DNA from: Rhabditophanes sp. KR3021
Lineage: Eukaryota; Nematoda; Chromadorea; Rhabditida; Alloionematidae
Direction: 5' to 3'
DNA: 64,000 nt
NCBI GenBank assembly: GCA_963281155.1
Contig: CAUJLY010000003.1
Span: 3,658,001 to 3,722,000 of the forward strand
In this document: one piece after another, positions 1 to 64,000 of the stretch
Layout: every line of letters starts with the position of its first letter
How positions within the stretch are numbered: the first letter of the stretch is position 1
The notes under the pieces: model-generated
Seen by the model: only the letters and a program-made list of their open reading frames with translations
What the model was told of the DNA's origin: nothing
Database searches by the model: none
Translations under genes and position numbers: made by a program

Positions 1-1543
1 CAAAAAGACTTTTTCTTTGTCTTGGATTTTCTTCCACGGTAATCCCACCTCCGACATCAATTCAGCTATCATGTAGCACCAAGATTCGATGTCATCTTTT
101 CTTCCCAACTCGTATCCCTTATGAGCGTTCAAGGAGGAAAATTTGACGGTTCCTTTGAAACGACATTTCTCTCTTGGTGATTTGACTTCACCTCCATCGT
201 TTACAATCTTTCTAGCCATTCTAAAATAACATATCAAATTGCGGAAAATTAAATCTTACCCAAAGTCAAGCAAATAGACCATCTTTTTCTTTAAACCCCT
301 TCCACAAGCAAAGTTACAACTTTTCACATCTCTGAAACAAATAAATCGAAGTTTAAATAAAATGTAAACCAATCTATGAATGTATTCAAATAATATTTAT
401 CAAATTTTTATATTTAATGTTGACATCTGTGTTTATTATATTTTTAAATGACACGTTTCTACAGAAAGAACCTGGCTTGCAATGATGTCTAACTCTAGGA
501 TAATCTAATGGCTCAATTAAGAGTCACAAAGCTTGGTGAATCAGTTCCAGGAAATGGCCAATCCGCTTACCTGCTTTTGGATACTGAGGAAGGTATTGAT
601 TATCAATCCTTTCATTCGAGGTCTTTATCAGCAAGATTGTATACACGGGTGTTAGTAGTGATATGAAAGTCGAGTAAACAAACATCGCAATCAAATTGAA
701 GTACTGCTAAAAGAAAGGTTCCATTAAATTCAAACAAGAAAGATGGACTGGAGTCGGTTGAAAAGAAGAAAATTGTTGCTGTCTATCTTTCCGACTTGCA
801 TGTTAATAAAACCCTTGGAATTTAGTATTCCATTGCTTTTAAGATGAAAAAAGCGATGGCTAATACTGATGCTAGCGGACAATCCAATGTAACAATGTAG
901 CCTAAGCATCCTTGCATTGTCACCCAAATTGCTAAGCTAGTACTCCATAAGCTACATCAATCTTCTAATTCTGCCACCTTCTAATTTATTATTTTACATA
1001 ATATATTTTTTTATAATTTTATTCCAGACCCCAATAAAATTGCCTGTGTATGTAGAAACACTTGTGTAAGTCCTCTAATCCTTCTAGACATTGTACGGCA
1101 ACAGAAAATCCAGTGGCAAGTGAAAAATGTTTCTTTGGCATAGCATGTCTTAAATCAGATAGGTTGGGACCAAGGAGTTCCATCAAAATCAAGTAGTAGT
1201 TGGTCTTTTTGGCCCGGTCAATTAATTTGACGAAATGAGACTGTTGAGCTCTTTCTATATTCAGCAACTTCAGAATCGCTACTTCCATCTTAAGCTTAGG
1301 ATGGGCACGTGCCGGTATTTTCTTCTCGCACTTCATGGCGTAGCAGTTTTTAGGCTCGTTGACTTCTTGTACCTAAATTTTTTTGTTATTTAACGCATAT
1401 TTGATTGGCAAATTAACTTTGAATACAGAACCATACCCACCCTCACCCAAAAGTTTAAGAACCTTGTAACGAGTTCTTTTAGTAGCCACAGTCTCCCCGA
1501 TCCGAACCTCGTCGATGTATCCAAACTCAGTTTCAGTGTTCAT
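1..1543 (-). CDS. TTBK-like (CK1 superfamily) protein kinase, C-terminal part outside window
   Basis: Coding segments read on the minus strand: 1418-1543, 1044-1372, 260-331 and 1-220 (continues beyond the window). Seen: glycine loop LGEGGYGSVFK, lysine in YAMKCEKK, catalytic loop HRDVKSCNFACG assembled across the 332-1043 intron, DFG followed by MARKIVND, then FKGTVKFSSLNAHKG and an ELGRKDDIESW segment. The last block is the substrate-lobe signature of tau-tubulin kinases, which lack the usual APE motif. Known of the family: TTBK/CK1 enzymes phosphorylate serine/threonine on tubulin-binding and other proteins, and nematodes have many divergent copies. Two introns are 39 and 45 bp; the third is 712 bp, holds a repeated element and begins with GC instead of GT. 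I start at the ATG at 1541-1543 because the segment upstream (to 1576) adds only a hydrophobic, unconserved stretch. Substrate is unknown. Confidence 0.85.
332..1043 (+). mobile_element. Antisense element filling TTBK intron (element 1)
   Basis: This 712-bp intron of the TTBK gene contains, on the opposite strand to the kinase, decayed coding fragments: 508-660 (QLRVTKLGESVPGNG region) and about 740-900 (VEKKKIVAVYLSDLHV region). The second vaguely resembles family A in layout but is too divergent to assign. A block GACACGTTTCTACA near 450 recurs at 9187 in an RME-8 intron, so the two share a 5' part. The 3' end CCCCAATAAAATTGC runs directly into the host exon at 1044, and its complement supplies a GC donor. 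No terminal inverted repeat or poly(A) tract is visible. Confidence 0.55.
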
Positions 1544-1642
1544 CAAAAAATAAATAAACAGCCAACTATTTCGCAAATTTTATTTCTTAAACACGTGGTA
1601 TCATACATAAAATTACAATTCTGTTATTATATAATATTTAAA

Positions 1643-2664
1643 TTAAGCGAAGTTTTTGCCTTGGTCAAGATACTTTGTAGATTTGCCAGGATCAATGCTT
1701 GCTAATTTTAAATAGTTCTTGTAAATTTCTTCTTTCTTCTCCCCGAGGGCTTTCATACACTTCGTTTTAATTTCGAGTGGTCCCTAAAAACAATCATTAT
1801 TTAATAACCTTAATTCATTACATACAATATTGTTGGGTTCGAGTTCGAATAACTCATCACATTGACTCATTAAGTTTCTTAACAAGTTTTTTGTTTGGGA
1901 ATCTACGTGATTCTCAGTGACATCGATCAGGAAACTAGCATAATACCAACAAGATTGGTCCTCCGCTTCAGTGTAAAAAGCATTAGCTATCTTCTCAAAT
2001 TCTTCTGCCAACACATCATAAGGAATCTCCCAGGCAGTCTTCAAGTGGAAAATTTCGAGGATAGTAATTCTATAATGCCAAGCAGAATAGTTGCTGATAT
2101 TTGCATCGATCATCCTATTTGAAAATTCAAGCTCTTCCATGGTAGGTGTTTTGTCTAAGTTAACAATGTCTCTTCGGTAGTCCCAAACATGGAAGTTTCT
2201 GCAATCAGCCTTCAAAGCCTTTTCAGTAAGGGCCAATTCTTTTTTGAAATCTGGTGATTTCATATTTTTTATTGCCCAAAGACGATGAAACCATGCGGAG
2301 TAGCTTTTAGGATTGCCTTGCAAGCACACCTTGGTCAATTCCAATTCATCGCCTAATTTTGAATCTCTTTCATTCTTCTTATCAAATTGTTCAAAATGAA
2401 AAAGGTAATATTCTCTGCGGTGACTCCATAAAGTATAATCATCCGGTAACATGACAAGAATTTTGCCAATTAATTCGAGAAATTCGTCATCGAATTGTTC
2501 TAAAAAATAATTTATTTAAGTACACGTACATCAAACATACGAGCTCCGTATTTGGCTGTAATTATGGTCATCTGAACTTCATAAACCTTCTTCTTCGTTT
2601 CCTTCTTTTTTGCATTCTCGAGCTGTTGCTCTTCAGTTGTAGGAACTTTTTTTACAAAGTGCAT
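1643..2664 (-). CDS. Rab geranylgeranyltransferase alpha subunit, short form
   Basis: Three exons on the minus strand: 2541-2664, 1826-2499 and 1643-1783, joined in frame to a 312-aa protein; introns are 41 and 42 bp. Seen: N-terminal MHFVKKVPTTEEQ like the MHGR...TSEEQ start of the family, and repeated prenyltransferase-alpha motifs: YTLWSHRREY, YSAWFHRLW, FHVWDYRR, YSAWHYR and QSCWYY. Known: with the beta subunit and REP it adds geranylgeranyl groups to Rab C-termini in the cytosol. The protein ends soon after the helical repeat domain (ELEPNN...), so the C2-like and leucine-rich repeat domains of the vertebrate protein are absent. The start ATG at 2662-2664 is the first in frame and matches the family start. 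It is head-to-head with the acyl-CoA synthetase paralogue at 2974. Confidence 0.93.
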
Positions 2665-2973
2665 GGTCTCAGGATTAGATGGAATAAATGAGTTTGCAAA
2701 ATGCTTTCCAAGGACACACTTTATTAACTTTTAATCTTGACAAGATTTTGGGTAAACAGTCAAATATTTGACAACAAACTTTTAGCGTTTAAATATCATA
2801 TGATATTGTTTGAACATAATGTGATTTATTTAATTCCAATAGTTTCCAAATTAAAGCAAAAACTTGCATGCGTATAATTTCAAATAATGACACAAATTAC
2901 ATTAATTTAAAAGGTATATTTAAATTTAACTAGTATAAAAGAAATGGCATTCTCAACCTCTTAATTTGCCGTA
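2665..2973. promoter_or_regulatory. Divergent intergenic region with TATA-like box
   Basis: AT-rich gap between the Rab GGTase alpha start (minus) and the acyl-CoA synthetase paralogue start (plus). The only recognisable element is GTATAAAAG at about 2933-2941, about 35 bp upstream of the ATG at 2974. It would place transcription of the plus-strand gene very close to its start codon. Nothing else is visible. Confidence 0.4.
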
Positions 2974-4699
2974 ATGAATCGTCTCCTTGTTGGGAGCATT
3001 CAAAGATTGCCTCAATCTCTATTAACCCAAGCTAGTCTCCGTACAACTTCAAGATGCTCCGTTTGTGCTTCATATCGAAGAAAAACAGCCCACGATCTAA
3101 TTAATGATTCGGATGTCACTCACAAAAAACATTACTATGGTCCAATTCAGCCCAAAATATCAACTCCGTCAAAATTAGCTTTGATTGCAATTGAAAAATT
3201 GTGCAAGATTTGTGATATTGTCACGTTGTTGCCCAACAAACTATTCAACACTAGTGCCAAACCTATTGAAGCTTCAAGAGCAATCAGATCAATTACTGTT
3301 GAAGCGGGAAACAAGGCCGGCCTATACCGTCACCAAGATACTATTTTTGCAAATTTGCATGCAACTCCATTTGAGAACGTCCACAACATAAAGGAGTATT
3401 GGGAGCATTGCGCAAAAGAATATAGTTCAAGGGATGCCTTGGGTCGTAGAGACATCATTAATCTCTACCAGCATGCTCATGGTGAAAACAAGGAGATACA
3501 AGTGTGTGAATTTGGTGTGTATCGGTGGAAAAGGTATGATCAAGCTAACAAGGAAGTTATCTCTTTACGTAAAGGCTTGGAATTGGGAGATAAAATAGTG
3601 ATTTACGCTGAAACTAGACAAGAGAGGATAACTACTTCAATTGCAGCTGTTTCAGAAGGAGTAGTTGTCGTTACTGCCTATCCTACTCTTGGTCACCAAG
3701 CTTTGGGAGAAATAATCAACGACACTCAAGCAAAAGTATTAGTTGCCTCGGAATCTTCCTACGAATTACTTGAAGGTATCATTTCTAATGTACCAAGTCT
3801 CAAACATGGCGTCTTCTTTAAAGACAGATTCAGAAAGTCCGAAATTCAAGTGAACGTAGACCTATCCCAACTAAGATTCAAGGAGCTTTAGGTCTTACAC
3901 TTCGTTATGGAGATTTCATAGCTTATGGAGAACATGAAATGCATTTAAATGGAGATGCCAAGATCAAAAGTGATGCAACTGCTTTTATAATTTTGACCTC
4001 AGGAAGCACAGGAAAACCGAAAGGAGTACCAGTAAAACACAGCCAAGTGAGTTTAAATTAGAATCTATTAAAACCAATGCTTTTAATCTTTTAAGTTTCT
4101 TGCAAATTTAGCCGGTCTCTTGCCATCTCTAATGAGGCTGAAGTAAAAAAATACATCGCTTACCTCCCCATTTGTCATACAATGGAACTGTCAGTTGAAT
4201 TTGTTTGTTTTGGATCAGGAAAAAGTATTGGCTATTCATCTCCTTTGTCTCTTGTTAATGGAAGTCCTAGAATTGTACCGGAACTGAAAGTGATTGTGCT
4301 GCCTTGAAACCGCATGTTTTTGTTGGAGTCCCACAAATCCTCCATGCCATGAAAAAGGCAATCAACCATCGAGTTATGCAAAAAAGTTTGTTTCAACACA
4401 AATTATTTTCGTTATGCTATGAAAGAAAAAGATGAGAATCAAGCAAGGATTGAAAACATCAGTCATGGATCTACTAATCTTTAATAAGATCAAACGTTTG
4501 TTTGGTGGACAAATTAAGGTTAATTTTTGTAATGGTCAATAAATTAATTGTTTTATTACAGATGCTAATTAGTGGTGTCCTGATTGATCCAGATACTCAG
4601 AGATTTATTCAAATCTGCATGGGAATTACTGTCCAACAAGGTTATGGTTCTACTGAAGCTTTAATTGTGAGTATGATGGATAAGAACGATTTGAGTTAG
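2974..4699 (+). pseudogene. Degenerate long-chain acyl-CoA synthetase paralogue
   Basis: The first frame, 2974-3891, gives 305 aa that align by eye with the N-terminal half of ACSL enzymes (GRRDIINLY, YAETRQERI, VVVVTAYPTLGHQALGEIIND). A frame change near 3865-3890 leads to the AMP-binding motif TSGSTGKPKGVP at about 3990-4030. A 50-bp intron-like gap (4048-4097) follows, then more frame changes near 4125 and 4275. Further ACSL blocks are AYLPICHTMELS, ALKPHVFVGVPQIL, a 43-bp intron-like gap (about 4519-4561) and SGVLIDPDTQRF...QGYGSTEA. The end (GD/TGD hinge and C-terminal domain) is missing. At least three frameshifts plus truncation argue for a pseudogene, or for a badly assembled gene. 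It is not a copy of the intact ACSL at 32589, as the residues differ widely, so it is an older paralogue. Confidence 0.75.
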
Positions 4700-5027
4700 G
4701 TAAATTAAACAAAATTAAAAGGACAAAACATTTAAGATATTTGATCGAAAATAAGTTTAAGAGACAATTTACTGACTCTGTTGACGATGTCAGAATACTT
4801 TGAATGCATCACTGTATTTGACTGTCCAGAATGGTCCACTTAGTCAGTTGTTTATTGTTCCTATTAATTTATCCATAGTTATCCTTTATAATAATTTATT
4901 TTATGCAAAAATATCTGATACAGCATAAGTTAAGAATTAAGATATTGAAGTTTTTTACAAATCCCCAAATAATAACTTGATATATTTTTAAAAGTATGTA
5001 TATTTTTCATAGTTATGAACATATTTG
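4700..5027. other. Intergenic spacer
   Basis: AT-rich sequence between the acyl-CoA synthetase remnant and the RME-8 stop codon. I see no reading frame or RNA gene. It should contain the 3' untranslated region of RME-8; no canonical AATAAA on the minus strand stands out. Confidence 0.4.
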
Positions 5028-8000
5028 TTAAAGTGGTCCGTCGTAAGGGGGAGGTTGCCTATTTGGCATTGAAGGAGGTCCATTTCCAAATGTTAAAGCA
5101 CCCGCAATGTGACTGGAAGGCGGTGGTCCTGCAATGGCTTGGGTTCTGGTGGCAGGTAAGAACAAATCATGTCTTTGATCACGGTATTGAGCCCAAATTG
5201 GCGATGCATCCAAAATATCCTGAATCTTCTTCCCCCACGTTAAGTCAGTTAGAACTGATTTCAAAGCATCCACCATTTCGGCTTTGCTGGCAGCAGGATT
5301 TTCAACCTCTGGCAATGATGAATTCAATAAGCCTAGGATGTGTTGAACTATTCCTGAGTCATGAACTTGTTGAGCTAGTCTTGGGGTATTTCTTTTAAGC
5401 AAAAGTTTCAAAGCATGTCCCGATTCACCATTTGACGCTGGGTTTTTTTTCATGCAATGAAGGATGCCTTTAATAATTTGTGTATCAGATACCGCATCGT
5501 TACAGAAATTGTTTTCACACAGTTTATCCAATACTTGCATTGCTCCTTTGGAAGCTGGGCCGTCGTAAGTAGACATGGCATTTACAAATTGTGGGAAATA
5601 TCCTTGTGTCGAGATTAGATCAGCTACATTAGGGTGGTTCATTATCAACAAACAAAGAGCCGTTGTTAAAATGTCGAGATGTTGAGATGGTTTTTTCAAA
5701 AGCTCCAGTACATCATGGAAAAGAGTGGTTGCAAACTTGCGAGGCTGCCCAATAGGCCAAGATGGATTTGCTACGAACAAACGAATGAATACATCAGCAA
5801 CAATTACTTCGTCATTTAATATTTCTTGATAGTAGAATGGAATAGAAGGCAAGTTTGTATTGAATTTACTTTCTATATTTTCTAATTGTAAATTGTAGAA
5901 TTTGATAAGTTGTTCGTTAATTATGTTTTTAACATCACTCCTCACTTCATCATTCCATATTAATTCTGGATTTTCAGTATTTGAATCGAACATCGTGATG
6001 GAATTACTTGGCGATTTACAGAGAGTAGATGCAAAATAGGGTGGAAGATATCTAGTGATAAGAAGAGACCATCTCTGACCGTTCAATTTATCCGCTTGCA
6101 ATTTGGCTAAAAGTTCCGCTGCAAGAATGCGATTACTTTTTTGTTGAGCAGAATCACATAAAATATGGAAGAAATAAAGTAAACCTCCATATTCCAAAGC
6201 ATCTTTTACTACATTTCCATTTGATGCCAAAGCAATTAAAAGTTGCAAAATATTTTCTGTGGACTGAGTCAACTGCTTCAACATGATCAAAACTTTTGGC
6301 AATTGATTGATCTTAGCTATTTCGGTGACGCATTCCTTATTCCCTGCAGCAATGGAAATTACTTTCATTGCTAGTTGCTGGATATTAGATTGACCATTCA
6401 AATTAATGTATTCAAAGATGATATCCATATTTCCAATCAACAACATTTCAATTGCCTGATTTGTAGTCATGATGTTGGATAAAGCTGTAAGAACCATTTC
6501 TATTTTTTGAACTGTTGTCAATTCCTTCTTTTTCTTACTTTTTACAATTGAAGGAGGTTCATTTAATACTTCTTCAAAATCAATCAAATCTCCATTCATT
6601 TGCTTTTTAACAACTTGAGGCTTCAATTCGTTGATGTTCTTTTTCAAATAACAAATGATATCCATGAAAGATTCCTTCGGCGCGTATAAAACAAAGTTTG
6701 GTTGTTCATTATAGACACTGAATTATTATTTCGACGGATTAATATTGTTCGTTTAAATGTAAATTTTAAGTAAGCTATGTACCGAAGGTATCTGTTTAAA
6801 AGAATTTTTTTTGAATTTTTAATATTAGTTTGTTTCAAAGAAAGGATGATTCTTCTTTGACTGAAGATGAAGAGGAGTTCACTCTGACAGCTGATTTTGC
6901 CAATGAAAAAGAGATACTCGAATTAAGGGGCAGCTGATTGAGTATGTATGTTCAAATCAAGTGTATTGTGAAGAAGCTTTGGATGATATCAAAAGATTGG
7001 AGTATTTTGAAGATATGCTTGCTGTGTTTAATGATACCGGGTTAGCAGTTTATGGCATATCCACTCTTTTATATGGGTTTATGAGGAAGAACATTACACA
7101 ACACTACAGACACCCTAGGGCCGTGTCACCTAATGTAACTTATCAATAACTTTTCTACCATTTTTCATTTGCATTAGGCAAGGATGCTGCCTTCAAAGCG
7201 AAATAGTTAGAATGCTTGTGCTGGTTAGGAACGCGATCGACCAATGGAATTCATCTTAGTCGAAAGATTCAAGGGACAAAGCACCAATTGCGATCACGGC
7301 AAGTGCTCTATGCCAGACATTTACTTACTCAATAGTGCCAATGCATGTGCAATAGCTGAAATCTTGGTCAAAATGATGTTTGATCTTAAGATGACTTGTG
7401 ATGATTAATTTAATATTTTGTTTTTGTTTAGCTTTAATAAATTTCCATCCCCCCGTGCATACCGGACAAATATTTCACCAACAATTAATTCCTGAGCATA
7501 AATTGACATTCTAAATTCAGCACCGAATAAGTCACTCGCACTAACTGAAGATAAACGATGTCCTTCAACAAAGTCAAGTAGTTCAGCTCTTGTGGCGTTG
7601 TCCCAAATTAGGTAAGGATCTTCTGTATTGGTGGTCAAGGTTTTCAATACTTTAGTATTGTCTCCTTGCCTCATCAAGCGACAAATATAGGGAGTCAGCA
7701 TAGCCTTCAGTGAGTTGATAATTCCATCGTTTTCTGGCTTTCCTTCTCTAAATCCGGCAAGACAAGCTAAAGCTTCGCAAGACTCCAATGCGAGATTGTT
7801 CATTCGGGTTTGTTCATTTGACTCTTCCGAATGAGCAACACCTCCTTCTTCTAACGTATAGTCGTATTTGAATAAGTGTGGCAGGAGCTGCCATAAAACA
7901 CCGTTTTGGAATAATTGAGTTTGAAGAAGAGTACAGACTGCAAAACTACAGCAAACTTCTCCCGCAGCAACTGATAATTTTGGCAAGTGAGTATATTGTA

Positions 8001-11000
8001 AAAGCCTGACAATACTTCTAAAAATACCATGCATTTCAGCAATTTTTTCTCTACACAATTCAAATTCAGCCGCAGTGGCGAAACATTTGCACAGATGATA
8101 GCAAACTTGGACGCATAAATCTGAAACTTTTGAAGACATTCCAATCATATCGACACATTGACAGAATGTTTGATAAATAATCTAGAAACCATGAGTTTGA
8201 AAAGTTTGTTAACGTGAAAATATAGCATGTTTTTAATTTTTAAATCTTTGTATAAGTGTGCACTCCACCGCACTAAGACTTTGTACCTTTAATTATTAGC
8301 TAAAATCTATTACGTGTCATGGCCATATTTGAGATCAAATACAAATTTACTAATTAATTCTGTTTATTTTAGAGCTCAGTATCGCTTCATGTTAGATGTT
8401 TATTCAATCTATTATAAAAGATGGAGGTGAAAAAGGCTGTTACGTTTATTTGATGATCGACCCCAAGTTGTTCATAGCAACTGAACCAAAGATGGAGTCA
8501 AAAGGGAATTCACTACATTGGAGAAACGGAGATCTCTGACGGTAGAATGACAGCTCACAAAACATCCTCCAATCATACAATTGACTTGAAGATGTTGTTC
8601 GACAGAAAGAAGACTTTATAAAAGAAGTTGTTTACGATAAGTCGTTCGGCAAGAAGGGAATGAGTGTATTAAAGAAATGGTATCAGTCAAAAGAAGTGGC
8701 CGAAAACATTGGGAGTATCCTAATTGACTCTATTAGACCTCAACTTACTAACTCCGACTTCGGAAAGTCCCTAATATGCTCCCGAAAATAAGTGACTAGG
8801 TAGCTGATCTTATCTTAGGAGAATTTTTTGAAGCCAACTAGCTTATATCCTTATAAACTCTTAATTTTGATTGTCTTTTTAATAAAGTTAACTATTGCAC
8901 ATTTCTTTAAAGCCTTTAATTTTGAATGCCATGACTCACTTCCAAACCGCCATCTCTTCTTAACTGTTCGGCATTTAAAGGTGATGATTTTAATGTCCAG
9001 TAGCATAATTCGACAGCAGCGACCAGCAATTTTCCATCGCCAGTTGCAAACCAATTTTTTTCTTTAGATTCTAATTCGATTGTTTTGATTAATTGACCAT
9101 AGCCTACAATAGATTTGTACAATAAATAAAATTAAGCAATAATGAAAATGTGTTTGATTAATTTTTTTATTTTTGATCTTTACGAAGACACGTTTCTACA
9201 AAAGTGACCAAATTTATTAAATCTAAAGGGAAATGCATCTTATGAAAACATTAGACTTAGATCTATGAAAGGTTCTTTTTTAAATTCTTCTTAATGGAAA
9301 AATTCAAGCATCAGATCACCAACTGCGATCATGGCAGATGTAGCAAGCCTGACGTCTACTTGCTCTACCATGACAACGAATGTGCCGTTGATGATATCTC
9401 CGTTAATATGATGATCGATCTTAAGATGACTTCCACGTTTAATTTAATTAATACTTCGATTCCCCATTTTTTTAAATATTTGACTAACCTGAATATTTGT
9501 AAGGGCCAAGTTCTTCAACATGTCTTGAATATATGATGCTTTGGGCCTTTAGACACAAAACAATTCTTTGAATATCTGAATCAACACCAAATTCTCCATC
9601 GTTTCGAGTCATCGTTTCTATATGAGACATGACTAAAACATAAGCCTCCCCTAATTCTTGAAATTTGGCAGGGTCAACTTTTTCGTTCTTGTCAGGATGT
9701 AACATTAAAGCTAACCTTCTATACGCTTTTTTAATTTTATCAGTATCTTTGAAGTCAACTTCACTGGGTTTTAATCCAAGGATGGTTAAAGCTGCATCCA
9801 TAGACATCTCGGCAGGCTTTCTTTCTATTTCTTCATGCCAAGCAGCAAGACATGATTTTAAAAATTCAATTGGGTCTCTAATTGGGTAGTTGGGGAATCT
9901 CTTTGTGTCACACAAATGACGCAGATAATAGACATAGCAGAACAATTCTCCCTCTAATTGTGGATAAGCAATTGGTGTCAAAGGACAATAGCGGTAGAGG
10001 GATTTGATATTTGACTTCAATCGAAGAGTGTAATCACTAACGTGGAAAGAAACCTTTTCAATCATACTTCTCTTCATTTCTGAAATAAAAAATAAATTAG
10101 TATTAATATAATAAATGTTTTATATTCTAACACTTCTGCAAACTAAAGTGACTATATAAACTGTTCTTTGCACATTAAAAATATTAGCTTCAAGGTATTT
10201 TATGTGATATTATATTTAACACCTCATTTGATTTTGTGAACACTCATTTTCTCCGATCGTCTGGAGGCGGCTCACTCTATTCAAATGAGCGCTTCCCATT
10301 TTTAATCTAATAAAATAAAGACTTACCTGAGTTCCAGATGAGTTCCGGTGTTTCTTGTTCCCCTTAAAAATATTTATTATATCAATTATTGAAAATATTC
10401 TCTTACCTATGAAGACTTCAGCATACTTCTCTGCTCCGTACTCTTCAAGATAGTAGATGGCAGCTTCGGGTAGGATTGGCGACAAAATTGACCTTGCGAT
10501 TAATTCTGACTTACCCACAATACTTGTGAAGGCTTGTTTTGTATGAGTGTAATGGAGAAATTTGGCAACTGGCAAAATATTTGAGGAATTGTACATCATG
10601 ATAAAGAAAAATACTCCGGAGAGGTACAATCGTGAAATAAATGGATTATCTTGCATGACAAGTAGCAATAATGTAGCTACTCTGTGAACAATACTTGGAT
10701 CATATGTCAATAACAATTGTACAATTTGATACAACAAAATCGGTTCAGACAAAACTCTTTTAACGTTGGGTAGTGGTCTGATAATAGATCCATCTTCGTC
10801 TCTGGCAGGGAAAAATTGGCACATACTGATCATTGTATCCAAAACAATTTCACACAGTTGGGAAGGATTGTATAAAGCATTGGATGATGACTTATAAACT
10901 ACTGTCCACTTAAATTGAGCAACTTCTTCAAATGAAGCCCAGTCGGACATTCCATCGGCCCACACTTTTGATTTTCCAGTTATTTTGCCTTCCTTGAACA

Positions 11001-14000
11001 TTCTTTCCATTTGCTTGGCATTAAACTTTACATCACTTGAGCCTTCATAATTACTTACTGCCCATTCAATGGCACCAACATTCTCTTCGTCTTCTTCTGT
11101 CAATTTGGCACTTTCCAAAAGGTTTGATTGGTTTGTAGATGTTGCTCTGCTGGTATGCAAATGAGCAAGTGTAGCAAAATCAACGAATGTATATAGTAGA
11201 TCCGATCCAATTAAGTCGCGACAATTCTCCTTGTTCAATGCTAATTTACTCAATAGAAATACTAAGTGATCCCGTTCAGCCATTAATTTGGTATTTTGAA
11301 GCATTTCTACGATGGAACAGGAATCAGGGAATGGCCCAATCGTTTCGTGATGTCTTCCATAAGTTACTGCCATCGCCTTCAAACAATAACATTTCAATTC
11401 GCTTTTTTGAGCTAGCAAGAACTTGTGGTAAACATTATTGAAAAAGAAAGACGGTTCTTTGATGTCTGTTGCAGTGTTATCTTCTTCATTTAATAAAATT
11501 CGAAGGTAGTAATCACCAATTTTTATTTCTTCTTTCAATGAGTCATACTTGACATAGAACTCTGTGTGATTCCATGAGATTGGTACGTCATCTTTAACCT
11601 GTTCCATTTCCAACTCCATTAATCTCATTTCATTTTCAATTCCATTTTTAAATTCAGCTCTTGTTTTTTCATTCCAAATTAAATCTGATTTACTCCAATC
11701 ATTTTTGAACATATAAGCAAAGTACTTCCAATTAGCATCAGCCTTGATTTGTTGACGTCTCTTTCTTAATACAACAGGCTTTTCACGTTTCTTTTCGTCT
11801 TCCCGTCGATTTTTCAGTTCTTGAAGAATTGTCATTTTGTGCTGCAAGTTCCAATGCTGAAGAATTCCGTCCAATTTGGCTTCAATTTGAATTTGGACTT
11901 GATCTAATTGCTCACGAATATTTGATTTCTTTTGTTCGTTCGTTGCAATTTCCAAATTGTTTCGAATTGACAAGTAATCACCTTCCCTTACTGGAGCTTT
12001 TTCCTTTGAATAAAGGCCATCTAATAGACCTCTTGGGAGACAGCGTTTCATCAGATCCATCGCTTTTTCATTATTCGCTATCCACAAAGAAATCAATTGC
12101 CCTGATAATTGTCTATTAGTCAACACTCTAAGATCCCGACCATCAATCAGCAATGATAACTGTAAATGTTTTAAAAATGCTCCCTCCGTCAATGATAACA
12201 TTTGCATCCTGGAAAATATTTGAAAGTCTTATTCGTCTCTTTTCATTAGTTTTATATTTAGTTTAATGTTGGTTATTTGTATATTATAATATTTAGTACC
12301 AAATTTAAAAAGGCTGCATACAAACAGCTCTTTTAAACTTCGTTTTTTAAATTTGAATGATAGTCAAGACGAAGAAGCCGATTTTATTCCAAGTCAGTCT
12401 GTAGTTTTGTCTCAAGCAACTAGAATCAACACCTTGCAGAGAGAAGAATCGGTTTTGAGTGCTAAAGTGAAATCTCTTGCCTTCAAAGCCAAACCCGCAA
12501 ATATTGCTTTACCTACAAACCAGCAAACGTTTGATATTCTCTTCAACGCGATGTTTGACTACTCTCAAAAGAACTTTATCTTGCTCCAATTGATCTTTCA
12601 GACGAAGAAAAAACAGACTTGTTCAAAGTTTATACTGATTGCGGGGAAGCTTCGGATTGAAGCAGTGTGATTATTCAGTGTTTGTATTTGGACGAAAGAA
12701 TATGGTAAGCAACTACTTGATAGTAATTAAAAAATACTGGCAACCCAAATTAATTGATGGAGCTTTTAGCGGATATTTCGTATTCTCTAAATGAGAATGA
12801 AATGCTTAAGGAGTCTTTTGTTGATATTTTAATGTCTGCCAAATGTAAACTCTCTCCGTTTCCATTGCCTAATGATGATGGCACCGTCAAAGTCAAAGCT
12901 CAAATTGAGTTAGTCAACTACTAAAGGAGACGAACCATGCTGGTTTACTCGGTTTTGACTCAAAACTTCTTGCTGATGGGGGACATTAACTGAAAATATG
13001 AAGACGCCATACGATATGCTGGTGACTCATTTAACTTTAGAAACAGATGAGATACCCACAAATCTTTATTCAAGAGCTCTATGAAATTCGACTTCGTTTT
13101 TGACAAGAAGGAGAGACTCTTCAACAAGCTTGTGATTGCAGAAAAGAAGTCAATTGTAGCCATGAAGGAATACCCATGAAAGGCGATAGCAGAAAATGCC
13201 GAAGCTATTCTTATCAATGCACTTAGACGTCAACTCACAAACAGCGACTCTGGAAAACCCTCTCTAGACTTTGTATTATCCATGAACACCCAAATTAACT
13301 CAGATATTATTGTATGATTAATATCTTTTTTTGTAATTTATATGTTGTCATCGACTTTTATAATAAAGCTGTACCTTTCCGACATATCCTGATCACTTTC
13401 TTCAATGATAGCTCTCATTACCATTCCAGCTCCCTTGATAATAGTCATTGACGAATTGTGGAATAGTTTATAGAAGCTTTTGCCCCTCTTCGCAACCCCA
13501 ATCAACAGCATGTCAAATGATTCACCAGACGTTGTTTCACTGTATGGAGCACATAGAGCGTACGTCAAAAAGTCTAGCATTGAAGCAATTACCAAAAATC
13601 CTGTCTTTCTCTCTACGTGATTGACTACCAAATTAAGAAGATGCTCGATAAACTGTTTGCTAGACAATAAACTATTCTTATTTGATTGTTCGTACCTTAA
13701 TTCGTAATTCGCATGCATAGGTTGCATCAACGAGGTAAGCATTTCAACCACAACATAATCAACAGTATCATTTCCAAACTTCAGCATATCGACAACCAAT
13801 GATCCCAACTGAGTACGAATCATAGCAACATCCGTAAAAGATTGGAAACCTGCTTTTGATGAAAACAATCGACGCAGACATTGCATTTGAGCTTGGACTT
13901 TGACTGTAGAATTTATCTCATCTTTTGTATATTTCTCATTCAGGACAGTTTTAACACATTCAACGATAGTTTTGGTCTTACTGTCATTGAAAATTCCAGT

Positions 14001-15287
14001 AGTAGGGACGTGAGTAAAACCGTTGTATGGAATATTATAGTTAAATCGTTTGAACAAATCATATCTTGACAAATTAGCTGGAGGATTGACAATATGTTTC
14101 AATAGCTGCTGTTCACCTTCGTCATCAATTGTGCAATTGTTTGGAATTAACCTAACGGACTTCTCAAAGGCTCCACATGTCAAAACATGGATCTGCTGAT
14201 TTTTAGCAGATCTAGTTCCGTCAATAATTGAAGCTAGTACTAAATCACGTTCTGTTGATGAGTAGCTTCTGATTTGTCCACAATTGTATTGAATAGAAAA
14301 CATTTGAGGGTTCTTTAAATCTCTAATCAGACATACGATGTTTTTGAGTGGTCTTGCACAAATTACAGCATACGACGAAGGGTCTCTTTCAATCAGGCAT
14401 GTTTCAGACAAACAAAGTGTTCTTCTGGGAGGTCTTTCATGACGGGGAGTATGTTTTTCAACACTGAATTCAACAAAAGATGTAATTTGATCGTCTCTGC
14501 TACACAACCCTAATCTTGTTTTGTTAAAGATATCCAATGCAATGGGGTCTTTGGCAAGTTGGATATTCATGCAAATGTAATCCAGAGAATTTCTTCTGAC
14601 GTCAAGAATAAATTTGTCGCGATCACCAATTATAAAGCAATGGCGACGTCGTTGTTCACCCATTTCCAAAATCAAACCATTTGGATTATTTTCCAAATGA
14701 CTAATGTGCATGATGTCCATAAAGTCATACGAGGCGATGACTATCTTCCTATGTGAATCTAACCGTTCCACACCTGAAGGACAAACTCGTAACATCACAT
14801 CTACTGAATCATCAGCCCAGTTGTGCTTTTTACCAGTATAATGCTGAAATGGTTAATTATACGAAAAGTGATTTATTTATTTGTGACTTACTGTAATCGC
14901 AAATGACGGATTGTTAAATTTAGAATATTGTTTGAGCGCTTCCGTCACCACATTTTTTGCAAATTCAGATGAAAAGATCATGTTATCATTTTTTAACTTC
15001 TTTTTGACGGTAATAGTGAATTCATCAAATCTATTATCTTGACTGCTTTTCGTTCTTTTGATGTTTATAAATTCCTCGTAAAGCCACTGATTTGTGATTT
15101 CAAGAGAAGTTGGGTTGTATGTTGTAATTGCAAGATCTCCTACCGAAAAGATTCGTTTGTATCTAAAACAGGTTACATTTTGTTTGTTATCAATTATAAT
15201 TATTTAAACTCACTTTCCCTTCCATGAATGTTTTGTGACCAAAAAACATGTCAAGTCACGATTGCTAGCAGCGTAACTTGTCATCAT
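5028..15287 (-). CDS. rme-8: RME-8 / DnaJ homolog subfamily C member 13
   Basis: Nine exons on the minus strand, joined in one continuous frame (2271 aa): 15214-15287, 14892-15162, 13375-14843, 10407-12208, 10327-10362, 9489-10079, 8940-9103, 7463-8181 and 5028-6717. Seen: N-terminal PH-like start ([20 protein letters not shown]), a GYF_2-like stretch (WADGMSDWASFEE), a J domain with HPD (LMLHPDKNEK) near the middle, and the four family-specific IWN repeats (DLIWNEKTR, ELIWNSEM, YLIWDNATR, ELIWNDEVR). Known: RME-8 is an endosomal Hsc70 co-chaperone working with retromer/SNX and the WASH complex in cargo recycling. The start at 15285-15287 precedes the conserved NRDLTCFLVTKH. Three introns are 44-51 bp; five are 247-1166 bp and hold antisense elements. 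One exon is just 36 nt. Confidence 0.97.
6718..7462 (+). mobile_element. Family B element in RME-8 intron (element 2)
   Basis: A 745-bp intron with decayed coding on the strand opposite RME-8. An acidic segment at 6845-6940 (DEEEFTLTADFANEKEI) is followed by an open stretch at 6961-7149 and then by fragments matching other family B copies. HFSFALGKDAAFKA at about 7155-7200 matches 49340. The terminal block ERFKGQSTNCDHGKCSMPD...MMFDLKM at about 7265-7400 matches 9294 and 49780. Frame changes and stops separate the parts. AATAAA at about 7435 lies about 25 nt before the host splice donor at 7462. Confidence 0.7.
8182..8939 (+). mobile_element. Family A element in RME-8 intron (element 3)
   Basis: A 758-bp intron whose plus strand holds a family A copy. 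Its 5' part (8220-8310, GTATAAGTGTGCACTCCACCG) is nearly identical to the 5' part of the element in the ABCF3 intron on the opposite strand, and the match keeps the same 48-nt spacing from each host acceptor. Protein fragments include EDFIKEVVYDKSFGKKG, SKEVAENIGSILIDSI and PQLTNSDFGKS (about 8600-8775), interrupted by stops. The 3' end CTTAATTTTGATTGT...TTAATAAAG at about 8860-8887 also matches the ABCF3 copy. Confidence 0.78.
9104..9488 (+). mobile_element. Family B 3' fragment in RME-8 intron (element 4)
   Basis: A 385-bp intron, antisense to RME-8. The reading frame 9294-9450 encodes the family B C-terminal block (KFKHQITNCDHGRCSKPDVYLL...LKM) in its least damaged form in this window. The upstream part shares GACACGTTTCTACA (9187) with element 1. 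It is clearly shorter than elements 7 and 10, so it is either internally deleted or a non-autonomous form. Confidence 0.7.
10080..10326 (+). mobile_element. Short non-coding element in RME-8 intron (element 5)
   Basis: A 247-bp intron without coding potential. Its first ~130 bp on the plus strand match the start of the Dopey intron at 50318: ATTAGTAT, TTCTGCAAA, GACTATATAAACTGTTC and ATATTAGCTTC occur in the same order and at nearly the same spacing from the host acceptor (TTCTGC at offset 55 versus 54). The 3' end has AATAAA about 10 nt before the host donor. This looks like a small relative of the longer elements. Confidence 0.68.
12209..13374 (+). mobile_element. Divergent family A element in RME-8 intron (element 6)
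   Basis: A 1166-bp intron, antisense to RME-8. 12350-12670 is an open segment (DEEADFIPSQSVV, then INTLQREESVLSAKVKSL), followed by frame changes. The 3' half (about 13080-13275) carries FDKKERLFNKLVIAEKKSIV, AIAENAEAILINALRRQL and TNSDSGKPSL, recognisably the family A C-terminal layout (VFDKKE..., AENVESI-ID-, TNSDSGKP). The end ATAATAAAGCTGTAC runs directly into the host exon, so its complement is the GTACAG donor. It is the longest family A copy here. Confidence 0.68.
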
Positions 15288-18014
15288 TTATTTTTGCCAG
15301 GCACCTAAATTTTGCATAAATTAAAAGACGAACTGAAATGTGGAACTTATCAAAGTATAATCTATCAATGTATGCTGATAATAAATGCGTTTCGGAAAGA
15401 GATGTCGGATCAACAATAGTTATCAAATATGTGGTGAAAGTGATACGATGTATCAAGTGTAAACAATTTGGATGTGAAAGTGTTTATGGAAAGTAGAAAA
15501 GTTTGAATAATGTCGATCGATCAGAACGATAAGGCTGAGTGGCGCGTTCTAACAAAAGTAAAAAACGATAAGAGATGTCTGAATATGAAAAAAACTAATA
15601 ATATCTTCTTTATTACGATGACGAATAGTGATTTGAACTCGAATTGTTGTTAAAATACATTCCAAATGTCGTGTTAAGATGGATATGAACAATCATTAGA
15701 ACTTTTTAGATTAAACTTTGTGGAAGGTAGTTTGCGTACTATTTGATGCAGACGACTAACAATTAATGCAAAAGACTAACAATTTAATGTAAACGACTAT
15801 AAATTTCACTAGACGACAATTGAATTCACGAAAGAACTATAAAAATCACCAAAATAAAATGTTCCATTACAGTTAAATTGATCCTATTTCAAAGTTGACG
15901 TTTGAATGTGTACAACGTACATACATTGCATGTATATTTATTTATCCAAAGTCCATAATTTGAGGATGAAATTTCACCATTTTGCCAAATAACTTGATCC
16001 TTGAATCAAAAACAGATAACAGTTAAGCAAGAGTTCAGCATTGTTTATATTTTGAATGCTATTAATCTGATATAAAAACAAAAAATAAATTGTAAATACA
16101 TTCCATAAGCTTTGCAATCATTATTATCTTTCATATTTTGACTATAGTTTATGTAAATTGAGTCAATTTTTTTGATTTAGTGGTTTTTGGGAATGAAAAC
16201 AATGTCTTGATTGTCAAATCTATTGTATCAAAATATATTTTTATATTTTTGGAAGGCTAATTTGTCCAACCAATCATTAATAACAAAACCTGTTTAGCTT
16301 AAAATCATTCTATTTTATGCTTGCCCGAAAGGATAGATATAAGGTCGTTTGGGTTTGATTATAATTTTGTCTACATTTACAATAAAAGGCAATTACATTT
16401 TGTTAACTTTTAGTCTAGAAAGAAATTTTTGCTTGAGATAGTATTAAAAAAATAAAACTTGTGACTAAGATAAATGTGTGGTTGAATTTTTTAAGAGTAT
16501 AAGTATAACAATTGAAATGTTCTGATTTGGCGTCATTATAAAGGATTCTATTAATTAAGCCACTTTTATCATTTAGGAAGATGCTTGATCACATTAGCAG
16601 GCGTAGAAATACCTATGTACAATTGTTATCTCCCTATTACTTGATAAAAAGCATTGCTAATCCCTTTATCATTAGTGAATGCATGTATCATTTTCGACTA
16701 ATTATTTTAAAAGTTAATCTTTTCCTCGTAACTTGTATAAGATAGTAGCAGACCTGAAATATTAGTTAACTTTGACATGTTCTTCCTAGATATAATAATA
16801 AGTTGATAATGCATTTAAGTCGTCACGTATTTTTGTAAAATGAAAATATTGTGATAAAAAGCATTATTTTACTTCAATATTGTACACATACTTTGTATAA
16901 TTTATTCTTTGTCTTAATAATTGCGAATATACATAATTTTGTCAATTATTGTGTGAATAGGAAAAGACATCGTGATTTAAAGTTTGTGATTCTCAAGCAA
17001 TAGGCAATTGATTTGTATAGTTTTATTTATTCTGTTGCTTTAAATATTCATTGATACATTCGAAAGATACATACAATAGATATTTGACAATCACCATTAG
17101 CTTCAAAAACCTATTTATTCCTAACCATGGTTATTAAAACTGCGTATTAAAACTGATTTTCAATGAGGGCTTTTAAAAACCATCCTTCTAAATTAAATAT
17201 ACATCTAATTGATAATTAATAAAAATAGCATACATAATATCATTTTTATTTCTATTTGTTTACATTTGTTTATGCTTTATTCACATAATATGCAGAGAGA
17301 TCAGTCTTTTCATTATTTACATTAATTAACTTTTTTAATTTCATATTTTAATTTTGTAATTCCATGTTATAGAATATTACAAACTACAAAATATATTGTA
17401 CATTTCATACATATCACACTTGTTTATTGTTTAGAATTAATAATTAGTAATTACTTTTCTTAAATTAAAAATCACATATTGCACCTATAATTGTGTTCAT
17501 GTTGATCACTTCTGATCTATTTTAAGTAATGTCAATTAGAAATTCATTATTAATCCAACTTCCTAATAAACGACTAAAAACTACCTTTTTTTCAGTTGAC
17601 GACAGAACGTTTCTTTCCACCAAAAACAATCATTAAACTTAATTGTTTTCAACTTTGATTATACATATTTGCACATTAATTTGGCGTTTATGTAAGGTGA
17701 TATCTTTTTTTGATATTATCTGAATAACCTAAACTAGCCCAAAACTTACCTAGAAAGATCATTTCGACTACTGTTTTATTATCAACGCACCAAACTATTT
17801 TCATCAGTCGTATCCTATCATTATATCAATTTTCAAGCAACCTAAATTTTAGTATATTCTGTATTTAAAAATACTACTACCAATTATACATCGCTACTGC
17901 TTATTTAGTAACCGATTTACAAGGAGGCAACTTAACTGCAACTTACCACCAATTTAACAACAACTTATATTTTTGTAAATTGATTCTACCAAAAGTTTTA
18001 ATTCAACAATTGAT
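15288..18014. other. Intergenic region between RME-8 and IP3 3-kinase
   Basis: About 2.7 kb of AT-rich sequence separating two divergently transcribed genes, so it should contain both promoters. I see no protein-coding exon, tRNA or related element. Simple A/T runs dominate. A small local repetition of AAGACTAACAATTTAATG type lies at about 15750-15800. Confidence 0.4.
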
Positions 18015-21000
18015 ATGAAGCTAATTAAAAAACGTAAAGAATCTTTATCTAAACTGCTATGTTGTTTCAAACCTTTTTCTACCAAAAAGAAAGACTGCGC
18101 ATCGCATACCTGCTCAAAATCTATGGCTATTAATGGAAAAAGGTATGTTTCAAACGCATCCACCAAAATAGTAGAGTTAGTATGGTTAAGTATGTGTATT
18201 TAGTATGGAAAAATATGTATATTTAGCATGGTTAAATATATTTAGTACAATTAAGTATACTTAGTATTTTGAGTATATTTTTGAATGAGCAAAAAATAGA
18301 AGTTGTTTTTGATCCATTGGCTTTAAAGCATCACATTTATTATTACTTATATACATCATCTGTAATATGTGAGAATACTTTGCCTTTTAACACATAACTT
18401 TAAAGATTGTAGGTAGATTAGTTTTGTTCTTAAAAGGCTTATGTCAAGAAGAAGACAAGAAAATATTTGGTGATAATGAAATATAGACAAGTCATATCAA
18501 TTTTGTAAATTTTTATTATATCTAAACATCGTCCATAAATGACGGCATATCTGTGTACTGAACAAATTGACGTATTAAATCTTATAATAATCTTGTTGTA
18601 ATACCGACACAATCAGCATACTAATCAACATTTTAACAATATACTAATCCTCATTTAGGCGACGTCAATAATTTAGAAAGAATGGTTAGAAGTGGTCGTA
18701 ATTTTGAATGTTTAAATTTTATGTTACATTTTTTGATTTATTTTTGATCGGGTCGCGACCCACCTTCCTCAATCTGAGATAAAAAGTATTTTCAAACATT
18801 CAAAATTTGTATGTATTTTCAACATTTCAACGTATTGTCGAACATTTTAAAGTATTGAATGTTAGATCATTTTATAGTGTTGTATTTTAGTATTAAGTAT
18901 TTTAAAGTGTTTAAATTGTTATCAATCTGCTCGAATAAAATCGTTTAATCAGTCCAATTTGTGCGCAGATGTGCGATCACCTTAAATTCATTGATGTAAT
19001 CATGCATACCAACATCTTTTACTGATACTAAACCCATCCTCTCTCCTGTATATTTGCTTTAATGTTGTGATATGGTGGGCATGTATATTACTTAAGGAAG
19101 CCAGGAGTGTCTTCTATATATGCAAGGATATTTTGCATGTTATCGTCTTACTCACATTAGCCCTACTTGTATAATCTTTATTGACTCATTAATTAATAAG
19201 CCTAATTTTATCAGAAACCCTACGCAGTTGCATGCTACATACAAAAAAGTCTCTGTTTATTTAATAGGATTAAATTTGATAGACACTGATATTTTATTTG
19301 ATATTTCACCTAATATTAACATCTACTATTTCACAAACCACTGGCAAATTGAAACTACACCTAATTAAGCAAAACATCTATTTATGACCATGTTGTTAGC
19401 TATGCAAAGGTTATTCAAATACCATATCATGAGTTTTAATTCTGTTTAATCTTTTCATTTAATTTTCAGTTCAATTGAAATTATAGAAGAAAATGACATG
19501 TTAAAGGAGAGAAGGGAAGAGATTGGAGGAGAATCACAATCACCGCCATCTTTTATTGCATCTTCGCTCATTCATGTTTGGAATGAGAGTGTTGTTAGCA
19601 AGGATGAAAAGAATGGCGGCGAAAGATTGGCGGATGAACTAGGTGAATGTAAGCTCCACGAGAACACAACTGAAACTCTGGGTATGAAAAAGAGCATGCT
19701 AAGCTCTCGTTGCAGTGTTGACTCATGTTCGTCGTCTGATGATGAGCATAGTTTCTTACACGGCCTATCTCTCAATTCACATGAAGCGTTGAATCATGTA
19801 AGTACACCACGATTTATAATAATAAAAAATTTAATGCTTAAATTGCGATGTCATACATTTGTGTCGTCATTTCCTTACCAATCACTTCTTTCAAAAGTAA
19901 ATATTATTTTTTATGTAAATATTTTAGATAATCAGATGTTTTCCTTTTGCGACCTCAAAACATAACAATGATCATTTGAGAGGTGAGGGTGTTATAGAAA
20001 GTGATGAAGATAAAAAAGTTCTTAGAACTCAATCCGCTAATGAGAAGAAAAGGAATTTGACTGTCAAAACAAAAAAACGCGAATCTTTAGTTAGTTTTGA
20101 TCAATCACACAATTCTACTAGTACGGAATGTAAGTGATTTTCTGAAAATTCCTTTCTTATTAACCGCAATGTGATTATAGCACATACACCGTGGAAGGAC
20201 ATGAGAAAACAATTTTCCCAATCTTTACATCAAGTTTTGAATAGACAAAACAGTAATTCAGGACAAAATAGGCCTTCAACCTTAGAAATTTCGAATACAA
20301 ATAATTCAGCCACACCACCATATTTGCCTGAAGCAACAAATATGTTTGACGAATCTATGTCAGCCCCAGTAACACCACAATACTTTCAATCATCTACCCC
20401 AGGTATATTGAGTTTTGGTAAAGCTAAGAAAGGGGGTTTTGGCCATAGTGGAACAGGTCGTGCAACTGAAAAATGTTCATCAAATGGCTCCGCATTGAGC
20501 AAGCTTTGTCAGGTATTTTACAATATTTTATAAAATTGCCAAAAATTAAACATTAAACAAGGATAATTTGTTCTTCATATTCACATTCTGGGAAGTCGTT
20601 TAGGATGAGTAGAGAAACTTCTAAGTTTATTTGAGGGTTCATGGATAATACGAAATCTAGAGAGGGTTTACCGGAATTGGTGTTTGTTAGTTGATGTCCA
20701 AATGCATTGATAAGGATACTTCTACATTTCCCGCAATTGTTTTTGAAGGGTAGCCTTTTAAAACACTCAAAGATAATACTTCACAAACTTGATCAAAACT
20801 ATAAGTTTAAAAATAGAACGTTGATAAAAGGAATAAATGTATGATTTTAAGATGATTATACTTCTATTGCAACCTAAAAAAAGACCATTAATGCTTTATC
20901 ATCTTTATATTAGTACGTAATACAGTATTACCTTAAGGTATACATATATCCGCATACATAAGTACGTATAATAATAGACTATTTTTTAATTCCTATTCTG

Positions 21001-24000
21001 TTAGCCATCATTGTGTTTATCAATTAAAAATGTATACAATGTAATAATTGTGTATCTTCAAATTCACTTTACGAATAATTATCACTTAGGAGACACCAAA
21101 AATACTACCTACAAATTGATAATAAATACACTTATTGTTGTTCGATTAGAAACGCTTTTTTGAGCTCTCGGGTATTCAATGTGTTTCACCTTTGTGAACA
21201 CTTTGTTTTTTCGACAAAACATCTCTATTTAACTCCCACTATTGTCTCCTTAGCCTATTTTAGCCAATTTCATTCAGTAAACACATTAATTACATCGTAA
21301 ACACAAGTTCGTATGAAAATTACTACTAATTGAGCAAGTTCAAATCGTAACAATAGATTATAAAATATAATCAAGAGTACTACTAACATTTACCAAAGTT
21401 AACTTTTTATTAAGATAATTATTTAATCTATCAAAACGTAGCATAGTTCAATTCCTAACCTTTGATTATAATATTTGTGATGTTGACGTCCTAAATGTTC
21501 TTTAAAAGCAAGATTACAGTTGGCATTTTGAATAGTTCACATCCTAGCTGTTATTTAAAATGAAGAAGTTATTTACGCATTTCCATCATTATTCACTAAC
21601 AGTTCTAATGATTCACACAGTTAATGGTAAAACTCATTGGTGAAATAGTAGGTTGAGAAGTTCGTATTTAATAAAGGTATTTGTATTCTCGAAATAATTG
21701 GTTTACATATTTACATTCCGCCATTTGTAAATAAATCAGGATGTTTTCATTTAATAGTGAAGTCTTAACTAGTTTTTAAATTTATTTTATTAGCAACCTT
21801 CTGTTTCCCATAACTTTCTTGTTTCCTCCGCAAAAACATTACCTCGAAAAGATTGTCTCCAGACTAGTATATATAATTAATTCTTGTATGACATAAGTGA
21901 CTTATTAGCAACAGTGCGCTCAGTTCTTTCGAACCATGACTAATTATATTTGTTGTTGGGCCTTTTATCTTCATCTACTTGTTTGAATTTTGTTGTTAAC
22001 AATCCCCTACCCATGACGTTTTCAAGAAATCAGGATAGATTATAAAAAAATATTCAAAACCATAAATGTTTTATTTGTAAAGAAACGGTATTAAGGTGTG
22101 GTATTTTGAAGCGATAAAACTGACTTCGCCCCCCAACAGAAGGTCCTATATTACTAATTTATTCTTGAGTAATCACTTCGCTTTGTTCTTAGATAGTCCT
22201 TTCCGTGTGTGATTGCATGTGACAAAATAATATTGGTCTGTGATTTAATTTTGCACCATTTAATTTTTTATTCACACGTACAAAGGTGTCCTGATCATGC
22301 CTAGTGTTTATTCATACTTCATATATATAACAGTTATGCTTACTTGCCTATTCATTTACGCTATGAATCAAGAACGGTTTCAATCAACTTCCTACTAGTT
22401 GTTTAATTTATTTCTTCTATTTTTTATTTTATTTATAAAAATCCTCTTCTAGTTTATATTTACACTTTTTTGACGTTTTTTCATTACATGTTTTTTACGT
22501 CATAAACCAAACAAATAATTTTAGATTGAGTATTATTTATTTCAACGAAAATTATTTACATAGCCTTAAATGATAGCTATGATAAGTTCGTTTGCCCAAT
22601 TAAGAGAATATGCTCCATTCGGAGGAAGTATTTCATTTTCCGAAAAAGCTGCATCGTTCGGACAACTGTTTAAAACAGGATTATTAAAGGTAAAAATGAT
22701 TTTTAATTATATTCGCATCGAAAATTGTGTATTACTAATCAAACAGGATATATGAACTTATTTATCTGTCTATAAATATGGGTGTGATCTTTTAATAGAT
22801 GGATATGTTTTTTGAAAATTATGTTTCTAATTGTACATATGACTGATTGTGACCTAATTTATGCATCTTATTTTAATATGTTATTGAAATCATAAATTAA
22901 TTACATTTATCACGAGCTGTTTCTTTCGAATTTGCCTAGCCCAGCTATAAGGAACTAACAATTAAACTAGTATTAAAAAACTATTATCTTTTGCAACCAT
23001 ATTAAAAGTATATGATCTCGCATTCTGCATTTCGCTTGAGGTGTCACGTCTCTGCTACCAGTACAGTGATAACTCCACCATTTTGAAGTAAAATGAACCA
23101 GGACAGTTTTATCATCAAAGCTTTTATCTATCATGGAAAGATAATAAAACAGTCTATAACGATCAAATTTAAGGTGATAAATTGTCAACTTTTGTCTCTA
23201 TCGTTCTCCCTTATTTTTAACAATGCGTTTAAATGAAAAATATTATGCCTAGAATCAGAAAAGCACAATTTATTAAGCTTACGATCAAACATTAAACAAT
23301 GGTAAATGTAATTGCGAAACAATCAATTAATTCCCGACTTATTAATTTTATTATCATAAACCTAACAGTGACGAACTTAAATGTCGTAAAATGAATTGAC
23401 ATAAACTGATCTATGATAACCTTTTATCGCAATTTAGAATATTATTTTCATTTGGTCGAAGTTAACCTTTATTAAACTAAACTTCAAAGATGTCTACATT
23501 TCTTAGAGTAAGAATTTAGACTTGATGTTTTATTACACACTATATTTATAAACGTACATATTTTGTACAATAACCATGTCCTTCCCATAATGCAAGTGAT
23601 GTATTACTTCAAGTTGGTGAGCATGTTCTATATATTTATAAATACGTAGATTATTTATTACATCAGCTTGCTTAATTCACATTATTTATTAGATTCACTT
23701 GGTCAATAAGTAATGCATTAGTGAGACGGTGATGCATTTAAAGTCAGTTTTGAGTGAATCGCTAATTTGACATAACAAAATCTTCTAGTCAAATTTAAAG
23801 GGAACAATTAATTTAATTGGATCAGCTTGTGCACATATCTATTTTTTGTATCTATGAAAGCTAAGATCATATGACAGATGCGTGATCCGAAATCAAATCA
23901 TGAAACGCGTGTATATTAAAAACAAGTGATACATAATTTCTCCTTACTTCAATAAAATAAATGTGGACTGACAAAAATTGAGTTAGTGGGGTGTTATAAT

Positions 24001-27000
24001 TTAAAATGCAGATTAACCTTAGATGTGACATAATTTAAATAATTTGAGATGTAGTAATGTAGATATGCAGTATAATAAAAAATGTAGATCTTTTGTTTAA
24101 ATATACAATCGTATTGAATATTTATTTTTGCTTAAGGAACAAAACAAACTACAAAGCAACCATGTATTTATTGAAAACATCTTATCCATTTTACCAAACC
24201 ACTCTTTTTTATAATATTCCTTCAAAAGTATTGCACATTTTCCATATTTCCCCAAAAAATTATTTTATATTTCTTTGATTAAAGTTTCCAAAGGTCGAAG
24301 ACAAATGATGTCGGTTTGTTTGATATATTGAGAAAGCATTGATAACAAAACGCTTTATTTGAGCGGAAAAATTGTTTCTGCAATCGTTTGGCTTTACATA
24401 TGTTATTAGGTCAATTTTAAGAGACACTTTTTTGATTCTTATCACCATGCATTAATTACATGGTTAAAATATAGTTTTATGTTAAAAATCTTGAAAAATT
24501 AAGTGTGATTCATAAACTTTCTCTTCTTTATTAATGCTTTATTTGTTTTAGGTTTCTGTGGACACGATGGCAATTACTGCATTGCCACTCGACTGTTGGC
24601 TAAAGGAAAGATTGAAGTCTTGGGTACAATGCAGTGGTCATGTTGGATCTTTAATTCGTAAGTTAAAGCCATTAATTATTACAAAAATAAGAGACAAAAC
24701 AAATTTGATTGAAAGTAGATTTGAAATTAAGGTTTCGATTCAAGCATTCTATCATTGTCTTCCTTGAATTTGTTTTGGTAACGTTTGGAGTGTTCAATTA
24801 TCCCCTTAGGGCAAATATTTTTCACTAATGACATAATCACATTTGCAATGGTAAAAGTCATTATTAAATGAAGAAAAGACGGGGGAATTTTTCAAATAAC
24901 TCTTGTATGACCAATAGTACTCACATTATTTAGAAAACTAATCATGGTAATTGAGGGTATGAATTTTGATCTTTTTAACCTCGACTAAAAAATAAACAGA
25001 TTAAGTTGAAAATAATTGCTTAAAATTGAAAAACAGATGAAATTGACTATGCGGCATCTGGATTTATTCGAATAGCATATTAAAATAATTTGAATCTACA
25101 ATTCAATTAATTAATTTAATTATTTCTAGCTGCCACAAATCATACTCTATGGAAAAAACAGCCTTCTGCAAATACAATTGAAGCTAAAGCATATCGAAAG
25201 ATCATGGAAGATCCAGAATTAACAGGCTTAACACCTAAGTTCTATAAAGAAATAGTTCATGACAATGAAAGTTTTATCGAAATTCAAGATTTGTTGGCTG
25301 ATTTCCCTAACTGCGATCACAAAGCCGTCATGGATATCAAAATTGGGCAAAGAACTTTCCTCGAAAGTGAAGTTACCAATTCAAAGAAAAGAGCTGACTT
25401 ATACAAGAAGATGTCTGACATTGACCCTAATGAAGCTACACCCGAAGAAAGAGAAGAAGAGGCCATAACTAAACTAAGATACATGCAATTTAGAGAAAAA
25501 GAAAGCTCTACAGCTACTCTTGGATTTAGAATAGAAGGAGCCATTACTCCAGATGGTGATTTGCAGAAAAACTTTAAAAAAATCAAAACAAAAGAACAAA
25601 TCGGGGTAGGTTAACTGATTTTGTAAATGCCAGATCCGTAATACACCTTTTCGAGACTTTTTTTTTATCATTCGCTTGCAGGCGGCCCATCCCTAAAATG
25701 AGATTTTAACTTTGTACATAAGATCGTTGATTAATGTAAACCTATTTTGACGCTTATAAACATAGTACAAAAAATATTTTTTTACCACTTAGAAAAATAA
25801 GCCAAACTAGCTTGCAATTAATTGATTTATTACGCATATGCTTATTAACATAACGACTGGGTTATGAAAATGTCTAGCTAAACTATAAATTAAAAATTTG
25901 ATTCTTAGATATTAATCGTTTTACATTTATAGCAAACTTTATCACATTTCTTAGGTGAAAAAAATAACCGTGTTCGTAAACAAGTTCTGGAAAGACTGAA
26001 AGAAATGAGAAAGAAGGTAGAAAAATCAGACTTTTTTAAACGACATGAAGTAGTTGGAAGCTCCTTACTAATTGTCCATGATGGTCAACGTGCAGGAGTG
26101 TGGATGATTGATTTTGCAAAATCTAACGAAATGACTGATGGAAGGACTTTAAATCACAGAAGTATGCGCGGGGGAAATCAAAAGATTTTATTCAAATTAA
26201 ACTAATTAAACGAGGGATCAAAATATATTAATACTAATTATCAGAGGCCGTATTAAGATCAAACGTCATTTTAGTCAAGATCTCACCGACGGCATATGTA
26301 TTGATAGATTTGAAAAGGTAGACATTAGGCATTCTACATTTTCTGTAGCCGCTGTTGGTGATCTGATGCTTGAATCTTTCTATCTAGATTAATTCGAGGT
26401 TTTTAGCTAATTCTTTAGTAGGCACTAGAAACTTGAGATGGAGAGTTTCGGTCGGATGGGTTCTGATCTTGTCCATTCTAGACTCTTTTCTCACAAACAA
26501 ATCCCATTTCTTTAGAACAAGAATGTATTTTTCGAAGTGTAGATCAATCCTGTCTTCCTTTTTTGATTCGCCTACATGAAGACTCCTTTCTTGAACTTTG
26601 AGTAGTTGGTGAGAATTTCCTTGGTGTCTCTCGAGTCAATTAGAAAGTAAATACAGCCTTGGTATTCCTCGGAAGGACTTCTACATCCTTGGCAAATTGT
26701 GCCCAAACACTCAAAGGCACTGAAGTTTGCAATGTATTTTAGCTCGTTCGTGAACAATTCTATATAAGCTTACAATTGAATATGACTTGCCAAGATACCA
26801 TTCAAACTATTCCTTCCCGATTTTATCCATGTAGGCCTTCGCCTTTAATCGACTTCTTCTAAGCAACTGCTCTTTTTTAGTTAGACTAAACTCATAATTT
26901 CTTTCAAACAAACTAAAGGAACGACTTGGTGGTTGCAACTGGTCTGAAACTAAAGCAATATTCATTATTTAAAATGCTTTACTTACCTTTAGCCTAAGGA

Positions 27001-27446
27001 TCTTTTCTTCCTACAGATATCAACGATAGATGGTTCCTTTCTAGATACTCGTAAGGGAATTGTTTTATACCAAAAGTTGCAACCATTGCCTCTTTGTTCT
27101 TTGAGACGTTTCTTAAATTCGCTCCTGACATCGTCTTTCTTCATAGTGTAATTCCAATTTGAGGGAGTGGTCAGCGAAGTAAGAAGTAATAACTAGTAAA
27201 TGTTATACGTTAAATAATAACATAAACACTCTACTAACGACATCAAATTTAAAAGTAAATATCATATAAAATTCGAAAAATGTTCTTTCAAAAATAAACT
27301 TTTGCTATATATTTTACTGAAATCTTTTAGGCAGTTGGTGTGCGGGAAATTATGAAGATGGTTACATTCGTGGATTAGACAGTTTGATTGAAATTTTGGA
27401 AAAAATAAATTCTTCAGATGAGAATAGACCATATTGCAAACAGTAA
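18015..27446 (+). CDS. Inositol-trisphosphate 3-kinase
   Basis: Eight exons give one continuous frame of 638 aa: 18015-18142, 19470-19797, 19928-20129, 20181-20512, 24552-24657, 25130-25605, 25933-26161 and 27331-27446. The N-terminal ~365 residues are serine-rich, low complexity and presumably regulatory. The catalytic domain follows: [23 protein letters not shown] (the DxKxG motif), [33 protein letters not shown] and [15 protein letters not shown]. Known: IP3K phosphorylates Ins(1,4,5)P3 to Ins(1,3,4,5)P4 and shapes calcium signals. The metal-binding motif reads IDFAK where most IP3Ks have IDFGK; alanine here is usual in IPMK/IP6K relatives, so activity is likely kept. Large 5' introns (1.3 and 4.0 kb) suggest alternative promoters; a candidate alternative first exon is listed separately. 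The final intron (26162-27330) holds an antisense element. Confidence 0.93.
20513..24551 (+). other. 4-kb IP3 3-kinase intron
   Basis: AT-rich intron separating the exons for the N-terminal region from those for the catalytic domain. Apart from the candidate alternative first exon at 22570-22689, I see no coding sequence and none of the repeated antisense elements found in other long introns of this window. Confidence 0.45.
22570..22689 (+). CDS. Candidate alternative first exon of IP3 3-kinase
   Basis: A 40-codon open segment beginning with ATG ([20 protein letters not shown]...) and ending LLK at a GTAAAA donor in phase 0. The downstream exon at 24552 also starts in phase 0, so the junction keeps frame. 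A TAA lies directly upstream in frame, which excludes it as an internal exon of the long form but suits a first coding exon. The rest of the intron is strongly AT-rich and has nothing comparable. Inference only. Confidence 0.4.
26162..27330 (-). mobile_element. Family B element in IP3 3-kinase intron (element 7)
   Basis: An 1169-bp intron; the coding strand is minus, against a plus-strand host. Reading down from 27330: [14 protein letters not shown] at about 26840-26880 (matches 49255-49300 in Dopey), an open frame 26757-26572 with a CQGC motif ([21 protein letters not shown]), and the terminal block [10 protein letters not shown]...MPNVYLF...MTFDL at about 26230-26370. Frame changes and stops break the gene. 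The 3' end TTTAATTTGAATAAAAT lies about 20-40 nt from the host donor at 26162. Together with element 10 this copy shows the overall order of family B. Confidence 0.75.
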
Positions 27447-28680
<1,234 letters not shown>

Positions 28681-28957
28681 GTTATACTTTTTGTCTGAAA
28701 GCAAGTATAAAGCATATTAACTAATTAATAAATATATGGCTATAAACTAAAAACTAAAAAATTTTCAGTGAGAAAATAATAATCGAAGTTGTTATTTGTC
28801 TAATGAAAGTTGCAAGCTGGTAGAGTATTTTGTTTGGACAAAGCATAACATAATCATACTTCGTAAACAAAAACTGGGTGCGTCCCGAAGCAGATGATTG
28901 TGAACAGTTGGATGAAAGTGTCTTTGAAAAAACATTATTGCTTTAATTTATTTAAAA

Positions 28958-29540
28958 ATGGCAACTAAGGCTATTAAGACTTTGCCAAAGATCAAGGCAG
29001 TTATAGGCCATATTCCTCAACGATTAAGAACAACTAACATAGATCTTCAATATGGAAGACTCGAAATCTTGAGAAGAATTGTTACGCGACTGGTTAGAGA
29101 AGAAAGAATTGAATTACCCTACAATCGAGCTGTAGAAGTCAGACCCTACATGGAAAGAGTAAGTTTAAATATCATTTATGTAATAATTTGACATATTTTA
29201 GCTGATTCAACTCGGCGTCCATAATCCAAGAGAAGATGTCTACACACAGGAAATGATGCAATTTTGGTTGATGGAAAGTGATTTGCACAAAAAAATGGAA
29301 GCTGTTTTAATTCCAAGATTTAAGAGCGAATTTCCCGAAGAACCATTCACATCAATTTACAAATTACCACGATTGAGATTTGAAGGGTTCATTCAAAAGA
29401 AGCGTATATTCTGGAGAAATGAATCCATTGGTGTATTGGAGTTAAACGGGAATCCATTCCCAGAAGTCATCGCACAAAGAGAAGATCATTCTAACAATTT
29501 GTTAAATGTTTTAGTTAGAGAATTAAAGCCAAAAGCTTGA
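28958..29540 (+). CDS. mrpl17: Mitochondrial large-subunit ribosomal protein bL17m
   Basis: Two exons, 28958-29158 and 29202-29540, with a 43-bp intron; 179 aa. Seen: the bL17 core GRLEILRRIVTRLVREERIELPYNRAVEVRPYMERLIQLG, then a mitochondrial-type extension with FWLMESDLHKKMEAVLIPRF and a REDHSNNLLN segment near the C-terminus like the animal protein. Known: bL17m lies at the exit-tunnel side of the mitochondrial large subunit. The N-terminus MATKAIKTLPKIKAVIGHIP is basic, consistent with import. AATAAA at about 29597 would give a short 3' UTR. Confidence 0.9.
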
Positions 29541-30217
29541 ATAGTCATTTTAGTTGTTCGTTAAAAATATAGTAATTGTTTTTTAGTTTTGTACAATAAA
29601 TGTGTGGTATCTATCTGATATAATGAGTCATTTGTAGAGAGCATTTCATACTCACTGAATTAGGATTTAATATTTATATTTGTAATCTCATTACAAAGTA
29701 TTAATAAGTAAATATTATTACTCTTCGATTTCATCTTTTAATCTATGTGAATTTTATTATAAATCCAACAACTTTTCTATCACATTATATTATATTTACA
29801 CGTTGCATTGTTTTGACCAAATTAATATCGGCGACAACTAATTTTTGATATAATTTTGCTGATAATCTTTCTTCATAAAATAGGTAGGGTTGGAGTGTGA
29901 TAAGAATAGTTTTCACTTTTTTGTATTGACATTTACAGGATATTTATGGTTGCAGTACTTTCACCCAAATTATTTACCTTCTTAGATTGTCTATAAATAT
30001 AATTAAACTGTGTACAAATATAATTACTCATGAGTTTATTGTGACAGAAGTAATAGGCTTAATTTAGCTATAACAGCATCTTTTTCTTATGTATCTTCTA
30101 TTTTCTATCCTTTTTTATCATTCGATATTTGTTAGTCTCTTTTTATTAGGAACACCCAACTTTGTGCGATATATTATTAGTTGATATTAAATTTAATCGA
30201 TCTTTTTTGTTTTTAGA
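29541..30217. other. Intergenic region upstream of Nramp gene
   Basis: AT-rich region between bL17m and the Nramp start, both on the plus strand. A TTTTTAG immediately precedes the Nramp ATG (30218) by two bases and could be a splice acceptor for a 5' untranslated exon or a trans-splice site; I cannot tell which. No coding feature seen. Confidence 0.35.
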
Positions 30218-32161
30218 ATGGTTATAGATGATTCCCAAGAGCAGACTTATGAAGAAAGCAATAGAAGACCAACAAATTTGCTGAGAGTTAGAAGACAGCG
30301 GGAAAGTGAACAACTAGAACAGAGGGTGGAAATTCCAGAAGGTGAGGTAAGTATTATATTATTGTTTCACAAAATAGGTTGTTTATAGGATGAATCATGG
30401 TTCAGTTTCCGCAAACTCTGGACATTTACGGGTCCTGGTTGGTTAATGTAATGTTGAAGCCTAGTAACAATTCGGCTTACCCGTAGAAGTATTTAATAAA
30501 CTATATTTTTTACAGGTCTATAGCTTACTTAGATCCTGGTAACATTGAAAGTGATCTTCAAGGTGGTGTCACAGCCAGATATCGTTTAATTTGGGTGCTG
30601 TTATTTTCGCATATAATTGGTCTTTTATTACAAAGATTAAGTGCTCGACTTGGAGTCGTTTCTGGACGGCACATGGCTGAAATGGCATATGAGTTTTACC
30701 CCAAAGTACCAAGACTAATATTATGGGTGGGGATTGAAATTGCAATTATTGGCTCTGATATGCAAGAAGTTCTTGGAACATCAATTGCAATTTTCATAAT
30801 TTCGCAAGGGATAGTAAGTCATTTTGATTTCGATTTCTTAATAACCGTCCATCTTTATAGCATTCCTCTCTGGGGCGGATGTTTGATAACAATTTTGGAT
30901 ACATTCACATTTTTATTTATTGATAATTACGGAGTACGCAGATTGGAGTTTTTCTTTGCTTTTTTGATTACAGTGATGGCAACTTCTTTCGGTTATGAAT
31001 ACTTCAGAGATATCCCTGAACAAAAGGATATGGCCGAAGGATTTATTCCTTTTATTCATTCATACAATCGGGAAGCAATTATCCAAGGAATTGGTATTGT
31101 GGGAGCAGTAATTATGCCACATAACCTTTATCTTCATTCGGCTTTGGTGAAGGTAATATTGGATTTACTAGTATAAATAAAACTTATTTTAGAGTCGTCG
31201 AATCATCCGAACTGTTAAAAGTCGCGTGTCAGAGGCCAACTTTTATTATTTCATTGAATCTGGACTGGCTTTATTGGTATCCTTCCTTATTAATTTGTTT
31301 GTCATGACTGTTTTTGCTCATGGCCTTAATGGAAAAACAAATAATCAAATTCGATTGGAATGTGAAAAAAATAATTTTATAGTGCCAGAAGTTGATCTAG
31401 TGTTTCCCCGTAATAATGAAACTGTAGACGGAACCCTTTATGTGGGTGGGATGTTTTTAGCATGTACCTTCGGACCAGCAGCTCTTTATATTTGGAGTTT
31501 CGGAATTCTGGCAGCTGGACAAAGTTCAACTATGACTGGTACTTACGCCGGACAGTATGTCATGGAATCCTTCTTAAACATTACATGGCCAAAGTGGAAG
31601 AGAGTTTTGGTTACTAGATCAATTGCAATTGTCCCAACACTAATTGTAGCCTTTGCTGCCGATGGAGTTCACAATATGACAAACATGAATGATTATTTAA
31701 ATTGTCTTCAAATGGTATTTAATCCTTTTTTACATAATAAGCTAATCTTTTTTTAGATATGTCTTCCCTTTGCTTTGATACCAATTATCACGTTTACAGC
31801 CCATCCTCAAATTATGTTTGATTTCAAAAATAGCAAGCCATTTAATATACTAGCGTCAATCTTGTCATTTTCTGCTATTGCAATCAATTTGTGGTTCTTT
31901 GAAGATCTTGTATTTAGGAAATTTGGATATGAATGGTATGTAATATTTCTATTTACATTCGGAGCAATTTTCTACATTGGATTTTTGTCGTACTTAACTT
32001 TGATTGCATGCATTTCAATGGGATTATTTAAAAGTAACTATTTGAATACTATTCTAAAATATGAAACACTAGAAAACGAATATGCCGCTTGGAAAGAGGA
32101 AATTCATGATGAAACTATTGAGGGTGGTCGAGAAAATGCCGTATTTGAAAGTACGCAATAA
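30218..32161 (+). CDS. Nramp-family divalent metal transporter
   Basis: Exons 30218-30346, 30389-30447, 30516-31152, 31193-31714 and 31757-32161. Seen: DPGN in the first membrane helix ([17 protein letters not shown]), MPHN in helix 6 ([19 protein letters not shown]), the family signature [20 protein letters not shown] and about 11-12 hydrophobic segments. Known: Nramp/DMT proteins co-transport Fe2+ or Mn2+ with protons across plasma or endo-lysosomal membranes; DPGN and MPHN line the metal site. One oddity: 30814-30860 has intron ends (GTAAGT...TATAG, 47 bp), but removing it shifts the frame by one base, whereas leaving it in adds about 15 residues before IPLWGG. Start is the first ATG before an acidic cytosolic tail. 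Confidence 0.93.
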
Positions 32162-32588
32162 ATTATTTGATTTTACTTAATACATGTAAATAATTTCAAT
32201 TTAATTAAACAAATCTTTCTTGCTTACTAACATAAACTTAGAATAAATATACATACCTTTGTTTCTTATTGACACATATATAAAAAGTACGAGCAATTAA
32301 ATGTTTTGGTACTGTTAATGTCTAGTACATCGTTTTTTGAATCGAGACAAAAATAAAAAGCTACAATTATCTGGATTAAAAATTAATTTTTATTACACAA
32401 ACAATTGACACACTGATTATAGCCAGCTTTTATAAACTACACAACAGTTAAACAGAAATTTATTATCTTTATTCAAACATAAATATATTTCATTAAATTA
32501 AAAGTTTTTTGAAAATATACGTTGACAAATCATTCTTGAACCTTTTTGTATACCATCAAATTAATTTTCTCAGTCTGATAATCGGCAT
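32162..32588. other. Tail-to-tail 3' region of Nramp and ACSL
   Basis: Convergent genes separated by AT-rich sequence. It contains plus-strand AATAAA (about 32242) for Nramp and should also contain the ACSL 3' untranslated region. Nothing else recognised. Confidence 0.4.
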
Positions 32589-35500
32589 CTATTTTTTTTT
32601 GTAGACTGCATCAATCTCGGATTTATAACGCATTTCAATTTCTTTCCGCTTCAATTTTAAGGCTTCAGTGAGGAGTCCATTGAGAGGTGTCCAAGGTTCA
32701 TGGCATAACAAGATTTTGGTTGGTATTTCAGGGCGGTTGAGTTTGCCTTTTACGTGGTTTTGAAGATCTTTAAGAACTGCATCGGCAACAGTTTTGTTTG
32801 CACAGAGATCTTTCCAGCATTTGGTTTCAATGTTCTTTTCTTCAGCCAAAGCGGTTACATTCTTTTCATTTGGAACAACTAAAGCCACCAAGTAGTCCGA
32901 CTGAGAGTTTCCATAAACACAGATATTGTCAACCTTTGGGTTACTCAACAAGGTAGTTTCTACACGCCCCAATGAAATGTACTCCCCATGGCTGAGTTTT
33001 AGCAAATCCTTCTTTCTAAAAAGATTAATTAACTGTAACTCCAATTCGGCATACCTGTCAATAATAATAATAGCTCCGTCACTCCTGACCTCCCCAATGT
33101 CTCCAGTCAAAAACCACCTCTTGCCATCAATTTCAACGAATGCCTCCTTGGTCTTTTCTTCGTTTTTGTAGTACCCTTGACTGACATTGTCCCCGTGAAT
33201 CATGATTTCTCCTTGGGGTGGGTCATTCGATGGCGAGTAGTTGGCCTCAGTCCATTCTCTTAGTCTAATTTCGCAGCATCTAAGCGGAGGTCCGACTGCC
33301 CCGGTACTCAAATCATCTGGATCCCCGAGCGTCGCTCCGCCACACGTTTCTGTTAAACCGTAGCTAGAAGCAGAAATAAAATGATTAGTGAAGATCTTAG
33401 TCGATTGCCGAACCCATTTACTTCTTCATCAATAAAGAGTTATTTATAAGTTATTTTGGAAGGTATGGAGTAGGCTAGAGCAGATTCAACCCAATTCATT
33501 CTGTGCTGGACAACCTACTGGGCTGTTGATGTGAGAGCTGGCTTCCCCGGAGTAGCAATTAACACTACAAACTTAATCCACAGAGAAGTTGCCCTCGTCT
33601 TTCACGGAGTTCCACCAACTCCAAGGAAGACACTCAAGTGTAGGTGGTCGTAACTTCATCGCTTTTGAAGACGACGTAGATTACACTTCAGAAAAGTGGG
33701 TGAAAGGAGAGAAAACCAACTACAAGACCTCTTCAATGGGTACAGATTTATTCTTCCGTCAAGGAAGCTGCTGAAGCTATTGGTGTTACACCATGTCTGG
33801 CTGCATCGTTAAAAAGAAAGCTTTGAGGGGTTCAAATTTGAACTTAAGTACGACCTTACATTCATGGATTAACTTATTGCTTTTGTCTCTTTTCTAGTTT
33901 TTTCTACTTAATAAATTTTTCGCCTTAACAACTTTAGCTTTTCTAAACGAATTTAAAAACCTTACCTAAAATTGAAGTTATTAATAAGAATAAATCAGTC
34001 AAAAGCTTACCCTTGGACAACTGGACAACTAAAGCAGATATTCATGAAACGCTGAGTTTCAACATTAAGTGGGGCTCCTCCAGAAAGTATAATTCTGAGC
34101 TTTCCGCCCAAAAGTCTTCTAACCTTTCCAAAGATGAACTTTTTCATAATCAAGCTAGTATATCCATCTTCGTAACGACATCTTTTACGTTCATAACAAA
34201 TTCTGAATAGTTCTCTGAAGACTGGCGTTCCCTGGGCAACTTCAGCTGTGACGGCTTTAAAAATACGATCCATGACGGCAGGTACAGCAGCCATAAGAGT
34301 TGGTCTGAGGGCGGAGGTGTCTCCTTTGGTTCCAGGCTTGATCTTGGGGGCACGGTCGAATAATGTTCCGGCATTTGAATATCCAACTCTGACTCCAGCA
34401 GATAGAACTACGATTTCCACACAAACTTCAAGGATATGAGCACTAGGCAAGTAAGCGATGTAAACGTCGCTAGGATTGACTTCGATTACAGCACTTTGTC
34501 CGGCTAATGCAGCGATGATCTATAATTGATAGTTTGGATAAAAATATGCCACTTTTTGAAAACTTACATTTCTATGACTAAGAATAACTCCTTTTGGATT
34601 TCCAGTAGTTCCAGATGTGTACATGATCATGGCGATATCGTCAGGCTTAACTTTGGTGTTGCACTTCATACTTGCTTTTTGTCCCATGGTAACAAAGTCA
34701 TCGAAGTAAATACACCTTTCAAAGGTCTTTTCCAAATGCTTGATGGTTTCCTTTTTCTTTTGATCTTCTTTGAATGGGTTGAATCTATCATCGAAGTAAA
34801 CAATATGCTTGATAACCGGAATTTTGGGTTGAATTTTCTTGATTGTGTCCAAAAGAGCAGCAGTTGTGAATACAACAGTAGCATCACTTTCATTGATAGC
34901 ATAAGAGACAGCATCTTCTCCAAGTGTGGCGTAAACAGTCACAACTACAAACTTATTAACTTAGTTGTTATTAAGTTTAACTTACCAGGATATCCATTAC
35001 GGAAACATGCTTGGGCACTTATCATCCATTCAGCTCTGGTTTCGGCAAAAATTACAATGTGAGTCTTTTCTTTCAAGTTGAGAAGTCTAAGAGCATTGGA
35101 CACACTATTAATTTGGTCTGTAACCTCCTCATAAGTCTGCCATTGATAAGATCCTAGTTCAGCTTTTTGGAACAAACGACCGTCGGCTTGCATTTCATTT
35201 TCGGTGGAGATGATGTCCCTAGTACCCATGCATGGAAGTTCCTTGAATTGTACGGCATTTCTGTTCCAAATGGCATCGAGCGTGTGACAATCCGGTATGA
35301 GTAAATCCTTAAATGCATTAAGCGATTCGACATGACGATAAGGGGAGTCGGGGTCACTTGGATTGACACGTACTGCCTTAATTAAAATGATTATTACCAA
35401 TACTAACAATTGAACATACCTTTTGTTTGGAGGATAACTCTAAAATTTGGGTGGGATCCGCAAATATCTTGATGGGCAGGTAGATAATAGCATCATAGAT

Positions 35501-35734
35501 ACAGAAGAAAACTTTGAAAAAGGCTGCTACGATGTTAAGGTAAAAAGGCCGTTCCTTCGCCAAAATCTTATCAATTCGATCGCTTTGCTCGTCGTTAAAT
35601 GTCATGTTCCTGGAAAAACAGTTTTTACTATGTAAATCGAGAGGAGGCAAAAATTGGGTGAGGTTAAAGGTTTTAAATGGTTTTGGAAAAATGCATCTAT
35701 CGAGGTTAGGCAAATTCAAATTTTTAAACAACAT
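32589..35734 (-). CDS. Long-chain acyl-CoA synthetase (ACSL1/5/6-like)
   Basis: Six exons on the minus strand: 35420-35734, 34986-35376, 34568-34944, 34011-34520, 33055-33363 and 32589-33015; frame continuous. Seen: YASTSGTTG-type motif [51 protein letters not shown], the hinge [10 protein letters not shown], and [23 protein letters not shown]; the last lysines lie in the C-terminal subdomain. A hydrophobic stretch ([24 protein letters not shown]) near residue 65 is the likely membrane anchor. Known: activates fatty acids to acyl-CoA using ATP, at ER or outer mitochondrial membrane. Introns are 39-47 bp except one of 647 bp with an antisense insert. The start at 35732-35734 may be up to 43 codons too early; the ATG at MTFNDEQSD is an alternative. 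Confidence 0.93.
33364..34010 (+). mobile_element. Antisense insert in ACSL intron (element 8)
   Basis: A 647-bp intron, the only long one in this gene. The plus strand (antisense to the host) carries coding-like fragments: about 33545-33640 ([19 protein letters not shown]), 33589-33774 ([19 protein letters not shown] and GTDLFFRQG) and about 33785-33870, in shifting frames. I find no clear match to family A or B; it may be a further region or third type. TTAATAAATTTTTCG at about 33908 resembles the 3' ends of the other elements but lies about 95 nt from the host donor. Confidence 0.5.
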
Positions 35735-37271
35735 ATGAGGGCAGTAAGAGAAAGAGGGAACTAAAAAAAGCTGAATTGGATATACAAAAAGTTATACACA
35801 TAGTGGCCTCTTAAAAGGACTAATTAATTCTGCATATACCAATTGCGAATATGTGTTTTAAAATTCGAGGACAAACTCTCTTTGCTATCTTTAACTATCT
35901 TTTAAAACTGCAACATTTTTCGTGACAGGTTACAAAAATGAGACGTCATCAAAAAAACTCAGCCGAGGAGAGCATGATACCCCATTGCAAGTAAATAATA
36001 ACGAGGTATGAACAATCATTTAATTACTGCGTACCAGTTTCCATGGATACAAAAAAGCATGGAGTGCCTAGCAAACTAGGTTAAAAAGCATGCTGTAAAA
36101 CATTGATTGCTTGGAAAAATCAAACTAAAGTGTGAAGGTACAAATAATACGATGATAAATGTGAGTCAGCAACGTGTCGAAAATGACTCTCGAGTGTAGT
36201 ACTTCTGCTAACTGGAGCCTTTTCACCCAACTAAATGATTTTAAATAAAAGCGATACATTTAGCATAATAAAAAATTTATACAAACTGTAATAATACGTG
36301 TATTAAAAGAGTTGTGTGAAAATGAGTAATCACTTAGTGGACAGCTAAAGCAAATTGGACAGTCGAGGAAAATTTGGGTAAAAAGTCACTCCAGTCCATT
36401 TTAAACGTTCTTTAATATGGGCAATTCCAAAAAATTGCTTATTGACAAGTGGCACATACAACGGACGAACATCTGTCTATGTGAGTTTGTTTTATTCCAT
36501 ATGTGGTAAAAGCTTAATAATTATGGATTATCCCTATTAAAGATAAGTAACACTAAGCAGCGTTTGTCAAACGGATTTTGTGTTTAAAAAACATTTTGGT
36601 AATTGAGATTGAGTAAAATTATTTCGAATTTTAAATTTATTTTTGGTGTTACGAGAAAGGTACTTGTTTTTAATGGTAAATGAATTGCAAGCAGTTACTA
36701 CTATAAGTTGTTAAAATTCTGTTCAATAATTGGAGGTTAAATGTCCTTTTATCATAAATATCAACTATTTGTATAACTTAGTATGAAAATGAATCCGATC
36801 ATTTGTCGGTTTCTATCTAGGTTCAAAAAAAGATTAGATATAGGATGTTATTATTGAAATATATTTCACAAAGAGCAATTCTTTAAACAATTAGAAGTAA
36901 ATAAAGTCGTAAAGGCAAGATCAGTTTGAAAAAAAGTACGAAGAGAGCAGAATAATATCGTATTTACAAATGTTATTCAGTTCCAATTGGAAATATTAGT
37001 TATTGGTATAGATAAAGTGTAAATATTATCATTTCATTGTAAAGTAAAATGTAGAATGTTTTGCCGGTTTCCTATGTATTTTAGATAAAAAACCATTCCC
37101 ATGATTAAGACAATAAATTAAAGATTATCTGGAACCAAAAAATATTTACCTACTATATTTTTGTTACGTTGCTGAAGGATATAAAAGAAGAATAAATGGT
37201 TCTGGAGCATCAGTTTGTAAAAACTAAGACATTTACACCTACTACTACATCTAACTAATTATTCTAACAAG
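35735..37271 (+). promoter_or_regulatory. Divergent intergenic region with TATA box for the Met-rich gene
   Basis: About 1.5 kb of AT-rich sequence between the ACSL start (minus) and the Met-rich gene (plus). TATAAAAG at 37180-37187 lies 85 bp upstream of the ATG at 37272, a good TATA position for a short 5' UTR. No other coding or RNA feature recognised. Confidence 0.4.
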
Positions 37272-38136
37272 ATGGAATCAAAAATGATGAACCCCAAAGG
37301 AATGAACACTAAAATGGGAGAAAAATGTGGAACGATGACTTCACATGGATCTTCAGGTTGCTTACGGATGATGGGGATTGATGAAGTCCACATGGATAAT
37401 GAAGAAATGCAGATGCACTACAAGGAATTCAACAATATGTGGATGGATTCGATGAAAAAAATGAGATCTGCAAACCCCAAAGTCACAATGTCTGATTTCA
37501 TGTGGATGCTCATGCGTTGCGAACAATTTTTAATGAAAAAGGTGATGTCAGAAAAGATGACTATGAACATGATGAATGATATGATGCCAATGGAAAAAAA
37601 CAAGGATTTGAAAGAGATGTTTGAAAAAATGATGGACCGAATTATCAAAATGAAGTTAAATGTTGAAAAATGCATCGGATTTTATTCTCATTACATGAAT
37701 GATATGTTGAAAAATTTTGAATTGGACAATAAGACAATGCAAAAATACATGATGGAGATGAAAAAGATGGAAGAGAAATTTGAAGATAAAAATATGAAAA
37801 TGAAAGATTGTATGCGACCAATGATGATGTCTGTTCTTGAAAATATGCACCATAAGGGAGAAGTAAGTTATAATTTGGTTAATTTTATCCAAATTTAATT
37901 AATTTTAGATGCAAAATAATGGAATGATGGAAATGCTTGATATTTCTATGCTGACCGATCTGATGAAAGGACTTTCTACTATGACAATGAATTCTGAGAT
38001 GAGAATGCCAATGGAAAAAATGATGCGAGACATGCTTATTGACATGGCTCAGAATAAAATGACAATGAATAATTCCTTTATGATGCTTTTCAAAATGAAC
38101 TGGATAATTGAGATGGGTAAAGAATGTTGTGAATAA
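37272..38136 (+). CDS. Methionine-rich protein of unknown function
   Basis: Exons 37272-37862 and 37909-38136 (46-bp intron, phase 0) give 272 aa, of which I count 67 methionines (about one quarter). The next commonest residues are Lys, Glu, Asp and Asn; there are few Pro or Gly. Methionines sit in MM pairs and M-x-M spacing (NMMNDMMPMEKN, KYMMEMKKMEEKFEDKNMKMK). The pattern suggests amphipathic helices or coiled coil. There is no signal peptide or membrane helix. Cysteines occur at scattered positions (KCGTM, SSGCLRMM, RCEQF, EKCIGF, KDCMRP, KECCE). A TATA box and short 5' UTR suggest strong or regulated expression. I do not recognise the family. Met clusters are known from copper-handling, redox-buffering and storage proteins; any of these would be inference. 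Confidence 0.8.
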
Positions 38137-39085
38137 TCAGTATTGGAAATTTCTGTTATAAAATACTATATTTGTGTATGTGGTGGTATTTTTGAAATAA
38201 GCCATTGCATTTAATGTTTTCATATTTGTAGCAGTAAAGCTTCCGATTTTCCAAAAATTATAATTTCAGCATTGCTGTATTATTCTTTTCAATTACCATA
38301 TTTGTCAAATAAATAATTTTTGCTAAATTTTATCTTTTATCTTTGGATAAAAATGTTTATATCATTATTTATTAATAGATAAGATAACCAAAAAAGATAA
38401 AACTACATTAATCACAAATAACACGTGTTTACAAAAAGAATGAAACGTCATATTTTGAATCATTTTTAAAAACGAATCTAAGTATTGCTAATTTAAATTT
38501 TGATCAAATCAAAAGTTAACAAATATTATTTGTGTTTATTTACGTGACCGTTAACACAATTTTTTATACAAGTCTTTAGATCAAAATATTTTTGTTGTCA
38601 TAATGATGTCAATAATAAACCTACCATTAAAGCGTCACTTAATTTATGAAAATTGACTACACTAGGTAAATGATTAAATACATCATATGATTCTTGAATG
38701 ATGATAAATAAAAATCGTAATTAAGACCACAAATAGAAGTTTAAAAAAGGAAGATAATTGTTTTTATAATTAATGTTGTTTTCAGTATTTATTAATGACA
38801 CCTCTTATTAATCTTCATAAATTTGTACTTTAATGTACTTATTGTTTTTAAAAACAGATTATCTGGTCCAGCACCATTGCATGTGAATTACTATTCAAGT
38901 CCAATGTCTGGCCAAGATTAATATGTTAAAAGTAGTAGATAATTGCGTGGTATTTGAGTGTACTAATAATATAAAATGGACTTGTACTTGATAAAGAGAT
39001 CAAATCCCTGAATAATATTTTTAAGCAAAAGTTATATAAAAGAAATGCCAAATCGTGTTTTATCACCAATCAAATTATTTTAATA
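38137..39085 (+). promoter_or_regulatory. Intergenic region with TATA box for the secreted protein gene
   Basis: AT-rich gap between the Met-rich and the His/Lys/Thr-rich genes. AAATAAATAA at about 38309 may end the upstream transcript. TATATAAAAG at 39033-39042 lies about 45 bp upstream of the ATG at 39086. No coding feature seen. Confidence 0.4.
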
Positions 39086-39842
39086 ATGATTTATAACTGC
39101 TTAATTATTTGCACTATTCTGACTCTTAGAATAAATTCCTTCCCTTTGATTAATGAAGATCATCCTAGGACTTATGCTGCGGAAGTTACTCATCATCCAG
39201 CCATATTAGTTGAAAACGGGACTCAAAATATTCTAACTGAATTATTAAATCATCATAAATCGACTCATAAGAAAACCCGTCGTACTACTCACAAGCAAAA
39301 ATCTGTAACTGAAGCTCCAAATCTTTTGGTTGAATTGAATCATCACAAGCCAACTCATAAAAAACGCCACCATACTACACACAAAAAGGATGAAATCACA
39401 ACTGCAGCTTCTGTGTCGATACATGAATTTGAAGCCAATTCTGGTATACTTCCAGGTCCACTGGATCTTATTATTCAAGCTGTAGTGCAAGCTTTAACGG
39501 GTCTTACTGGAGGTGTAAATGGTATTGCTCCTGCCGATTTAACTAAATATACTAGCGAACTTACGAATTCTGTTAAAGATGTTCAAACTGTAAGTTATTC
39601 CCAATAATTCGAATAAATATTTATACATTTAGGAAAATAAATTGCCAGGAAATGCCAAACTGGATCCATCAACAATCACTTCTATTATGTCCAATTTGAA
39701 TGCTACTGATTCTGCCATTCCAGCTCCAGTATCTGATATTTTTTCTGGTCTACTTGACAAGCTTTCTATTCTCAAAGTGCCTCTTGATAAAATTCTTGAA
39801 GTTTTAGGAAAAGTTACGGACCAAACAAAGGCCATTCAATAA
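39086..39842 (+). CDS. Secreted His/Lys/Thr-rich protein, unknown function
   Basis: Exons 39086-39589 and 39633-39842 (43-bp intron, phase 0), 237 aa. Seen: a signal peptide (MIYNCLIICTILTLRINSFP). Next come two tandem copies of a ~33-residue unit with NHHKSTHKK / NHHKPTHKK followed by RTTHK / HTTHK and acidic-aliphatic spacers. The final ~120 residues are hydrophobic-polar helices without cysteine (LDLIIQAVVQALTGLTGG, ILEVLGKVTDQTKA). The His-rich repeats could bind metal ions or polyanions. I do not recognise the family. The TATA box and neighbouring Met-rich gene with the same compact two-exon layout hint at a small cluster of lineage-specific genes. Confidence 0.75.
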
Positions 39843-39865
39843 TTCAACCAAAAAACAATTAAAGT

Positions 39866-39928
39866 ACATATTTTCTACAACTAATTCACATATTTTCCAC
39901 AACTAATTTACATATTTTCGACAATTCG
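39866..39928 (+). repeat. 22-bp tandem repeat, about three copies
   Basis: Just after the stop codon of the secreted protein, ACATATTTT(C)..ACAACTAATT(C/T) is repeated at 39866-39887 and 39888-39909, with a partial third copy at 39910-39928. It lies in the likely 3' untranslated region, ahead of AATAAA at about 39937. Confidence 0.7.
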
Positions 39929-40197
39929 TTTCCTTCAAATAAAGCACACGTTTTCATAGCTTGTTTTTTGCATATAAAATGCTTATTTAGGATTTTTCTT
40001 AATATAGGTATGACTTAAAATACATATATCATAACCTGCTTATTACACGCAAAATTAATATTTTACATAATTTGCTTTTTACAATGTAAAAAAGACACAT
40101 TTATGCAAATATTGTAATATAGGATTCTTATAAAATGTTCGTTTTTTCTATTTTGGTGCATTTAATATTTAAATTAAAACAATTATCCCTTTAACAA

Positions 40198-40917
40198 ATG
40201 GATTTACTGAAGACTGATCAAAAAACACCACATACGAGCAAATTACTAACTCCGGTTTGGACATCAAAAAATGATTATCACCATCGTACTACCGCTCCAT
40301 TGATGAAATTTGCTCTTAGAGATTCGCCTAATATAAACATGCCCTCAACTCCTAAGAAAAGGTCACATAGTAGTTTAATTAAAATAATGAATAGAAACAT
40401 CACCCCTTCATTTATCTCTGATCCCATTAAAAAGCAAATTGGTAAGATCTAATTATGCATATCTGCCATCTTGAAGTCTCCTGTATCTAATAGAAGAGAT
40501 TCTTTTTATGTTGCTAAGAAAGAAGTGGATAACGCAAATGTTCATGATTCCGATGCATTTCCTGATTTAAAAATAAATGCTATTTCTAGTTCAATTTACA
40601 ATTCAAAGCCAACAGCTCGAGCAGTCGAAAAGGAATTGATACAACTTTTTGCCCATCATTCTACCTCAATTATATCCTGTTCTGAAGAAGACTTTCTCTC
40701 AGCCGTCTTTAACAGCGAAAAACCAAAGAATATTGTTGTTACAACAATAATTTTTATGAACTCATGTGCCATCAAGTTAATTCATAACTACCATTTTCAC
40801 TCAATTTCCTCAGATTCAAAGCACGAGATTAAAACTATTTCAATTGGTCACCAATTTTATTACCAAAATAAGCCCATTTTTTGGATCTATCTAACATTCT
40901 TCATTAATTTCAGATAA
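40198..40917 (+). pseudogene. Unknown reading frame with one in-frame stop
   Basis: Two open segments, 40198-40452 (84 codons, MDLLKTDQKTPHTSK...) and 40471-40917 (148 codons), lie in exactly the same frame and are separated only by a TAA at 40450-40452. A GTAAGA at 40442 looks like a donor, but the nearby AG acceptors (35 and 52 bp on) would both shift the frame. The first part is basic and Ser/Thr/Pro-rich (PSTPKKRSHSSLIKI), the second more globular (ARAVEKELIQLFAHHS, SEEDFLSAVFNSEKPKNIVVT). No family recognised. It may be a recently disabled gene, a gene with an unusual splice, or one carrying an assembly error. Confidence 0.45.
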
Positions 40918-41210
40918 ATTCCTACTAACTTTTTATATTATTGGCAGGAATAAAATTAAACTATCTATTATCGTAAAACAATTTGAATTCATATTTTTTA
41001 TTAATTATAAAAGACAGCTAAGAATAACATTAAACCATGTATTATCGGAAAAACAAAAATAATATAAAATATATTTTAGATCATTCTTGTTTTAAAATTT
41101 GTTAGTGTGATATAGTAGAATATAAAGGTTTACACATATCAATATATTTATAATAATTTGGAAAGAGCAGTCGTCTACCTAACGAAGTCTTTAGGTGAAC
41201 CTTGTTAAAA

Positions 41211-44200
41211 TTATAATTGCCATGTTTCTGCGAAATCTATGTAGAGAGAGTTTTCCAATCGAGCCAGACTATTTTTGTACGTCATCGAGCCATTCATATA
41301 CGAAGCTTCGCGCAATTGACCGTCTTGATAATTTCCTGTGATTCCAGCAGCAAGAGTTTTGTGTTGGTCAACCAATGCTGAAAAGAAGGGACGAAGATCT
41401 CCAAAATTGACCAGAGTTTTAACTTCTCTCAGAGATGCTGACAATTCTTTCCTTTCACGGTCTGATAAAGGCCCATATTTCCTTTTTAAAGAATCGTCTA
41501 TTCTGATGGCAAATGGAATAAACATGTCTTGTGGACTTCTGGCAACAGATGATACAAATGCCCAATGACACATTTGAAACTGGGGCATATATCCAGAAGG
41601 CAAGGTGCACAATGTTTCCAGCAATTTACACGCACTCAAATACAATTGCATCCATTGCTCGTCTTTTGCGCACTTCAAATCATCTGTCACAGCAGCATTT
41701 GAATCACTAAGTTGATTTTCAATTTGTAGAAGTACATGTACCAGTTCTGTAATCATTGACGGCCACAAAAAAACAACATTGTTTGGGCTAAGACGAATCA
41801 GAAGTACACGGAAGATGGTAAAGACTTGTGCGAAGATAGACGGAACTTGAGTCAATTTCAGGCATTCGGTTAGTCTAAAATGATTATTAGATGAAAATAC
41901 TTTTTATAATTTACCTATCTTGAATTCCAGCCAGACTAGATGAATATTGGTCAATTCTAGAGGATAGAATCACGAAACCGAGTCTTTTCAATGCTTGTGA
42001 TTTTGTGTCGTATCCTTGCTCTTTATTTACAATTAAATTTGGCAGGGCACTGTTTTGGCTTGACGGTAATTTTGAGAACAAATGAGCAAGCGACGTTTTA
42101 TCATTAGCCATCAAATTGTCAATTACGACCAACCATTGCTTTAGTGACTTTACATTCATTTTAAAAAAGGCAGAATCCATAAACAAATCTAGAGTCGTTT
42201 TCTTCCAAACTGCTCGCATATAATTAAACGAACTAATTGAGGCTAAAAATTGAGATGAAGCTAAGAAGAAATTTGAGTTCCTGGCTTTCTTTTCTCTTAG
42301 GAATGGTAATGTATTGGCCCAGACAGCATGCAATGTAGGAATTAGTTTTTCCTTATCTTCACTCTTGCAGATTGAATCTATCAATTCAGCCAAATTTTCC
42401 GCTAGTAAAAATAGAGCTTGCGTACTGTTAATTGGGTCGTGTTTGACGGAATGACCATCTTTTAATGATGCCCTTGGATTTCCGCTTAATTTAGATTTTG
42501 TTTCTGAATTCTGGATATTTGTATTGTATGGAAGTTGAGACAGCGATGTTGAATTACTCTGAACTAACGTTGATGTTTGTCTATTTTCTAGAGTACCTTC
42601 AAGAGAAGACAATTTCGCAGTAGTGAGTGAGGTTGTTGAAGCTCTGATTGAGACGGCAGCTTCGGAAATGGTGGCATTACTTAACTTGTAATCATTTCCA
42701 GGTGACATGTCAGAATGCTTTATTTGCGTTGGTGAATCTTGTTTAACAACGAGAGTTCGTTTCAACCAAGTTGTTTGCTCCAGTTGCCATCCAACAATAT
42801 TATTTAAGGCATCAGTCAATCTTTGGCAACATGACTGCATGGAGGACGAAATTGATTTGTCTTCTATTATGCTTGCAGATCCATATAAACGGACATAATC
42901 GGCGAATATTCTAAAAATTAAAGTTAATATCAAACAACCAATAAATATTAAACAATAACATCAAACAATTACTAAATCTCAAAAATTGACATTTAAATGC
43001 CAAAAATTGGCTATCAAAGAATAAATGACAAAAACTTAATATTAAAATGACAACTTACATGAATAACAGAAAGACTCCTCTTGGGGGTAAGTTGTTAATT
43101 GGAGAGTCAGAAATAAGGGAGAACAGGGAATTCCATAGTGCTTTGAACTCAGATGAATCACTATCCAGTTGTTTTATGCAGCCGTGCAGTAACTCCAGCA
43201 TATTAACTTCATTCAGCATCCCATATTGCCCCTTACTTAAAGATGTTACATTTGTCACTTGTTTAGAACTTCTAGAGGCAGTGTCTCGCAAGGTCTCTGT
43301 GATCACATTAATCACATATTCAACAGACAAGGCTTTGATATTTAATAGCAAACTAATCAAATCCATTTGATCAGATGTGTATGCAAAGTGAGTGCAATCT
43401 TCCCCATTGCGATTTTGGGTTCTGCTGTTGTGTCTATCTGACTTATATAACCACACTAAGGCCATTGCGTTTAAGAACGCTTGCTGGTTAGATTGTGATA
43501 AAGGTGACAACAAGTCTATTAAACAGTTTCCGATTTCGTTTGGAGTTCCCAAAGGCAATTTAGGTTCAAGAGAATACCCATCCGAAAAATCATATGACAC
43601 ATTTAGCACATTGACTGGATGATTTCTAGCATTAGACGAAGCTTTTGGGCATTTATTGATGGCATTAACAATAGAACTCCATACATCAGTTAAGGTATGA
43701 ACAATGTGAGGCAGTATTTTCAATATTTCTTCTCTTGCATCACGCCAATCATTGCTTTGGAATCTATTGTCAATCTGGGTATACGCAACAGTATTGGCTG
43801 GCCCGGCATCGTTAAAGGTGAATGGGTTAAGCTTTCTAAATAATTCAGCAGCAGCTTTAGTTCCTGGTACGGCGTAAATTGCCGATCCAACCATTCCGTA
43901 GACACTTCCTGTTAAATGGGCAGATAAATTGTGAGCTCCTCCGCTGGTAGAGGAAACGTTAGGAGAAGGTTGTGGTCCGTCAATATCTGTATTATCAACA
44001 ACACAATAGTGCATGATTGAAGTCAAGGCTTCAAGAATCATAACACAATATCCAACAGGGTAGGCTTTTGCCGACACTTGGACCTGCATATTAGCATTAT
44101 ATCTGAGATCTAATCGACTTGGATAACTACCAGTGGAAGTGTCTATAAAAACATTTTGCGAATTTTCAAATGTCTCACTTTGAGTGTGGGAAGTCATACT

Positions 44201-47200
44201 GAGCCGATCATCGTGCAAGGATGGGTTTGTGTAGGAATATGCAGCTCCAATGGCAACTCTTAAATTGCCCGTCAATTGATCAACAATGTGAACACAGTAT
44301 GTCTTTAAGGTTTTATCGAGGAAAGGTAGGATACTTTTTGTAAACTGGAGCCATCTTTCGTGTCTTTCAGGTTTTTTCTGCAAAGCTTTCAATAACACAC
44401 ACAAAAATACTTTTAATTCAACGAGACACTCATAATTGTTTTCTTTAGAATGATTCCTCCCAGGTGGTGTTTGGCATTGTTGGAAGCTGTATAAGGGAGT
44501 ACTTGTATACGCAGAAACACTATGTACTGGTTGTTCATCGTCACAAGTATTTTGCAAATTATTTCTTAATTCATATTCGAGGTTTATGAATGTAGCTGCA
44601 AAGTCCAGTAAAGCATCATGATATGCTTGAATGGCATAGACGAAGAACTCAGAATCAGCTGGTCCATCATTAAAATCTAGTACTTCAGCTGATAAAATAG
44701 CCGTTGGTTTGCCACTTTTATCATTTACTCCATTTTGGGATTCATCAGTTCTAACAGCAGCCAGCAAAAAAAGCTTCAAACAGCGTGATAACTTGCAGCG
44801 ATGTAAAATACTTTGCAATAGAGTAGCGAATGAATTCGACTTGGAATCTCGTAGCATATGTATCAGTTCTCTGGTCAGTTCGTTCAAAAAGTCTAATGCA
44901 GCTCTTTTGCATTTCCACGCATCTAATAAATCTGATTGAGTTACTTCGTTAATGGGTGAATTCAAGTAACAACTTCTAAGATAATAAAGAGCAATCGTAA
45001 TGAATAATTCTAGAAAGTAGTAGTCTCTTTTTTTGTTGGCATCGAATGCATTATTAATAGAGTGGTCTTTGTTATTTTCATCGTTGTGGATATTTGCCCA
45101 GAATTCTTGACCTTGAATGACTTTGATGTGACGTAAGAATAAGTCTAAGACTTGTGAAATTGTTCCAGATTCAGGAGTCAGTGAGGATGTTCCAAAAGAT
45201 ATCATACAAGTTACTATATGTCTTCCGAGCATAGTACTTCCTCTATTTGATTTCAGTAATTCCCTTAGAATTGCAAAAACTCTTTCCGTTCTCCCTAGAT
45301 CAACTTTCTTTCCACAATGGGAGTACAAAAGCATATGAGTGTGTTGCTCGTCAAACAATTGTTGTTTTTCGTCACCAGCAGCAGTTAAAGTTGATATTTC
45401 GGCAGGATTGAAATTCTTAACCTCAGCGTCTAATTTAAAGTTAAAATATTAATGTATAAAAGAAGAAGGGTATTTTATTTTTAATGTTCTTTTTCAAAGA
45501 AATACTCTACCGACAGTGGTGTAAGTCTTCGTACTTTCAAATTTGATTATTAGCTGAAGCTATTTACGTGTCATGGCAATATTTAATCAAATGTACTTTT
45601 ACTAGTTTATTTTAGTGCCTAAGGTTGCATTAAATTAGGGTGTTTATTACACTTCAATCATGCTGTTGACTTAAAGATCTTTTCGACAAGAAGGAAGATT
45701 TTATCAAAGAAATTGTCCGTGACAAGTCGTTTGGGAAGAATGGAGTTATTGTTCTAAACATGAAATGCCAGTCAAAGGAAATGCAGAGAATGTTGAGAGC
45801 ATCCCCATTGACGCTCTAACACCTCAACTTACCAACTCAGATAGTGGAAAACCATTGTTTGAAGAAGTCTACTGGATGTTTCAAGAAATGAATGATGACG
45901 TCGCTGATCTCATTCTAGGAGAGTTCTTCGAAGCCCATAATGATATTGAAAAAGTTGATTATTTAACACTTTTACAAACTTTTAAATGTAATTGCCCTCT
46001 TTAATAAACTTTATGAACGAACCTTGAGCCATATCGTAAATACTTTGTTGGAGAGAGTCTTGTCTCCTGTGACCTTTTCTGCATATACTTCCAGCTTTGG
46101 CACTGCTGATTGATATTTGATGCTTTAGAGCTGTCGCTTCTCTTCGCGAACTTTGGCACTTGCCATTTATGATAATCGAGTTACCTGGAGTAGACAGAAT
46201 ACCATTAGGAACCACCCCATAGTTTGGCTTGGGACTATAGAAAGCAGGTTGTTCATCAGCTTCCTTTAATCCATGCTTGAATAAGTCAATGATTTCTAAT
46301 TCATTGTTTCCAGATATTCCCATTTCCATCTCAACTTTTCGACACGTTTGATCTATTAGAAATTGCATGCAGTCCCAAATGTCTTGTTCTGAACTATCCA
46401 TGGAAACGTTGTCTAATGAATCTACATCGTCGTCTTCATCGAAATGCGGAATTTCACTTAAAGTTCTATTATATCTGATTTTGCCAGTTGGTGGTGTCTT
46501 GTCTTTAATTGTATCGTTGAATGTATTCACAGTAATTATGCTTGAAGTATAATTTGTTGTGAAGGCTTTTGAAACATCATACCCGTTTGAAAAGGGCATT
46601 TTCAACTTCTTCTTAGAATCATTTACCCACCTTTGAACCTTCTTATCTTGAAGATCTATAAAGCCATCATCCTTCGTTGCACTATTATTTACGCCTGGAA
46701 TCTTGCACACGTGATGTATTTCTTGCCCCGCGGTGGTTGTTTTTAGATTAACAACATTGATTTCATTCGGCATGCCAGGAATCTCATCACTTGACAACCT
46801 TGAAACTATGTCAACATAATGAATTGAGACACGGCTAGTTGATGGATTGAGAAGCATTTTAACGAGCATTTGCATAACTCTCTGCAGATCATTATGTTTA
46901 GCACAGTCCATTAACCACGAGGTAACAATATTTTTAAGCTGACTTCCGCCATTTGAGAGCGACTCATCGGCTAAAACACCTAGTAATACGAGATAAACAC
47001 GATTGAACTGTTTAATTGGTATGCTGCATGACAAGTCGGATGTTGAAATACTTCTATTTAGAGTCCATACATTTCTAAATTTCTTGGCTGCTCGTATGGA
47101 GGAAGCAATACACCGTGATGTCAAGTCGCAAACAATGGTATCTTCGGCTTCACTGCTGGCTTCATTTACTTTGAGAGAATGAAGAATTAACATCAACTTA

Positions 47201-50200
47201 GAGCAACATTGGTGATTATGGGATAATCCCACATTATCGTCTAATGTATTCCACACCGCCTCCGATAATAATCTGAAATAGTCCAATTCCTGAAATCTTA
47301 ACAGCTCATCTTGCTTAATAAAAGCTTTCAATAGAACAGTTTTGGTTGTTTTTTCATCCCCAGTCCCATAATTTCCGCCAACATAAGCTCTATATGAAGT
47401 CATACAATCTCTACCATGAACTGCACGATGTTGTTCTAATACTGCGGCCGACTTTGCATATAAGTAAACTATTAGCTCCATCACTTGACATCGAACATCA
47501 ACATCGTTCGTTTCCTTGTTAGACCAAGAGTGTATATCTACAACTTTCAGTAATTGGTTTAGCCATTCTGAAAATTGGCTTGTTTTTTTGTCAGATTCAT
47601 AGACCATCACGTTTTTTTGTGAATAAATAGGGAAATCGCAGAAGTCATGCAATAGTGAATTGACTGCTAACAGAGGTCCTGCCTTTTCTGGCTGTCTCCC
47701 ACTATCTACGTACCATTTCGCAATATTCATAGCAAGTTCCTTGCATTCTTCAAGGCATTCCTCAATTTCTTTTTGCTCTAAATAATAAAATTAAATACTA
47801 AATAAAGTTACAAACCTCGCGGTTTAGTCGAATATTCTTTGGCAATTTGTTTGCCATTGTTTTCACTCTGCATATTCACAACATCACCTTAAGACAAGAC
47901 AAACAATAATTAACATCACCGACTAATATGAATTAAAAGTTACCTCCAGTTTCAATAGCTGAACTACTCTGACTAACTTCCTTCAACAGGTCGCGGCAAA
48001 CAACAATAATAGACAAAAATACATCTTTTGATAACAAATTAAAGTTCCTCTTTTTCAAAGTACCCAGAATAGTCTTTAATAGTTGTGGCAAGAAGAAATA
48101 TCTCACGTCTTCAGTCACATTTAGTTCAACGTGTTTACAGCAAAATTTAACCATTAGTGGAAATAATCTCAAATTCTCATTCATTCGTCTCATCAGACAC
48201 ATCTCCTTATTCATTTGATCGTTAGTTGCTTCTAATCTAAAAGTGACTTCATGTTTCTTGTCGTACTCGAAGTCTAGTAAATTCCCAAACATTTTCCCCA
48301 AATACTGCCAGATAAAACCAGGATCGAGAGATTTCAAAAGCATGTTAAAAGTGTTTGCAACCAATTCAATTCTTTTTAAGTTTGTTTTGCATCCACTACC
48401 TTCATTGCCATTAAGTGTCCTATTCTCCTCTGCTTCTTTAAGGTTATTGATCCACGGGGGAACGAAAACTAGCGGACGTACAGATTCACATTCTTTTTCA
48501 AATTTTTTGATTTCTTCCATATTCAATTTGCACACGAAATTTAGAAAGAGATCTAAAGTCCCATTCAAAATGACATATCCAAGCTCAGGTCTATCCAAGA
48601 AGTATAATAAAAGTTGGCAAAGACGCACCTCGACATAATGAATTTGGTATTCTTTGCCGGCATCCCATAATCCTCCAACTGCACCAAAAGGTTTTGCATT
48701 TGACACCAGTTCAACAGTATCTAGTTTTAAATATTCCGTAAAAGCCTCCTTTATCAGGGGCAATGAATATTTCTTAAAGAATATCATGTCAGATTCGTTT
48801 TCATTACCATTTATTGGTATTGACGATTCACCGGAATCTCTTGACCAATTTAAGAGCCACTGATATAATCTTCGATTTAGAGAAATATCTCTTCTCAGTA
48901 CAACTAAGAGACATCTTCTAAGTAATTGAACTAAATCCGGTTCACATAAGTGTTGTGAGTTTAATGGAAATGCAGAAGTTAGAAAATCTAGCAAATGTCG
49001 TTGAACCAATGAATTGCCATCATCTTCCCCTATAAAATGTGCATTAATTAAACTATAAGTAATTGGAACACATTGTCTAAGAGTTGCTGTCATTGCAAGA
49101 ACATTTTTTAAGTTTTGAATATTAGTTAATACAAATTTGTCGTCAATATTAATTTTTTTAATTGTTATTTAACTTGTATCGTTTACTAATTATTGCTTCT
49201 TTATTCACTTAAACTGGAGTTAAACTATGTTAACTGAAAATAAAGTTTTGCTTAGGAGAAGTCGACCAAAGGTTAAGGTCTACATGGACTAGATTGAGAA
49301 AGCTAAATCAGACTCTACAGTGTATTCAAGATTAGTTTCCCATTTCTCCTACGCGTTGGCCGAAGATGATACCTTTAAGGCAGGAATTGAAAGAATGAGA
49401 GTAGCAATTAATGCTGAGGAATTGAATACAAAGTGACAAGGCCTGATGTTTTTTCATTTCTAAAACCAAAATTTAGTTATAAAAAGTGCAACCTTAACTT
49501 AACAAAGAATCATTATTGGAACGTCATAAGGAAGCAAAAAAATGTCCAAAAGAAATGCACTGCACACATTGCAAGATGGTATTTGGTAATAATAGATCAT
49601 TAACTTTGAGACTTTCAAGAAAAGAATCAGGAAATAATGACAGAATTGATGAACACTTTCGAGAGTACAATCACGTTCTTAAGAACGGCGACTTGTTTGA
49701 CAGAAAAGAATTTAGATGGACAAGATCAAGAACCATCCGGCCTACTAACGAATTAGCTGAGAATCTGGAGTTTATCTCAATGGAAAGATTCAAGTATCAG
49801 ATCACGGCAAGTGTAGCATGCCTGATATTACCTTCTCAATCATGACAGTACATGTGAAGCCGCTAACATCTTAACTAAGATGATGTTCGATCTTAAGATG
49901 GAGTAGGACGATTAACTTTAATATGTACTATGTTTCCCAGTTTAATTTTAATAAATTTTTTGATTAACTAACCGGCAGCGCATAGTGCAGCAATCATATG
50001 GTCTGCATGTTCACCTCCCATTATTTCTTGTTGTTTGCCCACACTGATTGTTTTGTCAAATTTGGCATTTACAAAAATGAGAGCTGGCAATCTAACTGAT
50101 GGTGATCCCAATACAGCCTCCCACAGAGAGGCGTAAAATGCAGCACTACCAACAGATTTCAAAATTTGTTCAAGCAAACTAAATGTCCGGTCATAAAATT

Positions 50201-52208
50201 CTGTTCCTTCTTCTAGACCTAACAATACGGCAGTGATAAATCCGGGGAGGGCAGGCGTCAAACGTTGACCCATGGGTAGCAAGAATGTTTCAAAGATTCC
50301 CAGCAATTCTGTCTTTACTTAAATTCAAATATATTAGTATCAATGTATAAATTTTTAGTATTTTTAATAGTTCTGCAAAATAAAAAGACTATATAAACTG
50401 TTCCTTAGTACTTCGGCATTAAAATATATTAGCTTCGAGGCATTGGATGTGTTATCATATTTAAGAGCTAATTTAATTTTTATTTTTTTCTGATAAGATA
50501 ATTAATCTGTTCACATTTCGTGCAATCAAACAAATGAGAAACCATTGCATGTAAATAAAGCTCAGCGGTGGTTTTAAAGATGAAATTAAAAGACAGATAG
50601 TATTGAATTTAAAGAAATATCTGCAAAACTATTCCATTTCTATACTCAATTATTTTCAAAACTATTGCAGTATAATATCCTTATTATTTAAAAAAATATC
50701 ATTCTAGTGCTTACCTTGAATTCCGCAATGATCCATTAGAGGAAATAAACCTACTGCAAATAAATACAATAACCGGGATAAAGTTTGTTCTCCAAGGATT
50801 GTGAAAACCATCTTGTATGTTTCTAATGCTTTTTTATGAACACCAGCTGGCAATGCTGGATGCAAGCATTTTGACAATTGCTTGGCAACAGTCACCGGTT
50901 TGGGGATGTCCTGAATATAGCAGATTATTATTTATTGTTTTATGAGTTTAAATTATGTTTACTATTAATTTTATTATGTATATATTTTGCAATGTTTTAA
51001 AATGTAAGCCATCGACTACTCTGGTTAAGATAATGTTACATCAAGATTTGCGTATAACATGCCTTAAATATGTTTGTGTCATTTCATTCTTATTCTAACG
51101 AGACTAATGTGTCTTTGTATCCTTATTATTAATCATACTATTTTGGTTAAATCACACCTAACCTGCTGGATCTATTTGCTAAAAAATAAGAAAACAAGAA
51201 AAGATGGTAGACATCTCGATGAGGCATCTTACAAAGAAACTGGAGTCGAGCTTGTAGTGAATACAAAAGCAATAACTTTTTGGGAGAAGGAAAATGGTAA
51301 GTAATATTAGTATTTATATTGTAATTCGTTGTCAGCCAATCCCGATCTTCAAAAAACCACTTCTCATAGTTTATCAAATGCCGATGGATCTATTTTATCT
51401 CCACTCAAATGGAGGAAAATGAAATAATTGTGCGTAGAGAAAAGGTGGCTATTTGTATGGGAACTATTGAGAAAGGCTTTTTGGAAGGTCAGAAGTTTGC
51501 CAAATTTGAAAAGAAAAAACAGGTTATTGTTCTAAGAAAGTTGACGGTGCAATGGTTAGGCGAGAACATGTTGTTAGCTCCTTGTGATTTATTAAAAAAG
51601 ACTGTCCAGACACAATTTGATCAACTAGAAATTGTTATTAGGAAGGAAGATGGTCTCAATACAAAACGATTCTCGGAGTGCATTTTAACTGAGTACTTTA
51701 GCAAGCAACAAATGTAGATCAATGTAAATGCATCATGGAGGAAGTAAGCATGCTCTTTCTTGCAAATGCCAAATTTTTTGGTAAACTGTTGGTTGAACAA
51801 ATATTTACACTCTAAGATGCATCATCACTAAACCTTAGTCATGCTTATCTTTGATTGCTTTTTAAATATATTTTTTATTTTTGTCTTTTTAATTTTTTGA
51901 AGTACTTTGAATTTGGCAGATTGCTGGAAAACTTTCAACAGTCCAGCCAAGGCAGAGATCAAGTCTGGCCAGTCCTTGGCTTTTTCAAATTGTCCCAATG
52001 CTTTCTCTACAGCAGAAACATAATTCCTGTACTTAGAACTTGATTGTAAGGCAGCTGCTTCGGCAGTTGAAGCGGCATCACCGCCTAGTAATGCTAAAAA
52101 CAAGTAATCATTTAGTTGGTAATCGTTTAGCAGGTAATTATTAATAAATAATCATTTAACAAGTAATTACTTAATAAATACTGAGGTAAATAACTTACTT
52201 GACGACAT
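41211..52208 (-). CDS. Dopey (DOP1) family protein
   Basis: Ten exons on the minus strand join in one continuous frame of 2560 aa: 52199-52208, 51906-52093, 50715-50910, 49973-50317, 47944-49029, 47816-47887, 46023-47777, 43059-45429, 41915-42910 and 41211-41874. Seen: the conserved N-terminal Dopey domain (SSKYRNYVSAVEKALGQFE, LSKCLHPALPAGVHKKALETY, GLEEGTEFYDRT, FYASLWEAVLGSPSVRLPA, VLRRDISLNRRLYQWLL) and a C-terminal helical end (FADYVRLYG...). Known: Dopey forms a complex with Mon2 and links kinesin-1/PI4P membranes in Golgi-endosome traffic. The first coding exon is only 10 nt (ATG TCG TCA A). Four introns (593, 943, 397, 995 bp) hold antisense elements; the others are 38-148 bp. Exon junctions were chosen for frame plus family alignment. 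Confidence 0.95.
45430..46022 (+). mobile_element. Family A element in Dopey intron (element 9)
   Basis: A 593-bp intron, antisense to Dopey. The 5' part (45510-45580: TAAGTCTTCGTAC, GATTATTAGCTGAAGCT, TTACGTGTCATGGCAATATT) matches element 3. An open stretch at 45765-46004 encodes the family A C-terminus in good condition (NAENVESIPIDALTPQLT, SGKPLFEEVYWMFQEM, LGEFFEAHN). Upstream fragments (DFIKEIVRDKSFGKNG at 45690-45760) are in another frame. AATAAA at 46003 lies about 15 nt before the host donor. Confidence 0.78.
49030..49972 (+). mobile_element. Family B element in Dopey intron (element 10)
   Basis: A 943-bp intron, antisense to Dopey. In order on the plus strand: LLRRSRPKVKVYMD (about 49250), TVYSRLVSHFSYALAEDDTFKAGIERM (about 49315-49400, split by no stop), and an open frame 49516-49845 with CPKEMHCTHCKMVFG (two CxxC-like pairs) and FDRKEFRWTRSRTIRPTNELAENLEF. 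Then comes the C-terminal ERFKYQI block, frame-shifted after 49805, ending MMFDLKM near 49900. TTTAATTTTAATAAATTTTTTG lies about 15-30 nt from the host donor. Best view of the family B order. Confidence 0.78.
50318..50714 (+). mobile_element. Short element in Dopey intron (element 11)
   Basis: A 397-bp intron without coding potential. Its first ~150 bp match element 5 of RME-8 block by block (ATTAGTAT, GTTCTGCAAA, GACTATATAAACTGTTCC, ATATTAGCTTCGAGGC, ATGTGTTATCATATTTAA). Both start at the host acceptor and are offset by one nucleotide only. The rest is AT-rich and unlike element 5. Confidence 0.66.
50911..51905 (+). mobile_element. Antisense element with intact ORF in Dopey intron (element 12)
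   Basis: A 995-bp intron, antisense to Dopey. Two open stretches on the plus strand: 51074-51304 (charged end KKTRKDGRHLDEASYKETG) and 51409-51717, 102 codons, MEENEIIVRREKVAICMGT...ECILTEYFSKQQM with no stop. A GTAAGT follows the first ORF at 51298, so the two might be exons of one gene, but I could not place an acceptor with confidence. No clear match to family A or B. The end TTTTAATTTTTTGAAGTAC lies at the host donor, similar to other element 3' ends. Confidence 0.5.
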
Positions 52209-53959
52209 AAATATATATACTTAGTATTCAGTTTTCAAAGATCCACAATATATTCTACCAAATAATAATAAGTTAATAATCAAAGACAAGGCTTGATATT
52301 GAGTCAATCTAAAATAATATAAGATCTGTAATAAATTGGTTTACGACATATTCTTTCATGAAATAGTGGAAATTGTAAAAGTTATAAAAAGTGGACAAAT
52401 GATACAATTTGTACAGTTTAAGCATTGAAGAGGGAATGAAATATTTTTTTAATTAAAAAAGTTTATTTATACGTATGCAAAATCGATTCACAGTCAAAAA
52501 GAGTTTAGATATGCGTCCGCCATTGCAGAAACTTTTGAACATAAAGTGATGATTCAAAAAATATAAACGTGCATTTGGTCTTTGGTTAAAAATGATGAAA
52601 AATCGAAAAGAGGATAATAATGGTGTTGACACATACACTGTCGGTGTTGTGTGGGTAAAAACGTTACCAATCCAAGAAAAGTTGGGCCGCTGCGGGGGTA
52701 ATTGATAAAATGTTTACATAATATTAAATATAGTGAAATATATTATTGTATTCAAATAATTCATTTATAACAATACAAATCAGACACAATAAAATTTATA
52801 ACTAATATATAATATCTACTCACCAATATGCATAATATATGTAAACTATTTAATCGGATTACTTAACTAACAATGCTCAATTTTATTAAAAAAGTGCAAC
52901 TTGTGAGGAGTTTGTTTTGACAAAATGAGTCAATACGATTGTTTCTATATAACAATATAAGATATTGCTCCATTTTTTCGTTTCAAATGAACAACAGTTG
53001 ACAACAATTGCATTCAAAGTGATACATTTTGCATGCGAAAAACAATTTAAGATATGCTGGAGCTTAATAGATTTATCATCATGTCTACTTCGACATACAA
53101 TTATATAAATTGAGAATAAATATACGCATATAGTAGAAATTGCTAAACATATCAAAGTACAAACGTATATAACAAATCTTATCGAATAAAAAATATCTAT
53201 TTGCAGCTATTTGTAGACACTTTTTAAAAAGTATTGTATTATAGAATAGAAAATTTTAATTATACACAAACAGGTATATAAGTAGGTCTCAGCCAAATCT
53301 TGATATAAAGGAATAAAAAAGAACAGAGAATGTAATTGGTTTTGAATGTAAACAAAATTCGCCTCATTTGAGCTTGGGGCTACTTTATAAGACGCGTCTA
53401 GAGTTAAATTATTAGATAAAAAGTTATTATAAGAATCGAATCGATGTGATAAGATAGATATACACTTTAATGGTGTGTGGCTTGACCATCAAAATAGAGT
53501 AGTATACATCTCTTATAAATAATAACAACACTTAGAGAGAAGACAGTCAGTATTTTACTGGGGAGAAGTGAAGGTAAAACTAATATTCGTTGCCATCAAC
53601 GTTTGGACTCATCTTTTTTATATTAGTCATAAGGGCTAGGCTTGTTGCCTGCATGCAATATTGATGTCACCTTATTGTCGCTTAAAACCTCCCTAGTCCC
53701 ATAATCATAGGCATGTCCAAAGCAACCACTTTAAGATGCTCGCCTCCACCCAACATCTCAGGATGTCGGCATAAGAGTATCACGGAGAAAATGTTTACTG
53801 AAAATAAGTTTGAGCAAACAATTACAAATTTATCAAACTGATTATAAAATAATGTTAGTTAGCAAACACAAGTAATGGCAAAATCATATGATAACAAAGA
53901 ATAAACACAAGAGCAAAAACATATTTTATTTTTAAAAGTCTCAAATTAAATTTTTGCAT
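52209..53959. other. Intergenic region with a locally GC-richer stretch
   Basis: About 1.75 kb between the Dopey start and the Aurora stop, both on the minus strand. Most is AT-rich and featureless. About 53620-53790 is visibly richer in G and C (GGCTAGGCTTGTTGCCTGCATGC onward), has no reading frame, and could be a non-coding RNA or control region. I recognise no tRNA, snRNA, SRP or RNase P motif in it. Confidence 0.35.
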
Positions 53960-54903
53960 TTACATATAATTAGTGATGAAAGGCTCTTCCAGTACTTTTT
54001 TTAAAATCATACGGTGATTTGGCCTATGCTTAAGCAATCCTCTGATTACTGCCTCCGCATCCTTAGAAATGTGTTCGGCGAAGGTGTATTGAAGTTCCAA
54101 GAATTGCATCTGGCCTTCCTCCGTTTCCACTTTCTTAAAGGGAGGTTCACCGTGCAGCATCTCATACAGAAGAATCCCACAAGCCCAGTTATCAACAGTA
54201 TGGTCATGCATTCCCATATCAGCAACCAATTCAGAAGCCATATACTCCATAGTTCCGCACATAGTGGAGTTGTGCGTCTGGGTATTGTGGACAGACCAAC
54301 CGAAATCAGCAATCTTGCACTCCCTATCACTGAAGATCATCACGTTTTCTGGCTTTAAGTCACGGTGTGTAACATTTCGCTCGTGACAGAAATCTAACGC
54401 GGAAACCACTTGGCGAAGGTACTAGGACAAATTTAATTAATAAATGTACAGAAGTTAAACTTACCACAGAGCTCTTCTCCTCACTAAATTGTCTTTCATT
54501 GCGAAGCGAGTGGAACATGTCCCCCTTAAACGCCCATTCTAATGCAAGGACGATTTTGTCACCATCATCGAACCACGCATATAACTTAACAATGTGTGGA
54601 TGATTAAGTGTCGAATGGATGTCAATCTCGCGCCGAACTTGGTTCAGCATTTCCCCTTCTACAAGCTGCTTTAGAGATATGCACTTTAGAACCATCGGGA
54701 ACTTTTCAAGGCGTGTTCGAGCGAGGTAGACTTGACCGAAAGCCCCCTTACCTAAGGGTCGGCCAATCTCAAAATCCTTCATTACAGGCCGCCTGAATTT
54801 AAAAGGAATGATTAATTTGCAATGAGTCACAAATATACCTGACGGACGAAACATAGTGTCCGGAAATCCCCAATGGGTTAGTCTTCGATGTGGAGGTTGT
54901 CAT
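53960..54903 (-). CDS. Aurora-like serine/threonine kinase
   Basis: Three exons on the minus strand: 54839-54903, 54465-54792 and 53960-54421; introns 46 and 43 bp; 284 aa. Seen: DFEIGRPLGKGAFGQVYLART, MVLKCISLKQL, RREIDIHSTLNHPHIVKLYAWF, HRDLKPENVM and KIADFGWSVH, the last being the Aurora-type DFGWS. The activation loop is NSTMCGTMEYMASELV. Aurora kinases usually have TxCGTLDYLPPEM, so the phosphorylated Thr and CGT are kept but LPPEM is changed to MASEL. Only about 25 residues precede the kinase domain. Known: Aurora A/B act at centrosomes, kinetochores and midzone. Short length and altered P+1 loop suggest a divergent, perhaps germline, paralogue. A TATATAAG at 54966-54973 lies about 60 bp upstream. 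Confidence 0.9.
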
Positions 54904-55327
54904 CGTGAATTGTAGTGATTAAGATAATTTCTTCACAATAATGAACAAACGGGATGGTAATGCCACTTATATAGTTGGAAGTTGTATCCGGGATAATGAT
55001 GATTTTTTAGATTGATCTTGAACTGTGTGCCTTAAACTAAAACCTACTTACATCAACACTGTTCTTAAATAACTTTGTACTTTGGTAGAACAAAAACTTC
55101 TTATGATGCACAAAATGATCATACTAATTTTAATATTCTAGAGGGTAAATTGATATTTGATACAAATAATTAACATAATAACCATAATAACACAATAAGT
55201 TACTGCCAATTGGTATTCTAGTTGTACATAATTACTTGCAGTTCATTAAACGAAATGTGAGGAGAATATAAAAATGGTAATAAAAGAAGTATGTTTTATT
55301 TATTATAGTCATTATATCCTTCTAAAT
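54904..55327. promoter_or_regulatory. Divergent promoter region of Aurora-like kinase and bHLH-PAS gene
   Basis: AT-rich, head-to-head genes. TATATAAG on the minus strand at 54966-54973 suits the Aurora gene. TATAAAA on the plus strand at 55267-55273 would start transcription near 55295-55305, supporting the bHLH-PAS start at 55328 over the in-frame ATG at 55274. Confidence 0.45.
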
Positions 55328-56329
55328 ATGGCACAAAAACGTCGTAGAGATGAAAATACCCAGATTCATCAGTTAGCATCAGTATTACCGGTGTCTAAAG
55401 CTATTAGTAGTGAACATATGGATAAAACATCTGTTGTCAGAGTTGCCTCTACCTTCATAAGACTACAAACTTATTTGTCTTCTAAATACCCTAGAAATGC
55501 AGCCTTCCGAAGTTATGATAATACTAATCCGCTGCCTTCTATTCTTGAAGTAAGTAATATAAAGATTGCATTATTTGATTGTTTCCTACTTTAGCTGTTG
55601 GATGGTTTTTTAATCTTTCTAACTGAGGATGGGCAAATTTTATATCTCAGTGAAACTATTAGTATTTATCTTGGACTTTCCCAAGTTGATTTGACAGGAA
55701 ATAATATCTGTGAATACATTCACCAGGATGACCTGTTTAACTTTTACAACCTAAAAGATTATGCCCATTCTTTGCTATATTCACACAATATAAAAGATCC
55801 AGTAACTATATCGATGAGAATGAAATCCACTTTAACTAAAAGATCAAATAAAGAGATATTTAAACAGTTTGCAGGCTACAAAATAGTTCAAGCTGATTTA
55901 ACGTGGGGTTCCTTGATGCTACAAGGCACAATTACCAAATATTACCTTTTATATTGCCAGCCTGTAACTACGGCCCATATGATGTACATCAAACTTAAAT
56001 CATTTTGCTTTGTTATGACATTAACGCTTGATTTTAAAGTGTGTTATGTTGAGGCAGAAACAGATGTTTTAAATTATCACGAAACAGTTAATAAAGGGAA
56101 ACAAGTCAGCTTTTATAATATAGTACATCCTGAGGATGTTGACGCTGTAACAGAAATGCATAGAAAAGTACTGCATATGGGAGCAGCTAAATCAAATTAC
56201 TTTCGATGTGTCACCAATAATGCTTTGATGTCAGAAGTTTATGTGATGGCAGAAGCAATTATGTTTAATTCAGTAGGAAACAATAATACTTTAAAATATA
56301 TAAGCTTAATTTGCCATCATCTCAATTAA
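55328..56329 (+). CDS. bHLH-PAS transcription factor, trachealess/NPAS-like, truncated
   Basis: Exons 55328-55549 and 55595-56329 (45-bp intron); 318 aa. Seen: a helix-loop-helix (IHQLASVLPVSKAISS...DKTSVVRVASTFIRLQTYL), a first PAS domain with the class-typical LSETISIYLGLSQVDLTGNNICEYIHQDD, and a second PAS-like region (FVMTLTLDFKVCYVEAE, FYNIVHPEDVDAV). Known: these factors bind DNA as dimers with ARNT/Tango and specify tubular organs and neurons. Oddities: the basic region is very short (MAQKRRRDEN) compared with the usual ~15 residues, and the protein stops soon after PAS-B with no activation domain. A missing upstream exon could supply more basic region. As read, it could act as a dominant partner rather than a normal activator; that is inference. 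Confidence 0.8.
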
Positions 56330-56527
56330 AATTAACTCGAAAATAAGCACTCTTTATTGAAGTAAATAAATAAATTGAGGAACAAATACTTTTACACAAA
56401 CTAAATTAAATCTTTTATTGAAGTACATTTAATTTTAAAATAATTACATTAAGGCAAGGAAATGTTGAATATCACATTAAAATACAAAATTATATACAAG
56501 TATAAATTTTAAATAGTTAGTAAATGC

Positions 56528-57522
56528 TTAGAAATGAATGATATCAATATCATTCTTTGAGATAGGGTCAGTGGAATTGTACCAATCAGATAAGTCTTCC
56601 GCCTCAAAGCAGTTTGAACCAACGAAAATATTGTTTTTTTGGACGGATATGAAAGGGTGGTCTGTTCCTTTATCAGTAAGCTTGAATTGTTTGAGGATGG
56701 CTGTTTTTCCTTTAGCTTGCTTTAGATATGAGGATGTAACTTCAATATCAGACTGAACCCTAGCGTAGACTCCTTTTTTGTCCTCATCGATGAGCAACAG
56801 TTCCACGCAATCATCTCCAATTCTTTGAATGTCAAAAACAAGACCAATGACATCTAAAAATAATGAATAAATATATTTGCAAGACATGGTCATACCTTTG
56901 ACTTCATTTGTGCCTATGAATACTTCAGAGAGCTTGATGAAGGAGTGGTTGGTTGCATCAATTCGATTGTTGATCATATGCATTGGTGTATTTCCTGGAC
57001 TAATTGATCTTTTAGCTTGAATTGGTGTTGCCTTGGTTGTTTCAAGACCAACGCTGCTAACAGGAGTTTTTGCAGAATAGACTATTTGTTTCCCTCCGTT
57101 AGGAGTAGAGGAAACACTCGTGACTTCATTCTTCCGCCTAGGACACGCGAATTTTCGAGCAGCAACTGCAGATATAGCGGTGCTTCTTTGTGGAGTGATA
57201 AAATAATTCTCATCGACCTTTTGTCTTTTGGAGTAATCGTCCTCCGTGTCTGAAAATATGTAAAAAAGGAAATATGATGAGTATACTTACCAATAGATGA
57301 TTTAGAACGCTTAAGACTAATTAAATCAGCTTTGCTTTGTTCTTGCAAGGCACGGATGACATCTCTATTCTCATCGGTTTCAAGCTCTATTAAAATGTGT
57401 TCGTCAGCAACATTCACAGCCTGTTTTTGTCTTCTTAAAAGAGTTTCGTCAACGAAGATATCCTGATTAGCGCCATTTTTGAAGAAGGTCGAAACAAGAG
57501 AAGTTTTAGATAGTCGCGACAT
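56528..57522 (-). CDS. Unknown protein with possible OB-fold C-terminal half
   Basis: Three exons on the minus strand: 57291-57522, 56896-57249 and 56528-56853, introns 41-42 bp; 303 aa from MSRLSKTSL. An upstream in-frame ATG at 57600 would add 26 residues. The N-terminal half is charged and Ser/Thr-rich (VFVDETLLRRQKQA-like acidic and basic runs, YSKRQKVDENYF, PRRKNEVTSV), consistent with a nuclear, phosphorylated tail. The C-terminal ~130 residues show alternating beta-type segments (FIKLSEVFIGT, DVIGLVFDIQRIGDDCVELLLIDEDKKGVYARV, ISVQKNNIFVGSN) like an OB fold as in RPA-type proteins. I do not recognise the family; the OB idea rests on strand pattern only. Confidence 0.7.
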
Positions 57523-57919
57523 ACTTGAATTTAACAATGATTCCCAAGTTTTTACAATCAAAATGTAAATGACAAGTTTGTTTCGCTCCAAAGCTTTCAC
57601 TCCAAAAATTTTCGTGGCAAGAGCTGTTGTGAATGTGGTAAAATCGTGAAGTCTCTTTTAGATATAGTTTAAAGTGTATTAACTATTGTGTCAAACATAA
57701 GTATGTGTATATTCACAGTTGAAGCTTAATTGATATTATCAACTTTAATCGTGCCAATTTGTTTTGGAAAAGATTAGCATTTGATATGATATTTTATAGG
57801 CATGAGTTAATTTAGTTTAAGACTAATTATCAAGATAATGTTCTTGTTATTATCAAATAGCAACTTTTAAAAAATGGCATCTTTGCAAATTATTTCCGAC
57901 GCCTATTAATGATACCAAA
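57523..57919. promoter_or_regulatory. Divergent region between unknown gene and eL43
   Basis: About 400 bp of AT-rich sequence between a minus-strand start and the plus-strand ribosomal protein gene. No TATA box or clear motif is seen. Confidence 0.3.
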
Positions 57920-58292
57920 ATGTTAGGTTAAGCGCACAAAGAAAGTTGGAATCACTGGAAAGTATGGAGTCCGTTATGGAGCTTCATTGAGAAAACAAGT
58001 TAAGAAGATGGAAGTTACTCAGCATGCCAAGTACACATGTCTTTTCTGTGGAAAAGAAGCTATGAAGAGAACATGCGTAGGTTAGTATATAATTGTTTAT
58101 CTACATTTACTTCGATTAGTTAAAATATTATTAGTAACACTTGAAACTGTAGTAAATTTATATATTTTAGGAATCTGGAAATGCTCAAAATGCACTAGAA
58201 CCGTTGCCGGAGGAGCTTATGTTTACAGCACTACCACTGCTGCTACTATCATATTAACAATCAGACGCCTTCGCGAAACGAAGGAAAATTAA
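57920..58292 (+). CDS. rpl37a: Ribosomal protein eL43 (RPL37A)
   Basis: Main exons 57927-58080 and 58171-58292 with a 90-bp intron. Seen: [20 protein letters not shown], then a zinc ribbon CLFC...CSKC, then [15 protein letters not shown] and a basic C-terminal tail (RRLRETKEN), all family-typical. Known: eL43 is a small zinc-binding protein of the cytosolic large subunit. The start is uncertain: GTTAAGCGC follows a TTAG acceptor at 57923-57926, so the ATG must be in a tiny upstream exon. Candidates are the ATG at 57920 (too close for an intron) or an ATG at about 57875 followed by GC, which would make a GC-AG intron as in the TTBK gene. Confidence 0.9.
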
Positions 58293-58386
58293 TCATAATT
58301 ATAAATTAACTATGAGTATAAATTGATTGTACATATTTTGATTAATAAATTTATTAAATATTTTATTCAATTATTAAATGCAATCT

Positions 58387-59784
58387 TTATTCTAGCATAA
58401 ATTCCTCATCACTTGAACCTAATTCGTTAAAGTCGGGAAATTCGAATAAAGCAGTTTGCGGTTTGGCTTGAGCTTTAGCAGTCTTGGCTTCTTCTTGTCG
58501 TTTTCTTTCTCTATTCGCTTCTTCGGGATCCCAGGAAGCATCACTATCATTTCCATCGTTTGCTAAAGGCACAAAATCTTCAAACTCGACATCACTATCG
58601 TCCACGAATGGGGATTTATCTGGCACAATATTGACAACGGTTTGACATACTGGAGCCAAAAAATAAATAAGAATGTTGTCTTCCACTATTTTAAACTTGT
58701 CTTTCAAAATTAAAACCAAGGGAGATAAGGCTGTATCGTATGTCCAAATTAAAACTGGCCAGACAACTGTGTCCTTCAACAAGACTCCTATCTTAATTCC
58801 TGCCACTTTCGATAAGTTCCACAAAACACACGCTTGCTCAGCCAATACTACTTTCATTTTTTGAGTCATTGGTGAAATCCAGTATCCATATGCAACGTAT
58901 TTGACGCAATTTACACCCTTTCTGTATCGATCTTTAACAGGTTGTCCGATGTTGTTATCTAAATACGAAACTACACTTGGCCACCAACCAGCAAATAACC
59001 AGAAGTATAGAAATTGCTTTGATTTATTAGTAGCACTTGAGACAGGTTTACTAATGTAAGTTGTAAATGTAGACGAAAAATATCGTCCTATTGAGGCTCC
59101 CGTATTTTGAATATTCACTATGATGTTTCCAAAAAAAGCTTTGATTTTTTTTAGTTGGTTATGTGCAAAATCAGGAAAGCCTAAAACAAATATGAATATT
59201 AAATAAATACAAAAAAAAGTACCTTTCAAGAATTGGAATGAGCAGACGTAATAAATCGCAGCATAGATACGGCTCAAGGGATTGATAACACATTTGTCAA
59301 CAGATTTGACAAGAGCTTCTCTGATTCGACGAGAAGTTTTTCGATGAACCCAGACTGGATTAATAAGTAAAAGTAGCAATGCTATGTAAGCTGCCCAGCA
59401 AGAGTACTCCTTGTCACCTTCGTGAAGTTCATGAGCGGAGTATAAAAGAAGTAGCAATGCGAATGTTCTAAACAAACTTCTGAATGGCCAGAAGAAAACG
59501 TGCGTTATCACTGAGTTGTTGTCTGTAGGAGTAAACAGGATATCGAATGAAAGTATTGTTACTGCTGTAAATATTATAATTTGGTACTGGACTTGTGGTG
59601 GTACATAAAACACAGTTATCCTAAATATTTACCTTTACATTATCAATTATAGCCATTATTAAACTAACCAAAATAGGGCATTTGCCGCAAACAGGTAAAA
59701 TGTTGATAGTGAGCTTCGCCATTCAACAATGGCAAGAGTCTTCTCACATACCCATTTATATGAATTCTTTATAGTTGTCGTCAT
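58387..59784 (-). CDS. Multi-pass membrane protein with acidic tail, unknown
   Basis: Exons on the minus strand: 59669-59784, 59223-59620 and 58387-59180, 435 aa; the first intron is 48 bp. The 42-bp stretch 59181-59222 (GTAC...TTTTAG) has intron ends but is also open in frame, so it could be an intron or 14 extra hydrophobic residues. Seen: four to five hydrophobic segments in the first 150 residues (YQIIIFTAVTILSFDILF, FALLLLLYS, YIALLLLLINPVWV), a long middle with amphipathic helices, and an acidic, coiled C-terminus (DDSDVEFEDFVPLANDGNDSD, ANRERKRQEEAKTAKAQAK). No family recognised. Confidence 0.7.
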
Positions 59785-59954
59785 ATTAGTTTTCAAAGCA
59801 CATGCTATTTATCAATAAAAAACAAATTAAACGTTTATTGATGTTAAAGTACGAAAAAAAGTAAGATCAGACATACAATTGAAGGCGCGGCCAGGGTCAC
59901 GTTTTTTGGCATTAAACTCATATTTAGTTCAAAATACAAGTAGCCCACACGTAA

Positions 59955-60351
59955 TTAGTCATATTTCTCCTCAAATTTCTTCTTAGCGATCTTAATGTCT
60001 TGGTGAGCATGTAGTAATTCTTTTACACGACCATATTTCTTTGCATCTCTACCGATTAGGTAATGGATGTCTTCTAGTGTAATCTTTCCTTGCTTTCCTG
60101 TATTCATTGCAGCTAAAGAGATATCTCGAATATAATCATTGACCATGACTTCTAATAAATCAATCGTTTCATCAAAAGGTATCTAAAATGGTTGTAAAGA
60201 CAAATGAAATTTATTTACTCACCTTTGCATCGCCGAAACCATATAACATATTCGTTAATTCCTTACGAAAGTGTGTTTTACGATCTTCTGGTTTCGTATT
60301 TTTATCATCTTGTTCTTCATCAGAAAAGTTAAATAATGAATTGTCTTCCAT
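59955..60351 (-). CDS. taf13: TFIID subunit TAF13
   Basis: Two exons on the minus strand, 60223-60351 and 59955-60182 (40-bp intron); 118 aa. Seen: FRKELTNMLYGFGDAKIPFDETIDLLEVMVNDYI, then GKQGKITLEDIHYLIGRDAKKYGRVKELL, the histone-fold of TAF13 (its partner is TAF11) and the usual KKYxRVKELL end. Known: TAF13 belongs to TFIID and the SAGA-related core promoter machinery in the nucleus. Length is normal. The N-terminus is short and acidic (MEDNSLFNFSDEEQDD). Confidence 0.93.
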
Positions 60352-60904
60352 TTTAGTAAATAAAATAAAGTAGTCTAAAACTATGTAGACAAATATATAT
60401 TCGTTGAAGTAAGTCGCGGTCGATAAACAAGCGGCAACATATTACAATACTATTGTATACCAAACAATTATGAGTAAATGATGGAATGTAGATACAAGAG
60501 CTAATCAACATCCAATTTATAAAAAACAAGTGGTCATTAAATATTTTAAACAATTTAAATTGCAAACACCCTCATACTATTGCTCGATCAACTTGCAATT
60601 TCAATGCTTTAATATTTATTAATATGCAGGCTTGGTTTAAATATTATATATTTTTAAATATATTATAATTGTTTAGACATTTTTTCAAGTAATTGGATAT
60701 TTATACGTTCCGTTTTTAATTGCGAGATATCCTAAGAAGAATGTAAAATGTCAGAAGGAAATTGAGTCGCGGCCGAAAAACAAACGTAATTTGAGAGTGT
60801 CGAAAGTCTGTAAATGCTTATTTGTCAATTATGTTCCTGTTTAAAGAGTTTTTTTAATTCAATTAATTTTAAAATATTTTAGACTATCTGTTTAATTATT
60901 CACG
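60352..60904. promoter_or_regulatory. Divergent promoter region of TAF13 and ABCF3-like gene
   Basis: AT-rich, about 550 bp between divergent starts. A short TAAGTCGCGGTCG at about 60408-60422 and GAGTCGCGGCCG at 60764-60775 share a GTCGCGG core, the only GC-rich motif seen twice here; it may be a binding site. No coding feature. Confidence 0.35.
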
Positions 60905-63900
60905 ATGGCTCCAAAAGGCGGAATCACGTTTGATTTGAACAAAACGTTCAATGATTTTGAAGACGATCCCAATGAAGATTTCATTCGTATTCCTATTCCC
61001 GACAGATTTGTCGAATCTGATGTTCAACGTGCTGAACGCTTAAACGATAAAGTTAAAAATGATAGTATTGCTCCAATTCTCGAGCCCATATTTCCCTTGG
61101 ATTTTAAGCCAACTGTTGTTATTGAAGAAGTAACTGGGCGTCCAAACATTATTGTTGGTGATTTGTCCAAATCTGCAATCAGACAATATGTTTCTAACAT
61201 CGTTGGATCGAGACATTCCGAAATTGTCGACTATTTGATTGGTAATTTAGTGTTTTAAGGATTATGATTTATTTTTTAGACGTGTGTGTTGCAAATGTGG
61301 AGGATATTTCTGATTTCGAAGATGTCTCAAGTGCCATTAGTTTTGTTTTCAAGCAATTCGGATGTTCAGAAGAAGAAACAATCAAGCATTGCAGAGTTAT
61401 TATGTTTATGCTTCACGGAACTGAAGTACGTGGATCAGAAAGTACCACCCAATTGAATGCTTATCGTTTGAACATGACAGTTGATATGTCGACCAAAGCC
61501 ATGGTTGCAGATGGAAACGCGTTGTTATGGAAAAAATCTATTCGCGATAACAAACTTATTGACTTGACTAAGTTCCAAAGAAAGCAAGTTAATGAGAAAA
61601 TTATTCCCGTTGAAAATGCTGCCAAGAAGGCTAGAGATTCTATTCGTGCTATGGCAACACAGAGATTTAGTAAACGTGATGCAAAAGGAAATCCATCTGT
61701 GGAAAATGCTACTGACATCAAGATTGAAGGTATTGACATCTCATACGGAACAAAGCACATTCTTCACAACGCCGAGTTTTCACTTGTCTTTGGCAGAAAG
61801 TATGGTCTCGTAGGTGCGTTTTTCAACAAAACAATCAAAATTAAGGTTTTAAAAAATGTGAAATGGTTGACTTTGTTGAACAATACAACCAAAATGAGAA
61901 ATAATTAACGTTTTTGATATGATTAGCTACCTTATCACCCATTTCCGGAAACATATGATGGACTTCTTCGAATGACGGCTTCCCCGAGCCGGTCAGTTGT
62001 GGTATTAGAACGTCAATAAGGATACTCTCAACGTTTTCGGCTACTTCTTTTGAGTGACACTTCATCTTTAATACAATGATTCCCGTATCCCCAAATGACT
62101 TATCATAGGTAACTTCTTTGATAAAGTTTTCCTTTCGGTTGAACCAAAGCCTTGACACATAATCGCTTCTTTTCCGCTCAAACGACGTTTGCAAAGTTTT
62201 GCAGATGCGATGTTGCTCAAATGCTGTGCAGATCGCTTCTTGGTTCCCAAAGAAGTTTCACCAAAGTAATGTTTCTTTAACTCGTTGTAGAACATGTAGA
62301 TTTAGGATTCACTAAGTCCTTCTAGGGGTGGCATATTCAAAGCATTTTTGATCCTTTTAACGTTCAAGACGATATCAAAGAAACATCTAGTAATAGATTA
62401 TGTAATGCAATAATTGAAACTGCAGAGTAGCAGTAGTCAATCCATTCTTGGCATGTTTTAAGACATGACTATTCCCAAGTAAGAACGACGCCAAATCACA
62501 TACTGTTAAGTCAGCCATAGTTTTGAGATCATCAAGAGATGGTTTCCACATATCTTTAGTCTTTTCAAAGACTCTGTTCTTACCAAGTTTTCTCTCAAAA
62601 ACAAGAACATGATATCCTTTAGATGAAAGATTCGTTCGTAGTTTCTATACTTTCTGAAAGCTTGTTGTGGTAGGACATGGTACTTCAGGAGATTTTAGCC
62701 AATAATTAAAGGTACAAAGCTTAGTGCGGTGGAGTTTACACTTATACAAAAAATTTAAAACATGCTATCTTTTATCTTAATATTATAATTTACAAAATGG
62801 TCTTTTAGGAAGAAATGGAATCGGTAAGTGTAGTATGATGTAATTTTAAAATGCAACATATATTTTAGGAAAGACTACTCTTTTGAAAATGATTTCATCC
62901 AAACAATTGGTAATCCCTTCAAATATTTCCATGTTGTCTGTCGAACAAGAAGTCGAAGGAGATGATACACGAGTCATTGACGCTGTACTTGCTTCTGATG
63001 TAAAACGTCAAGGTTTACTAGATGAAGAAGCTTTCATAAATGAGCTCTTGAATAACCCCGATGATAATGTTACGGAAGAAGACAAGGTCAAATTGTCAGA
63101 AAGGTTAAACTATGTCTATTCTGAATTAGAACAGATTGGATCTGATCAAGCACCCAAGGAAGCTGCTTCTATTTTGTTTGGTCTTGGCTTCACTCCTGAA
63201 GAACAACTAAGACCCACGAGCGAATACAGTGGTGGTTGGAGAATGAGGATAGCTCTTGGTAAGTGTTAGGGGGTGTTATAAAGCTTCAAAAACTTCAGAA
63301 TATTCATGGCAGTTGCCTATACACCACAAAGGGACTAAAAAATTAAGAAAAAACACAGTACTTTATAAATAAGGTGTTACACGTAGCTAAATATAAGATA
63401 GTTGGTTTTTGCAAGCCCTCTAGAATTGAAAGCTTCATTCATGACCGTTGCCTGTAAACCAAAGAGGGACTAAGAACATTCAGACACAATACTTTATAAA
63501 TAAGATATTACACGTAACTAAATATGAGATAGTAGTTTGTGAAGTTATCTAGAGTTGAAAGCTTCATTGAAATGGCTCGATTAGGCAAACCTTGTTTGCT
63601 GGGAGGTTTGTAATGAAAGAGCGCCTTCATCAGCAGTTTTATATAGAAGTATTTTGTTACCAAAGGAAAAGCGCCGAAAGGAACAGAAAAATATGATATG
63701 GTCTGCGAAAAATAGTAATCAAATCCAACATAAAAACATTTTATTTAGCAATAATTCATACTAATTGTTTTGTCTAATTTCAGCCAGAGCATTGTTTGTC
63801 AAGCCGCAACTACTTCTTCTCGATGAACCTTCGAATCATTTAGGTATGTTAAAAGAGTTTTAAAGTTTCGACAATATTCCTTTAGATTTCCGTGCCATCT

Positions 63901-64000
63901 TGTGGTTAGAATCAAAATTACAAAACTGGACTGGAACTATCTTCACGGTTTCCCATGATCGTAACTTCCTGAATTCGGTCTGTACCGATATTATCCACAT
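60905..64000 (+). CDS. ABCF3-like ATPase, 3' part outside window
   Basis: Exons 60905-61241, 61280-61813, 62809-62823, 62869-63258, 63784-63843 and 63886 onward; frame continuous to the window edge. Seen: Walker A GRNGIGKT assembled over three exons, ABC signature SGGWRMRIALARAL, Walker B LLLLDEPSNHL, and H-loop VSHD. Before the first ABC domain are an ABCF3-type helical region (KSAIRQYVSNIVG...DYLIDVCVANVEDISDFEDV) and an extra N-terminal ~85 residues (ITFDLNKTFNDFEDD, IPIPDRFVESD) not usual for the family. Known: ABCF3/GCN20 proteins lack membrane domains and act in ribosome/Gcn2 control. Oddities are a 15-nt exon inside Walker A and an antisense element in the 995-bp intron just before it. 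Confidence 0.93.
61814..62808 (-). mobile_element. Family A element in ABCF3 intron (element 13)
   Basis: A 995-bp intron; coding strand is minus, opposite to the host. 5' block at 62700-62760 (complement: GTATAAGTGTAAACTCCACCG, CTTTGTACCTTTAATTATT) matches element 3 with the same 48-nt distance from the splice acceptor. Coding runs from about 62670 down: MSYHNKLSESIETTN, VFERKLGKNRVFEKTKD, DLASFLLGNSHVLK, then 62295-62068 (FYNELKKHYFGETSLGTKK) and 62194-61900 (FIKEVTYDKSFGD, VAENVESILIDVLIPQ, GKPSFEEVHHMF). Several frameshifts and stops break it. This is the most complete family A copy in the window and gives the gene order. Confidence 0.8.
63302..63560 (+). repeat. Direct duplication of about 135 bp in ABCF3 intron
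   Basis: Within the 525-bp intron 63259-63783. Copy one starts at about 63302 and copy two at about 63437, both with ATTCATG, GTTGCCT, GGGACTAA, ACTTTATAAATAAG, TTACACGTA and TAGA-TTGAAAGCTTC in the same order. Identity is imperfect, so the duplication is not recent. Each copy has a TATAAATA box. I see no coding potential, nor a match to the other intron elements. Confidence 0.72.

What the first reader, a model, noticed from the sequence alone, without database searches (positions are those of the whole stretch)
8182..62808. Element 5' ends coincide with host splice acceptors
Elements 3 (RME-8) and 13 (ABCF3), in unrelated genes on opposite strands, share a 5' block with the same 48-nt distance between the acceptor CTA(G/A) and the TAGCATG match. 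Element 9 (Dopey) keeps it within 4 nt. Elements 5 and 11 match from the first bases, TTCTGC at 55 versus 54 nt from the acceptor. Insertion into pre-existing introns would give random distances. So the element boundary appears to be the splice site, as in introner elements.
Basis: partly seen in the sequence, partly recalled or inferred. Interest (0 to 1): 0.95.

Follow-up and report, generated by a model that had tools for sequence, protein, structure and literature searches.

The report
Roundworm introns that are selfish genes
In a roundworm genome (matching Rhabditophanes diutinus), dozens of genes are interrupted by predicted introns that are, nearly end to end, copies of one mobile-element family whose fuller relatives encode a predicted DNA-cutting enzyme of the GIY-YIG type, which likely inserts them into exons, so that new introns would arise as a by-product of its spread.

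Summary
A profile of the element's 5' block, tested on loci not used to build it, has a host acceptor YAG within 3 nt of its end in 14 of 22 matches (background 0.20, p=1e-5). The top-ranked donor lies near an element motif in 26 of 49 copies (background 0.10). Flanks are exons of genes on the opposite strand (40 antisense, 1 sense, 15 ties); joining them restores conserved proteins (Pfam match above cut-off across the join in 11 of 20; plus ARPC4). So the intron is the element: an introner. New here: related copies carry, antisense to the host, GIY-YIG nuclease ORFs under purifying selection (median dN/dS 0.32); the fullest read, L047, has two such domains in a 2.0-kb intron. Targets share TGG...AG|G. 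The assembly matches Rhabditophanes diutinus KR3021; family A was found 0 of 44 times on the X-syntenic chromosome, though three relatives lie there. Inferred: that the nuclease drives insertion, and splicing in vivo. Closest known: introners, and mirusvirus 'shintrons'.

The parts
8182..8939 (+). Element 3: 758-nt predicted intron of the RME-8 gene (host on -), filled by a family A element antisense to host
   Evidence: donor GTGAGTCATGG, acceptor GGTTTCTAG, phase 0; not among the joins sent to Pfam
8188..8421 (+). conserved 5' block of family A (model R1 match, 155 bits); holds an element-sense ACTAAT...TTTATTTTAG acceptor-like site
8435..8770 (+). decayed remnant of the GIY-YIG C-terminal domain (54% identity to the L011 ORF, 3 stops)
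61814..62808 (-). Element 13: 995-nt predicted intron of the ABCF3 gene (host on +), element antisense; join reads KYGLV-G-RNGIGK
   Evidence: ABC_tran match across the join is below its cut-off
61913..62149 (-). GIY-YIG C-terminal remnant in element 13 (70% identity over query 55-135, open frame 138 aa)
45430..46022 (+). Element 9: predicted intron of the Dopey gene (host on -); donor not settled between 46022 (element-like end, third-ranked) and 46184 (best coding score)
   Evidence: DOP1 domain match lies downstream of the join
45774..45947 (+). GIY-YIG C-terminal remnant in element 9 (78% identity)
10080..10326 (+). Element 5 (type C, 247 nt): RME-8 intron, element antisense, TTCTGC 55 nt from acceptor
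   Evidence: acceptor is the resolver's third-ranked solution, donor at 10326 read by eye beside a 36-nt exon that the resolver skipped
50318..50714 (+). Element 11 (type C relative): predicted intron in a - strand gene, TTCTGC 54 nt from acceptor
   Evidence: resolver only
6718..7462 (+). type B relative in an RME-8 intron (745 nt), antisense
   Evidence: resolver only
9104..9488 (+). type B relative in an RME-8 intron (385 nt), antisense; donor end GTTAGTCAAATATTTAAAAAAATGGGG resembles family A donors
   Evidence: second-ranked solution
12997..13323 (+). further GIY-YIG C-terminal remnant (40% identity, 3 stops)
   Evidence: intron not resolved

Best explanation
These predicted introns are, nearly end to end, copies of a mobile element whose fuller relatives encode predicted GIY-YIG nuclease domains; the nuclease likely cuts exons at sites resembling WTGGANNTNCAG|G, and the element is likely copied in antisense to the gene with a short repeat of the target, so that a GT at one element end and the AG at the other would act as splice sites and the mRNA would stay intact. 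Shown from sequence: shared ends at the splice sites, antisense orientation, seamless host proteins after joining where Pfam can judge, the target motif, exon-end/intron-end similarity, GIY-YIG catalytic residues, purifying selection on the ORF. Inferred: that the nuclease performs the insertion (by break repair, with truncated copies moved in trans), that the repeat is a true target-site duplication of about 8-12 bp rather than homology used in repair, and that the introns are spliced in the animal.
For: Ends at splice sites: acceptor; donor 26 of 49 vs 0.10 background, p=1.5e-13 (the motif strings were written after looking). Seamless: Pfam match above cut-off spanning the join in 11 of 20 joined host proteins (RACK1-like WD40 39/39 positions, class I tRNA synthetase, FAD-binding, aldo-keto reductase, kinase, CD36, ANF receptor, ankyrin, GPCR, LYAR finger 28/28, VPS41 161/161), one borderline (L045), four below cut-off (L032, L012, L066, ABCF3); ARPC4 139/139 positions across the intron that holds a 289-aa ORF. 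Orientation 40 anti, 1 sense, 15 ties. Target: TGG at exon -13..-8 in 16 of 25 vs 6 of 64 short introns, p=4e-7; AG|G 12 of 25 vs 1 of 64, p=2e-7 (TGG was noticed in these same 25). Repeat: exon-end vs intron-end matches at -3..-7, 63 vs 46.5 permuted, p=0.0004; mean run 3.24 vs 2.91, p=0.015; -3..-8, 74 vs 54.1, p=0.0005; other side, p=0.50. Nuclease: L047 509-aa frame, GIY-YIG 25.4 bits over cut-off 22.6, two stretches; 8 of 8 aligned domains match GIY-YIG at E<=1; PDB profile hits are two GIY-YIG proteins (E 0.002) and I-TevI (0.49). Selection: median dN/dS 0.318 in 78 pairs vs 0.757 and 1.106 in shifted frames.
Against: No RNA reads were available; splicing is predicted from coding continuity. 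Five of 22 held-out matches lack a YAG near the end; 23 of 49 top-ranked donors lack the element motif, and about 5 of the 26 that have it are expected by chance. The repeat is uneven: its excess sits at -3 and -6, with none at -4 (7 vs 8.2) and little at -7; L059, L012, L024 and L032 show little beyond AG, and 10 of 25 exon ends are not AG. L047, the one copy read with both domains open, matches family A by protein (40%) but not by the family A 5'-block profile. 22 of 54 domain copies carry stops. Single-sequence searches are weak: L011 against the PDB gave only unrelated hits, and most Pfam GIY-YIG scores seen are below cut-off. No assay links the nuclease to insertion.
Confidence: 0.75

Rival explanations
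1. Introner family moved by another enzyme (a DNA transposase or a reverse transcriptase supplied in trans), with the GIY-YIG ORF as a partner or passenger.
For: Known introner families are mostly consistent with DNA transposition (PMC9860276, abstract and part of section 4); Penelope-like elements pair GIY-YIG with RT (recalled; PMC3846280 listing only); many copies here lack a full ORF.
Against: The ORF is under constraint; no RT or transposase domain in the ORFs scanned, but the genome was not searched for one that shares the element ends.
Confidence: 0.25
2. Ordinary transposons inserted into pre-existing introns close to the acceptor.
For: Some matches (5 of 22 held out) have no clean acceptor at the end.
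Against: Near-fixed acceptor distance, donor near element sequence, a target motif in the exon itself, strong antisense bias.
Confidence: 0.03
3. The acceptor-side similarity reflects microhomology: repair of a break copies the element starting from a short match (ATGGA...AG) between target and element end, with no staggered-cut duplication.
For: The element's own terminus reads ATGGATTTCAG and the targets read TGGA...AG; the donor side is variable by several nt; the repeat signal is uneven; a 97.7% patch over 828 bp between L028 and L039 ends abruptly, as in template switching.
Against: Copy-by-copy covariation at -3..-8 fits a copied target better.
Confidence: 0.4
4. Descendants of viral spliceosomal homing introns (mirusvirus shintrons).
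For: Same combination of spliceosomal intron and GIY-YIG gene (PMC12768974, passages).
Against: No relative of the L011 domain in viral contigs at a sensitivity that finds close relatives only; the copies are dispersed over unrelated genes.
Confidence: 0.07

Closest known systems
Introner elements (Micromonas, Aureococcus, fungi, others)
   Same: many similar introns in unrelated genes, similarity reaching the splice sites, insertion into exons usually without changing mRNA length, splice sites partly from the target (PMC9860276: abstract, section 4 part 1 and passages)
   Different: described there as evolved from non-autonomous transposable elements, most consistent with DNA transposition; here relatives carry their own nuclease gene, and the host is a free-living nematode; the held text of that paper has no 'nematod' or 'endonuclease'. 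Inverted repeats were not searched for systematically here
Shintrons (spliceosomal homing introns) of mirusviruses
   Same: spliceosomal introns that carry GIY-YIG or other homing-type nucleases (PMC12768974, passages)
   Different: those lie mostly in viral morphogenesis genes with gene specificity; these are in an animal's chromosomes, antisense, in unrelated genes, with two GIY-YIG domains in the fullest ORF
Penelope-like retroelements
   Same: GIY-YIG endonuclease with a nearby zinc finger (recalled; PMC3846280 seen in listing only)
   Different: no reverse transcriptase domain in the ORFs scanned here
LEM-3/ANKLE1-type GIY-YIG nucleases
   Same: weak Pfam similarity (LEM-3_GIY-YIG, 2 of 8 members, best E 0.0049)
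   Different: 13.5 bits against a cut-off of 27 in the member shown; dispersed in introns rather than a single host gene

Membership tests
Introner elements | Similar introns in non-homologous genes | tested here: met
Introner elements | Similarity extends to near both splice sites | tested here: met
   acceptor: 40 of 58 within 3 nt; donor: 26 of 49, not shown for the other 23
Introner elements | Insertion into exon without change of the coding sequence | tested here: met
   11 of 20 joins spanned above cut-off; ARPC4; empty sites in relatives not available
Introner elements | TSD and/or TIR (present in some families) | tested here: inconclusive
   TSD-like covariation p=0.0004-0.0005 but uneven by position; TIRs not tested systematically
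Introner elements | Spliced from RNA | not testable with these tools
   no reads held
Shintrons | Spliceosomal-type boundaries and an encoded homing-type nuclease | tested here: met
   GT/AG ends by prediction; nuclease domains; join in ARPC4
Shintrons | Preference for particular target genes | tested here: not met
   unrelated host genes
Penelope-like elements | Reverse transcriptase | tested here: not met
   no RT domain in the ORFs of L010, L011, L020, L027, L028, L047, L048, L049 that were scanned
Group I/II introns | Ribozyme core | tested here: not met
   no Rfam family at gathering score in the window; other loci not scanned

The most novel reading that the evidence does not exclude
The first self-encoded introner: a spliceosomal intron of an animal that is itself a selfish gene, carrying a tandem GIY-YIG nuclease that cuts exons at AG|G sites and so makes new introns in the germ line, largely sparing the X-derived chromosome.
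Probability: 0.55. Interest if true: 0.95.

Novelty: new variant of a known kind. Interest (0 to 1): 0.88.

Why it matters
Where new introns come from is an old open question, and PMC9860276 describes introners as evolved from non-autonomous elements. A family in a nematode that seems to carry its own nuclease, with a readable target motif and a copy with an open tandem-domain frame, makes intron birth testable in vitro and in an animal. It would also show in a cellular genome the coupling of homing-type nucleases and spliceosomal introns that PMC12768974 reported from viruses.

Tried and rejected
Rejected: insertion into old introns (target motif in the exon, seamless joins); group I/II introns in the window; close viral relatives. 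Led nowhere: the L047 frame against 5.8 billion proteins gave no hit at E<=0.001; the domain alignment found two proteins at E<=0.01, both labelled Rhabditophanes sp. KR3021; L011 alone against the PDB gave three unrelated weak hits. My first boundary test drifted into the exon and is given only as a result against. One search's control set was too strict (2 introns) and was replaced (97 introns, of which the 64 up to 60 nt were used); these controls come from my own coding scan and may hold false ones. The 25 resolved introns were picked partly because an element-like motif lies at the donor, not for exon/intron similarity. Dropped as duplicates: L042 from the 25; L042 and L014 (where L057 gave no solution); L014, L019 and L042. 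still hold the pairs L013/L014 and L026/L042. The pairs in the dN/dS count are not independent and include one at 1.64 (L054/L055).

Literature: I saw listings (titles and starts of abstracts) of 'introner'+'GIY-YIG' (3 papers), intron gain terms (34, 25 of 186 listed), 'GIY-YIG'+'nematode'+'intron gain', 'homing endonuclease'+'spliceosomal intron'+'mobile' (75, 20 of 49 listed), 'Rhabditophanes'+'intron', 'introner'+'nematode' (86, 15 of 16 listed), 'shintron', GIY-YIG/Penelope terms (88, 15 of 338), 'Rhabditophanes'+'transposable element' (90, 10). None of these listings announced such elements in a cellular genome; opened in part were PMC12768974, PMC9860276, PMC9169325 (passages; no 'Rhabditophanes') and PMC10676810. 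Subscription papers and most preprints are not covered.
Full report
What was checked. The finding says that repeat elements in introns begin at the host's splice acceptor. In the window this holds: elements 3 (RME-8, host on -) and 13 (ABCF3, host on +) share a 5' block at the same 48-nt spacing, and elements 5 and 11 at 55 and 54 nt. Element 9 (Dopey) belongs to the same family, with a spacing 7-8 nt shorter by my alignment. Host gene names are mine from the translations, from recalled orthologues, supported by Pfam where stated.

Genome. The window is G000:C3:3658001-3722000 of a 44.85-Mb, six-contig assembly. It has 72 matches to the cuticle-collagen domain PF01484 (a nematode family, recalled), which rings in 0 of 14 control genomes. 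Contig sizes (11.2, 9.3, 7.9, 7.5, 6.6, 2.4 Mb) and total match the published Rhabditophanes diutinus KR3021 assembly: 44.8 Mb in six scaffolds of 11.2, 9.3, 7.8, 7.5, 6.5 and 2.3 Mb (PMC10676810, passages). The two database relatives of the encoded domain are labelled Rhabditophanes sp. KR3021. The identification is an inference from matching figures, but a firm one.

Copies. Element 3 as DNA gives 51 matches (40 of 93 candidates scored); the GIY-YIG C-terminal domain gives 151 matches (150 of 661 candidates scored); a 28-base pattern from the 5' block with up to 3 mismatches gives 44 matches, 0 for the reversed control. Counts are lower bounds. I fetched 38 loci for, 20 of the pattern places not yet held, and 5 others.

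Acceptor side. Aligned 5' blocks start with a common stretch that reads, in host sense, about TTTTAATTTACAAAATGGATTTCAG|. A profile from 27 copies was run on 20 loci not used for it. Of 22 matches, 14 have a YAG ending within 3 nt of the predicted end (background 0.20, p=1.2e-5) and 17 within -14..+3 (background 0.43, p=0.001); the 36 matches in the other loci, mostly training copies, give 26 and 30.

Donor side. A resolver using only codon scores and simple splice-site scores chose donors over about 2.4 kb. In 26 of 49 copies the top donor has an element 3' motif within 60 nt, against 0.10 for other GTs of the same loci, p=1.5e-13; the motifs were written down after looking at the data, and some of the 26 will be chance. 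Resolved introns start as GT, a few variable bases, then for example TTTATTAAACATAACAATCAAAATTAAG. In 23 of 49 the test failed; for ABCF3, L024, L030, L032, L034 and L066 among these I took, after inspection, a donor near element sequence.

Introns in real genes. Of 26 joined host proteins (25 resolved introns and Dopey) I sent 20 to Pfam. A single match above the curated cut-off spans the join in 11: L065 WD40 (39 of 39 positions, RACK1-like), L069 class I tRNA synthetase, L056 FAD-binding (SDHA-like), L026 aldo-keto reductase, L052 kinase, L017 CD36, L060 ANF receptor, L023 ankyrin, L016 GPCR, L039 LYAR finger (28 of 28), L033 VPS41 (161 of 161). L045 is borderline; L032, L012, L066 and ABCF3 span below cut-off; L055, L024, L020 and Dopey do not span. 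L055 keeps the collagen repeat in register by eye. Two further introns with long ORFs: L049 lies in ARPC4 (1-139 to 7-145) and L047 in a ryanodine-receptor-like gene, where the MIR match reaches only 2-3 residues past the join. Phases: 16 of 26 phase 1, 9 phase 0, 1 phase 2.

Orientation. Scoring both strands of the 5' flank without assumption: 40 antisense, 1 sense (L050), 15 ties, of 56.

Target and repeat. In 25 resolved introns the upstream exon end reads roughly WTGGANNTNCAG followed by G. TGG at -13..-8 occurs in 16 of 25 against 6 of 64 short introns (p=4e-7; noticed in these same 25); AG|G in 12 of 25 against 1 of 64 (p=2e-7). The last bases of the intron resemble the last bases of the same gene's upstream exon: at -3..-7, 63 matches against 46.5 when pairs are permuted, p=0.0004 (window set in the script before its output, after I had looked at pairs by eye), mean run 3.24 against 2.91, p=0.015; -3..-8, 74 against 54.1, p=0.0005; -9..-14, p=0.24; other side of the junction, p=0.50; per intron 2.96 of 6 against 1.66 in controls. 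The excess sits at -3 (14 vs 8.3) and -6 (18 vs 9.4), with none at -4. This is what an old, decayed target duplication could look like, or homology used in repair; some copies show little.

What is encoded. In element sense, antisense to the host, L047 has an open 509-aa stop-to-stop frame with two GIY-YIG domains and a C2H2-like finger between them (E 0.014, below cut-off) (Pfam GIY-YIG 25.4 bits against cut-off 22.6, two stretches). It is a relative, not a close copy, of family A: 40% protein identity, no 5'-block profile match. Family A copies hold both domains in pieces (L027, L043). Eight domain sequences align with invariant Tyr, Gly, Arg and His and a shared Glu and Asn; each matches GIY-YIG in Pfam at E<=1. 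The profile finds solved GIY-YIG proteins (E 0.002) and, weakly, I-TevI (0.49). Across copies the catalytic residues are held in 22 of 23 and 19 of 29 (the two Tyr), 26 of 30 (Arg), 26 of 30 (His), 42 of 52 (Glu) and 43 of 50 (Asn); 8 of the 16 copies that cover all six have all six. Over 78 pairs with dS below 0.9, median dN/dS is 0.318, against 0.757 and 1.106 in the two shifted frames. 22 of 54 copies carry a stop in the aligned part.

Activity. L028 and L039, at different places with no match between the loci outside the elements, are 97.7% identical over 828 bp and then fall to about 45%, which suggests recent copying or conversion between elements.

Mechanism. Commitment: the nuclease cuts exons at the TGG...AG|G site, and the break is repaired by copying the element in with a short repeat of the target, so the GT at one element end and the AG at the other give an intron whose removal restores the mRNA. 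Splicing, cutting and joining are inferred. Truncated copies would be moved in trans.

Place among known things. By the features tested it is an introner family. It works like the shintrons of mirusviruses, an association their authors call not observed before for spliceosomal introns (PMC12768974, passages), but lacks their gene specificity. It differs from the introners of PMC9860276 (abstract, section 4 part 1 and passages) in having relatives with their own nuclease gene. I rate it a new variant of a known kind, with the self-encoded introner as the bold reading.

Noticed in passing
G000 contig C6 (11.2 Mb) vs C1-C5: Family A is missing from C6: 0 of 44, 0 of 51, 0 of 46 N-terminal matches, lists that overlap; against 18 of 72 cuticle-collagen matches on C6. 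The broader protein search does list three on C6. PMC10676810 reports that R. diutinus Chr6 is syntenic to the S. ratti X; that C6 is Chr6 is inferred from its size and number. Germ-line silencing of X or past selection in males are possible causes.
   Followed up: partly
5' block, e.g. window 8188-8421: The conserved block holds an element-sense ACTAAT...TTTATTTTAG acceptor-like site upstream of a conserved ATGGAAGA, so the element's own gene may be spliced on the other strand.
   Followed up: partly
L028 and L039: 828-bp patch of 97.7% identity between elements at different places that ends abruptly: gene conversion or template switching.
   Followed up: partly
L054 and L055: Elements 93% identical over 441 bp in two collagen-like genes about 9 kb apart, with introns of different phase: perhaps a local hop.
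   Followed up: no
L048 881-2407: A second 509-aa open frame with one GIY-YIG match (20.8 bits, below cut-off 22.6); another frame nearby looks to me like a LINE endonuclease; intron status not resolved.
   Followed up: no
window 63302-63568: Two direct copies (81%) about 130 bp apart in a later ABCF3 intron.
   Followed up: no
window 41050-41093: 44-bp palindrome, 86% complementary.
   Followed up: no
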